Origin: Schistosoma haematobium
Taxonomy: Eukaryota > Platyhelminthes > Trematoda > Strigeidida > Schistosomatidae
Assembly: GCF_000699445.3 (NCBI RefSeq)
Contig: NC_067195.1
Location: forward strand, 10,840,287-10,904,286
Reading direction: 5' to 3'
DNA: 64,000 nt
Shown: positions 1 through 64,000 of the stretch, piece by piece
Layout of the letters: each line of letters opens with the position of its first letter
Numbering within the stretch: position 1 is the stretch's first letter
The notes under the pieces: generated by a model
Told to the model about the DNA's origin: nothing
The model's database searches: none
The model's input: the letters and a program-made list of their open reading frames with translations, nothing else
Position numbers and translations under genes: made by a program

Positions 1-861
1 AATTTCCTCAAAGTGTATCCGAGGAAATTTATTCAATTGTGTGATAAGTCAATTTACTTCCCGATCTCACGTCTATAAACGAAACAGTCACATATTTCTG
101 TGATCGTTCGAATGAATTTTTTTACAAGGATAAAAACTTCAGAAGTACTTCGACTCCTTTGTTAATATAAACTTCTAATCCCGTCAGAATTCAACTCATA
201 TTAAGCACATCATAAATAACTGATCTTTGTTATTATAAAATGATAAATTTGAAGTTTCCTATCACCGACAGTAGTCCTGTAGTTACTAGTTTTCTAATAA
301 TTGTTTAACTACAGTCAGTCCGTGATGTAAAACTTTAAATAAGTTCGATCGTTTAGTTTTAGAATGATGTTCATAGCACTATTAGACAGTAGATAAGATT
401 CCGTACAGAGTTACATTTATCATCAATGTCATAATATATCTGTGGCTTGTAAGTCGAAACGATATTAACAGTTTTCAGAGGAACAACTTATTATTTAAGA
501 CTTTAATTTTATACTCTTAAATCTGTTCAATCTTTACAGAAATGTCGACAATTAAAACAGTATCTGAAGTAATTATTTTGAAGTGGTACAGAAGATTCGT
601 AACTCAGATGAATGATTTTAGTAGAGCTTCATTTTTTGAGTCGAATCAGGCTTTTATTGTCCTTCTGATCAGATTCACCGGCATAAAACTTAGATTTTTC
701 TCCTTCATGATTGAATATCTCACCTTTATCTCTTCAGACAGTATTTCAATTGGAATAATTATTATCAAACATCCCATTTATTATTGACTAATCTAAGAGC
801 AAGTTAAATTGTTATTATGAGATGTTTTCAAAATATTTTGCTGTAATTATTTTTTGAATAG
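1..861 (+). other. intronic sequence upstream of the first visible dynein exon
   Basis: AT-rich sequence with no open frame that I recognise. It ends with a splice acceptor AG at 860-861, so it is most simply the 3' part of a dynein heavy chain intron that starts outside the window. The 81-codon frame at 542-787 has no recognisable motif and is not called. Confidence 0.6.
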
Positions 862-1001
862 GATGTGGTGCGATTTCAATGGGACAAGGTCAAGAAGTTC
901 ACGCTCGACGTTTACTAAGCATTAGTATGCAAGAAGGTAGATGGGTACTGTTACAAAATTGCCATCTAGGATTAACATTTATGGATGAACTTACTGAAAT
1001 T
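862..1001 (+). CDS. dynein heavy chain exon a (AAA6 region)
   Basis: 140 nt: two leading bases complete a split codon, then 46 codons. It encodes [17 protein letters not shown] and [13 protein letters not shown], the conserved start of the AAA6 module. The acceptor AG is at 860-861 and the donor GTAAGT starts at 1002. It ends in phase 0. Confidence 0.93.
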
Positions 1002-4000
1002 GTAAGTAAAAATGTATTATGTCATAAATGACTAAGAAAATGGTATACATTTATCAAAAATATTTTATATAGTTAAAAATACTCAAAAATTCATATTGCA
1101 TATCAATTTTAAGTTATATTTCCTCCACAGTGTTGTTTGTAGTCTAATGACTGACTATATATGCACTGACAAGTCATCTAAAGTTAGAATAGATTGATCA
1201 TTGCATTTCCATTGACCTCATTGAATGATACAGGTGTAAATTCCAAGATTACTTTTTCAAAAAAATGTTTTAACATTAAAGACAAGCGTTAAAATCCCTA
1301 ATACAGCTTACATAACCATCTCTGATGAGTATCCGTCGAAGATGAAGCAGTTTGTCATCTATTATGTCATTAGAACACATTCACCTAATCCTGGGCATAA
1401 AGAGTGAATTAATTTTCTTTTTCTATTCAATGGGACCCAGGTGTGGAAATCCGTATACTGACCATTCCACTTCGGTTTTCTATACATAGATTTCCGTGAA
1501 GAACCATCTGACCTTCTTTTCAACTGGACATAAGAAAAAATTCCTCATTCGCCTCTTCTTCCAATGTGAATTGAATTAACTGATGACAACTATTGAACCG
1601 ATTCAAAATTTCATTGAGGTCCATTTCTTCACAAATAATCAAAGTATCATCCATATATCTTTAATATAAATGAAATCTCTCAATTATTGGTGGAAGTACC
1701 ATATTTTCCAGGTTGGTCATGAAGCAATCAGCTCACAATGAATTAATATACATACAACAGAAAAATTGCCCATTATAGATAGACTACTTCTAAATACTGA
1801 GAATATTGATTAGCATATTGTGTAATCAGCTAGTCATTGAGTGTAAATCATCATTATCCCTTTATTTCTTTTTTACAATTTATTCCAGGTAACAACTTCT
1901 AAAGGTGTACATGAATCATTTCGCTGTTGGCTAACTACAGAAGCTCACCCACAATTTCCAATAAATCTATTGCAATCTGGTATTAAATTCACTTATGATC
2001 CACCTATGGGTATACGTGCTGGTCTACGTAGAACATATGCTTTATTAACACAAGATCAATTAGACATTAGTAATTTGCCACAATGGAAACCTTTATTATA
2101 TTGTGTAGCATTTTTGCATACTACAGTGCAAGAACGTAGAAAATTTGGACCAATCGGTTGGAATATACCGTATGAATTTAATCAATCTGATTTTACATCA
2201 ACAGTCCAATTTATCCAAAATCATTTAGATGAAATCGATCCAAAAAAAGTATGACATTTTTTTGTAATTGATTGGGAAGAAATGTTAAACTAGTGACATG
2301 TATTTTTAACATTTTTTTTTTGCATTGATCGTTTATGTGATAAGATTTCAAATATAGTCCCATGGTTATATTATCTACATTAGTGGTTGATTTTAGTTAG
2401 ACAACCATTAAAAACTAGGAAGTAATTAATTCCGGGAGGTGATTCTCGAAGTCCCAGTAAGAAATCATGACCAGTGGAGTTCAGCCATGTTGGACTCGAG
2501 GTTACTTACCAATGACATTGAAAGATGGCTGTGTAATGTCGAGAAATGATCGAAGTTAAAAATGCTGACTCAGTGATCTAATAGTTTAGAACCACTTAGG
2601 GAGTTAGTTAGACACATGCGACATAGAAACTGGTACATATATGCGTTAGTTTAAGTCGCTACATGACATCAGAGCAGGGAGATGCATAAGTGGTATAAGT
2701 AGTAAAAGTACATGTGATAGTAGAGGATCAGGCCTAGAAGATATAATTCGGGAAAATATAGACCAGCAAGTCCTGCTTTCGATCCCTGATGAGGTCATAG
2801 ATAGTCATTGCTAATTCATATCCCATACCAGAGCGAAAACATTATTCGATAATCCTGGTTTTGGAGGTTGTCTAAATAGGATTAGTCCGTGATGTAAACC
2901 AAAAACCTCGACAATCCCCGCAAATCTCTGTTAGTATGATATTGTCGATAACTGTGGTTGATTACATAAACTTAACTCGATTCAGTAACCACATGGATGT
3001 TTGCATGCTACATTGAGTTTTGTTTGAGCAATTATAGACAGACCAGAAAGAAGTGGAACCAAGCGATTAAAAAACAATGAAATTAGTAGAATCAGCAGTG
3101 TAACCAAAGGATCAAAACTATTAGTCCACTTCTGAATAATAAATGGAGCAATTATCTAGTCATGTGGATATTTTCTAGGCACTTGTGTCAAAAGCTTTGT
3201 TTAGCTGTCAGCATAGCGTTGTGGAGATTGTTTAATTTCAACGATATCACGAACCGAGCTAAGTTTGACCACTACTGAATCCATGAAAACAATGGACGAC
3301 CGTCTTGTTCCACTATGGGACTCCTCAACAGTGAGCACGTTCGGTCTCATGCGCAAACGCCCAACCTACAGACCAGTGAGCCGGGATCCAGAGATGCACA
3401 AGTGTGAATTCAATCAATCCACGATATTCCACCACCATTTATGGTGTTGCGTGAGTACTTTTTCGCACCCGTCAAAGTTTAGCTCCACTGGTTGTGGTTT
3501 CAGACAATAATGAAGAACTTATGCTTAAGCTATCATACTTTAGAGAATCCAATAGAATAGTATCGGTAAATCTTGTGGTATCTCAGTAACAAATAATTTG
3601 AATACATACTAGATTGTCTATATGTACTTAAGATTTGTAAATCCTTGTCTGGTTAACTTTAAACATTACAAAACTCCTATTTAAGATTTATTAATTTTTG
3701 TTTATTTCATTCCCATAGCATCGTCTTGAATCAAATTCTATTCTCGTTCAGACACCCACTTTTTATATAACTCACAGTGGAAATAATTATACATCATTGT
3801 AGGATCAACCGTTGATCTCCTATTATTCACACAATTACTAATTGATATGACAGTTTATTTAAGTATAAACTGCACTCCACGAATTTCACTCATTCTGAGC
3901 AAAATTATACACACCACTGAATTGATTTATCACTTATGTTCTTTTTTATAAACACGGCTGTAGATTTTTCAAGGATGACACATTAACAAGGAAGATCTAT

Positions 4001-7000
4001 TACAACATAATTGCTACATATAACCGTTTTAAAAACTTTTGCAGGGAATTTCATGGCCTACTGTTCGTTATATGATTGGCGAAGTGCAATATGGTGGTCG
4101 CGTTACAGATGATTATGATAAGCGTTTGCTTAATACTTATGCCAAAGTGTGGTTTTCAGAAAATATATTCAGTGATACCTTTGAGTTTTATCGAGGTTAC
4201 AATGTACCCAAATGTAGAACACTAGATGAATATCAGACTAACATTGACAATTTACCATTGGTTGATTCACCTGAATGCTTTGGTTTACACTCGAATGCAG
4301 ATATTACGTAAGTTTCAGAGTTTGATTATAATTTATTGTGATCAAGCACTATATGTTTCAGTAAAGGTATAGAGATCAGAATGACTAGTTTAAATTAATC
4401 AACTTGGAGTAGAATCCAGAATATTCACTTCAATCTATTTATGATGCGTCAGCTGGAGGTACTTGGATCCCAGTGTTGACGTTGACACTAAGTATTTACT
4501 ATTAAGAACGATAAAATACACTCTTACAAATAACCACATACTCACTGAAAAACTTAGTGACCATCTGGAATCATTTGTTAAGTAAACAATGTGTCGGCAC
4601 TTGGAGCGATAAATACTAGTTTCGAATCTTAGTGCTAAACATCAACACTGAGACCGAAGCAAACCCATCTAACGATTCCTAAATACAAAGGAACGCGCGT
4701 AGTGTATTTCAACGTTATTAATAACGCAAATCTACTAAATATGTCAACAAAAGGCAGTATTGAGATAATCCGGTCAGGGTGCATAGATTGCAGTTTTGAA
4801 TATTAACGGGAAATAACAAACTGTTAAAAGTGGTCATATACCATCCAGAAGAAGAAGAACAACTTTACTTTCTACTCATCATTTTATCCTACCAGAAAAA
4901 ATGTCTTATTCCAATTGTATTCATAGCGTATATCCGACAAAGGAACGGAAGTATATTTATCCTTCTTTGAACGAAAGTTATGGATATGTTACTAAATATA
5001 AACCAAGAGACAATCACCTGCAACACTGAATTTTGTTTGCTAGATATTGGCCAGCAAAATGAGCAACCACGTGAACTGCTGAACTACAATATCAGAATAA
5101 CAGTATTTTGAGATGGGGTGGAAAGACAAAATTATACTACTTTACTCATTGTGATTTTTGTTCAACATAATTTCCGCTTATAATCCGGTTCAGTGTAACA
5201 TTTGTTATATTTTCAGTGTGATATTTTATTCAGTATAACATTGCTTTATTTGAGTGTGATGTTTATTCAAGGTACAATATACTTGGTATCGAAACAGGAA
5301 TGACTACTGAGGTTGAGTTTTTATAACATTGAAGTTGCCTACTCACGTAACATGTTTACATCTTATCATCTGACCAACGATCAAAAACAAGATATGACCA
5401 GGACAAAATATATTATGACAAAGCACAACTCTGCCTGTCTGCGTTCATTGGATAAATGCAACTCACTTTCACCAGACACGTCAACAGTAAATTAGGGTTG
5501 CCATTTTATTCCAATTAATAGTTTACAAACTACAAATTGTCATCTGTCAAATGAACTTCGTTCCCGAAGATAGCTAAGCTTTATTTAGTCAAGTAAAGTT
5601 GGGTGACTAAGTGGTATAGTGACGTAGGAACCAAAAAGTACCTATTTTACTCCTATAACTAGATCTAATAGTCAATTAGAAGGCATTCCATATTTTATTA
5701 AACATGAATCTACACTCCCCGAATATAAGTTCCAAATCAAAGGAATTAAATTAAAATTGGTATCTTAATGAGATAAAAGACCGAACTGAGTAAAATAACT
5801 AATGAAAAAGTGGGTAACTGTTTCGCTTTAATATAGGACTACTCAGAGGTGTGCATCCACGATCCCATCAAAAGCAATCGAAGGTCATTGCACATTATCG
5901 CAAATCGATCAGAGTTAAACATGTATACCGTTAGGTTTCAGCTCAGAGTCTAATGATTAAGCGCTTGTCGCTAGACTGAAGTTTTTGGGAACGAAACAGC
6001 TATCCAATCCTTTCAGCTTTTCAATGCTTGTTGGATTCAGTTCAGTATTTGATGTCCATAATGCTCAACCATCAGCACTAACTTCATACTGATAAAATTA
6101 TTTCTATCAACAATTACACATGTTGATACAATTATTTGGTTGCTTTTTTCATTTCAGCTACTCTACAAATACAGTCAGTTCGATGTTATCAACTATTGTT
6201 AATATTCAACCAAAAGATAGCGGAGGAGGTGGAGGTGAAACAAGAGAATCTGTTGTTTACAAAATGGCTGATGATATTTTACAGAAATTACCACCCGATT
6301 TTAATCCATTCGAGGTGAGTTCTGTATATTAAGCAGAGATGGATGGTGGTAGCTGTAGAATTTAGGACACGCGCCTTGTCTTATTTAGGACTCGTCAAGT
6401 AGATGTGCTTGCATCCGACTCTTGATTTACACCCCGGGACTCGAATCCAGTACGATCCGCTTCAAATGCAATCGAGTTACACATTTAATTATTGAAACCA
6501 GGTTCCTGGTTAGCAAAAAACCAGGTGATAAACATTTGAGGTGAATAAATGTTGGAATGCGTTTGTCCGTCCGTAAGCAGGTATTTAATAACTTCATCAA
6601 TGCTTGGCTGTATTTGAAATAGTTGAGTTAATCTTTTTCTGAAAGACAATCTAGTTTCGTATACTGTGGGAATTATAACTGCATGCTAAATTAGGAATAT
6701 GCGGTAAAAGCATCCTGTACCGAGAACCTTAAGTGACGTGTCAGCCAAGTGTAGCGTGGCGTCGAGTCGCGTTTAACTATGATAACCACTACAGGAAGGT
6801 TGCGTACTAAATATCAGAAGGCAATTGAAGGTTGTAGCTAAGTATATTTGTTGATGATCTCGTGGTATCGAAAGAATACCCAGATCGTACAAGCGGATTT
6901 ACTGAGCAAACGTAAGTTCGTACAAGGTCACAACCAACGGAAGGAAGAATGTACAGTTAAACAAACAAGTACAATAAAACAATCACTGGTACAATTGGTT

Positions 7001-10000
7001 ATAGTAATTATTATTTCCATTAAACCAATCGCGTTCTCTTGATAAAAGTAGATCACTACAGGAGCCCCTCGCTAGGAAGGGTTTACACTTTCGATAGGTA
7101 GTGGTTTAGTTCGTGGGACTGATCAACAAACGTGCGATTGTGGGACGAAAGGGTTGGCGGAACAGGAAGCGATTGTTGATCCTCGAGTTGCCACCGAAGG
7201 TCCTTTACGTAGAACTGTACCAGGAGGAGTGTGTTGTATTTTTTGCTCGAGTTAGCATACCACACCATAGTGGTTTGTATCCATGATCTGAGGATTGCGT
7301 TCGAAGTGGTGCGGACCAGAAAACGGGTTATACATTTTCGACCTGTATCTTTTATTCCCCCACGACCCGGAAGTTTGGTTTGCCGCACTGGAGTCTCAAT
7401 TCGAGACCCGTCATATTACGAGCCAAAGGCAGAAACACGCCTACGCTCTTGAATCTTTACCTGGGGATCATATAGTAGCCGTCCGTGAGGTAGTCCTCAA
7501 CTCCAACGTGCCCAACGTTTACGATCGTCTCAAGGAGGCGATCCTCAGATATTCCCTCTTATCGAGGGAGGAACGATTGAGGACGTTACTAGCACGTCAC
7601 CCCCTCGGTGATGCTAAACCGAGCCACTACCTCACGCGCCTGCAATCTCTCGCAGAACCTACGGCAGCCGATTCTGAAATTGTTAAGGGACTGTGGCTCG
7701 AATCCTTACCATCACATATCCAACCAACAGTCACGGCACTACTCGAGGACGCACCACTCAACCAGGTGGCCCTCACAGCAGACAAAATATTAGCAAGAAC
7801 TAGCAACAGAGACAACTACATAGTTGCCTCAACGGCACGTTCGAACGTAGATATGGACGCTAGTCACTTCCAGGCTCAAGGTGATAGGGACGATTGTATT
7901 CATACACGTCTTAGCTTTCGAGACTGTTGCAACATACCCGAACCCTAAGTCCAAAGAACCAGATCACGCTCTCGAAAAGCCGTAACCACTCGCCCAACGA
8001 GGACATCCTTCAAGCCACGCCGAAAGGCGGCTTCGGAAGCAAGTGGAGGTCGGTGCTGATTTCACCGCTCCTTCGGGTCCGGTGCTCATACAAGGCAGGA
8101 AACTCCAAGGCCGGCGAGTACGGCTGCCTTTACTCGCCGGCCTTTCAACTCAGGTTGGCCGTTTATTTTATGTGCACGATTATCGCACAAACGCTAGGTA
8201 CCTAGTAGATACTGGTGCCCAAGTTTCTGTCGTACCTCTCGGTAACAGTAAGTCACAAGCTACGACGCTTCGACTACGCGCTGCGAATGGCTCAGCCATT
8301 CCTACCTATGGTACACGACAACTCACGGTCAACCTGGGCAACCGACGACAGTATCTGTGAACGTTCATCGTTGCCGATGTTCCCACAGCCATACTCGGTA
8401 TTGATTTCCTACAGCACTACGAATTGCTAGTCGATTCACGTAGGCTGCAGCTAATTGATACTTCGTCGAACAGCAAATTCACGGGCTTCAAAGCTCACAC
8501 AAACGCGTATCAGCGGGGGGCTCCTGTAGTGACCTACTTTTATCAAGAGAATGCGATTGGTTTAATGGAAACAATTCTTAATGGAGAAAATCCTAATTCC
8601 TGAAATACATCAGTAAAACAAATAAGTTAACTCAGTGAATTCACTAGTTCAAATTAAAATAAATACTCATATCTTTATTCCTTAATCCAGGTAAAAGAAC
8701 GATTAATTAAAATGGATCATTTAAAACCGCTTCATATATTTTTAAAACAAGAAGTTGATCGTATGCAACGTGTTATATCCAATGTTCGTACAACATTGAG
8801 TGATTTAAAATTAGCAATTGATGGTACAATTATAATGTCAGAAAATTTACGTGATGCATTAGACAACATATTTGATGCGCGTATTCCAAGTACATGGAGA
8901 AAAGTAAGTTAACTGTGATTTATGTAAAAATGTAGAGTATGAACACGAGTCTGACTATTGGTTGCAAGGGGGGAAAATTTGTTTAGTTCTGAACAATCGG
9001 AACCAATTTAAAAATCGCAACCATAATAGTTATTTAAATTGAGATTGCTACCTAACAGTGAACTTGATTGATTTTTCACAATATCGAGTTCAGGAAATTC
9101 AGTTCTTATGGAGAATATTCAATCTTTAAACCAATGGATCATTAACTGGATGGTTTTATATTTCCCACTGTATATATACGCATACACTGAAAACATAAAA
9201 GTTGAGGAACACATAAGATCATTGGTGCCAAGATGCAATGCACATCGACACTAACACACGAGCATAAGTAGGTAAATAGAAGACATGATTTTGCAGGAGA
9301 GCTTAAGCTAACAATTAATTGACCACTGAGTGGTGACTAGTCTTACGTACCACTAATCCTTTAATGACAAACGAATCCTGTCGATCAGGTTACAATGAAC
9401 ACACTAGTCTACGTGACTCGTATACCATGCTGAAATGTTAGGTGGTTGGAGGCAGGGGGTGGCTATGATCTTGAGGGAACTGAAGCATCCTGCGGGATTA
9501 AAACCCGGATCATCCGGTTCACACTATATGTTACTGACAAGCTATTCGAGCCCCTCTACATAAAGCAAAATCAGTCCCCGGGTTTTAATGACATTACCAT
9601 GTTTGAAATTACAAAAGAAATACTGTTTTGCCAACCTTTTCTAGATGTCATGGGAATCAGCAACTCTTGGATTTTGGTTCACGGATTTACTTGACAGGAA
9701 TGCTCAATTTAGTAATTGGCTTTTTGAAGGTCGTCCAATTTGCTATTGGATGACAGGATTTTTTAATCCCCAAGTGAGTTTCATGTAGGAATGTTTATTT
9801 TTAGAGATAATTTCTAGATACAAACTAATAGCCCATTGTCGAACATCAAATGGAGACCTTTGCGATTGGTCTATTCAGTTTTTTAGGTCACAATCGTTAA
9901 CTCCGAGAAACATTAACAAGTAGATAATGCTATCCAAATAACTATGTGTACTTTTCTCGAAGTATTTGACTCGTCAGATACACTTCTGCTGAAAAAATCA

Positions 10001-11011
10001 AACGATTAGTTGTTTAGTCGCCTGTACAACCAGAGTTGCAGAAGCAAATTTTATTATTAAGGCCTACAGAGGGTTTTGGAGGCTATCTCTAGCAATCTAC
10101 CACTACGTTTACGATCCTAACTAAACACATTTAAATGAATTTCAACTACTACAGAATGGGAGTCGTTTATTCGACCCCTTACTACAGATAAGTGGCAATT
10201 TCTCCGAACTTATTTTACTATTTTCCTTTAGATAAAATTATTTTAAACTATAAGATCTAGTAGAGTAGGTTAAAATGACAACTCTGAGCAAAAAACTTCT
10301 AGAAAAAAAACTATTGAGACTACTTTTAGTTTTGTCTATACTTCAACATGTCGATACTCCTGTGAGAACATTCATTTTCAATACCATTATTTTATGCAGT
10401 GATTGTACTTTTAGCATTCATGTGACTAAAATAACCCCTTCAATTTTTTTGCTTGTTTCGTAGTTTAAAGAATCAACTTTATACAACAAAAAACCAATTT
10501 TAAGACTTTTAATTACTTCATCATGGATAAAGTAACTTTTTTCAACTGTTTTAACAATTACGGATTGTCATAACTATTCACTATCTTATTTTAGGGCTTC
10601 CTCACTGCTATGAGACAAGAAGTGGCCAGAGCAAATAAATATGCCCTAGATGATGTAGCTTTAACAAACGATGTGACGAAATTAATGCGTGAAGAATTAA
10701 CTAAAGGTCCAACTGAAGGTGTTTACATTCACGGTCTTAGTTTAGATGGAGCTGGTTGGGATCGTAAACAAGCTAGACTAATGGAACCGCTACCAAAACT
10801 ATTGTACACTCCACTCCCAGTAGTGCATGTATCTGCATTTTCTCAATCAATCGGTGAGAAAAGTAAACCTGGAATATTCTATTCATGTCCAGTTTACAAA
10901 AAGCCTAAACGTACCGATTTGAATTACATATTTCCTTTAATGCTTCGTAGTGCAGTAGATGCAGATCATTGGATTTTAAGGGGAGTTGCTCTTTTAGGTG
11001 ATGTTAAATAG
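862..11011 (+). CDS. axonemal outer-arm dynein heavy chain, C-terminal seven exons (DNAH5/DNAH8 type)
   Basis: This is the 3' end of a dynein heavy chain, the ATP-driven motor of the outer arm of ciliary and flagellar axonemes. Joining 862-1001, 1889-2248, 4045-4307, 6158-6314, 8691-8903, 9645-9773 and 10595-11011 gives one continuous frame of about 558 codons, with GT donors and AG acceptors at every junction and matching phases. The start lies in the AAA6 module ([13 protein letters not shown], then [10 protein letters not shown]). The rest is the C-terminal dynein domain, with [58 protein letters not shown] and the closing [13 protein letters not shown]. From memory of the family, the order, the spacing and the GVALL(C/G)D(V/I)K ending fit the DNAH5/DNAH8 (gamma) class better than inner-arm or cytoplasmic chains. 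No break is visible, so the gene looks functional although four of its six introns carry mobile-element debris. The 5' part lies outside the window. Confidence 0.95.
1420..1770 (-). mobile_element. decayed Penelope-like element RT fragment inside an intron
   Basis: Read on the - strand, this part of intron 1002-1888 gives [12 protein letters not shown] (RT catalytic YxDD motif, around 1640-1660), followed by [19 protein letters not shown]. The spacing from YxDD to the FNSCH..IQFT segment is that of Penelope-like reverse transcriptases. A stop follows EEFFLMSS, and upstream only [11 protein letters not shown] survives. It is a relic, oriented against the host gene, and far more decayed than the Penelope element near 62 kb. 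Confidence 0.6.
1889..2248 (+). CDS. dynein heavy chain exon b (AAA6 to lid)
   Basis: 360 nt, exactly 120 codons, phase 0 at both ends. It encodes [49 protein letters not shown] and FIQNHLDE, all strongly conserved in axonemal heavy chains. The acceptor AG is at 1887-1888. The donor is GTATGA at 2249, weaker than its neighbours. Confidence 0.95.
2249..4044 (+). other. dynein intron, 1.8 kb
   Basis: AT-rich intron with no host coding frame seen. It holds a SINE relic at about 3280-3420. The 81-codon open frame at 3265-3510 reads across that relic in antisense and is not a gene. The stretch 2400-2780 has scraps that resemble the same SINE family but are too decayed to call. Confidence 0.7.
3280..3420 (-). 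repeat. SM-alpha-like SINE relic
   Basis: On the - strand this holds GAGGAGTCCCATA followed by a decayed GACGAAAC-type box (here AACAAGACGG) and GTCGTCCA, in the order of the schistosome SM-alpha SINE. The better-kept relic at 15318-15472 has the same order. SM-alpha is known for a hammerhead-ribozyme-derived core; the core residues here are altered, so no activity is expected. Confidence 0.45.
4045..4307 (+). CDS. dynein heavy chain exon c (C-terminal domain start)
   Basis: 263 nt: 87 codons plus two bases of a split codon. It encodes [29 protein letters not shown] and the class-typical [10 protein letters not shown]. The acceptor AG is at 4043-4044 and the donor GTAAGT at 4308. The split codon is completed by the first base of exon 6158-6314. 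Confidence 0.95.
4308..6157 (+). other. dynein intron, 1.85 kb
   Basis: Mostly AT-rich sequence without a recognised gene. The part 5941-6000 has an AAGCGCTTG segment followed by a degenerate box-B-like GGGAACGAAAC, suggestive of a SINE head on the + strand, and 5850-5880 resembles the opposite end of a SINE (GCATCCACGATCCC). Both are too short for firm calls. The 60-codon frame at 5313-5495 is not recognised. Confidence 0.55.
6158..6314 (+). CDS. dynein heavy chain exon d
   Basis: 157 nt: one base completes the split codon, then 52 codons. It encodes [19 protein letters not shown], a glycine run and [16 protein letters not shown], followed by LPPDFNPFE. The acceptor AG is at 6156-6157 and the donor GTGAGT at 6315. 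The five-glycine loop sits where vertebrate DNAH5/8 proteins have a shorter glycine-rich stretch. Confidence 0.93.
6315..6749 (+). other. dynein intron, part upstream of the gypsy insertion
   Basis: No gene. Around 6385-6480 is a decayed repeat with GGGACTCGAATCC, similar to a tRNA B box, and an ACTCGTCA segment that also occurs near 14185. It is a possible SINE or dispersed-repeat scrap; its family was not identified. Confidence 0.4.
6750..7060 (-). repeat. LTR, reverse orientation, 311 bp
   Basis: Starts TGTAGCGTGGCGTCGAG and ends GATCACTACA, so in its own sense it runs TGTAGTGATC to CGACGCCACGCTACA. Both ends match the array LTRs (408 bp), but it is about 100 bp shorter. The next bases, GGAGCCCC, are the reverse of the polypurine tract. 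Confidence 0.85.
7061..7326 (-). mobile_element. internal 3' end of a gypsy element (reverse)
   Basis: The reverse complement matches the last ~260 bp before the 3' LTR in the tandem-array units, including the GATCAGTCCCACGA and CGAAAGTGTAAACCC segments and the GGGGCTCC polypurine end. The match stops near 7326, where + strand Gag begins. The open frame on the - strand at 7083-7388 is a by-product of this noncoding stretch. Confidence 0.75.
7327..7948 (+). pseudogene. gag: Gag capsid-like relic of a gypsy element
   Basis: The frame ending at 7948 reads [18 protein letters not shown] near its start, then [44 protein letters not shown] and [21 protein letters not shown]. This is the helical capsid pattern of Ty3/gypsy Gag proteins, where WF..LE.QF is the usual N-terminal signature. 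Residues before about codon 12 come from the antisense junction, so the true start is lost. No Cys-His zinc knuckle is visible before the stop, although CsRn1-type Gags carry an unusual one; that part appears deleted or decayed. Confidence 0.75.
8043..8510 (+). pseudogene. retropepsin-like aspartic protease relic of a gypsy element
   Basis: The frame from 8043 gives [16 protein letters not shown] and then [13 protein letters not shown], the retropepsin active-site loop (catalytic Asp of DTG at codon ~74). An in-frame TGA at 8358-8360 interrupts it. The same frame continues with [19 protein letters not shown], the conserved C-terminal flap (ILGIDFL), and then DSRRLQLID. The coding sequence then joins a polypurine tract, so RT and all later domains are deleted. 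The stop and deletion rule out a working protein. Confidence 0.8.
8525..8576 (+). repeat. truncated LTR start (+ strand)
   Basis: A GCGGGGGGCTCC polypurine tract comes before TGTAGTGACCTACTTTT, which matches the reverse of the LTR end at 7030-7060. The similarity stops at about 8576, so only the first ~52 bp remain. With the LTR at 6750-7060 it forms an inverted pair. Confidence 0.75.
8691..8903 (+). CDS. dynein heavy chain exon e
   Basis: 213 nt, exactly 71 codons, phase 0 at both ends. It encodes [28 protein letters not shown] and [20 protein letters not shown], the central helices of the dynein C-terminal domain. The acceptor AG is at 8689-8690 and the donor GTAAGT at 8904. It begins about 115 bp after the end of the intronic gypsy debris. 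Confidence 0.94.
8904..9644 (+). other. dynein intron, 741 bp
   Basis: No gene. Around 9440-9540 is GGGATTAAAACCCGG and CCGGTTCAC, a possible decayed box-B-like repeat. The 82-codon frame at 9446-9694 reads through it into the next exon in the wrong frame and is not coding. Confidence 0.5.
9645..9773 (+). CDS. dynein heavy chain exon f
   Basis: 129 nt, exactly 43 codons, phase 0. It encodes [19 protein letters not shown] and [17 protein letters not shown]. The acceptor is CTAG at 9641-9644 and the donor GTGAGT at 9774. This short exon has no long open frame of its own and is recognised by its fit between the neighbouring exons and its family match. Confidence 0.92.
9774..10594 (+). other. 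dynein intron, 821 bp
   Basis: AT-rich intron in which I see no gene or clear repeat. The 62-codon frame at 10275-10463 has no recognisable content. Confidence 0.6.
10595..11011 (+). CDS. dynein heavy chain terminal exon
   Basis: 417 nt: 138 codons and the TAG stop. It encodes [68 protein letters not shown] and the C-terminal [14 protein letters not shown]. The acceptor AG is at 10593-10594. The end corresponds to the natural end of the family, so the protein is not truncated. Confidence 0.96.
   Translation, partial: GFLTAMRQEVARANKYALDDVALTNDVTKLMREELTKGPTEGVYIHGLSLDGAGWDRKQARLMEPLPKLLYTPLPVVHVSAFSQSIGEKSKPGIFYSCPVYKKPKRTDLNYIFPLMLRSAVDADHWILRGVALLGDVK

Positions 11012-11104
<93 letters not shown>
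11012..11104 (+). repeat. (ATA)n microsatellite immediately after the dynein stop codon
   Basis: About 31 uninterrupted copies of ATA begin at the base after the TAG, so the 3' UTR opens with the microsatellite. In every frame it reads only as AAT, ATA or TAA, so it contains a run of stop codons in one frame. Confidence 0.97.
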
Positions 11105-11247
11105 GTCTATTTCTATTTATCTGAATAATTTTTTTTAAATTCGTATACTACCAAACAAATATAATTTTCATATAAGTACATGATAATCATGATCATTATT
11201 CCTTTTATATAACATTTATTCTGACAAAGTCTATTAAAAAGTATATC

Positions 11248-11253
11248 AATAAA
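11248..11253 (+). promoter_or_regulatory. candidate poly(A) signal of the dynein gene
   Basis: An AATAAA hexamer lies 237 nt downstream of the stop, in AT-rich sequence past the microsatellite. It is the first canonical hexamer I see after the stop; its use is inferred. Confidence 0.45.
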
Positions 11254-11760
11254 GATTAAGAATTTTATGTTCGAGTCAATTACAACCTGAAATGAAGTAG
11301 ACATATGTCGATTTCTATACAGAAATAATGATCTGCATTTATACGAACATTTGTACCGTTGATAGATCATGGGTCAATGAATTTTTAATTAACATTATTA
11401 TTAACCCGCTTGTCCCATGGCCCAAGTAATACATTGTAGATAAGTCTAAAAGCATCCGCAATACTGACTTGGACTAAGGGGCGTTAGGAAAGAACGCAAG
11501 GACTTTTCAATGCAGTTATAAATATCAATATCATTAAGTGTATCTATGTTGTATCTGGCGTTGTAAGATATCCTGAGCAACACTATACCATCAATTCAGT
11601 TTGATCACAAACACTATTCATTAAAATTACCCAGTTTGGAGTACAATTTATACAATAAAACAACATACCACAATGAATAAAACGATTGAGAATTCTTGTG
11701 AAACTAAATCTACAATCTACTTGAATAAAGCCATCAATAAGTCATCTACCAACCACGTCA
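11254..11760. other. intergenic, nothing recognised
   Basis: AT-rich sequence without a recognised gene or repeat. The frames at 11113-11370 (-) and 11673-11897 (+) lack any family signature; the second runs into the repeat that follows. Confidence 0.55.
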
Positions 11761-12294
11761 AAACCTATATTGGCCCCCAAATGTACTGGGATGGCCGAGA
11801 GTGGGAAGAGTTAGCTCTCCCTCTTGAAATGCTCTCAAGTGGCCGTGCATATACAGCCACTGCCAGGAAAGTCCTACTCACTGTCTTCTTGCGGTAGGGG
11901 TGTTGTTTACGAAATTGAGAGGATGAAAAGCGAATGTCCGGGACTCTGACCGGGTTGGTGGATATTGAGGACCCACCTGTGGGAGTTGGAAAACCCTGAT
12001 TCCAAATCAATGGTGCACATAGGCTCCAGGATCCTGAGCGAACAAATGAAGTATGAACCAATTGTTGGTCACCGGCTGCTATGAGACTGCATCTTCTGAC
12101 GTTGCTCCACTGCCATGTGGATCAGATCTTTATGTCGAAGGCTCTGGGCGTGGCTCCCTAAGAAAACCACCCGCTTCGGTCTGGGCATCCGGGTAGTATC
12201 ACAGCCCAGACATAAATCAAGTGACTTTTGTGGCGCATATGCATTCGGTACCCTTTTGTACCAAGATTTATATGTTCCAATAAATAAATAAAAT
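11761..12294 (+). repeat. dispersed repeat with an (AATA)n-like tail, class not identified
   Basis: A GC-richer block that contrasts with its AT-rich surroundings. It includes TTGGTCACCGGCTGCTATG, GACGTTGCTCCACTGCCATG and GGCTCTGGGCGTGGCTCCC, and ends in CCAATAAATAAATAAAATG at about 12277-12294. The short A-rich repeated tail suggests a retroposed sequence on the + strand. I did not find a flanking duplication or a reliable protein domain. The 98-codon frame on the - strand (11765-12061) is a by-product. Confidence 0.5.
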
Positions 12295-13365
12295 GAGTTA
12301 AAGGATGAAAATTATATCTTTAAGTGAAGAGACATATACTAAACTTTTGCTTAATCTGGACAGTTCGCAACCCTTCACTTTTATTTAGATTTGATTGTTA
12401 ATACATACTTTAAGCACGAACTGACAAAAATTTAGTAAAACACAGAACGTTATTATCAAATTTTATTTTACGGAAATAACGTAAAGTATGTGGAAATAAA
12501 TGAATTATAATACATACTTATCAACTAAACGTAGAAACATGAAGTGACTGCAAAATTACGATGAACGAATACCGTATTATTTTTCACTATTTCATGAATA
12601 AATCACTTATACGACATAAAATCGACCAGGTAAAAGTTATTTCATATGTAAATAATACTGGTTTGAAGATCAATTAGTTTAGATACAGAATATCAGTGAC
12701 TCAAAACTATCGTGTTAAAGATCAGCATATATTGGATGTGGTTAATTGTAAAAGACTAAATAAATATGTTTAAAATACTTAGTGAAGTTTTCACGCAATA
12801 CGAATTGAAATCCTATATTGTGCTCAAATGGCAGGTTATTTTGCTACAATCTCATCATATACCTTTCCTTTTGTTATGTCATTCCGAGATATAGCAACTT
12901 GGACCGGTGCAACTTTCTGTGAGGCTTTAGAGTGATGTACTTGTTTGTCTATTAGTCATTTAAACTTGCTGTAAGACTTTTACTGCTATTCTCACAGATC
13001 TTCCATGCTGTGAAGCGACACTACAAATAGACTAAACTATTTAGGAACCATTTACCTATAAAAATTGTTGCTCTGGTTGTTAGAAGAGGCATCGACCTCA
13101 TGACTTCAGAAGAATCTCATCTTTCATCGTGGGGCGTCATAATTCTTCCTGCAACTCTCAAGGCAGAGTTTAAATGGTTTAGTTTGTGTAATTTGTGTGG
13201 CGTTTTTCAGCAAGATTTTCTTCTTTGGGATGGGGTTGCCGACCCGATGCCCAGCCCTCCTCCTTTACCCGGGCTTGAGACCGGCAGTAACTCTAGAAGA
13301 GCTACAGGCGGAGAACTACTACAACCATCATCAAAAAGGTATAATTATTTGTAAGCAGTTGTCTA
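12295..13365. other. intergenic, mostly AT-rich
   Basis: No gene recognised. The part 13220-13330 is GC-richer (GGGGTTGCCGACCCG, CCCGGGCTTGAGACCGG) and may belong to the mobile element that begins near 13366, but no coding match was made there. Confidence 0.5.
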
Positions 13366-13707
13366 CGCAAGATACTCAATATCGGTTGACCGGATACCAT
13401 CAGCAACAGCCTACTGTGGGAGAGGAAAAACCAGCTTTCAGATGAAGAGAAAATTAGAGAAAAACGTTGGAAGTGGATAGGACATACATTACGGAAATCA
13501 CCAAACTGCATCACGAGACAAGCCCTAACTTGGAGTCCTGAAGCAAAACGAAAAAGAAAGAGGCCGAAGAACACACTACGTCGGGAATTGGAAGCAGACA
13601 TCAAAAAAATGAATAGCAACTGGAAAGGATTGCCGAGGACAAGGTTGGATGGAGAGTGCTGGTGGGCGGCCTATGCTCTTCCATGAGAGGTAACAGGAGT
13701 AAGTAAT
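13366..13707 (+). mobile_element. 3' end of an RTE-like (SR2-type) LINE, 5'-truncated
   Basis: With small frameshifts, the + strand reads [65 protein letters not shown] and NSNWKGL, then a stop. KRW.WIGH.LR and R.RP..T..RE are conserved C-terminal motifs of RTE-clade reverse transcriptases, and schistosome SR2 is the expected relative. The element closes with GTAACAGGAGTAAGTAA, close to the GTAAG-repeat ends of such elements. The N-terminal domains are absent. The same 3' sequence recurs as a 52-bp insertion at 26257-26308. Confidence 0.75.
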
Positions 13708-14417
13708 TACGAACCATGTGGAAGGACGCTAGAAAGTATTTCCCCTGTCACTGTCGGCACAAACATTAATATAAAAGCTTGCATATGGTTAGAAATCAAA
13801 GTCAGCAATACCGACCAGCATGAATTTATGCTAAATTTTTTGTTCATGTTGATCTGTCTGAATTAGCAAGTCAGTCCCAACGTAAAACCTGTCATGTATG
13901 CACATCAGTTCAAGCTACCATACTCCATTAGGACAGAGAAATGAAACTGTCAGGACAAATCCTAGAACAGTAGAGATAGCTGTAGTATTAACGGTAATAA
14001 AAAAGATTAGGCATCGAAGATACGATTCAAGGAAATATACATTAGTGAAATGAAAATATAAAAAGGTTATGTGAAATTTATAAGCTCAGAATATAGAGCA
14101 AAACAAAGAATGGATGAACCTGTGCCATTACAAACGATTTTGAGTCATCTCATTTAAAGTCTCTAAATACTGGCTACGACAATCATGCGGACTCGTCAGG
14201 TAGTCTACACTTGTTGGAATAGGCCATATTCGATCATTTGTTATCAAATCATAGCTTATCCTTATTTAGGTCGGATTTCGAAAATACGTTATGGATGTGT
14301 AGATTATGTGAAAGCCCTGGTACACGAAAATCTTGGGCCATAGTTTAGAATCAAGAAGTAGATGAATTGGTACAGAATTATTTTAGACATATGATACAAG
14401 AATAAAACAGTTCATTT
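13708..14417. other. intergenic, nothing recognised
   Basis: AT-rich sequence. Around 14185-14215 the segment GGACTCGTCAGGTAG resembles the repeat scrap near 6389; otherwise nothing is supported. Confidence 0.5.
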
Positions 14418-14776
14418 TTAAGAAAATGTACATAGATTTTCTGACGGTGAAGATAAAGGAATTGTACCAGGAACAAAATTCCCAGCTGAACGATATATAG
14501 ATAGCTCTTTTTCACTCAGCTGGTCATAGGAGCTATAAATTTCCGAAGCTTCATATCCCCATTCACGATATTGAGATGACTGCATTTTGATTACTTTTTC
14601 AGTCTGACGGAATGAAAAACCTGTTAAACCAGGTGATATTGGTTTATTATTGGTTTTACTGACAATATTAGTATCAATGTTAGTTAGGCATCTGGTGAGA
14701 TTATTTGACTGACTGTTTGAATATTTTGAGTCAATGGCTTCCTTCAAATCTCTGCGATAGGTATGAGATGAATTGG
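14418..14776 (-). CDS. possible terminal exon of an unrecognised gene on the - strand
   Basis: An open frame of about 119 codons ends at a stop at 14418-14420. It is preceded on the - strand by a good acceptor, TTTTCATTTATTTAG, ending at 14777, and an in-frame stop lies shortly upstream, so it would have to be entered by splicing. The product is polar (rich in Ser, Asn and Thr) with FSFRQTEKVIKMQSSQYREW and ENLCTFS at the end. I recognise no family, and it does not look transposon-derived. No partner exon was found up to 19 kb. It could be a chance frame. Confidence 0.33.
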
Positions 14777-15317
14777 CTAAATAAATGAAAAGTTCAATGT
14801 TATTTCAACTAAAATCACCTAAAAGAATACGCAAGGTTTCAGAGGTATAATCAATTACCAATCGATGAAACAACAATTACGAGGAAACTAAACTACATCT
14901 TACTGATGTTTGTTTAAATGCCAAAACAGGAAATAATACTAAACTGAAGATTTAAGGGTGGACTCATCTGCGTCTCGATCAATAGATATGCAGTCATATA
15001 TTAGGGCTACCTCGCTGACATCCACTGTGGAGCTATTATTTTACAATCATTATGTAATGGAAAGCTGATAGCTGCGCATTAAGCCATCCTTCGATGATGA
15101 CTAACATTATATGTCACGTGGCATTTCTTAAACAGCATTTGAGAGTGAAGAAATGCTAATGAAACATTTAACCTTACAGACTAAGTGATTGTACTATATT
15201 ACAAACCCCTTAGTTTTAGGAAACACTAGCTAACGAAATCTAAACCAACAGATGAACAGAACGTTATGGGCTCAACCCGAACAAAATTCAACAATAAAAG
15301 CTTACGAGCCGATATAT
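14777..15317. other. intergenic or intronic, nothing recognised
   Basis: AT-rich sequence, possibly an intron of the candidate - strand gene. Confidence 0.45.
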
Positions 15318-15472
15318 GTTAGACAACCATTGGAAACGTGGATGCACTGGATGACCGTTTCGCCCTAGTATGGGACTCCTATGTAGCAGACATCCACGAC
15401 CATGCCAGTGGGGACCGAACCCAGGACTATTAGTTTTGCGCGAACACTTAGCTTATTCAGACCATTGAACCG
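15318..15472 (-). repeat. SM-alpha-like SINE relic, best preserved in the window
   Basis: On the - strand it reads from a decayed A-box region (GCTAAGTGTTCGCGC) to a B box (GGGTTCGGTCCCC), then GTGGATG, GGAGTCCCATACTAGGGC, GAAACGG, TCATCCAGTGC and CCAATGGTTGTCTAAC. This is the tRNA-like head and hammerhead-derived body of schistosome SM-alpha SINEs. The conserved CUGAUGA of the ribozyme core is degraded, while the GAAAC box remains, so self-cleavage is unlikely. Confidence 0.65.
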
Positions 15473-16211
15473 GAATCTATTGGTGCACAAATCTAACTTC
15501 GTTCAGATTATTTCGTGATATCAATAAAATTCCACAATTTTCATAACCTCATACTGAAAAAGTTGTCTTTCATATTTCAGTATTTCACCTGATGATATTC
15601 AGTCTTATTATTTGATGTTTTCATACCACTCAAGGATTAACCATCAGCTAAAAGAAATACATAGTTTGATTAGGTATGGATTAGTTTAAAAGCTCACTAG
15701 AATTGAAAATATCATAACACATGAAATATAAACCAAATTTATCTGTTACCACAACTACCATTTATATTGTGTGAAAATGTACATTTGATTCCATTGTGAC
15801 AAGAACCTTGTAGATAAAATTTACAAGGAATAGATCTAAAGTTAAAAAGAGGGCTTTATGTTTAATTAAAGCTCTACAACAAGAAAATAAATGTTTAAAG
15901 CAATGAAATGTATATTATTTGCCCAGCACATTTTATATCATGGATTGTACATAAACCGTACAAAATATCACTTAATAGAATTCATCTGTATTAAACATCC
16001 ACCACTAAATGGGCCAAAATATATGAGCAGACAAAAAACAACAAAGCACCATGTGCAACAATGGAGATTTATGAATTAAAGAATTTACATTTCCAGTCGT
16101 TATATCTATAGAAGTTCAATTGCGACTTGTAAGAATGAGACAGGATACAGAGTGTGAAAATTTCAAGTGATTTGAGCTTTACGGGCCTGGCAAACATGCT
16201 TTAGGTCTTTG
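15473..16211. other. intergenic, nothing recognised
   Basis: AT-rich sequence. The 62-codon frame at 15891-16079 has no recognisable feature. Confidence 0.5.
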
Positions 16212-16293
16212 ATTGAGATCATGAACCGATTGATGTTGGACCACCACCTTTGGAAACCTGGAAGCACTGGAAGGCCGTGCGCATCCACGATCT
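16212..16293 (-). repeat. internally deleted SM-alpha-like SINE relic
   Basis: The segments GAGATCATGAACCGATTGA, GGACCACCACC and AACCTGGAAGCACTGGAAGG match the reverse of the SINE 3' end, and GCGCATCCACGATC matches a more 5' part. The intervening hammerhead-derived region (around GGAGTCCCATA) is missing, so the copy has an internal deletion. The 81-codon frame at 16163-16408 overlaps it and is not a gene. Confidence 0.55.
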
Positions 16294-19073
16294 TTAGGTC
16301 TACTGAGCTGAAGTATGGTGACATGTTATAGACTGAGACCCTAAGTATATCTACTGGTTTTATTATGATAGTATAACCAAAGGTCCTTGAAACGAATCTT
16401 ATCCCCAAGGTTTAACTGAGCAATCAAACACGTTATTAAGTACGCTTATGAGATTATTGATTTAATTTTGGGTATGTAGAAATCAAAAACCTTATTTAAA
16501 TCTGCAAAATGACTCATATACATGGTGAATGATTTAAAGCAATATGGCTCCAAATCTGTCAGTGTTGATTCTTCGTATTCCTTTTAGTTTTACGCTACAT
16601 TTCTTCGTTGCTTCTATAAAACTCCGCTACTGTTAGAGTTCTTATTTTTACAGGCGAGATTATTTTATGGACGAACCAATCAGATTTAGGACAGTGGGTC
16701 TTGCATTTTGGCGCAAAATTCATTCATCCAAACAGTTACATACGGGTGAGGGTAAACTCTACTCTCGTCCTTAATTTCACACTTGTACCAGGCTGCCAGT
16801 TAAAATGAAGCGGGAATTATTATATACAATATTTTAATCCATGATGGAGCGTGTGTTTCGTTATCTGTCGCTTTCGCTGGCTTACATGAAGTAAAGTTTT
16901 CTACAACGAAAATACCACTCCATTATACCACGGACGTATCGAGTGTAGGAAGAAAAATTACAAGACAGCAAACGATATGCCTCCGATTAATTCTATGATA
17001 AAGATTATTACAAAACAACTACAATTGACTACAATACACTTAGATAACTTGACAATGTGGGGTTTATCCCCAACCCTAAATAGCGCTTTAAGATTATGGC
17101 TGATATCGGTTCGTTGTGGAAACCACAACCGTAATTCCAAACTCCAATGTCCAACTGCAAACCTTAGTGTCAATTCCTCACACTAATTTATAACTCACTC
17201 AGCCCTATCAAGTAGGTAGAGTCTGAAGGTCACATAAGGGTCGCCCGAAAGACTCCCGTAAATTATAGCCCCACCACATTTGTTTCAGATACTATGTTGT
17301 CGATATACCCTTGATTATCTTTTTTCACACGCCAAACACCTAATCCAGTGAGGATATGATCTAAGCTAAGCAAAGTACATTACAATCTTTATGATGAGCC
17401 ACATAATAGTGAAAGCAAGGGTAGAATGGTACATATATGAACTCATATTTGAGTGAGTTGACTGAATCGGTACATGCAAACTAATAGTACTTAAGATTAT
17501 TAATACTATCCAGAATTTCAGTGACCTGATATGCTACAGTTAGCCCATAGGTAAGTCGGTAGATAAAAAGTTGATTGCGTAGAAATAAATACAACAGGTA
17601 AAGATGTAGAGACAAATTTTAGTTTATACGAGTTAACACGATTTTCCTCTTAAAAAAGTGGCAGATTCAGATCTTGAATAGGAATCGTGAGCAAACAAAT
17701 TCTGTAAAACATAAGGGTACTCACTTTGAAGTCTGGAACGACTTGTTTTCTGGTAAACAGTGTGAATTAATGCATCGATCGCCATATATGCAACGATTCT
17801 TTAGGTAAAATGGACAGATATGTTTTCCCTGGTTAAAAAAAAGTCATTGTATACAACCTGAGGTTTCGTTAGGATGAAACATTATCAAAAGCATAAAAAA
17901 ATGATTTCAGGATTATTTAAAGTGTAGTTTAGTCGTTTTGTAGTAAGCTGTTATCACTTCATTCTATTAATTGGAATAGTACCTACATGTTTTTATTCGG
18001 CTTTCAGTCGTATCTTTTATGCGACGGTTAAATTCACAGACGTTTCTCGTAACGAGATAGAATGATGGTCGGATTTATGATACATTGTTAAAAATCGAGT
18101 GTTCTGAACACTAAGACAAAGCTCTACTCGCATGACTGAGTCTAACACTTGCTAAAGTAAAACAGGCTGACGTTTTCAATACAGAGGCTAAAATACAGGT
18201 AAAAATCGATATCATTAGTAGCAAAAACTGAAATGGGTGTAAGTGGAAAGATACATAAGATAGACATGGGATTTGAATAGTTTGAAAGCTAAATCTAGCA
18301 AAATACACGTTGAGGCCATAGTATACTGATCATGTTCAATAATTACTAATTGTACCTAAGAACAGACTCCACTACACAGTTTGGAATTTTAGCAACACAC
18401 ATTTATGTAGGAAAAATACTGTGTTTAACAATGTTTTAGAGATTTGACAATAGTCCATTTTATTCGTCCATTTATCATGAAACAGCTAAAACACGAATAT
18501 ATCGCCTAATAACTAGTAGATACATTACTATCTTATGTTACTACATGCTTCTGGCGCAACTCCAAGTCATTTGCCGAATTCCCTACAGCTAATATTATGC
18601 AAACTTACTGCATGTGACTGACCCTGCTGTTGAAATGCCCGCATCTTCAAATATAATATATTTTAATACTTTCCAGTTTGTTTGCTTGTATTCGTATATG
18701 CTACAATAGTGCCTCCACGTATGACATAATGACGGATCTAAAAGAAGACAGAAACATGTGAAGGGATGCATGGTGAGAAATCTACAATTTATTACAGACA
18801 TCTTTGTTACTACATCCATGATTCCCACACTAATTTCCCGTTAATTATCGGTTTTTGCAGCTGTGCAAGTGCATAGTTTGGTAGCTGAGAGAGTTATGAT
18901 TTAGACTGAATGTTGGTATGAACTTCATATAGGATGTAAAAACGACCTTTAGAATGCGTCGTCGTAGAAACTCAAGCAAAACAAACGTATAATAATTAAT
19001 TATCATAATAGTTTTAATACCGCGTGTCTAATTCTGTCATTTACTGATTGATTTAGGCTATGGCTAAACTAAG
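16294..19073. other. 2.8 kb without a recognised feature
   Basis: AT-rich sequence with only short frames on both strands. The part 16640-17200 is slightly GC-richer (for example GGGGTTTATCCCCAACCC near 17060) and could be old repeat debris, but I cannot assign it. Confidence 0.5.
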
Positions 19074-19394
19074 TGTAGCGGTAAATAAATCCCCAAAATA
19101 AATAGCATTAAGTTTTCGACATTGGATGCTGACCATATGTTTTAGTGGACTCATCTAGCTGAAGGCGCTCGGTCAGGCATCCGCACCAGATCACGTGTGG
19201 TAACGCCGTGCTCAACATCAACCGCAATCGCTAGCCAGATTAGATCAGAGAATTCCGATATATTGGTCATCGCCAAATATACTCTTCCGATCTCCTCGAC
19301 TCTGTCTTTTGATTTCTCTTGGTGGGAACGAAATATATTAGAAGGTGTTACTGGTAGAAGCGTTGTCAAACACTGAATACCTGTGACATAATCA
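19074..19394 (+). repeat. 5' LTR, 321 bp
   Basis: Begins TGTAGCGGTAAATAAATCC and ends CTGTGACATAATCA, with the TG...CA termini of retroviral LTRs. It is repeated at 22160-22480 with one mismatch near the 3' end. The 93-codon reverse frame inside it is a by-product. Confidence 0.95.
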
Positions 19395-19414
19395 TTGGTG
19401 AACCCAACGTGATC
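19395..19414 (+). promoter_or_regulatory. primer-binding site, tRNA-Trp type
   Basis: The bases right after the LTR read TGGTGAACCCAACGTGATC from 19396. They match the well-known tRNA-Trp site TGGTGACCCCGACGTGATC of avian retroviruses at all but two positions. From family knowledge, CsRn1-clade fluke elements are primed by tRNA-Trp, which supports this placement. Confidence 0.8.
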
Positions 19415-19575
19415 TGGTACACCTAATTGCAACTGTGAGTCTGTTCTTTTTTGGGATTTTTATATATCATTGCCTTATTTTTTACTTTTTTTAAACATTG
19501 TGATTTTTTTTTAGTGTTTTTTCTTGGATATATATATATTTTCCCCTCGTTCATTATCGTACTTCATACTTCATC

Positions 19576-21714
19576 ATGACTGAACAGACACCTAAAGTAC
19601 TCAAGCTTAAGACTTTGTCCCCACCTTCGTTTCAACTGATGCCTTTCTGGCCCGACAACATCGAAGCCTGGTTTTGCTACGCACAAGCCGACTTTCTGGG
19701 ACACACTATCGATGCTCAAGGCATTCGACCTCTTAGGACCAAAGTGGCGGCCATTCTGGATTACCCAGAACCGACCACCGTCAAGCAATTACGCACGTTC
19801 AACGGCCTGGTAAGTTTCTATAGACGTTTCATACCCAAATGCGCATTACTTATGAAACCTCTGACCGACCAACTTCGTGGAAATGCGAAATCCATTAATT
19901 TGGACGACACCGCACGAAAAGCATTCTCCACAGTTAAGGAACTGATTGCTAAAGCAACAATGCCCGCACATCAGGACACCCGAGCACCCATTAGCATCGC
20001 AGTAGACGCATCCGACTCAGCAATCGGAGGAGTCTTACAACAATGGGTTAACAACTCCTGGCAACCCTTGGCATTTTTCTCTAGAAGGTTGCTAGACACC
20101 GAATCGAGGTACAGCACATTCGGTAGGGAACTCCTAGCTATGTATTGTGCTGTACGGCATTTCCAACACTACATCGAAGGTCGTGAATTCACTCTTTTCA
20201 CGGACCATAAACCGCTCACTTTCTCGTTAAGCTCTCCTTCTGACAAGTACTCTCCTCGTGAGTCTCGACAACTGGACTACATTTCGCAGTTTACTTCAGA
20301 TATTCAACACATCTCTGGAGCAAACAATGTAGTTGCAGACGCTTTATCTCGTATAACTTCCTTGAACAGTTTCCAAGGAATCGACCTTCTTAAACTCGCC
20401 GAGCTTCAAAAAGAAGACAGTGATCTTCAGAACGAGTTATCGTCCACAACACTTAAACTACGCATCAAACAGATGGGAACAGGTAAAGAAACCTTACTTT
20501 GTGACACATCTACAGGTAGGGATCGCCCAATCGTGCCGAAACATTATCGACGCAATGTCTTCAACACATTGCACAAACTTTCGCATCCAGGTGTTCGTGC
20601 AACCATCAAGCTTATAGCAGAAAGGTTTTGCTGGCCTGGAATGAATAAAGACGTGAGGGAGCGGGCGCGCTCCTGTGTAAGCTGCCAAAAATCTAAGGTT
20701 ATCAGACACAATAAATGTCCCTTAGGCTCGTTTAAAACTCCCGATACCCGTTTCGACCATGTTCATCTGGATTTGGTAGGACCTTTACCAGATTCAAATG
20801 GATACTCTTATCTCTTAACCTGCGTTGACCGTTTCACTCGATGGCCAGAAGCAGTACCTATTAAGGACATCACTGCTGAAACAGTGGCTCGCACCTTCGT
20901 CGAACGATGGGTAGCAAACTTCGGTTGCCCTTCAACCATCACTACAGACCGCGGACGTCAGTTTGAATCTGATCTTTTCCGTCGTCTGACCACACTTTTA
21001 GGAATCACTCGCTTCCGAACGACCGCCTACCATCCACAAGCAAACGGGTTGGTAGAACGTTTTCACCGACAACTGAAAGCTTCGCTATCAGCTGCAAACG
21101 TTTCACAATGGACCGACGCTCTTCCACTCGTCTTACTAGGTATCCGCAATGCAGTGAAAGCTGACATTGGATACACTGCGTCTCAACTCGTTTATGGAAC
21201 GACACTTCGACTTCCAGGAGAATTCGTGGATCCTTCATCCTCTTCAATGAGCATGGATCTAACCTCCTACACGAACAGGCTTACAAACGCAATGCGTTCA
21301 GTTAAACCTGCTTTCACTCGACCTCAATCAACTGATGTTTTCGTTCAACCTGACTTACGATATAGTACACACGTTTTCGTTCGTCGAGACTCGCATCGAC
21401 GACAATTCGAATCAGCATACGAAGGACCCTTCAAAGTTCTTCAACGTGAATCTAAGTACTATATAGTCGATAAGAACGGAACAAACGATAGCATCAGCAT
21501 CGATCGCTTAAAAGCAGCGTATTTAGAAGGAAATCCTATCCACGTCGATTTTCCTTCGGTACAATCGAACGACACGACTCCGACACTTACAATACCTCAT
21601 CCGACAACCAACACACACGATGATACTTCGACAGTATCCGAAAATAAACTTAAAACGACGCGTTCTGGAAGAAGGGTGAGATTTCCAGAACATTTAAACG
21701 ACTATTGCACGTAA
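19576..21714 (+). CDS. pol: Gag-start / RT-thumb / RNase H / integrase fusion polyprotein (712 aa)
   Basis: The single ORF starts at the ATG 182 bp after the LTR. Residues 1-40 are a Gag N-terminus ([19 protein letters not shown]). At about residue 39 it passes without a frame break into the RT connection ([26 protein letters not shown]). RNase H follows with acidic residues D144, E185, D210 and D255. Integrase has a zinc finger H333-x3-H337-x29-C367-x2-C370 and catalytic D399, D458 and E494 (35 residues apart, DD35E). A C-terminal YEGPF motif lies near 615-619. Protease and the RT fingers and palm, including the YxDD box, are absent. No stop or frameshift interrupts RNase H or integrase, so those two activities could be kept, while reverse transcription would have to come from a relative. 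The Gag/RT seam has a short shared DF, consistent with template switching at microhomology. Confidence 0.93.
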
Positions 21715-22159
21715 GGCACTTCTCGACATTTTATATTATTTTTAAAAAAAAACAATTTTAATATGCTTATATATTTTTATTTCTATTTAAAAAAAACAAA
21801 ACAAAAAAAACAATTTTTTTAATGCTATTACGTGTTCATGAGTTTATTTTCCATTTTTTTCCGCCGACATTGTGTTTTTACGCACATACGAGTGTATTTC
21901 GACATGCACTTACATTTTCTTTTTCTTTTCCAGGACGGCTGGAAAAGAACGATGACGTTTATGAGGATCCGAAATTTTCATTGTACATTTTCTTTTTTAC
22001 TATGTTGTACCTCCGTCCCATATAGTAAGGAAAGACGACCAGACGCTGCTAAATTTAGTAAGCTATCAGAAGAGTGTTTACCAACGACAAACTCGTTGGG
22101 TTTAAACTTCTGGCTGGCCACGTCTTAGGGTCGTCACTGCCCCACTAGGGGGAGTGATC
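21715..22159 (+). other. 3' untranslated region and polypurine tract of the gypsy element
   Basis: A-rich runs (21740-21810) follow the stop. The region ends with CCCCACTAGGGGGAGTGATC directly before the 3' LTR; AGGGGGAG at 22146-22153 is the likely polypurine primer of plus-strand synthesis. Frames here are short and unrecognised. Confidence 0.7.
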
Positions 22160-22480
22160 TGTAGCGGTAAATAAATCCCCAAAATAAATAGCATTAAGTT
22201 TTCGACATTGGATGCTGACCATATGTTTTAGTGGACTCATCTAGCTGAAGGCGCTCGGTCAGGCATCCGCACCAGATCACGTGTGGTAACGCCGTGCTCA
22301 ACATCAACCGCAATCGCTAGCCAGATTAGATCAGAGAATTCCGATATATTGGTCATCGCCAAATATACTCTTCCGATCTCCTCGACTCTGTCTTTTGATT
22401 TCTCTTGGTGGGAACGAAATATATTAGAAGGTGTTACTGGTAGAAGCGTTGTCAAACACTGAATACCTGTGACATCATCA
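22160..22480 (+). repeat. 3' LTR, 321 bp
   Basis: Same length as the 5' LTR and identical to it by eye except for one base seven positions from the end of the repeat. It is followed by TATTTGACTG. Confidence 0.95.
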
Positions 22481-23179
22481 TATTTGACTGAAGATTGCCT
22501 ACCTTGAAAGATAATTAGTTTGATATGCATATAACATAGAACTAACTTAACAATGTTCAACTTGCCGACTTTTTAAATAACTTTACAAACACGCTGTGGC
22601 AAATTTCTTTAGTCTATCACTCACTAGCTCAATATATTATTTGTTAGCTTCAGGAATATGGTTTAACGCAGAAGGTGTGATATCAGAAGGTAGCAAATAA
22701 CTCCTATATCCAATATCTTGGTAAGGAACTCATGTAAACCGATTGATTTCTTCTCGATCCCTTCTTTTCGTTGTCTCGGTAAGGTTCCAGGTCTTCGGCT
22801 TCACTCGACTTCACTAATTCTGGTCGGTTTGGGAGCTACGTGCGGGTTCGTTTAGTTACAATGATAATATGGTTGTGGAGGGAATCGAAGAAGCTTTTAT
22901 TTAATGAGCTTCCGTATACATTAGCAACAAATCACCGATTTTTCCAGGTGGGAACCTAAGTACATTTTACGTCATGCATTACAAGTCACTCCTTAGTGTT
23001 ACTGTTGATTTTTAGTGTCATCGTGGTATTTGTTGAAATCTTTAGAAATAAGTAATTGTGCTGATTTAATTTGCTTTTTACAGTCGAAACGTCTGTTAAA
23101 ACTCCATGGCAAGTTACTGGATTAAATAGTGGAATGATGGTATTTTCAGAGAGCAGTTAAAGAGAAATGTTAATTAATT
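22481..23179. other. probable 3' tail of a decayed LINE, otherwise unassigned
   Basis: No open frame of note. It lies downstream, on the - strand, of the CR1-like coding relic that ends near 23180, so part of it may be that element's 3' UTR. The boundary was not found. Confidence 0.4.
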
Positions 23180-25010
23180 ACAATGACGTACTGTCCTGAG
23201 TCCGCAAGAACATGTCAAGTTCCATCTTGGAGGACTTCAGGGGATTCACTCGGATCATTTCAGACGTCGGCGAGTCCCAGGAGTTGACCACTTCCAAAGA
23301 GTAGAAAGTGAACGTACAATCCACTGTGTTATGTAATGCCTCTAATGTTTTGGGTATTGCCCCTGAGATTTACGTTGGGACTGATCCGGAGTATTTAACG
23401 GGATGTCTAAGGGTATTTAGGATGCTATATGTCATTAGAAAGTTAACTCTCTGACGTCCATACTCTAGTGGGTAAAATTCCACTGGTTTGATGAGCTTTT
23501 CATACCACTTAGATTTGAGTCCTGGTTTCGTGGCTCGCCTTCGGAGACGTTGCAGTGTACTCTTATCCTTTCAGAGTGACTGAGGAGATATTATGCTTCC
23601 ATTTTTGTCAAGTTGGTGTAAGACTTTAGATCTTAGGGGACCACGACTCCTAGGCCTTTTCAACTTGGGATACTTCAAGAGGGGACCTATCTAAGTTGTA
23701 TGCATGTTTTGCGTCTCATAAGGTGTGTTTCGAATCGACTACTTCGCACCTTGAAGTGTTGAATCTATTGTTGTTCACCAACTTTGATGCAGAATAAGAT
23801 CACTGTGAATGCAAATTTCTCTCCAATTTTTAACATCAGTTAAAACTAATAACTCAGATAATACTTACCGAGAAACATCACTTATATAACTTAATAAAAG
23901 AAAAGAGGTGAACTCTTAGAACTTCACCAAAACATTCTATGGACTGAGGAAAAGTTAAGTTAACCACAACCTTAAAAAATTTATCATTTTAATGTGACGT
24001 TAACCAGTCTATTAATGTGACTTGTTACATAACAGTAAGCTTGCTTTTTAGAAACCAATGGATATCACATCTACCTTCTACTCGCAATCAAGAGTGGTTT
24101 CCCATCTGTCCACTCCAGTCAGCAGATTGGTTATAGAGGAGTGGCTCTTCCTGAAGGTGTGTAGTTCATGACATACCAATCTATTGTTTAGACTTACTTA
24201 TGAGACTCCTATCGAGTTGTATATAAAACTACTGTCGATTTAAGTTGTACGATACGGTTGAAACGTTTGAACAAAATGTTTTACCCGGGACTTTATGGTA
24301 TCCTCATAGTCGTTGATTTAGTCATTAGGATCTAAGATCAGGAAAACGTTGGCTTTGGCTTGTTAAAGTGAGCTTGTATAACAAAACAGACCATTTAGAT
24401 CGGGGAAAAATCTAAAAATTAGCTTCATATGATACTGAAGCCTGCCTTTATGCAGTCGTTCGTAACTGGCATGATCTGCTTATATGTACTGTCGCTACTC
24501 GTCCATTTTTGTTCTGACTAGCAGTGCCTTTACGGTCTGAATATTCGAATTGCATATTTCTTGTAACTGTGGAGACAATTCGTGAAGGAGATTGGTTTGT
24601 ATCACTTAAGATCTAACTAAGTGTCCGCGATCCCAATCCTCATTGTTATTGGGGATTTTTCAGGTCAGTTTTGCCAGTGAAATTGAAGTCTATAATGACG
24701 TGATAGCCTTTTACAAGGGAGACAAGACTGAGTTGTCAGTCAGGAATTCTTTATTTGTGTGGATGCAACCTAGATGTGACGGTATTTGACGTTTTATCAA
24801 CTGAGTTGCTGACTTGACATTTTCGGATAATCCCAGTTCTTCAACGAGGTTCAAGAACCAAGCTACATAAGGTTTTGTCACCTCTACTGTTCATGTTCAG
24901 CATAGTTGGAAGTAAGAAAAATGAAGTCTCCTAAAATTAGGATGTAAATGTATTCCAGACGAGCAGAGAGGGATAATCGCTTCAGCATATGACTGTCGTA
25001 CTTGATGTCA
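23180..25010 (-). pseudogene. decayed CR1-like LINE, copy A (endonuclease and C-terminus, RT core missing)
   Basis: On the - strand, 25000 to 24620 reads ILGDFIFLTSNYAEH (the GDFN-type endonuclease motif), FLNLVEELGLSENVKSAT, NKEFLTDNSVLSPL and GYHVIIDFNFTGKTDL, the usual order in CR1/Jockey-group endonucleases. Around 23760-23190 come C-terminal motifs: QLDKNGSIISPQSL, RRRATKPGLKSKWYEKLIKP, FTFYSLEVVNSWD and KSSKMELDMFL. Only ~900 bp separate these blocks, and I find no RT palm motif there, so the RT core is deleted or unrecognisable. Many stops and frameshifts are present. Confidence 0.65.
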
Positions 25011-25689
25011 ACTGTGTGCTTTCTCTAAATGAAATATTGAGGTGTTAGATGATATCACTGACAACGATACAGATTGATAGACTCTTGAATGTGCGCATGA
25101 TGTACTATCAAGACGGATCGGCCCAGATCGGTTTACATGTTTTTGAGTACGTTGAGGTTCGATTTCCTTATATTTGATAGTTTGATTGCAATTAGGATTA
25201 TTTTGGCTTCTACTGACTGGTTGGATCATCTCATGAGTAGATTGTACTGTAGGTGTATCAAGTGGTTTTGTTACGACACCTAGGCTCTTGAACATTTTCG
25301 ATGGTAACTTTCGATTCTTTTTAGCATGGTTGAAGGGATTCTATTTGCTCACAGTAGAAGTTTTGGAGACTACCGTTTCACTTAGAGAGGCTATGCTGAG
25401 GGACACAAAATTACTGAGAGAGTCTAGTGTGACATTGATGACATGGTAGCGCTGAATTCCAGCATAATATGTGTTTATGTTTAATCCATCAATACTGATG
25501 CTGCCGAAAACAATTTTCTTCACCTCGCTGAGTGGCTTCGTTTTTGGACTGCTTTTCTTGAGGGTTGCTGACAGTTCTTCCGAAAACTTGTCAGAAGACT
25601 GGCAGTATTGCTCAAAATATTGTTGGCTTTCATATTGCGTGTGCCACATGCTCAGTCTCAAGAAAGACGATAATCTACGGGTGAGTTCA
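25011..25689 (-). other. junction between two LINE relics, not assigned
   Basis: Open frames on the - strand (25008-25295 and the 3' part of 25341-25721) have no clear domain. By position the region may hold the 3' UTR of copy B and the 5' part of copy A, such as an ORF1 or endonuclease N-terminus. Confidence 0.4.
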
Positions 25690-27960
25690 TGTTTGTAAAG
25701 CATCTTTTTGAAGCTATTCACTCAGAGAGCTGTTGCCATTCAGATTTAAAGAGAATTTTATGCGGGTTCGACTCTTAATGAGAAAAAGTGGTAGCTCACA
25801 TGGGTCTTACTCTTTGATAAGCGGAGGCGATATTTCAGTCGGATGTCTGTGTTGATTTTACCTAGTGTATTTATTGTGTAATGCGACATTATCAGATTAC
25901 CATTATTCCTCTTATGGCCCAGCAAGAAAAATCATAGATCTAGGAACCCATCTTCGCAAGACTACTTTCTCAGCCCTATCATACGTTTGGCTATTCGTTC
26001 CGGTAGTATGCATAAGAAATTCATGTGTCGTCCCGAAAGATTGGAGGCTACAATGTTGTGAATTTCAAGCGCGGTTGTGAATACGTTTTAAACGGCGTTG
26101 CAGCTGTTGTCCCAGATAGTCTTTACATAAAGCGAAGAGTCCCATCTGCCTTGGCTGTGTCCTCAATTCAGTTTAAACTAATGTTCAAGCTCTCTTTGGT
26201 TGCTAGCTCAAGATTCCTCTCTGGAGAATTAATCAAAGTTGAACTTCAAGAAGTACTTACTTACGCCTGCTACTCCCAATAGCGAACAGGCCTCCAACCA
26301 GCACTCTCCAAGAAGTACGTAGATTTTTCGTGCCACATGGAGGAGAATGTTAGTGGCATGACACTTCAGAAGGTTAAGTTTATACCGATCGTCTGCTGTC
26401 CATTCCCCTATTTTTAAATGTCCTTCTGAAGCTCAAGTGAGTCATCTCCGCTTTTTATGGACCTACAGACTTTGCGTTGTCTCCGAAGACTAGTGTTGCC
26501 GAGCGAATTTTATCTAACAGGTCGTTAATAAAGATCGGTGTACCCAAGACTGATCCTCGTGAAACCACTAATGTTTGGGCCTCCCAACTCGCGTGCACTT
26601 TATTTACGTTGGTATGAAACAAGTTTTCCCCATGGTGGAGTTGAAGGCAAAATAGAACTAGGCCATTAGGACCCATCTTTGCAACTTTCGCTATGAATGG
26701 TATGCTTGGTAATATTTCGAACGCATTCGGGAAGTCAGAAAACAACACGTGGGTTAGTATATTTTGGTCTCAGCAGATTGTCTAGCTGTTCAATGGTATG
26801 AAAAGATACGACAAACTTGAACAGCCTTTGGAAGCCATTTTTGGGCTATGTGGAGGACGTTCATCTTGTCGATGTATTCCGTCGTCTGCTCATTGATCAG
26901 TTCTTTACATTACTTTCGAGAGTAGTGATAGTCTAACTACTGGTCTTTCCTATCTCCTTCTTTGAAGATTGGAAGCACAATAGCCCGTCTCCATTCTCTT
27001 GGCGATTGGTGTGACTTTAGCGAATGCTTGAACAGGCAACATACCGTGGTGCTGATGGCTTTATTTCAGTATCACGATTACAAGGCGGATTTTGTCACAT
27101 CATGCTGACTTTCCTGGGAGCAGGGATTCTGACCTCCCTATCCCTAAACTGGCGGTTGGATGAATACTCACCAGGTCATCAGATGACACGAGTTGAACAG
27201 TGTTTTACGCTTGTAAGTTCCTGTCCTAACTAATAAGTGAAGTTGAAGTGAATGATTTTTGACTTCTCTAAGTTGATAAGATTATCAGCGTTAGGACTTC
27301 TGAGGGCACAGACCTCATGTTTTGTGGGCCACCTTCTAGTCATGAGCCTATAAAACTACTTTGCGATGGATTGTAGCTGTTGGCTCGGTCTATGAATACC
27401 TTGCAACGCTTCAAATGTTGGCGTAGCATCTATTTCATGATCTCTAGTAATATCTGAGGTCAGAATCACCTAGATAAGCTCTCTATTTATCTTTGGATCT
27501 TCCATTTCTAGGTGTATATTTTGTTCGACGTACGTTTAGTAAAATAGCTTTCTGAACAATGTTCCTCACTATTTCCCAGTGGTTATCTATCATTAACATT
27601 CACTACTCTTGCGATCATGTACCATGCTGAAGATGCTCTCTCCTAGTCATGTAGTATTCCATAGTATACAAGAGCTAGCGAACATTCTCATTACCCAAAG
27701 TACGCTATTGGTGGCAACGTTGACTTTGACTGTGTCGAGGTCACTACTACCTACTGATACCTGGACATGGATACCTACAATTATAAGCGGATCATTTGTT
27801 AGAAAATAGTCTAATCTTAGAGATTCTCCGTCTTTGTCTCACATCTGACCGTCACCCACAAGTTCAGGTAGCCCTGAAATTCCAACGGTCGTGACAAGTC
27901 GCTTATGAACCCACTCTAAATGGATTGTGGCCTGATTGCAAAGATTGAAAAACAGTGTTG
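25690..27960 (-). pseudogene. decayed CR1-like LINE, copy B (endonuclease, RT, C-terminus)
   Basis: The - strand order is correct for a LINE ORF2. Around 27900-27600 is an endonuclease remnant (RLVTTVGISGLPELVGDG, YFLTNDPLIIVGI, VSVGSSDLD). Around 27010-26800 is the RT entry (PREWRRAIVLPIFKEGDRKD, LINEQTTEYIDKMN). At 26748-26455 is the RT core: FSDFPNAFEILPSIPFIAKV, SRGSVLGTPIFINDLLDKI and FGDNAKS in place of the usual FADDAK. Then come LELQKDI, WTADDRYKLNLLKCHATNIL, and near 25860-25690 SYHFFSLRVEP and VNSFKKMLYKHEL, the family's C-terminal signature. The catalytic Asp pair reads GDN, and the frame is broken repeatedly. A short RTE tail is inserted at 26257-26308. Confidence 0.7.
26257..26308 (-). 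mobile_element. 52-bp RTE-like (SR2-type) LINE tail insertion
   Basis: On the - strand it reads GAGTGCTGGTTGGAGGCCTG and ends GTAGCAGGCGTAAGTAA. This matches the last coding bases and the 3' end of the RTE-like element at 13640-13707 (GAGAGTGCTGGTGGGCGGCC, GTAACAGGAGTAAGTAA). Direct repeats CAAGAAGTAC at 26247-26256 and 26309-26318 flank it, a perfect 10-bp target duplication. Confidence 0.8.
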
Positions 27961-28195
27961 GATAGTACGATTTTAGCTTTATACGTTCCTCCAATAGGTT
28001 GTCAATGTTTCTTCTATATCTTAATGAAATCAGTTTTTATTCTTTCTTTCCATTTTATATTTATATCTCAGGCCTAGAACTCTCTCGTAGCTTGTTTCAA
28101 TCCTCGATCTTCTTACTGAGATTCCTCTTCCGTTTTATGACTTTCGAGTTGAAGTGGAACATGTGTTTTAAAAGTGTATATCCGGTATAACCGTT
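27961..28195. other. unassigned sequence between LINE copy B and the solo LTR
   Basis: A T-rich stretch. The 63-codon frame at 27999-28190 is hydrophobic but has no recognisable family. It may be the 5' part of LINE copy B in antisense. Confidence 0.4.
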
Positions 28196-28199
28196 ACTT

Positions 28200-28554
28200 T
28201 GTAATGCGGTGTCGAGTCGCGGTTGACTATGACCACCATTACAGGAAGACTACGTGCCAGTTAACAGATAAGATCCCCCGTAAGTCAAATATCAGGAGGC
28301 AGTTGATGGCTGTAGTCGAGATGTATTCGTTGGCGATCTTGTGATATCGAAAGAATACCGAGATCGTGCCAGGTTACAAGTGTAGTTACTGAGCGTATCT
28401 GAATTCGTGCAAGGTCACAATCAAAGGAAGAATGTATGTGTTTTGCTACCGTTAAACAAACACATAAGGTAAAACAAACCCTGATACAATTGGTTATAAT
28501 AATAATTATTTCCATTACAAAAACGCGTTCTCTTGATAAAAGTAGGTCACTACA
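28200..28554 (-). repeat. solo LTR of a Boudicca-like gypsy family, reverse orientation, 355 bp
   Basis: Runs TGTAATGCGGTGTCGAG to AGTAGGTCACTACA, so in its own sense it starts TGTAGTGACC and ends CACCGCATTACA. Both ends resemble the array LTRs but the middle is diverged. The 4-bp repeat ACTT lies directly before (28196-28199) and after (28555-28558), the expected size of a Ty3/gypsy target duplication. No internal sequence is present, so it is a solo LTR formed by LTR-LTR recombination. Confidence 0.85.
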
Positions 28555-28565
28555 ACTTTGTGAGA

Positions 28566-28593
28566 GAATCCGTCAGTAGATACTGACGGATTC
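28566..28593. repeat. perfect 13-bp hairpin with 2-nt loop
   Basis: GAATCCGTCAGTA, then GA, then TACTGACGGATTC: the arms are exact reverse complements. It sits in the 103-bp spacer between the solo LTR and the first array LTR. Its function is unknown; it could be part of an older repeat. Confidence 0.85.
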
Positions 28594-28657
28594 GTAAATA
28601 TCAATAAAGTCTAAGATGATAAGCGCAGATTGGTCGATTTCATGCCATGGATTAAAT

Positions 28658-29065
28658 TGTAGTGACTCACGTTTATCACGAGAACACGACTGGTTTAATA
28701 AAAACAATTATTATTATAACCAACTGTACCAGTGTTTGTTTTAACGTGCTTTTGTTTGACTGTGCTAATGACAGCTATTTTGTGCTTCCGTTCTTTTACA
28801 CACACTTCGATTGTAACTTCGCGCGAATTCGGTTACGTTCTGTAACCAAGCTTGTATCCTGGCACGATCTCGGTATCCTTTCGATGCCACGAGATCGCCA
28901 GCAAATACATATCTCGATTTGGTCCATTAATTGCCTTCTGGTATTTGGCTTCTCGGGGATTTTATGGAGTCATTTGGAACGAGCTTCTTACGCCTTCTGA
29001 TCTATTTGGCACGTGTTTCTTGGTAGCGGTGTTCATAGTTAATCTCAACTCGACGCCACGCTACA
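28658..29065 (+). repeat. array LTR 1 (408 bp), described as the type LTR
   Basis: TG...CA ends (TGTAGTGACTCACG to CTCGACGCCACGCTACA). An AATAAA hexamer is at LTR positions 40-45 (GGTTTAATAAAAAC), a candidate poly(A) signal. It is not preceded by the polypurine tract found before LTRs 2-16, which marks it as the outer 5' LTR. The open frames through it are by-products. Confidence 0.93.
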
Positions 29066-29125
29066 ATTGGTGATCCCAAAGTTTGGGACACGCGACAATT
29101 GGTGACCCGTATTTTGGAACACGCC
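29063..29125 (+). promoter_or_regulatory. tandemly duplicated primer-binding-site region, type copy
   Basis: Two adjacent imperfect copies: 29063-29094 begins ACAATTGGTGATCCC and ends TTTGGGACACGCG; 29095-29125 begins ACAATTGGTGACCCG and ends TTTGGAACACGCC. Each has TGGTGAYCC, the first part of the tRNA-Trp site. The first copy includes the last three LTR bases, so only it is correctly placed to prime. The second is a closer match to TGGTGACCC. All 15 units have this arrangement. Confidence 0.7.
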
Positions 29126-29229
29126 TCTGCTTCTGGTCAAATCTTCCAAAGAAGCCAATTCGGTGAGTCTATGATTTATCTATCCACGTCTGTCGTATAT
29201 TTTCATATTTAATATATAATATACTCGAC

Positions 29230-29408
29230 ATGACGGATAACGATAAGAATAGTATTAATATAATAGACTCCCATTTATGTGTACCGAACTCTTGTTACTT
29301 TTTATTCGCGTGACGATGAATTCCACGCTTTATTCGAGAAATTTTCCCTATTATTTATTCTCCTCGCTGACCCGGCTGCTTGGTACGGAATGCATTCGCA
29401 TACGCATT
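29230..29408 (+). pseudogene. Gag N-terminal remnant, type copy (array unit 1)
   Basis: An ATG at 29230 opens MTDNDKNSINIIDSHL and stops at TGA 29311-29313. In another frame LADPAAWYGMHS (about 29366-29400) matches the WF..L signature of gypsy Gags, compare [12 protein letters not shown] in the intron-4 element. Just after it the sequence jumps into integrase. The frame is therefore broken and most of Gag is absent. Confidence 0.65.
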
Positions 29409-30206
29409 AACGTCTACCTCCCAGCATCAAATGGTTAAGTTGAACGGTTTCATTGCCAACTTAAAAGTGCTCTACGAGCACACGAGAACGACAACTGGTA
29501 TGAAACCTTATCGCTCGTCCCCTTAGGTATTCGAACGAGCTTGAAGGCAGATATACAATGTTCCGCCGCTGAACTGGTATACGGCACGACATTGCGTCTG
29601 CCCGGAGAATTCACACCACGGAGCAGACCTAATTTCGGTAAATCAGACTACGTCCATCGACTGTCTGCATTTATGCGAACGCTGTCTCCGGTGTCAACTC
29701 GAATACAACATCGACAGGTCGCTCTCTCTCGAGAGTTATCTACCTGTTCACATGTCTTTGTACGAGTAGATTCGGTACGCAAACCTTTGCAACAACCTTA
29801 CGAAGGCCCTTTTCGCGTGATCGCTCGTCACGAAAAGACCTTCAAGGTTGATCGACACGGCCGCGTCGAGATCGTCAGCATTGATCGTCTCAAACCAGCA
29901 CACGTCGATGACTGTGCCCTATCTGATAACCTGAGATTCAATGCTAGACCAAGCAAACCTACTAGCGGGATCCTCAAACCATCTTCAGGTCCCACACTAG
30001 ATACACCTGAGACCTCACTCTCACGTCCCAGTCAACAGCACGCGTCATCTGCACCGTCTACGGACGAGACGACAGTCTCACGTCCAGATCAGCAGACCAC
30101 GCCGCCCTTGACTTCGGATGAGATTGCAGGCTCACGCGACGCGAACGAGACTGCCGTCTCACGTTCCGGTCGCCGAGTACGTTTACCCGTACGCTTCCTC
30201 GACTAG
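29409..30206 (+). pseudogene. integrase C-terminal fragment, type copy (array unit 1)
   Basis: Homology resumes at VYLPASNG, is cut by TAA at 29436-29438, and continues as VERFHCQLK, the segment with the third catalytic residue (Glu) of DD35E. The frame then stays open to the stop at 30204-30206: [38 protein letters not shown] and a Ser/Thr-rich tail closing GRRVRLPVRFLD. The zinc finger and the first two catalytic Asp residues are deleted. The tail has three degenerate repeats around (S)xSRPxQQ (SLSRPSQQ, TVSRPDQQ), which explains its length polymorphism between units. There is no ATG after the stop before well into the fragment, so production of a protein is doubtful. Confidence 0.85.
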
Positions 30207-30763
30207 TCGCACAGTCGACAACCGATACGGTGTAGGAATATTCCTATGCTACTTGCATGCTACACTCTTCTCTTTTTTGATTCTCTTTTTGTTTCCTGAG
30301 CCCACGCCTTCGACCATCTCCGTTTGGTTCCGTCGACTTCAGTCAACTTTGGCGAAAGCTGGATTGGCCACCCACGCTCTTGTCAACGCACTCAGTCGAT
30401 ATATTGGTTTCGAATGCTTGGCATACGCTTGGTCTCGAACTTGATCGTTATGGTCGCTTCTGGTTCATCGGCTCAACGTGGTTTCGTCCTACGTCTGCAG
30501 CGTTTCTGGTGCGCACTCCTACGAACGCCCTCTTCAGATTCTGGATACAAACCACTCTGGTGTAGCATGCCAACTCAATCAATAAATACAACACATCGCT
30601 CCTGGTACCGTTCTCCGAAAACGACCTTCGTTGGCAACTCGACGATTAACGATCGCTTTCCTGTTCGCCAATTCTTCCGTCCTACAATCGCTCGTCAGCC
30701 GATCAGTCCCACGATTCAAACCGCTATTTATCGAAAGTGTAAACCCTTTCTAGCGGGGGCTCC
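30207..30763 (+). other. 3' noncoding stretch and polypurine tract, type copy (array unit 1)
   Basis: 557 bp between the integrase stop and LTR 2, ending CTAGCGGGGGCTCC. Its reverse counterpart is at 7061-7326. Long frames cross it into the LTR, but they start at TTG codons and match nothing. Confidence 0.7.
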
Positions 30764-32870
30764 TGTAGTGACTCACGTTTATCACGAGAACACGACTGGT
30801 TTAATAAAAACAATTATTATTATAACCAACTGTACCAGTGTTTGTTTTAACGTGCTTTTGTTTGACTGTGCTAATGACAGCTATTTTGTGCTTCCGTTCT
30901 TTTACACACACTTCGATTGTAACTTCGCGCGAATTCGGTTACGTTCTGTAACCAAGCTTGTATCCTGGCACGATCTCGGTATCCTTTCGATGCCACGAGA
31001 TCGCCAGCAAATACATATCTCGATTTGGTCCATTAATTGCCTTCTGGTATTTGGCTTCTCGGGGATTTTATGGAGTCATTTGGAACGAGCTTCTTACGCC
31101 TTCTGATCTATTTGGCACGTGTTTCTTGGTAGCGGTGTTCATAGTTAATCTCAACTCGACGCCACGCTACAATTGGTGATCCCAAAGTTTGGGACACGCG
31201 ACAATTGGTGACCCGTATTTTGGAACACGCCTCTGCTTCTGGTCAAATCTTCCAAAGAAGCCAATTCGGTGAGTCTATGATTTATCTATCCACGTCTGTC
31301 GTATATTTTCATATTTAATATATAATATACTCGACATGACGGATAACGATAAGAATAGTATTAATATAATAGACTCCCATTTATGTGTACCGAACTCTTG
31401 TTACTTTTTATTCGCGTGACGATGAATTCCACGCTTTATTCGAGAAATTTTCCCCTATTATTTATTCTCCTCGCTGACCCGGCTGCTTGGTACGGAATGC
31501 ATTCGCATACGCATTAACGTCTACCTCCCAGCATCAAATGGTTAAGTTGAACGGTTTCATTGCCAACTTAAAAGTGCTCTACGAGCACACGAGAACGACA
31601 ACTGGTATGAAACCTTATCGCTCGTCCCCTTAGGTATTCGAACGAGCTTGAAGGCAGATATACAATGTTCCGCCGCTGAACTGGTATACGGCACGACATT
31701 GCGTCTGCCCGGAGAATTCACACCACGGAGCAGACCTAATTTCGGTAAATCAGACTACGTCCATCGACTGTCTGCATTTATGCGAACGCTGTCTCCGGTG
31801 TCAACTCGAATACAACATCGACAGGTCGCTCTCTCTCGAGAGTTATCTACCTGTTCACATGTCTTTGTACGAGTAGATTCGGTACGCAAACCTTTGCAAC
31901 AACCTTACGAAGGCCCTTTTCGCGTGATCGCTCGTCACGAAAAGACCTTCAAGGTTGATCGACACGGCCGCGTCGAGATCGTCAGCATTGATCGTCTCAA
32001 ACCAGCACACGTCGATGACTGTGCCCTATCTGATAACCTGAGATTCAATGCTAGACCAAGCAAACCTACTAGCGGGATCCTCAAACCATCTTCAGGTCCC
32101 ACGCTAGATACACCTGAGACCTCACTCTCACGTCCCAGTCAACAGCACGCGTCATCTGCACCGTCTACGGACGAGACGACAGTCTCACGTCCAGATCAGC
32201 AGACCACGCCGCCCTTGACTTCGGATGAGATTGCAGGCTCACGCGACGCGAACGAGACTGCCGTCTCACGTTCCGGTCGCCGAGTACGTTTACCCGTACG
32301 CTTCCTCGACTAGTCGCACAGTCGACAACCGATACGGTGTAGGAATATTCCTATGCTACTTGCATGCTACACTCTTCTCTTTTTTGATTCTCTTTTTGTT
32401 TCCTGAGCCCACGCCTTCGACCATCTCCGTTTGGTTCCGTCGACTTCAGTCAACTTTGGCGAAAGCTGGATTGGCCACCCACGCTCTTGTCAACGCACTC
32501 AGTCGATATATTGGTTTCGAATGCTTGGCATACGCTTGGTCTCGAACTTGATCGTTATGGTCGCTTCTGGTTCATCGGCTCAACGTGGTTTCGTCCTACG
32601 TCTGCAGCGTTTCTGGTGCGCACTCCTACGAACGCCCTCTTCAGATTCTGGATACAAACCACTCTGGTGTAGCATGCCAACTCAATCAATAAATACAACA
32701 CATCGCTCCTGGTACCGTTCTCCGAAAACGACCTTCGTTGGCAACTCGACGATTAACGATCGCTTTCCTGTTCGCCAATTCTTCCGTCCTACAATCGCTC
32801 GTCAGCCGATCAGTCCCACGATTCAAACCGCTATTTATCGAAAGTGTAAACCCTTTCTAGCGGGGGCTCC
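30764..32870 (+). mobile_element. array unit 2 (2,107 bp)
   Basis: LTR 30764-31171; integrase tail frame 31648-32313. Differs from unit 1 by TTTCCCCTATT (four C) and CACGCTAG. Shares its marker profile with unit 13. Confidence 0.93.
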
Positions 32871-34979
32871 TGTAGTGACTCACGTTTATCACGAGAACAC
32901 GACTGGTTTAATAAAAACAATTATTATTATAACCAACTGTACCAGTGTTTGTTTTAACGTGCTTTTGTTTGACTGTGCTAATGACAGCTATTTTGTGCTT
33001 CCGTTCTTTTTACACACACTTCGATTGTAACTTCGCGCGAATTCGGTTACGTTCTGTAACCAAGCTTGTATCCTGGCACGATCTCGGTATCCTTTCGATG
33101 CCACGAGATCGCCAGCAAATACATATCTCGATTTGGTCCATTAATTGCCTTCTGGTATTTGGCTTCTCGGGGATTTTATGGAGTCATTTGGAACGAGCTT
33201 CTTACGCCTTCTGATCTATTTGGCACGTGTTTCTTGGTAGCGGTGTTCATAGTTAATCTCAACTCGACGCCACGCTACAATTGGTGATCCCAAAGTTTGG
33301 GACACGCGACAATTGGTGACCCGTATTTTGGAACACGCCTCTGCTTCTGGTCAAATCTTCCAAAGAAGCCAATTCGGTGAGTCTATGATTTATCTATCCA
33401 CGTCTGTCGTATATTTTCATATTTAATATATAATATACTCGACATGACGGATAACGATAAGAATAGTATTAATATAATAGACTCCCATTTATGTGTACCG
33501 AACTCTTGTTACTTTTTATTCGCGTGACGATGAATTCCACGCTTTATTCGAGAAATTTTCCCCTATTATTTATTCTCCTCGCTGACCCGGCTGCTTGGTA
33601 CGGAATGCATTCGCATACGCATTAACGTCTACCTCCCAGCATCAAATGGTTAAGTTGAACGGTTTCATTGCCAACTTAAAAGTGCTCTACGAGCACACGA
33701 GAACGACAACTGGTATGAAACCTTATCGCTCGTCCCCTTAGGTATTCGAACGAGCTTGAAGGCAGATATACAATGTTCCGCCGCTGAACTGGTATACGGC
33801 ACGACATTGCGTCTGCCCGGAGAATTCACACCACGGAGCAGACCTAATTTCGGTAAATCAGACTACGTCCATCGACTGTCTGCATTTATGCGAACGCTGT
33901 CTCCGGTGTCAACTCGAATACAACATCGACAGGTCGCTCTCTCTCGAGAGTTATCTACCTGTTCACATGTCTTTGTACGAGTAGATTCGGTACGCAAACC
34001 TTTGCAACAACCTTACGAAGGCCCTTTTCGCGTGATCGCTCGTCACGAAAAGACCTTCAAGGTTGATCGACACGGCCGCGTCGAGATCGTCAGCATTGAT
34101 CGTCTCAAACCAGCACACGTCGATGACTGTGCCCTATCTGATAACCTGAGATTCAATGCTAGACCAAGCAAACCTACTAGCGGGATCCTCAAACCATCTT
34201 CAGGTCCCACACTAGATACACCTGAGACCTCACTCTCACGTCCCAGTCAACAGCACGCGTCATCTGCACCGTCTACGGACGAGACGACAGTCTCACGTCC
34301 AGATCAGCAGACCACGCCGCCCTTGACTTCGGATGAGATTGCAGGCTCACGCGACGCGAACGAGACTGCCGTCTCACGTTCCGGTCGCCGAGTACGTTTA
34401 CCCGTACGCTTCCTCGACTAGTCGCACAGTCGACAACCGATACGGTGTAGGAATATTCCTATGCTACTTGCATGCTACACTCTTCTCTTTTTTTGATTCT
34501 CTTTTTGTTTCCTGAGCCCACGCCTTCGACCATCTCCGTTTGGTTCCGTCGACTTCAGTCAACTTTGGCGAAAGCTGGATTGGCCACCCACGCTCTTGTC
34601 AACGCACTCAGTCGATATATTGGTTTCGAATGCTTGGCATACGCTTGGTCTCGAACTTGATCGTTATGGTCGCTTCTGGTTCATCGGCTCAACGTGGTTT
34701 CGTCCTACGTCTGCAGCGTTTCTGGTGCGCACTCCTACGAACGCCCTCTTCAGATTCTGGATACAAACCACTCTGGTGTAGCATGCCAACTCAATCAATA
34801 AATACAACACATCGCTCCTGGTACCGTTCTCCGAAAACGACCTTCGTTGGCAACTCGACGATTAACGATCGCTTTCCTGTTCGCCAATTCTTCCGTCCTA
34901 CAATCGCTCGTCAGCCGATCAGTCCCACGATTCAAACCGCTATTTATCGAAAGTGTAAACCCTTTCTAGCGGGGGCTCC
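32871..34979 (+). mobile_element. array unit 3 (2,109 bp)
   Basis: LTR 32871-33279 has one extra T (TTCTTTTTACAC, 409 bp); integrase tail frame 33756-34421. Markers: four C, CACACTAG, T7 run. The same profile occurs in units 14 and 15 at the far end of the array. Confidence 0.93.
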
Positions 34980-37085
34980 TGTAGTGACTCACGTTTATCA
35001 CGAGAACACGACTGGTTTAATAAAAACAATTATTATTATAACCAACTGTACCAGTGTTTGTTTTAACGTGCTTTTGTTTGACTGTGCTAATGACAGCTAT
35101 TTTGTGCTTCCGTTCTTTTACACACACTTCGATTGTAACTTCGCGCGAATTCGGTTACGTTCTGTAACCAAGCTTGTATCCTGGCACGATCTCGGTATCC
35201 TTTCGATGCCACGAGATCGCCAGCAAATACATATCTCGATTTGGTCCATTAATTGCCTTCTGGTATTTGGCTTCTCGGGGATTTTATGGAGTCATTTGGA
35301 ACGAGCTTCTTACGCCTTCTGATCTATTTGGCACGTGTTTCTTGGTAGCGGTGTTCATAGTTAATCTCAACTCGACGCCACGCTACAATTGGTGATCCCA
35401 AAGTTTGGGACACGCGACAATTGGTGACCCGTATTTTGGAACACGCCTCTGCTTCTGGTCAAATCTTCCAAAGAAGCCAATTCGGTGAGTCTATGATTTA
35501 TCTATCCACGTCTGTCGTATATTTTCATATTTAATATATAATATACTCGACATGACGGATAACGATAAGAATAGTATTAATATAATAGACTCCCATTTAT
35601 GTGTACCGAACTCTTGTTACTTTTTATTCGCGTGACGATGAATTCCACGCTTTATTCGAGAAATTTTCCCTATTATTTATTCTCCTCGCTGACCCGGCTG
35701 CTTGGTACGGAATGCATTCGCATACGCATTAACGTCTACCTCCCAGCATCAAATGGTTAAGTTGAACGGTTTCATTGCCAACTTAAAAGTGCTCTACGAG
35801 CACACGAGAACGACAACTGGTATGAAACCTTATCGCTCGTCCCCTTAGGTATTCGAACGAGCTTGAAGGCAGATATACAATGTTCCGCCGCTGAACTGGT
35901 ATACGGCACGACATTGCGTCTGCCCGGAGAATTCACACCACGGAGCAGACCTAATTTCGGTAAATCAGACTACGTCCATCGACTGTCTGCATTTATGCGA
36001 ACGCTGTCTCCGGTGTCAACTCGAATACAACATCGACAGGTCGCTCTCTCTCGAGAGTTATCTACCTGTTCACATGTCTTTGTACGAGTAGATTCGGTAC
36101 GCAAACCTTTGCAACAACCTTACGAAGGCCCTTTTCGCGTGATCGCTCGTCACGAAAAGACCTTCAAGGTTGATCGACACGGCCGCGTCGAGATCGTCAG
36201 CATTGATCGTCTCAAACCAGCACACGTCGATGACTGTGCCCTATCTGATAACCTGAGATTCAATGCTAGACCAAGCAAACCTACTAGCGGGATCCTCAAA
36301 CCATCTTCAGGTCCCACACTAGATACACCTGAGACCTCACTCTCACGTCCCAGTCAACAGCACGCGTCATCTGCACCGTCTACGGACGAGACGACAGTCT
36401 CACGTCCAGATCAGCAGACCACGCCGCCCTTGACTTCGGATGAGATTGCAGGCTCACGCGACGCGAACGAGACTGCCGTCTCACGTTCCGGTCGCCGAGT
36501 ACGTTTACCCGTACGCTTCCTCGACTAGTCGCACAGTCGACAACCGATACGGTGTAGGAATATTCCTATGCTACTTGCATGCTACACTCTTCTCTTTTTT
36601 GATTCTCTTTTTGTTTCCTGAGCCCACGCCTTCGACCATCTCCGTTTGGTTCCGTCGACTTCAGTCAACTTTGGCGAAAGCTGGATTGGCCACCCACGCT
36701 CTTGTCAACGCACTCAGTCGATATATTGGTTTCGAATGCTTGGCATACGCTTGGTCTCGAACTTGATCGTTATGGTCGCTTCTGGTTCATCGGCTCAACG
36801 TGGTTTCGTCCTACGTCTGCAGCGTTTCTGGTGCGCACTCCTACGAACGCCCTCTTCAGATTCTGGATACAAACCACTCTGGTGTAGCATGCCAACTCAA
36901 GCAATAAATACAACACATCGCTCCTGGTACCGTTCTCCGAAAACGACCTTCGTTGGCAACTCGACGATTAACGATCGCTTTCCTGTTCGCCAATTCTTCC
37001 GTCCTACAATCGCTCGTCAGCCGATCAGTCCCACGATTCAAACCGCTATTTATCGAAAGTGTAAACCCTTTCTAGCGGGGGCTCC
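34980..37085 (+). mobile_element. array unit 4 (2,106 bp)
   Basis: LTR 34980-35387; integrase tail frame 35863-36528. Markers as unit 1 except TCAAGCAATAA, the first of the central-block variants to appear. Confidence 0.93.
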
Positions 37086-39191
37086 TGTAGTGACTCACGT
37101 TTATCACGAGAACACGACTGGTTTAATAAAAACAATTATTATTATAACCAACTGTACCAGTGTTTGTTTTAACGTGCTTTTGTTTGACTGTGCTAATGAC
37201 AGCTATTTTGTGCTTCCGTTCTTTTACACACACTTCGATTGTAACTTCGCGCGAATTCGGTTACGTTCTGTAACCAAGCTTGTATCCTGGCACGATCTCG
37301 GTATCCTTTCGATGCCACGAGATCGCCAGCAAATACATATCTCGATTTGGTCCATTAATTGCCTTCTGGTATTTGGCTTCTCGGGGATTTTATGGAGTCA
37401 TTTGGAACGAGCTTCTTACGCCTTCTGATCTATTTGGCACGTGTTTCTTGGTAGCGGTGTTCATAGTTAATCTCAACTCGACGCCACGCTACAATTGGTG
37501 ATCCCAAAGTTTGGGACACGCGACAATTGGTGACCCGTATTTTGGAACACGCCTCTGCTTCTGGTCAAATCTTCCAAAGAAGCCAATTCGGTGAGTCTAT
37601 GATTTATCTATCCACGTCTGTCGTATATTTTCATATTTAATATATAATATACTCGACATGACGGATAACGATAAGAATAGTATTAATATAATAGACTCCC
37701 ATTTATGTGTACCGAACTCTTGTTACTTTTTATTCGCGTGACGATGAATTCCACGCTTTATTCGAGAAATTTTCCCTATTATTTATTCTCCTCGCTGACC
37801 CGGCTGCTTGGTACGGAATGCATTCGCATACGCATTAACGTCTACCTCCCAGCATCAAATGGTTAAGTTGAACGGTTTCATTGCCAACTTAAAAGTGCTC
37901 TACGAGCACACGAGAACGACAACTGGTATGAAACCTTATCGCTCGTCCCCTTAGGTATTCGAACGAGCTTGAAGGCAGATATACAATGTTCCGCCGCTGA
38001 ACTGGTATACGGCACGACATTGCGTCTGCCCGGAGAATTCACACCACGGAGCAGACCTAATTTCGGTAAATCAGACTACGTCCATCGACTGTCTGCATTT
38101 ATGCGAACGCTGTCTCCGGTGTCAACTCGAATACAACATCGACAGGTCGCTCTCTCTCGAGAGTTATCTACCTGTTCACATGTCTTTGTACGAGTAGATT
38201 CGGTACGCAAACCTTTGCAACAACCTTACGAAGGCCCTTTTCGCGTGATCGCTCGTCACGAAAAGACCTTCAAGGTTGATCGACACGGCCGCGTCGAGAT
38301 CGTCAGCATTGATCGTCTCAAACCAGCACACGTCGATGACTGTGCCCTATCTGATAACCTGAGATTCAATGCTAGACCAAGCAAACCTACTAGCGGGATC
38401 CTCAAACAATCTTCAGGTCCCACGCTAGATACACCTGAGACCTCACTCTCACGTCCCAGTCAACAGCACGCGTCATCTGCACCGTCTACGGACGAGACGA
38501 CAGTCTCACGTCCAGATCAGCAGACCACGCCGCCCTTGACTTCGGATGAGATTGCAGGCTCACGCGACGCGAACGAGACTGCCGTCTCACGTTCCGGTCG
38601 CCGAGTACGTTTACCCGTACGCTTCCTCGACTAGTCGCACAGTCGACAACCGATACGGTGTAGGAATATTCCTATGCTACTTGCATGCTACACTCTTCTC
38701 TTTTTTGATTCTCTTTTTGTTTCCTGAGCCCACGCCTTCGACCATCTCCGTTTGGTTCCGTCGACTTCAGTCAACTTTGGCGAAAGCTGGATTGGCCACC
38801 CACGCTCTTGTCAACGCACTCAGTCGATATATTGGTTTCGAATGCTTGGCATACGCTTGGTCTCGAACTTGGTCGTTATGGTCGCTTCTGGTTCATCGGC
38901 TCAACGTGGTTTCGTCCTACGTCTGCAGCGTTTCTGGTGCGCACTCCTACGAACGCCCTCTTCAGATTCTGGATACAAACCACTCTGGTGTAGCATGCCA
39001 ACTCAAGCAATAAATACAACACATCGCTCCTGGTACCGTTCTCCGAAAACGACCTTCGTTGGCAACTCGACGATTAACGATCGCTTTCCTGTTCGCCAAT
39101 TCTTCCGTCCTACAATCGCTCGTCAGCCGATCAGTCCCACGATTCAAACCGCTATTTATCGAAAGTGTAAACCCTTTCTAGCGGGGGCTCC
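37086..39191 (+). mobile_element. array unit 5 (2,106 bp)
   Basis: LTR 37086-37493; integrase tail frame 37969-38634. Adds CTTGGTCG and has a private Pro-to-Gln change (CTCAAACAATC, 38401-38411). Still has Cys at the DDCALS site. Confidence 0.93.
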
Positions 39192-41296
39192 TGTAGTGAC
39201 TCACGTTTATCACGAGAACACGACTGGTTTAATAAAAACAATTATTATTATAACCAACTGTACCAGTGTTTGTTTTAACGTGCTTTTGTTTGACTGTGCT
39301 AATGACAGCTATTTTGTGCTTCCGTTCTTTTACACACACTTCGATTGTAACTTCGCGCGAATTCGGTTACGTTCTGTAACCAAGCTTGTATCCTGGCACG
39401 ATCTCGGTATCCTTTCGATGCCACGAGATCGCCAGCAAATACATATCTCGATTTGGTCCATTAATTGCCTTCTGGTATTTGGCTTCTCGGGGATTTTATG
39501 GAGTCATTTGGAACGAGCTTCTTACGCCTTCTGATCTATTTGGCACGTGTTTCTTGGTAGCGGTGTTCATAGTTAATCTCAACTCGACGCCACGCTACAA
39601 TTGGTGATCCCAAAGTTTGGGACACGCGACAATTGGTGACCCGTATTTTGGAACACGCCTCTGCTTCTGGTCAAATCTTCCAAAGAAGCCAATTCGGTGA
39701 GTCTATGATTTATCTATCCACGTCTGTCGTATATTTTCATATTTAATATATAATATACTCGACATGACGGATAACGATAAGAATAGTATTAATATAATAG
39801 ACTCCCATTTATGTGTACCGAACTCTTGTTACTTTTTATTCGCGTGACGATGAATTCCACGCTTTATTCGAGAAATTTTCCCCTATTATTTATTCTCCTC
39901 GCTGACCCGGCTGCTTGGTACGGAATGCATTCGCATACGCATTAACGTCTACCTCCCAGCATCAAATGGTTAAGTTGAACGGTTTCATTGCCAACTTAAA
40001 AGTGCTCTACGAGCACACGAGAACGACAACTGGTATGAAACCTTATCGCTCGTCCCCTTAGGTATTCGAACGAGCTTGAAGGCAGATATACAATGTTCCG
40101 CCGCTGAACTGGTATACGGCACGACATTGCGTCTGCCCGGAGAATTCACACCACGGAGCAGACCTAATTTCGGTAAATCAGACTACGTCCATCGACTGTC
40201 TGCATTTATGCGAACGCTGTCTCCGGTGTCAACTCGAATACAACATCGACAGGTCGCTCTCTCTCGAGAGTTATCTACCTGTTCACATGTCTTTGTACGA
40301 GTAGATTCGGTACGCAAACCTTTGCAACAACCTTACGAAGGCCCTTTTCGCGTGATCGCTCGTCACGAAAAGACCTTCAAGGTTGATCGACACGGCCGCG
40401 TCGAGATCGTCAGCATTGATCGTCTCAAACCAGCACACGTCGATGACAGTGCCCTATCTGATAACCTGAGATTCAATGCTAGACCAAGCAAACCTACTAG
40501 CGGGATCCTCAAACCATCTTCAGGTCCCACGCTAGATACACCTGAGACCTCACTCACGTCCCAGTCAACAGCACGCGTCATCTGCACCGTCTACGGACGA
40601 GACGACAGTCTCACGTCCAGATCAGCAGACCACGCCGCCCTTGACTTCGGATGAGATTGCAGGCTCACGCGACGCGAACGAGACTGCCGTCTCACGTTCC
40701 GGTCGCCGAGTACGTTTACCCGTACGCTTCCTCGACTAGTCGCACAGTCGACAACCGATACGGTGTAGGAATATTCCTATGCTACTTGCATGCTACACTC
40801 TTCTCTTTTTTGATTTTCTTTTTGTTTCCTGAGCCCACGCCTTCGACCATCTCCGTTTGGTTCCGTCGACTTCAGTCAACTTTGGCGAAAGCTGGATTGG
40901 CCACCCACGCTCTTGTCAACGCACTCAGTCGATATATTGGTTTCGAATGCTTGGCATACGCTTGGTCTCGAACTTGGTCGTTATGGTCGCTTCTGGTTCA
41001 TCGGCTCAACGTGGTTTCGTCCTACGTCTGCAGCGTTTCTGGTGCGCACTCCTACGAACGCCCTCTTCAGATTCTGGATACAAACCACTCTGGTGTAGCA
41101 TGCCAACTCAAGCAATAAATACAACACATCGCTCCTGGTACCGTTCTCCGAAAACGACCTTCGTTGGCAACTCGACGATTAACGATCGCTTTCCTGTTCG
41201 CCAATTCTTCCGTCCTACAATCGCTCGTCAGCCGATCAGTCCCACGATTCAAACCGCTATTTATCGAAAGTGTAAACCCTTTCTAGCGGGGGCTCC
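39192..41296 (+). mobile_element. array unit 6 (2,105 bp)
   Basis: LTR 39192-39599. First unit with Ser at the DDSALS site. A 2-bp deletion (CTCACTCACG) shifts the integrase tail, so the frame 40076-40654 ends early at 192 codons. GATTTTC follows the T run. Confidence 0.93.
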
Positions 41297-43403
41297 TGTA
41301 GTGACTCACGTTTATCACGAGAACACGACTGGTTTAATAAAAACAATTATTATTATAACCAACTGTACCAGTGTTTGTTTTAACGTGCTTTTGTTTGACT
41401 GTGCTAATGACAGCTATTTTGTGCTTCCGTTCTTTTACACACACTTCGATTGTAACTTCGCGCGAATTCGGTTACGTTCTGTAACCAAGCTTGTATCCTG
41501 GCACGATCTCGGTATCCTTTCGATGCCACGAGATCGCCAGCAAATACATATCTCGACTTGGTCCATTAATTGCCTTCTGGTATTTGGCTTCTCGGGGATT
41601 TTATGGAGTCATTTGGAACGAGCTTCTTACGCCTTCTGATCTATTTGGCACGTGTTTCTTGGTAGCGGTGTTCATAGTTAATCTCAACTCGACGCCACGC
41701 TACAATTGGTGATCCCAAAGTTTGGGACACGCGACAATTGGTGACCCGTATTTTGGAACACGCCTCTGCTTCTGGTCAAATCTTCCAAAGAAGCCAATTC
41801 GGTGAGTCTATGATTTATCTATCCACGTCTGTCGTATATTTTCATATTTAATATATAATATACTCGACATGACGGATAACGATAAGAATAGTATTAATAT
41901 AATAGACTCCCATTTATGTGTACCGAACTCTTGTTACTTTTTATTCGCGTGACGATGAATTCCACGCTTTATTCGAGAAATTTTCCCCTATTATTTATTC
42001 TCCTCGCTGACCCGGCTGCTTGGTACGGAATGCATTCGCATACGCATTAACGTCTACCTCCCAGCATCAAATGGTTAAGTTGAACGGTTTCATTGCCAAC
42101 TTAAAAGTGCTCTACGAGCACACGAGAACGACAACTGGTATGAAACCTTATCGCTCGTCCCCTTAGGTATTCGAACGAGCTTGAAGGCAGATATACAATG
42201 TTCCGCCGCTGAACTGGTATACGGCACGACATTGCGTCTGCCCGGAGAATTCACACCACGGAGCAGACCTAATTTCGGTAAATCAGACTACGTCCATCGA
42301 CTGTCTGCATTTATGCGAACGCTGTCTCCGGTGTCAACTCGAATACAACATCGACAGGTCGCTCTCTCTCGAGAGTTATCTACCTGTTCACATGTCTTTG
42401 TACGAGTAGATTCGGTACGCAAACCTTTGCAACAACCTTACGAAGGCCCTTTTCGCGTGATCGCTCGTCACGAAAAGACCTTCAAGGTTGATCGACACGG
42501 CCGCGTCGAGATCGTCAGCATTGATCGTCTCAAACCAGCACACGTCGATGACAGTGCCCTATCTGATAACCTGAGATTCAATGCTAGACCAAGCAAACCT
42601 ACTAGCGGGATCCTCAAACCATCTTCAGGTCCCACGCTAGATACACCTGAGACCTCACTCTCACGTCCCAGTCAACAGCACGCGTCATCTGCACCGTCTA
42701 CGGACGAGACGACAGTCTCACGTCCAGATCAGCAGACCACGCCGCCCTTGACTTCGGATGAGATTGCAGGCTCACGCGACGCGAACGAGACTGCCGTCTC
42801 ACGTTCCGGTCGCCGAGTACGTTTACCCGTACGCTTCCTCGACTAGTCGCACAGTCGACAACCGATACGGTGTAGGAATATTCCTATGCTACTTGCATGC
42901 TACACTCTTCTCTTTTTTGATTTTCTTTTTGTTTCCTGAGCCCACGCCTTCGACCATCTCCGTTTGGTTCCGTCGACTTCAGTCAACTTTGGCGAAAGCT
43001 GGATTGGCCACCCACGCTCTTGTCAACGCACTCAGTCGATATATTGGTTTCGAATGCTTGGCATACGCTTGGTCTCGAACTTGGTCGTTATGGTCGCTTC
43101 TGGTTCATCGGCTCAACGTGGTTTCGTCCTACGTCTGCAGCGTTTCTGGTGCGCACTCCTACGAACGCCCTCTTCAGATTCTGGATACAAACCACTCTGG
43201 TGTAGCATGCCAACTCAAGCAATAAATACAACACATCGCTCCTGGTACCGTTCTCCGAAAACGACCTTCGTTGGCAACTCGACGATCAACGATCGCTTTC
43301 CTGTTCGCCAATTCTTCCGTCCTACAATCGCTCGTCAGCCGATCAGTCCCACGATTCAAACCGCTATTTATCGAAAGTGTAAACCCTTTCTAGCGGGGGC
43401 TCC
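41297..43403 (+). mobile_element. array unit 7 (2,107 bp)
   Basis: LTR 41297-41704, first with CTCGACTTGG in place of CTCGATTTGG; integrase tail frame 42181-42846 intact. First unit with GATCAACG. Four C, GATTTTC. Confidence 0.93.
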
Positions 43404-45508
43404 TGTAGTGACTCACGTTTATCACGAGAACACGACTGGTTTAATAAAAACAATTATTATTATAACCAACTGTACCAGTGTTTGTTTTAACGTGCTTTTG
43501 TTTGACTGTGCTAATGACAGCTATTTTGTGCTTCCGTTCTTTTACACACACTTCGATTGTAACTTCGCGCGAATTCGGTTACGTTCTGTAACCAAGCTTG
43601 TATCCTGGCACGATCTCGGTATCCTTTCGATGCCACGAGATCGCCAGCAAATACATATCTCGACTTGGTCCATTAATTGCCTTCTGGTATTTGGCTTCTC
43701 GGGGATTTTATGGAGTCATTTGGAACGAGCTTCTTACGCCTTCTGATCTATTTGGCACGTGTTTCTTGGTAGCGGTGTTCATAGTTAATCTCAACTCGAC
43801 GCCACGCTACAATTGGTGATCCCAAAGTTTGGGACACGCGACAATTGGTGACCCGTATTTTGGAACACGCCTCTGCTTCTGGTCAAATCTTCCAAAGAAG
43901 CCAATTCGGTGAGTCTATGATTTATCTATCCACGTCTGTCGTATATTTTCATATTTAATATATAATATACTCGACATGACGGATAACGATAAGAATAGTA
44001 TTAATATAATAGACTCCCATTTATGTGTACCGAACTCTTGTTACTTTTTATTCGCGTGACGATGAATTCCACGCTTTATTCGAGAAATTTTCCCCTATTA
44101 TTTATTCTCCTCGCTGACCCGGCTGCTTGGTACGGAATGCATTCGCATACGCATTAACGTCTACCTCCCAGCATCAAATGGTTAAGTTGAACGGTTTCAT
44201 TGCCAACTTAAAAGTGCTCTACGAGCACACGAGAACGACAACTGGTATGAAACCTTATCGCTCGTCCCCTTAGGTATTCGAACGAGCTTGAAGGCAGATA
44301 TACAATGTTCCGCCGCTGAACTGGTATACGGCACGACATTGCGTCTGCCCGGAGAATTCACACCACGGAGCAGACCTAATTTCGGTAAATCAGACTACGT
44401 CCATCGACTGTCTGCATTTATGCGAACGCTGTCTCCGGTGTCAACTCGAATACAACATCGACAGGTCGCTCTCTCTCGAGAGTTATCTACCTGTTCACAT
44501 GTCTTTGTACGAGTAGATTCGGTACGCAAACCTTTGCAACAACCTTACGAAGGCCCTTTTCGCGTGATCGCTCGTCACGAAAAGACCTTCAAGGTTGATC
44601 GACACGGCCGCGTCGAGATCGTCAGCATTGATCGTCTCAAACCAGCACACGTCGATGACAGTGCCCTATCTGATAACCTGAGATTCAATGCTAGACCAAG
44701 CAAACCTACTAGCGGGATCCTCAAACCATCTTCAGGTCCCACGCTAGATACACCTGAGACCTCACTCACGTCCCAGTCAACAGCACGCGTCATCTGCACC
44801 GTCTACGGACGAGACGACAGTCTCACGTCCAGATCAGCAGACCACGCCGCCCTTGACTTCGGATGAGATTGCAGGCTCACGCGACGCGAACGAGACTGCC
44901 GTCTCACGTTCCGGTCGCCGAGTACGTTTACCCGTACGCTTCCTCGACTAGTCGCACAGTCGACAACCGATACGGTGTAGGAATATTCCTATGCTACTTG
45001 CATGCTACACTCTTCTCTTTTTTGATTTTCTTTTTGTTTCCTGAGCCCACGCCTTCGACCATCTCCGTTTGGTTCCGTCGACTTCAGTCAACTTTGGCGA
45101 AAGCTGGATTGGCCACCCACGCTCTTGTCAACGCACTCAGTCGATATATTGGTTTCGAATGCTTGGCATACGCTTGGTCTCGAACTTGGTCGTTATGGTC
45201 GCTTCTGGTTCATCGGCTCAACGTGGTTTCGTCCTACGTCTGCAGCGTTTCTGGTGCGCACTCCTACGAACGCCCTCTTCAGATTCTGGATACAAACCAC
45301 TCTGGTGTAGCATGCCAACTCAAGCAATAAATACAACACATCGCTCCTGGTACCGTTCTCCGAAAACGACCTTCGTTGGCAACTCGACGATCAACGATCG
45401 CTTTCCTGTTCGCCAATTCTTCCGTCCTACAATCGCTCGTCAGCCGATCAGTCCCACGATTCAAACCGCTATTTATCGAAAGTGTAAACCCTTTCTAGCG
45501 GGGGCTCC
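43404..45508 (+). mobile_element. array unit 8 (2,105 bp)
   Basis: LTR 43404-43811. Has the same 2-bp deletion as unit 6, so the frame 44288-44866 ends at 192 codons, together with the GATCAACG and CTCGACTTGG markers of unit 7. Confidence 0.93.
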
Positions 45509-47615
45509 TGTAGTGACTCACGTTTATCACGAGAACACGACTGGTTTAATAAAAACAATTATTATTATAACCAACTGTACCAGTGTTTGTTTTAACGTGC
45601 TTTTGTTTGACTGTGCTAATGACAGCTATTTTGTGCTTCCGTTCTTTTACACACACTTCGATTGTAACTTCGCGCGAATTCGGTTACGTTCTGTAACCAA
45701 GCTTGTATCCTGGCACGATCTCGGTATCCTTTCGATGCCACGAGATCGCCAGCAAATACATATCTCGACTTGGTCCATTAATTGCCTTCTGGTATTTGGC
45801 TTCTCGGGGATTTTATGGAGTCATTTGGAACGAGCTTCTTACGCCTTCTGATCTATTTGGCACGTGTTTCTTGGTAGCGGTGTTCATAGTTAATCTCAAC
45901 TCGACGCCACGCTACAATTGGTGATCCCAAAGTTTGGGACACGCGACAATTGGTGACCCGTATTTTGGAACACGCCTCTGCTTCTGGTCAAATCTTCCAA
46001 AGAAGCCAATTCGGTGAGTCTATGATTTATCTATCCACGTCTGTCGTATATTTTCATATTTAATATATAATATACTCGACATGACGGATAACGATAAGAA
46101 TAGTATTAATATAATAGACTCCCATTTATGTGTACCGAACTCTTGTTACTTTTTATTCGCGTGACGATGAATTCCACGCTTTATTCGAGAAATTTTCCCT
46201 ATTATTTATTCTCCTCGCTGACCCGGCTGCTTGGTACGGAATGCATTCGCATACGCATTAACGTCTACCTCCCAGCATCAAATGGTTAAGTTGAACGGTT
46301 TCATTGCCAACTTAAAAGTGCTCTACGAGCACACGAGAACGACAACTGGTATGAAACCTTATCGCTCGTCCCCTTAGGTATTCGAACGAGCTTGAAGGCA
46401 GATATACAATGTTCCGCCGCTGAACTGGTATACGGCACGACATTGCGTCTGCCCGGAGAATTCACACCACGGAGCAGACCTAATTTCGGTAAATCAGACT
46501 ACGTCCATCGACTGTCTGCATTTATGCGAACGCTGTCTCCGGTGTCAACTCGAATACAACATCGACAGGTCGCTCTCTCTCGAGAGTTATCTACCTGTTC
46601 ACATGTCTTTGTACGAGTAGATTCGGTACGCAAACCTTTGCAACAACCTTACGAAGGCCCTTTTCGCGTGATCGCTCGTCACGAAAAGACCTTCAAGGTT
46701 GATCGACACGGCCGCGTCGAGATCGTCAGCATTGATCGTCTCAAACCAGCACACGTCGATGACAGTGCCCTATCTGATAACCTGAGATTCAATGCTAGAC
46801 CAAGCAAACCTACTAGCGGGATCCTCAAACCATCTTCAGGTCCCACGCTAGATACACCTGAGACCTCACTCTCACGTCCCAGTCAACAGCACGCGTCATC
46901 TGCACCGTCTACGGACGAGACGACAGTCTCACGTCCAGATCAGCAGACCACGCCGCCCTTGACTTCGGATGAGATTGCAGGCTCACGCGACGCGAACGAG
47001 ACTGCCGTCTCACGTTCCGGTCGCCGAGTACGTTTACCCGTACGCTTCCTCGACTAGTCGCACAGTCGACAACCGATACGGTGTAGGAATATTCCTATGC
47101 TACTTGCATGCTACACTCTTCTCTTTTTTTGATTCTCTTTTTGTTTCCTGAGCCCACGCCTTCGACCATCTCCGTTTGGTTCCGTCGACTTCAGTCAACT
47201 TTGGCGAAAGCTGGATTGGCCACCCACGCTCTTGTCAACGCACTCAGTCGATATATTGGTTTCGAATGCTTGGCATACGCTTGGTCTCGAACTTGGTCGT
47301 TATGGTCGCTTCTGGTTCATCGGCTCAACGTGGTTTCGTCCTACGTCTGCAGCGTTTCTGGTGCGCACTCCTACGAACGCCCTCTTCAGATTCTGGATAC
47401 AAACCACTCTGGTGTAGCATGCCAACTCAAGCAATAAATACAACACATCGCTCCTGGTACCGTTCTCCGAAAACGACCTTCGTTGGCAACTCGACGATCA
47501 ACGATCGCTTTCCTGTTCGCCAATTCTTCCGTCCTACAATCGCTCGTCAGCCGATCAGTCCCACGATTCAAACCGCTATTTATCGAAAGTGTAAACCCTT
47601 TCTAGCGGGGGCTCC
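45509..47615 (+). mobile_element. array unit 9 (2,107 bp)
   Basis: LTR 45509-45916; integrase tail frame 46392-47057. Three C and a T7 run with GATTCTC set it apart from units 6-8. Confidence 0.93.
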
Positions 47616-49722
47616 TGTAGTGACTCACGTTTATCACGAGAACACGACTGGTTTAATAAAAACAATTATTATTATAACCAACTGTACCAGTGTTTGTTTT
47701 AACGTGCTTTTGTTTGACTGTGCTAATGACAGCTATTTTGTGCTTCCATTCTTTTACACACACTTCGATTGTAACTTCGCGCGAATTCGGTTACGTTCTG
47801 TAACCAAGCTTGTATCCTGGCACGATCTCGGTATCCTTTCGATGCCACGAGATCGCCAGCAAATACATATCTCGACTTGGTCCATTAATTGCCTTCTGGT
47901 ATTTGGCTTCTCGGGGATTTTATGGAGTCATTTGGAACGAGCTTCTTACGCCTTCTGATCTATTTGGCACGTGTTTCTTGGTAGCGGTGTTCATAGTTAA
48001 TCTCAACTCGACGCCACGCTACAATTGGTGATCCCAAAGTTTGGGACACGCGACAATTGGTGACCCGTATTTTGGAACACGCCTCTGCTTCTGGTCAAAT
48101 CTTCCAAAGAAGCCAATTCGGTGAGTCTATGATTTATCTATCCACGTCTGTCGTATATTTTCATATTTAATATATAATATACTCGACATGACGGATAACG
48201 ATAAGAATAGTATTAATATAATAGACTCCCATTTATGTGTACCGAACTCTTGTTACTTTTTATTCGCGTGACGATGAATTCCACGCTTTATTCGAGAAAT
48301 TTTCCCTATTATTTATTCTCCTCGCTGACCCGGCTGCTTGGTACGGAATGCATTCGCATACGCATTAACGTCTACCTCCCAGCATCAAATGGTTAAGTTG
48401 AACGGTTTCATTGCCAACTTAAAAGTGCTCTACGAGCACACGAGAACGACAACTGGTATGAAACCTTATCGCTCGTCCCCTTAGGTATTCGAACGAGCTT
48501 GAAGGCAGATATACAATGTTCCGCCGCTGAACTGGTATACGGCACGACATTGCGTCTGCCCGGAGAATTCACACCACGGAGCAGACCTAATTTCGGTAAA
48601 TCAGACTACGTCCATCGACTGTCTGCATTTATGCGAACGCTGTCTCCGGTGTCAACTCGAATACAACATCGACAGGTCGCTCTCTCTCGAGAGTTATCTA
48701 CCTGTTCACATGTCTTTGTACGAGTAGATTCGGTACGCAAACCTTTGCAACAACCTTACGAAGGCCCTTTTCGCGTGATCGCTCGTCACGAAAAGACCTT
48801 CAAGGTTGATCGACACGGCCGCGTCGAGATCGTCAGCATTGATCGTCTCAAACCAGCACACGTCGATGACAGTGCCCTATCTGATAACCTGAGATTCAAT
48901 GCTAGACCAAGCAAACCTACTAGCGGGATCCTCAAACCATCTTCAGGTCCCACGCTAGATACACCTGAGACCTCACTCTCACGTCCCAGTCAACAGCACG
49001 CGTCATCTGCACCGTCTACGGACGAGACGACAGTCTCACGTCCAGATCAGCAGACCACGCCGCCCTTGACTTCGGATGAGATTGCAGGCTCACGCGACGC
49101 GAACGAGACTGCCGTCTCACGTTCCGGTCGCCGAGTACGTTTACCCGTACGCTTCCTCGACTAGTCGCACAGTCGACAACCGATACGGTGTAGGAATATT
49201 CCTATGCTACTTGCATGCTACACTCTTCTCTTTTTTTGATTCTCTTTTTGTTTCCTGAGCCCACGCCTTCGACCATCTCCGTTTGGTTCCGTCGACTTCA
49301 GTCAACTTTGGCGAAAGCTGGATTGGCCACCCACGCTCTTGTCAACGCACTCAGTCGATATATTGGTTTCGAATGCTTGGCATACGCTTGGTCTCGAACT
49401 TGGTCGTTATGGTCGCTTCTGGTTCATCGGCTCAACGTGGTTTCGTCCTACGTCTGCAGCGTTTCTGGTGCGCACTCCTACGAACGCCCTCTTCAGATTC
49501 TGGATACAAACCACTCTGGTGTAGCATGCCAACTCAAGCAATAAATACAACACATCGCTCCTGGTACCGTTCTCCGAAAACGACCTTCGTTGGCAACTCG
49601 ACGATCAACGATCGCTTTCCTGTTCGCCAATTCTTCCGTCCTACAATCGCTCGTCAGCCGATCAGTCCCACGATTCAAACCGCTATTTATCGAAAGTGTA
49701 AACCCTTTCTAGCGGGGGCTCC
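47616..49722 (+). mobile_element. array unit 10 (2,107 bp)
   Basis: LTR 47616-48023 carries CTTCCATTC in place of CTTCCGTTC, shared only with the LTR of unit 11; integrase tail frame 48499-49164. Internal markers equal unit 9. Confidence 0.93.
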
Positions 49723-51824
49723 TGTAGTGACTCACGTTTATCACGAGAACACGACTGGTTTAATAAAAACAATTATTATTATAACCAACTGTACCAGTGT
49801 TTGTTTTAACGTGCTTTTGTTTGACTGTGCTAATGACAGCTATTTTGTGCTTCCATTCTTTTACACACACTTCGATTGTAACTTCGCGCGAATTCGGTTA
49901 CGTTCTGTAACCAAGCTTGTATCCTGGCACGATCTCGGTATCCTTTCGATGCCACGAGATCGCCAGCAAATACATATCTCGACTTGGTCCATTAATTGCC
50001 TTCTGGTATTTGGCTTCTCGGGGATTTTATGGAGTCATTTGGAACGAGCTTCTTACGCCTTCTGATCTATTTGGCACGTGTTTCTTGGTAGCGGTGTTCA
50101 TAGTTAATCTCAACTCGACGCCACGCTACAATTGGTGATCCCAAAGTTTGGGACACGCGACAATTGGTGACCCGTATTTTGGAACACGCCTCTGCTTCTG
50201 GTCAAATCTTCCAAAGAAGCCAATTCGGTGAGTCTATGATTTATCTATCCACGTCTGTCGTATATTTTCATATTTAATATATAATATACTCGACATGACG
50301 GATAACGATAAGAATAGTATTAATATAATAGACTCCCATTTATGTGTACCGAACTCTTGTTACTTTTTATTCGCGTGACGATGAATTCCACGCTTTATTC
50401 GAGAAATTTTCCCCTATTATTTATTCTCCTCGCTGACCCGGCTGCTTGGTACGGAATGCATTCGCATACGCATTAACGTCTACCTCCCAGCATCAAATGG
50501 TTAAGTTGAACGGTTTCATTGCCAACTTAAAAGTGCTCTACGAGCACACGAGAACGACAACTGGTATGAAACCTTATCGCTCGTCCCCTTAGGTATTCGA
50601 ACGAGCTTGAAGGCAGATATACAATGTTCCGCCGCTGAACTGGTATACGGCACGACATTGCGTCTGCCCGGAGAATTCACACCACGGAGCAGACCTAATT
50701 TCGGTAAATCAGACTACGTCCATCGACTGTCTGCATTTATGCGAACGCTGTCTCCGGTGTCAACTCGAATACAACATCGACAGGTCGCTCTCTCTCGAGA
50801 GTTATCTACCTGTTCACATGTCTTTGTACGAGTAGATTCGGTACGCAAACCTTTGCAACAACCTTACGAAGGCCCTTTTCGCGTGATCGCTCGTCACGAA
50901 AAGACCTTCAAGGTTGATCGACACGGCCGCGTCGAGATCGTCAGCATTGATCGTCTCAAACCAGCACACGTCGATGACAGTGCCCTATCTGATAACCTGA
51001 GATTCAATGCTAGACCAAGCAAACCTACTAGCGGGATCCTCAAACCATCTTCAGGTCCCACGCTAGATACACCTGAGACCTCACGTCCCAGTCAACAGCA
51101 CGCGTCATCTGCACCGTCTACGGACGAGACGACAGTCTCACGTCCAGATCAGCAGACCACGCCGCCCTTGACTTCGGATGAGATTGCAGGCTCACGCGAC
51201 GCGAACGAGACTGCCGTCTCACGTTCCGGTCGCCGAGTACGTTTACCCGTACGCTTCCTCGACTAGTCGCACAGTCGACAACCGATACGGTGTAGGAATA
51301 TTCCTATGCTACTTGCATGCTACACTCTTCTCTTTTTTTGATTTTCTTTTTGTTTCCTGAGCCCACGCCTTCGACCATCTCCGTTTGGTTCCGTCGACTT
51401 CAGTCAACTTTGGCGAAAGCTGGATTGGCCACCCACGCTCTTGTCAACGCACTCAGTCGATATATTGGTTTCGAATGCTTGGCATACGCTTGGTCTCGAA
51501 CTTGGTCGTTATGGTCGCTTCTGGTTCATCGGCTCAACGTGGTTTCGTCCTACGTCTGCAGCGTTTCTGGTGCGCACTCCTACGAACGCCCTCTTCAGAT
51601 TCTGGATACAAACCACTCTGGTGTAGCATGCCAACTCAAGCAATAAATACAACACATCGCTCCTGGTACCGTTCTCCGAAAACGACCTTCGTTGGCAACT
51701 CGACGATCAACGATCGCTTTCCTGTTCGCCAATTCTTCCGTCCTACAATCGCTCGTCAGCCGATCAGTCCCACGATTCAAACCGCTATTTATCGAAAGTG
51801 TAAACCCTTTCTAGCGGGGGCTCC
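49723..51824 (+). mobile_element. array unit 11 (2,102 bp, shortest)
   Basis: LTR 49723-50130 (CTTCCATTC). A 6-bp in-frame deletion in the Ser/Thr-rich tail (GACCTCACGTCC) gives a 219-codon frame, 50607-51266. Combines T7 with GATTTTC, a mix not seen elsewhere. Confidence 0.93.
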
Positions 51825-53929
51825 TGTAGTGACTCACGTTTATCACGAGAACACGACTGGTTTAATAAAAACAATTATTATTATAACCAACTGTACCAGT
51901 GTTTGTTTTAACGTGCTTTTGTTTGACTGTGCTAATGACAGCTATTTTGTGCTTCCGTTCTTTTACACACACTTCGATTGTAACTTCGCGCGAATTCGGT
52001 TACGTTCTGTAACCAAGCTTGTATCCTGGCACGATCTCGGTATCCTTTCGATGCCACGAGATCGCCAGCAAATACATATCTCGACTTGGTCCATTAATTG
52101 CCTTCTGGTATTTGGCTTCTCGGGGATTTTATGGAGTCATTTGGAACGAGCTTCTTACGCCTTCTGATCTATTTGGCACGTGTTTCTTGGTAGCGGTGTT
52201 CATAGTTAATCTCAACTCGACGCCACGCTACAATTGGTGATCCCAAAGTTTGGGACACGCGACAATTGGTGACCCGTATTTTGGAACACGCCTCTGCTTC
52301 TGGTCAAATCTTCCAAAGAAGCCAATTCGGTGAGTCTATGATTTATCTATCCACGTCTGTCGTATATTTTCATATTTAATATATAATATACTCGACATGA
52401 CGGATAACGATAAGAATAGTATTAATATAATAGACTCCCATTTATGTGTACCGAACTCTTGTTACTTTTTATTCGCGTGACGATGAATTCCACGCTTTAT
52501 TCGAGAAATTTTCCCCTATTATTTATTCTCCTCGCTGACCCGGCTGCTTGGTACGGAATGCATTCGCATACGCATTAACGTCTACCTCCCAGCATCAAAT
52601 GGTTAAGTTGAACGGTTTCATTGCCAACTTAAAAGTGCTCTACGAGCACACGAGAACGACAACTGGTATGAAACCTTATCGCTCGTCCCCTTAGGTATTC
52701 GAACGAGCTTGAAGGCAGATATACAATGTTCCGCCGCTGAACTGGTATACGGCACGACATTGCGTCTGCCCGGAGAATTCACACCACGGAGCAGACCTAA
52801 TTTCGGTAAATCAGACTACGTCCATCGACTGTCTGCATTTATGCGAACGCTGTCTCCGGTGTCAACTCGAATACAACATCGACAGGTCGCTCTCTCTCGA
52901 GAGTTATCTACCTGTTCACATGTCTTTGTACGAGTAGATTCGGTACGCAAACCTTTGCAACAACCTTACGAAGGCCCTTTTCGCGTGATCGCTCGTCACG
53001 AAAAGACCTTCAAGGTTGATCGACACGGCCGCGTCGAGATCGTCAGCATTGATCGTCTCAAACCAGCACACGTCGATGACAGTGCCCTATCTGATAACCT
53101 GAGATTCAATGCTAGACCAAGCAAACCTACTAGCGGGATCCTCAAACCATCTTCAGGTCCCACGCTAGATACACCTGAGACCTCACTCACGTCCCAGTCA
53201 ACAGCACGCGTCATCTGCACCGTCTACGGACGAGACGACAGTCTCACGTCCAGATCAGCAGACCACGCCGCCCTTGACTTCGGATGAGATTGCAGGCTCA
53301 CGCGACGCGAACGAGACTGCCGTCTCACGTTCCGGTCGCCGAGTACGTTTACCCGTACGCTTCCTCGACTAGTCGCACAGTCGACAACCGATACGGTGTA
53401 GGAATATTCCTATGCTACTTGCATGCTACACTCTTCTCTTTTTTGATTCTCTTTTTGTTTCCTGAGCCCACGCCTTCGACCATCTCCGTTTGGTTCCGTC
53501 GACTTCAGTCAACTTTGGCGAAAGCTGGATTGGCCACCCACGCTCTTGTCAACGCACTCAGTCGATATATTGGTTTCGAATGCTTGGCATACGCTTGGTC
53601 TCGAACTTGGTCGTTATGGTCGCTTCTGGTTCATCGGCTCAACGTGGTTTCGTCCTACGTCTGCAGCGTTTCTGGTGCGCACTCCTACGAACGCCCTCTT
53701 CAGATTCTGGATACAAACCACTCTGGTGTAGCATGCCAACTCAATCAATAAATACAACACATCGCTCCTGGTACCGTTCTCCGAAAACGACCTTCGTTGG
53801 CAACTCGACGATTAACGATCGCTTTCCTGTTCGCCAATTCTTCCGTCCTACAATCGCTCGTCAGCCGATCAGTCCCACGATTCAAACCGCTATTTATCGA
53901 AAGTGTAAACCCTTTCTAGCGGGGGCTCC
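51825..53929 (+). mobile_element. array unit 12 (2,105 bp)
   Basis: LTR 51825-52232. 2-bp deletion, frame 52709-53287 (192 codons). A transition unit: it keeps Ser and CTTGGTCG but returns to TCAATCAATAA and GATTAACG. Confidence 0.93.
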
Positions 53930-56036
53930 TGTAGTGACTCACGTTTATCACGAGAACACGACTGGTTTAATAAAAACAATTATTATTATAACCAACTGTA
54001 CCAGTGTTTGTTTTAACGTGCTTTTGTTTGACTGTGCTAATGACAGCTATTTTGTGCTTCCGTTCTTTTACACACACTTCGATTGTAACTTCGCGCGAAT
54101 TCGGTTACGTTCTGTAACCAAGCTTGTATCCTGGCACGATCTCGGTATCCTTTCGATGCCACGAGATCGCCAGCAAATACATATCTCGATTTGGTCCATT
54201 AATTGCCTTCTGGTATTTGGCTTCTCGGGGATTTTATGGAGTCATTTGGAACGAGCTTCTTACGCCTTCTGATCTATTTGGCACGTGTTTCTTGGTAGCG
54301 GTGTTCATAGTTAATCTCAACTCGACGCCACGCTACAATTGGTGATCCCAAAGTTTGGGACACGCGACAATTGGTGACCCGTATTTTGGAACACGCCTCT
54401 GCTTCTGGTCAAATCTTCCAAAGAAGCCAATTCGGTGAGTCTATGATTTATCTATCCACGTCTGTCGTATATTTTCATATTTAATATATAATATACTCGA
54501 CATGACGGATAACGATAAGAATAGTATTAATATAATAGACTCCCATTTATGTGTACCGAACTCTTGTTACTTTTTATTCGCGTGACGATGAATTCCACGC
54601 TTTATTCGAGAAATTTTCCCCTATTATTTATTCTCCTCGCTGACCCGGCTGCTTGGTACGGAATGCATTCGCATACGCATTAACGTCTACCTCCCAGCAT
54701 CAAATGGTTAAGTTGAACGGTTTCATTGCCAACTTAAAAGTGCTCTACGAGCACACGAGAACGACAACTGGTATGAAACCTTATCGCTCGTCCCCTTAGG
54801 TATTCGAACGAGCTTGAAGGCAGATATACAATGTTCCGCCGCTGAACTGGTATACGGCACGACATTGCGTCTGCCCGGAGAATTCACACCACGGAGCAGA
54901 CCTAATTTCGGTAAATCAGACTACGTCCATCGACTGTCTGCATTTATGCGAACGCTGTCTCCGGTGTCAACTCGAATACAACATCGACAGGTCGCTCTCT
55001 CTCGAGAGTTATCTACCTGTTCACATGTCTTTGTACGAGTAGATTCGGTACGCAAACCTTTGCAACAACCTTACGAAGGCCCTTTTCGCGTGATCGCTCG
55101 TCACGAAAAGACCTTCAAGGTTGATCGACACGGCCGCGTCGAGATCGTCAGCATTGATCGTCTCAAACCAGCACACGTCGATGACTGTGCCCTATCTGAT
55201 AACCTGAGATTCAATGCTAGACCAAGCAAACCTACTAGCGGGATCCTCAAACCATCTTCAGGTCCCACGCTAGATACACCTGAGACCTCACTCTCACGTC
55301 CCAGTCAACAGCACGCGTCATCTGCACCGTCTACGGACGAGACGACAGTCTCACGTCCAGATCAGCAGACCACGCCGCCCTTGACTTCGGATGAGATTGC
55401 AGGCTCACGCGACGCGAACGAGACTGCCGTCTCACGTTCCGGTCGCCGAGTACGTTTACCCGTACGCTTCCTCGACTAGTCGCACAGTCGACAACCGATA
55501 CGGTGTAGGAATATTCCTATGCTACTTGCATGCTACACTCTTCTCTTTTTTGATTCTCTTTTTGTTTCCTGAGCCCACGCCTTCGACCATCTCCGTTTGG
55601 TTCCGTCGACTTCAGTCAACTTTGGCGAAAGCTGGATTGGCCACCCACGCTCTTGTCAACGCACTCAGTCGATATATTGGTTTCGAATGCTTGGCATACG
55701 CTTGGTCTCGAACTTGATCGTTATGGTCGCTTCTGGTTCATCGGCTCAACGTGGTTTCGTCCTACGTCTGCAGCGTTTCTGGTGCGCACTCCTACGAACG
55801 CCCTCTTCAGATTCTGGATACAAACCACTCTGGTGTAGCATGCCAACTCAATCAATAAATACAACACATCGCTCCTGGTACCGTTCTCCGAAAACGACCT
55901 TCGTTGGCAACTCGACGATTAACGATCGCTTTCCTGTTCGCCAATTCTTCCGTCCTACAATCGCTCGTCAGCCGATCAGTCCCACGATTCAAACCGCTAT
56001 TTATCGAAAGTGTAAACCCTTTCTAGCGGGGGCTCC
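53930..56036 (+). mobile_element. array unit 13 (2,107 bp)
   Basis: LTR 53930-54337, back to CTCGATTTGG; integrase tail frame 54814-55479. All markers equal unit 2. Confidence 0.93.
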
Positions 56037-58145
56037 TGTAGTGACTCACGTTTATCACGAGAACACGACTGGTTTAATAAAAACAATTATTATTATAACC
56101 AACTGTACCAGTGTTTGTTTTAACGTGCTTTTGTTTGACTGTGCTAATGACAGCTATTTTGTGCTTCCGTTCTTTTTACACACACTTCGATTGTAACTTC
56201 GCGCGAATTCGGTTACGTTCTGTAACCAAGCTTGTATCCTGGCACGATCTCGGTATCCTTTCGATGCCACGAGATCGCCAGCAAATACATATCTCGATTT
56301 GGTCCATTAATTGCCTTCTGGTATTTGGCTTCTCGGGGATTTTATGGAGTCATTTGGAACGAGCTTCTTACGCCTTCTGATCTATTTGGCACGTGTTTCT
56401 TGGTAGCGGTGTTCATAGTTAATCTCAACTCGACGCCACGCTACAATTGGTGATCCCAAAGTTTGGGACACGCGACAATTGGTGACCCGTATTTTGGAAC
56501 ACGCCTCTGCTTCTGGTCAAATCTTCCAAAGAAGCCAATTCGGTGAGTCTATGATTTATCTATCCACGTCTGTCGTATATTTTCATATTTAATATATAAT
56601 ATACTCGACATGACGGATAACGATAAGAATAGTATTAATATAATAGACTCCCATTTATGTGTACCGAACTCTTGTTACTTTTTATTCGCGTGACGATGAA
56701 TTCCACGCTTTATTCGAGAAATTTTCCCCTATTATTTATTCTCCTCGCTGACCCGGCTGCTTGGTACGGAATGCATTCGCATACGCATTAACGTCTACCT
56801 CCCAGCATCAAATGGTTAAGTTGAACGGTTTCATTGCCAACTTAAAAGTGCTCTACGAGCACACGAGAACGACAACTGGTATGAAACCTTATCGCTCGTC
56901 CCCTTAGGTATTCGAACGAGCTTGAAGGCAGATATACAATGTTCCGCCGCTGAACTGGTATACGGCACGACATTGCGTCTGCCCGGAGAATTCACACCAC
57001 GGAGCAGACCTAATTTCGGTAAATCAGACTACGTCCATCGACTGTCTGCATTTATGCGAACGCTGTCTCCGGTGTCAACTCGAATACAACATCGACAGGT
57101 CGCTCTCTCTCGAGAGTTATCTACCTGTTCACATGTCTTTGTACGAGTAGATTCGGTACGCAAACCTTTGCAACAACCTTACGAAGGCCCTTTTCGCGTG
57201 ATCGCTCGTCACGAAAAGACCTTCAAGGTTGATCGACACGGCCGCGTCGAGATCGTCAGCATTGATCGTCTCAAACCAGCACACGTCGATGACTGTGCCC
57301 TATCTGATAACCTGAGATTCAATGCTAGACCAAGCAAACCTACTAGCGGGATCCTCAAACCATCTTCAGGTCCCACACTAGATACACCTGAGACCTCACT
57401 CTCACGTCCCAGTCAACAGCACGCGTCATCTGCACCGTCTACGGACGAGACGACAGTCTCACGTCCAGATCAGCAGACCACGCCGCCCTTGACTTCGGAT
57501 GAGATTGCAGGCTCACGCGACGCGAACGAGACTGCCGTCTCACGTTCCGGTCGCCGAGTACGTTTACCCGTACGCTTCCTCGACTAGTCGCACAGTCGAC
57601 AACCGATACGGTGTAGGAATATTCCTATGCTACTTGCATGCTACACTCTTCTCTTTTTTTGATTCTCTTTTTGTTTCCTGAGCCCACGCCTTCGACCATC
57701 TCCGTTTGGTTCCGTCGACTTCAGTCAACTTTGGCGAAAGCTGGATTGGCCACCCACGCTCTTGTCAACGCACTCAGTCGATATATTGGTTTCGAATGCT
57801 TGGCATACGCTTGGTCTCGAACTTGATCGTTATGGTCGCTTCTGGTTCATCGGCTCAACGTGGTTTCGTCCTACGTCTGCAGCGTTTCTGGTGCGCACTC
57901 CTACGAACGCCCTCTTCAGATTCTGGATACAAACCACTCTGGTGTAGCATGCCAACTCAATCAATAAATACAACACATCGCTCCTGGTACCGTTCTCCGA
58001 AAACGACCTTCGTTGGCAACTCGACGATTAACGATCGCTTTCCTGTTCGCCAATTCTTCCGTCCTACAATCGCTCGTCAGCCGATCAGTCCCACGATTCA
58101 AACCGCTATTTATCGAAAGTGTAAACCCTTTCTAGCGGGGGCTCC
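56037..58145 (+). mobile_element. array unit 14 (2,109 bp)
   Basis: LTR 56037-56445 with the extra T; integrase tail frame 56922-57587. All markers equal unit 3. Confidence 0.93.
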
Positions 58146-60254
58146 TGTAGTGACTCACGTTTATCACGAGAACACGACTGGTTTAATAAAAACAATTATT
58201 ATTATAACCAACTGTACCAGTGTTTGTTTTAACGTGCTTTTGTTTGACTGTGCTAATGACAGCTATTTTGTGCTTCCGTTCTTTTTACACACACTTCGAT
58301 TGTAACTTCGCGCGAATTCGGTTACGTTCTGTAACCAAGCTTGTATCCTGGCACGATCTCGGTATCCTTTCGATGCCACGAGATCGCCAGCAAATACATA
58401 TCTCGATTTGGTCCATTAATTGCCTTCTGGTATTTGGCTTCTCGGGGATTTTATGGAGTCATTTGGAACGAGCTTCTTACGCCTTCTGATCTATTTGGCA
58501 CGTGTTTCTTGGTAGCGGTGTTCATAGTTAATCTCAACTCGACGCCACGCTACAATTGGTGATCCCAAAGTTTGGGACACGCGACAATTGGTGACCCGTA
58601 TTTTGGAACACGCCTCTGCTTCTGGTCAAATCTTCCAAAGAAGCCAATTCGGTGAGTCTATGATTTATCTATCCACGTCTGTCGTATATTTTCATATTTA
58701 ATATATAATATACTCGACATGACGGATAACGATAAGAATAGTATTAATATAATAGACTCCCATTTATGTGTACCGAACTCTTGTTACTTTTTATTCGCGT
58801 GACGATGAATTCCACGCTTTATTCGAGAAATTTTCCCCTATTATTTATTCTCCTCGCTGACCCGGCTGCTTGGTACGGAATGCATTCGCATACGCATTAA
58901 CGTCTACCTCCCAGCATCAAATGGTTAAGTTGAACGGTTTCATTGCCAACTTAAAAGTGCTCTACGAGCACACGAGAACGACAACTGGTATGAAACCTTA
59001 TCGCTCGTCCCCTTAGGTATTCGAACGAGCTTGAAGGCAGATATACAATGTTCCGCCGCTGAACTGGTATACGGCACGACATTGCGTCTGCCCGGAGAAT
59101 TCACACCACGGAGCAGACCTAATTTCGGTAAATCAGACTACGTCCATCGACTGTCTGCATTTATGCGAACGCTGTCTCCGGTGTCAACTCGAATACAACA
59201 TCGACAGGTCGCTCTCTCTCGAGAGTTATCTACCTGTTCACATGTCTTTGTACGAGTAGATTCGGTACGCAAACCTTTGCAACAACCTTACGAAGGCCCT
59301 TTTCGCGTGATCGCTCGTCACGAAAAGACCTTCAAGGTTGATCGACACGGCCGCGTCGAGATCGTCAGCATTGATCGTCTCAAACCAGCACACGTCGATG
59401 ACTGTGCCCTATCTGATAACCTGAGATTCAATGCTAGACCAAGCAAACCTACTAGCGGGATCCTCAAACCATCTTCAGGTCCCACACTAGATACACCTGA
59501 GACCTCACTCTCACGTCCCAGTCAACAGCACGCGTCATCTGCACCGTCTACGGACGAGACGACAGTCTCACGTCCAGATCAGCAGACCACGCCGCCCTTG
59601 ACTTCGGATGAGATTGCAGGCTCACGCGACGCGAACGAGACTGCCGTCTCACGTTCCGGTCGCCGAGTACGTTTACCCGTACGCTTCCTCGACTAGTCGC
59701 ACAGTCGACAACCGATACGGTGTAGGAATATTCCTATGCTACTTGCATGCTACACTCTTCTCTTTTTTTGATTCTCTTTTTGTTTCCTGAGCCCACGCCT
59801 TCGACCATCTCCGTTTGGTTCCGTCGACTTCAGTCAACTTTGGCGAAAGCTGGATTGGCCACCCACGCTCTTGTCAACGCACTCAGTCGATATATTGGTT
59901 TCGAATGCTTGGCATACGCTTGGTCTCGAACTTGATCGTTATGGTCGCTTCTGGTTCATCGGCTCAACGTGGTTTCGTCCTACGTCTGCAGCGTTTCTGG
60001 TGCGCACTCCTACGAACGCCCTCTTCAGATTCTGGATACAAACCACTCTGGTGTAGCATGCCAACTCAATCAATAAATACAACACATCGCTCCTGGTACC
60101 GTTCTCCGAAAACGACCTTCGTTGGCAACTCGACGATTAACGATCGCTTTCCTGTTCGCCAATTCTTCCGTCCTACAATCGCTCGTCAGCCGATCAGTCC
60201 CACGATTCAAACCGCTATTTATCGAAAGTGTAAACCCTTTCTAGCGGGGGCTCC
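58146..60254 (+). mobile_element. array unit 15 (2,109 bp)
   Basis: LTR 58146-58554 with the extra T; integrase tail frame 59031-59696. Markers identical to unit 14, so the two look like a recent duplicate. Confidence 0.93.
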
Positions 60255-60663
60255 TGTAGTGACTCACGTTTATCACGAGAACACGACTGGTTTAATAAAA
60301 ACAATTATTATTATAACCAACTGTACCAGTGTTTGTTTTAACGTGCTTTTGTTTGACTGTGCTAATGACAGCTATTTTGTGCTTCCGTTCTTTTTACACA
60401 CACTTCGATTGTAACTTCGCGCGAATTCGGTTACGTTCTGTAACCAAGCTTGTATCCTGGCACGATCTCGGTATCCTTTCGATGCCACGAGATCGCCAGC
60501 AAATACATATCTCGATTTGGTCCATTAATTGCCTTCTGGTATTTGGCTTCTCGGGGATTTTATGGAGTCATTTGGAACGAGCTTCTTACGCCTTCTGATC
60601 TATTTGGCACGTGTTTCTTGGTAGCGGTGTTCATAGTTAATCTCAACTCGACGCCACGCTACA
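60255..60663 (+). repeat. array LTR 16, terminal 3' LTR (409 bp)
   Basis: Has the extra T of LTRs 14 and 15 and ends CGCCACGCTACA. The next bases, AACTTGTATG, are unique sequence, not the primer site that follows every other array LTR. Confidence 0.94.
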
Positions 60664-61185
60664 AACTTGTATGTCAGTGTTTCAATAGTATGAACTCCGA
60701 TTCGCTCTATTTAATATAAGAAGTTACTTGAACGGTATCACGTTTTTCCATAAGTAATAATAATATATTTCTGTCAGAGCAGGTACACGCCATTTCTATA
60801 GTCATGATCTAAAATTTACAATAGTTTGCCAAAAGTATGCTTCCAAAGTATAGTCATTAAATAGACTAAATCAATAAAAGTAAATAACAGTAAACTCTTG
60901 CAGATATCTTAGAGTGTTGACGATTAGGTTTATTTTTCAGCATTATACTGATTACAGTTGTTAAAATATTTCTCTAAAGTGGAGCTAAACATTTTGTAGT
61001 GGGACAGACATAGGTATGATGAATTATTAGATTAAAATCGAACTGGCTCTTGTTGCAAGAACTAAATGTGATTAGGGACTCCAGATTAGAGAATGCAGTA
61101 ATGAAGAACAATGAGTTATGACATTAAACAAGGTAGAGTGCGTTCAAATGATGGAATGGAAGTCGAAGGCAGAATAAGGTTTGCT
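60664..61185. other. 522 bp of AT-rich unique sequence
   Basis: No gene or repeat recognised between the array and the Penelope element. Confidence 0.6.
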
Positions 61186-61197
61186 GTTTATTAGAAA
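61186..61197 (+). repeat. left 12-bp direct repeat (probable target-site duplication)
   Basis: GTTTATTAGAAA, identical to 63160-63171. The right copy starts at the very base after the inverted arm ends, as expected for a target duplication. Confidence 0.8.
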
Positions 61198-61455
61198 TTA
61201 AAGCAATTAGTCCCTTTTGTAAATTTCGATAGAACAACGAGAAGACGGAGTTGATCTGAAAAATGTGATGTATTTGCGCTATACATTTCGAACAGTCTGG
61301 TCACACATATTTGTCAAGGCATTTTTATATGAAAATTAATAAAGGTCAAACAAATAAAAGTACAATTAAAATAAATAAGGGAGAGAAAGAATAAGAAATT
61401 GTCGCGTTATCCTAGGCCATAGAATGACTTAAGGATTACCAAGGTAAATTCAAGG

Positions 61456-62289
61456 TTACGACAAATTGTTTTTGTACACATAAGGGGGTTTAAATTTACG
61501 AATAGCTAAGGCTTCAATAAACTTAAGAATTCGACCTTGACAATTTCTATACAACGTTCTAAATGCTGTATTAATGTTAATTTTGTGCCCCGTCTCAATT
61601 ATGTGTTTTGCTATCGATGAACTTGGTTTTCTACCTCCTACATTGATCGGATCATTTGACACACACTGATTTTGAAGCCATCTGGGCACATGTTCATTGA
61701 CCCTTGATTGCATTGTTCGATTACTCCTCCCTATGTATGTGTGTCCACACAAACATGTAAATTGGTAAATACAATGGGATGTGACGTAGTCATTAGTGCA
61801 TTGTTTGGGTCTATTAGGAATCATGGCCTTAGACTTTTCAATCATTACCAACTGAGCAGCATAATACGTATTCTCAATGGCTGCTTTCAATCTCTGCCTT
61901 AAAACTATACTGTTTGATTCGCCGCTATATGGTAGATTGATATAAACCTTTTTCTTTGGCACTGAATAAATTAGAGGTCTTGGCATTAACTGACTTTTGC
62001 ACCTATTAATAAACTTGAGTGGATAACCATTTGCTATTAAAGTGTCAGTCAGTAATTTTTCATCTTTTTCCACCATATCAGAGGTACATATTCTTCGATT
62101 CCTCTTAAAGAGGCACTTAACTAGACCTCTCTTGTATTGCAATGGACAGAAACTATGGAAATTTAAGTATTGTCCCGTCCAAGTTGGTTTCCTATACACG
62201 GACCGTCTAATAGTGCCATCATCCCTTCGACTTAAAAGTATGTCTAGAAAGGCTAATTGGCCATTACTTTCTGGTTCATGTGTCATCAC
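61456..62289 (-). CDS. Penelope-like RT C-terminus plus GIY-YIG endonuclease, - strand copy
   Basis: The open frame spans 62340-61456 (294 codons), but its first ~17 codons come from the antisense of the other arm. The element-derived part starts with VMTHEPESNGQLAFLDILL. Motifs in that frame: FLDILL at 31-36, SVYRKPTWTGQYLNFHS at 47-63 and YKRGLVKCL at 69-77, which are the RT thumb of Penelope elements; then a GIY-YIG nuclease from about residue 190 with HTYIGR (200-205), R213, E216 and H217, followed by SSIAKHIIETGH. The RT fingers and palm with the YxDD box are missing, so this is a 5'-truncated copy. The nuclease part is uninterrupted to its stop. From family knowledge, this nuclease makes the target nick for retrotransposition. 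Confidence 0.88.
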   Translation of the reverse strand: MMTHEPESNGQLAFLDILLSRRDDGTIRRSVYRKPTWTGQYLNFHSFCPLQYKRGLVKCLFKRNRRICTSDMVEKDEKLLTDTLIANGYPLKFINRCKSQLMPRPLIYSVPKKKVYINLPYSGESNSIVLRQRLKAAIENTYYAAQLVMIEKSKAMIPNRPKQCTNDYVTSHCIYQFTCLCGHTYIGRSNRTMQSRVNEHVPRWLQNQCVSNDPINVGGRKPSSSIAKHIIETGHKININTAFRTLYRNCQGRILKFIEALAIRKFKPPYVYKNNLS

Positions 62290-62947
62290 AATATGTACCT
62301 CTGATATGGTGGAAAAAGATGAAAAATTACTGACTGACACTTTAATAGCAAATGGTTATCCACTCAAGTTTATTAATAGGTGCAAAAGTCAGTTAATGCC
62401 AAGACCTCTAATTTATTCAGTGCCAAAGAAAAAGGTTTATATCAATCTACCATATAGCGGCGAATCAAACAGTATAGTTTTAAGGCAGAGATTGAAAGCA
62501 GCCATTGAGAATACGTATTATGCTGCTCAGTTGGTAATGATTGAAAAGTCTAAGGCCATGATTCCTAATAGACCCAAACAATGCACTAATGACTACGTCA
62601 CATCCCATTGTATTTACCAATTTACATGTTTGTGTGGACACACATACATAGGGAGGAGTAATCGAACAATGCAATCAAGGGTCAATGAACATGTGCCCAG
62701 ATGGCTTCAAAATCAGTGTGTGTCAAATGATCCGATCAATGTAGGAGGTAGAAAACCAAGTTCATCGATAGCAAAACACATAATTGAGACGGGGCACAAA
62801 ATTAACATTAATACAGCATTTAGAACGTTGTATAGAAATTGTCAAGGTCGAATTCTTAAGTTTATTGAAGCCTTAGCTATTCGTAAATTTAAACCCCCCT
62901 TATGTGTACAAAAACAATTTGTCGTAACCTTGAATTTACCTTGGTAA
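62290..62947 (+). pseudogene. Penelope-like GIY-YIG endonuclease fragment, + strand copy
   Basis: The open frame 62042-62947 uses antisense sequence up to about 62290; the element-derived part starts at ICTSDMVEKDEK, just after the RT thumb, and keeps the linker and full GIY-YIG motifs (HTYIGRSNR, NEH, KHIIETGH). An extra C in a C-run (six against five near 62900) changes the C-terminus from KFKPPYVYKNNLS to KFKPPLCVQKQF and extends it to 62947. With only the endonuclease and no RT it cannot act as an element on its own. Confidence 0.82.
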
Positions 62948-63159
62948 TCCTTAAGTCATTCTATGGCCTAGGATAACGCGACAATTTCTTATTCTTTCTC
63001 TCCCCTTATTTATTTTAATTGTACTTTTATTTGTTTGACCTTTATTAATTTTCATATAAAAATGCCTTGACAAATATGTGTGACCAGACTGTTCGAAATG
63101 TATAGCGCAAATACATCACATTTTTCAGATCAACTCCGTCTTCTCGTTGTTCTATCGAA

Positions 63160-63171
63160 GTTTATTAGAAA
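63160..63171 (+). repeat. right 12-bp direct repeat (probable target-site duplication)
   Basis: GTTTATTAGAAA, immediately after the last base of the right inverted arm; pairs with 61186-61197. Confidence 0.8.
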
Positions 63172-64000
63172 GGAAAGTGCATATAGAGAGTAAAGTGTTA
63201 AGAAAACTAATAACTTTATCTTTTATTGCCCAATTTTTTTGGTTTTTTCCTCACCTGATGCCAACCACATGGTCCTAGTGTACAAGTTTGAGACAGCATG
63301 TTATAGGTTGTCATATTAAAACAACTAATCAGGCATGAAATTGGAAACATGAGTCTGAATAGCGAACGCAGGAGAACAACTTTGATGTCACAGATCGATC
63401 GACTCGTTCTCAATCATAAAGAGTCTAAAAGAAACAAAATGTTCTGCCCCACAACGTTTTAGTGGCCCCGAATCTAGATTATGAATGATTGTTAGTGAAA
63501 TATACACTCTGACAATCCTCGTATATGTTCATCGACTTAACTCGCGTTAGTAAATAACGGCATTAAATAAGTCGAATAAGAGAATGGATTTTGGGATAGG
63601 TATATTTCGTACACTCAGTGATCTGGACAGACAATCAGGGAGACAGGACGAAGAGAGGAGAGCAAAGCAAATTGGAGAAAGCAAGTGAACCAATTTGACT
63701 TAACAAAGCATGAATCGATACTTATAGTCACACAAAGATAAATCACAGACATGTGGTAAGATAAGGAATGCGCACATATACGCTGACATAAGAACAGTTA
63801 ATGTTAATAAGCGAAGTGACAAGGTCAAAATTTGAATCAAGAAGAGTGAATAAATTGGCCTGTCCAGAGGCTAGAATAAACTATATGGGCTTGACACAGT
63901 ACCAGCCCCTACAAAGTCAACAGAGAACCCACGTTGACCGGCCGTCACAATAAGGAACCCACGTTATGGTATCTATGGATAATCAAGGCTGTTGAAAATG
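63172..64000. other. terminal 0.8 kb, nothing assigned
   Basis: No gene recognised. GAACCCACGTT occurs twice near the end (about 63926 and 63956), and CAGTACCAGCCCCTACA near 63900 resembles an LTR 3' end, so an unrecognised repeat may continue beyond the window. Confidence 0.4.

What the first reader, a model, noticed from the sequence alone, without database searches (positions are those of the whole stretch)
28658..60663. 32-kb head-to-tail array of one LTR retrotransposon derivative, one LTR shared at each junction
Sixteen LTRs alternate with fifteen internal segments at a 2.1-kb period, and both ends fall exactly on LTR boundaries. Independent insertions would each have two LTRs and a target duplication; here neighbours share one LTR. 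This fits unequal exchange between LTRs after a single insertion, or integration of a multimer copied from a one-LTR circle. In effect an LTR element has become a satellite. Tandem LTR-element arrays are known, but 15 near-identical copies of a defective one in a fluke are worth describing.
Basis: partly seen in the sequence, partly recalled or inferred. Interest (0 to 1): 0.88.

Follow-up and report, generated by a model that had tools for sequence, protein, structure and literature searches.

The report
Tandem array of LTR-retrotransposon remnants
In a genome window that looks like a blood fluke's, a defective jumping gene sits in 15 head-to-tail copies that share their end repeats, a known kind of structure whose order of near-identical copies seems to record how the array grew.

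Summary
Sixteen LTRs (408-409 bp) alternate with fifteen internal segments over 28658-60663, one LTR shared at each junction, both ends on LTR termini. The unit is a non-autonomous Ty3/gypsy-type deletion derivative: primer-site region, leader, C-terminal end of integrase, purine tract. The same leader/integrase junction is encoded in Schistosoma mattheei, S. haematobium, S. guineensis and S. intercalatum, so the derivative is probably older than this array.

The 15 units differ by 14 independent characters, in runs along the array. The summed adjacent-unit SNP difference is 22 against a shuffled mean of 54 (p about 1e-5). Twelve of 14 characters are shared by two or more units. This fits stepwise local duplication by unequal exchange or conversion. 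It does not fit a single multimer integration alone, and it argues against a wholesale assembly artefact. Units 2=13 and 3=14=15 are identical, so about three copies could be false. The flanks match at 3 of 4 target-site bases, so a single founding insertion is likely but unproven.

Tandem LTR elements sharing LTRs are published from plants and, by citation, kangaroos, Drosophila and yeast: a new member of a known kind.

The parts
28658..60663 (+). whole array: 16 LTRs, 15 internal segments
28658..29065 (+). LTR 1 (outer 5' LTR; begins TGTAG, ends CTACA)
30764..31171 (+). LTR 2
32871..33279 (+). LTR 3
34980..35387 (+). LTR 4
37086..37493 (+). LTR 5
39192..39599 (+). LTR 6
41297..41704 (+). LTR 7
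43404..43811 (+). LTR 8
45509..45916 (+). LTR 9
47616..48023 (+). LTR 10
49723..50130 (+). LTR 11
51825..52232 (+). LTR 12
53930..54337 (+). LTR 13
56037..56445 (+). LTR 14
58146..58554 (+). LTR 15
60255..60663 (+). LTR 16 (outer 3' LTR)
29066..29124 (+). primer-binding region of unit 1: two TGGTGA(T/C)CC motifs (29068 and 29100) in a 32-bp tandem duplication that TRF reports in all 15 units
   Evidence: 15 rows of period 32; each motif 10 of 12, but only 18 and 16 of 34, to a recalled tRNA-Trp 3' end
29125..29419 (+). leader / gag-start remnant of unit 1, stop-to-stop frames of at most 59 aa
   Evidence: of six unit ORFs scanned none reached a Pfam cut-off
29420..29438 (+). deletion junction, approximate: integrase-like sequence resumes here
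   Evidence: comparison with relatives and with the neighbouring element
29439..30206 (+). 255-aa open frame (stop included in coordinates): C-terminal part of integrase, unit 1
   Evidence: 255 aa in 11 of 15 units, 253 in unit 11, frameshifted in units 6, 8, 12
30752..30763 (+). polypurine-tract-like AGCGGGGGCTCC directly before LTR 2
28654..28657 (.). left flanking 4-mer AAAT (candidate target duplication)
60664..60667 (.). right flanking 4-mer AACT (3 of 4 match to the left)
28200..28554 (-). old inverted solo LTR of the same family, flanked by ACTT/ACTT: suggests a 4-bp target duplication for the family and serves as outgroup

Best explanation
One copy of a non-autonomous, gag-pol-deleted Ty3/gypsy (probably CsRn1-clade) element inserted here. 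Its two LTRs then mispaired. Shown by sequence: the LTR-internal-LTR alternation, exact LTR ends, near-identity, variants in runs, and units that look recombinant. Inferred: unequal homologous exchange or break repair between LTRs of sister chromatids or homologues added LTR-plus-internal units one or a few at a time. Conversion and at least one multi-unit copying event (units 2-3 and 13-15) then reshaped the array. Retrotransposition enzymes, supplied by another element, are needed only for the founding insertion; after that the array behaves as a small satellite. No host function is claimed.
For: The 16/15 alternation has exact boundaries. Over 9 SNPs the summed adjacent-unit difference is 22; the lowest of 100,000 shuffles was also 22 (mean 54.2, p 1e-5). 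Units 1-12 alone give 18 against 43.4 (p 1e-5). All 14 characters give 43 against 80.5 (p 6e-5). Twelve of 14 characters are shared by two or more units; two are singletons. Seven of 36 SNP pairs fail the four-gamete test. Four sites could be polarised, and at all four the ancestral state lies in core units 7-11 with derived states appearing stepwise towards unit 3. LTR and internal characters are equally dense (3 of 408 vs 11 of about 1,700, p 0.74).
Against: The flanking 4-mers are AAAT and AACT, not a perfect duplication, so ectopic exchange between two insertions, or a misjoin, is not excluded. Both ends share derived alleles while the core is ancestral, which simple outward growth does not give without an extra copying event. 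Three of the four polarised sites rest on a single diverged relic each, and columns 1341 and 1629 do not follow the gradient. Four-gamete failures can also come from recurrent mutation. Identical units 2=13 and 3=14=15 could be an assembly duplication. No reads, empty-site allele or second genome could be examined; the genome search gave no answer in 8 tries.
Confidence: 0.65

Rival explanations
1. A concatemer formed off the chromosome (one-LTR circle copied by rolling circle, or tandem reverse transcript/cDNA) entered in one step, by integrase or by recombination with a resident LTR, as reported for yeast elements.
For: Also gives shared LTRs and exact LTR ends. PMC11899658 cites yeast integrase-independent tandem formation (passages). 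The ancestral core within derived ends is what an incoming multimer recombined into a resident element could leave.
Against: A one-step multimer should give mostly variants private to one unit. Instead 12 of 14 characters are shared and neighbours are the most alike, 0-4 SNPs apart. It could still be the founding step.
Confidence: 0.17
2. Two insertions of the same family at separate sites were joined by ectopic LTR recombination, and then amplified.
For: The flanks lack a perfect 4-bp duplication, while the family's relic shows one (ACTT/ACTT).
Against: 3 of 4 bases match (6% by chance), and one mutated target base in an old, homogenised array is unremarkable. In rice 10 of 28 clean tandems had perfect TSDs (PMC11899658 section 10), so a missing one is common.
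Confidence: 0.1
3. Assembly artefact: a shorter array inflated by the assembler, with units 13-15 repeating units 2-3.
For: Units 2=13 and 3=14=15 are letter-for-letter identical; no reads are available.
Against: Units 1-12 alone are ordered by similarity (18 against 43.4, p 1e-5), which a loop in an assembly graph would not be expected to produce. An artefact can account for about three units, not fifteen.
Confidence: 0.08

Closest known systems
Tandem LTR-retrotransposons of rice and other plants (PMC11899658; abstract, passages and section 10 seen)
   Same: LTR-internal-LTR-internal-LTR with shared LTRs, starting and ending in an LTR, high identity between units, mostly gypsy elements
   Different: The one locus whose unit number I saw has two internal regions and three LTRs; here there are 15 internals in one array, of a gag-pol-deleted derivative, in what looks like a fluke
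Cassandra TRIM tandem arrays of plants (PMC7215508; abstract and Discussion seen)
   Same: Arrays of alternating LTRs and internal domains of a non-autonomous element; 'at least 12 copies' in the abstract, 'up to 12 repeats per array' in the Discussion
   Different: Cassandra LTRs carry 5S RNA sequence; no Rfam family reached its cut-off in this window. Here the unit keeps an integrase remnant
Kangaroo endogenous retrovirus megasatellite and marsupial LTR-element satellites (cited in PMC11899658; two citing passages and the titles seen; papers not seen)
   Same: By title, the provirus structure is kept in a satellite repeat in an animal
   Different: Reported there at the centromeres of two kangaroo species; this is one 32-kb array about 18 kb downstream of the end of a dynein heavy-chain gene
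CRM1TR / CRM4TR repeats of maize (PMC3648361; passages seen)
   Same: Tandem repeats derived from LTR plus adjacent sequence of a gypsy element; growth by gene conversion or unequal exchange proposed
   Different: Their monomers are LTR-UTR pieces with boundaries inside LTR and UTR; here the whole derivative with complete LTRs is the unit
CsRn1-clade elements such as PwRn1 (PMC2582038; passages seen); schistosome members Boudicca and Saci-3 partly from recall
   Same: 4-bp target duplication (relic only), tRNA-Trp-like primer site, LTR of similar length (381 bp in PwRn1), fluke host
   Different: No gag, protease, RT or RNase H and only the end of integrase was detected here
W-elements of S. 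mansoni (PMC8490949; passages seen)
   Same: Tandem repeats in a schistosome, two with partial similarity to LTR elements (Saci-1, Boudicca)
   Different: Those passages describe fragments; here complete LTRs and the internal region form the unit

Membership tests
Tandem LTR-retrotransposon array with shared LTRs | alternating LTR and internal segments, beginning and ending with an LTR | tested here: met
   16 LTR starts and ends, 15 internals
Tandem LTR-retrotransposon array with shared LTRs | high identity between units | tested here: met
   99.24-100% to unit 1; mean pairwise difference 5.75 characters, 0.27%
Tandem LTR-retrotransposon array with shared LTRs | target-site duplication around the whole array | tested here: inconclusive
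   AAAT / AACT, 3 of 4; chance 6.1%
Tandem LTR-retrotransposon array with shared LTRs | empty site in another genome | not testable with these tools
   The genome search not answered in 8 tries; exact LTR 25-mer and 24-mer gave 0 matches in the prokaryote and viral collections, where a fluke sequence is not expected
CsRn1 clade (Ty3/gypsy) | primer site complementary to tRNA-Trp | tested here: inconclusive
   two motifs, each 10 of 12 but only 18 and 16 of 34 to a tRNA-Trp 3' end typed from recall; no fluke tRNA at hand
CsRn1 clade (Ty3/gypsy) | 4-bp target duplication | tested here: inconclusive
   met in the one relic solo LTR, ACTT/ACTT; not perfect at the array; 4 bp reported for PwRn1 (PMC2582038)
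CsRn1 clade (Ty3/gypsy) | reverse-transcriptase phylogeny and Gag CHCC motif | not testable with these tools
   no RT or Gag detected in the unit
Ty3/gypsy pol | integrase homology | tested here: met
   38% identity over 252 columns to the integrase end of the 736-aa ORF at 19504-21714, which has RNase H and integrase Pfam domains; relatives with PF00665. No Pfam family matched the 255-aa frame itself
TRIM | miniature element with no coding sequence (definition partly recalled) | tested here: not met
   2.1-kb unit with a 255-aa integrase remnant
Cassandra | 5S RNA sequence in the LTR | tested here: not met
   no Rfam family at gathering score in the window
Retrozyme (hammerhead-bearing LTR element, recalled) | hammerhead ribozyme in the LTR | tested here: not met
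   no Rfam family at gathering score in the window
Satellite DNA | long homogenised tandem array | tested here: met
   for one locus
Satellite DNA | abundance in the genome or heterochromatin | not testable with these tools
   own genome could not be searched

The most novel reading that the evidence does not exclude
The array is a satellite caught at birth, whose growth order is still readable. A core of ancestral units (7-11) grew outward by local duplications, neighbouring units now 0-4 SNPs apart, and the left-end block was then copied, perhaps through an extrachromosomal multi-unit circle, to the right end. Such an ordered series would allow the steps from transposon to satellite to be counted in one animal locus.
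Probability: 0.25. Interest if true: 0.55.

Novelty: new member of a known kind. Interest (0 to 1): 0.36.

Why it matters
It is a long tandem of a non-autonomous LTR element in what looks like a schistosome genome. Complete LTRs mark every junction, and the ordered variants bear on how transposons turn into satellites. It also warns that annotation in such genomes may count one locus as many copies. I found no report of LTR-sharing tandem arrays in flukes. That rests on four searches aimed at flukes or Schistosoma (listings of 23 of 23, 10 of 12, 15 of 22 and 4 of 4 papers seen), mostly titles and abstract starts, in an open-licence library that lacks most subscription papers.

Tried and rejected
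Independent insertions side by side: rejected. Each would bring two LTRs and its own target duplication; all 14 junctions between neighbouring units have one LTR.

Single-step multimer as the whole explanation: disfavoured by shared, ordered variants.

Retrozyme or Cassandra-like element: no Rfam match at gathering score.

Intact protein domain in the unit: of six unit-1 ORFs none reached a Pfam cut-off at E up to 1. Two weak matches (DUF1806 at 0.03, zf-H2C2_2 at 0.12) fell below theirs.

Species naming through the dynein exon failed: the best named hit was Echinostoma caproni at 88%. I think full-length schistosome dyneins fall outside that search's length limits; this is inference.

Copies elsewhere: exact LTR 25-mer and 24-mer gave 0 matches in prokaryote and viral contigs, as expected for a fluke.

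An 11-unit circular reading of the array (13=2, 14=3) does not carry through: 1 differs from 12 and 15 differs from 4.

The other element at 19074-22475 also shows no perfect target duplication in the printed flanks, so its absence is not special to the array.
Full report
Observation. The array is real in the given sequence and its coordinates are exact. Sixteen LTRs start at 28658, 30764, 32871 and so on to 60255, and end at 29065 to 60663. They are 408-409 bp long and spaced 2102-2109 bp apart. Unit 1 matches 15 full units at 99.24-100% (itself included) plus a last LTR. The outermost LTR ends are TGTAG and CTACA, and other DNA starts immediately outside. The array has 47.1% GC against 37.4% in the flanks.

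Anatomy of the unit. After the LTR come two TGGTGA(T/C)CC primer-site motifs within a 32-bp tandem duplication, then a leader with frames of at most 59 aa, and then a 255-aa open frame, 29439-30206. That frame is the C-terminal part of a Ty3/gypsy integrase, from the VERFH motif onward. It is 38% identical over 252 columns to the end of a neighbouring element's ORF, which has RNase H and integrase Pfam domains. A 3' region and a purine-rich AGCGGGGGCTCC lead into the next LTR. No gag, protease, RT or RNase H was detected; six unit-1 ORFs were scanned with Pfam and none reached a cut-off, the 255-aa frame included. That the E of VERFH is the third catalytic acid of integrase is recalled. The frame is 255 aa in 11 of 15 units, 253 aa in unit 11, and frameshifted in units 6, 8 and 12. 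As it stands no unit appears able to supply its own enzymes.

Host and relatives. The 255-aa frame has 1162 protein relatives at E up to 0.001 among 1805 candidates, 120 of them listed. The best are from Schistosoma mattheei, S. haematobium, S. curassoni, S. margrebowiei, S. guineensis and S. intercalatum. Five of the 120 (P0001, P0002, P0005, P0006, P0011) carry a motif of the leader-derived N-terminus, fused at the same place in the printed sequences. A search with P0001 residues 1-75 returned 12 proteins of 70 candidates. The same five cover 83-100% of that stretch; the other seven, all named S. margrebowiei, cover 49-63% and I did not inspect them for it. The deletion derivative is therefore shared by several species and probably older than this array. 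Whether it is in tandem elsewhere is unknown; P0001 standing for 16 member sequences on a listing of one contig is suggestive only. I could not name the window's species.

Family. The relic solo LTR at 28200-28554, inverted and 72-75% identical in two pieces, is flanked by ACTT/ACTT. PwRn1 of the CsRn1 clade has a 4-bp duplication and a primer site compared with bovine tRNA-Trp (PMC2582038, passages including a supplement legend). Both primer motifs here match a recalled vertebrate tRNA-Trp end at 10 of 12 positions, but at only 18 and 16 of 34. CsRn1-clade membership is likely, but the RT and Gag that would decide it were not found and cannot be tested.

Target site. The array's flanking 4-mers are AAAT and AACT. 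Random flank 4-mers agree at 3 or more of 4 positions in 6.1% of draws. In rice, 10 of 28 clean tandems had perfect duplications (PMC11899658 section 10), so this neither proves nor disproves a single insertion.

History from variants. Of 2109 alignment columns 18 vary among the 15 full units; I merged six columns of one small deletion region into two characters, leaving 14. Physical neighbours are most alike: the summed adjacent difference over 14 characters is 43 against a shuffled mean of 80.5 (p 6e-5). For the 9 SNPs it is 22 against 54.2, and for units 1-12 alone 18 against 43.4 (both p 1e-5). Neighbours differ by 0-4 SNPs (read from the table). Twelve of 14 characters are shared by two or more units; columns 1325 and 1359 are single-unit. 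Seven of 36 SNP pairs show all four combinations, so units have exchanged sequence, or some changes recurred. Units 2=13 and 3=14=15 are identical.

Polarity. Four sites could be polarised. Column 1258 (Ser against Cys at residue 159) rests on ten of ten printed relatives with Ser; columns 262, 1925 and 1993 rest on one diverged relic each, which is weak for 262. At all four the ancestral state lies in core units 7-11. Derived states appear at unit 6 (262, 1993), unit 5 (1258) and unit 3 (1925), and again at units 12-13. Column 1790 follows the same pattern but has no outgroup. Column 133 could not be polarised, because the two relics disagree. Columns 1341 and 1629 do not follow the gradient.

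Mechanism. The simplest account is one insertion, then repeated unequal exchange or break repair between LTRs, with conversion and at least one multi-unit copying event. The order does not fit a single multimer event, where most changes should be private to units. An incoming multimer recombined into a resident element remains possible as a contributing step, since it could leave an ancestral core within derived ends. Assembly inflation can explain at most the identical right-end units, about three.

Known precedents. PMC11899658 (abstract, passages and section 10 seen) describes 266 tandem LTR structures in rice, reports them as widespread in plants, and cites kangaroo, Drosophila and yeast cases. 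PMC7215508 (abstract and Discussion seen) reports Cassandra arrays of at least 12 copies (abstract) or up to 12 per array (Discussion). PMC3648361 (passages) reports maize LTR-UTR repeats. PMC9659126 (passages of a review) tabulates animal satellites derived from LTRs, such as MALREP of Monopterus albus. PMC7004042 (passages) describes plant satellites grown from short tandem arrays inside LTR elements, a different route. PMC8490949 (passages) reports S. mansoni W-elements with fragments of LTR elements. The kangaroo, Drosophila and yeast papers I know here only through citation. This finding is thus a new member of a known kind, long and clean, in a host group from which my searches showed no such report.

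Noticed in passing
19074-22475: A second LTR element with 100% identical LTRs (316 bp shared) and one 736-aa frame in which a gag-like start (by eye) runs into RNase H and integrase; it looks like an internal deletion derivative of another gypsy family. The printed flanks show no perfect target duplication.
   Followed up: partly
61220-63164: Inverted repeats of 100%, 99% and 94% complementarity beginning about 0.6 kb right of the array; both arms lie in frames that look like a Penelope-like GIY-YIG element (identity recalled; no Pfam match at E 0.01).
   Followed up: no
1847-2254 and 10595-11011: Exons of the C-terminal end of a dynein heavy chain, + strand; an AAT microsatellite starts at its stop codon.
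   Followed up: partly
6741-8580: Old remnants of the array's family: inverted 3' internal end plus LTR (6750-7322), a forward LTR start (8525-8580), and a + strand frame with DUF7041, gag-like by eye (7292-7948).
   Followed up: partly
29057-29124: The primer-site region is itself duplicated (32 bp, 2.2 copies) in all 15 units, giving two tRNA-Trp-like primer motifs after each LTR that has an internal segment behind it.
   Followed up: partly
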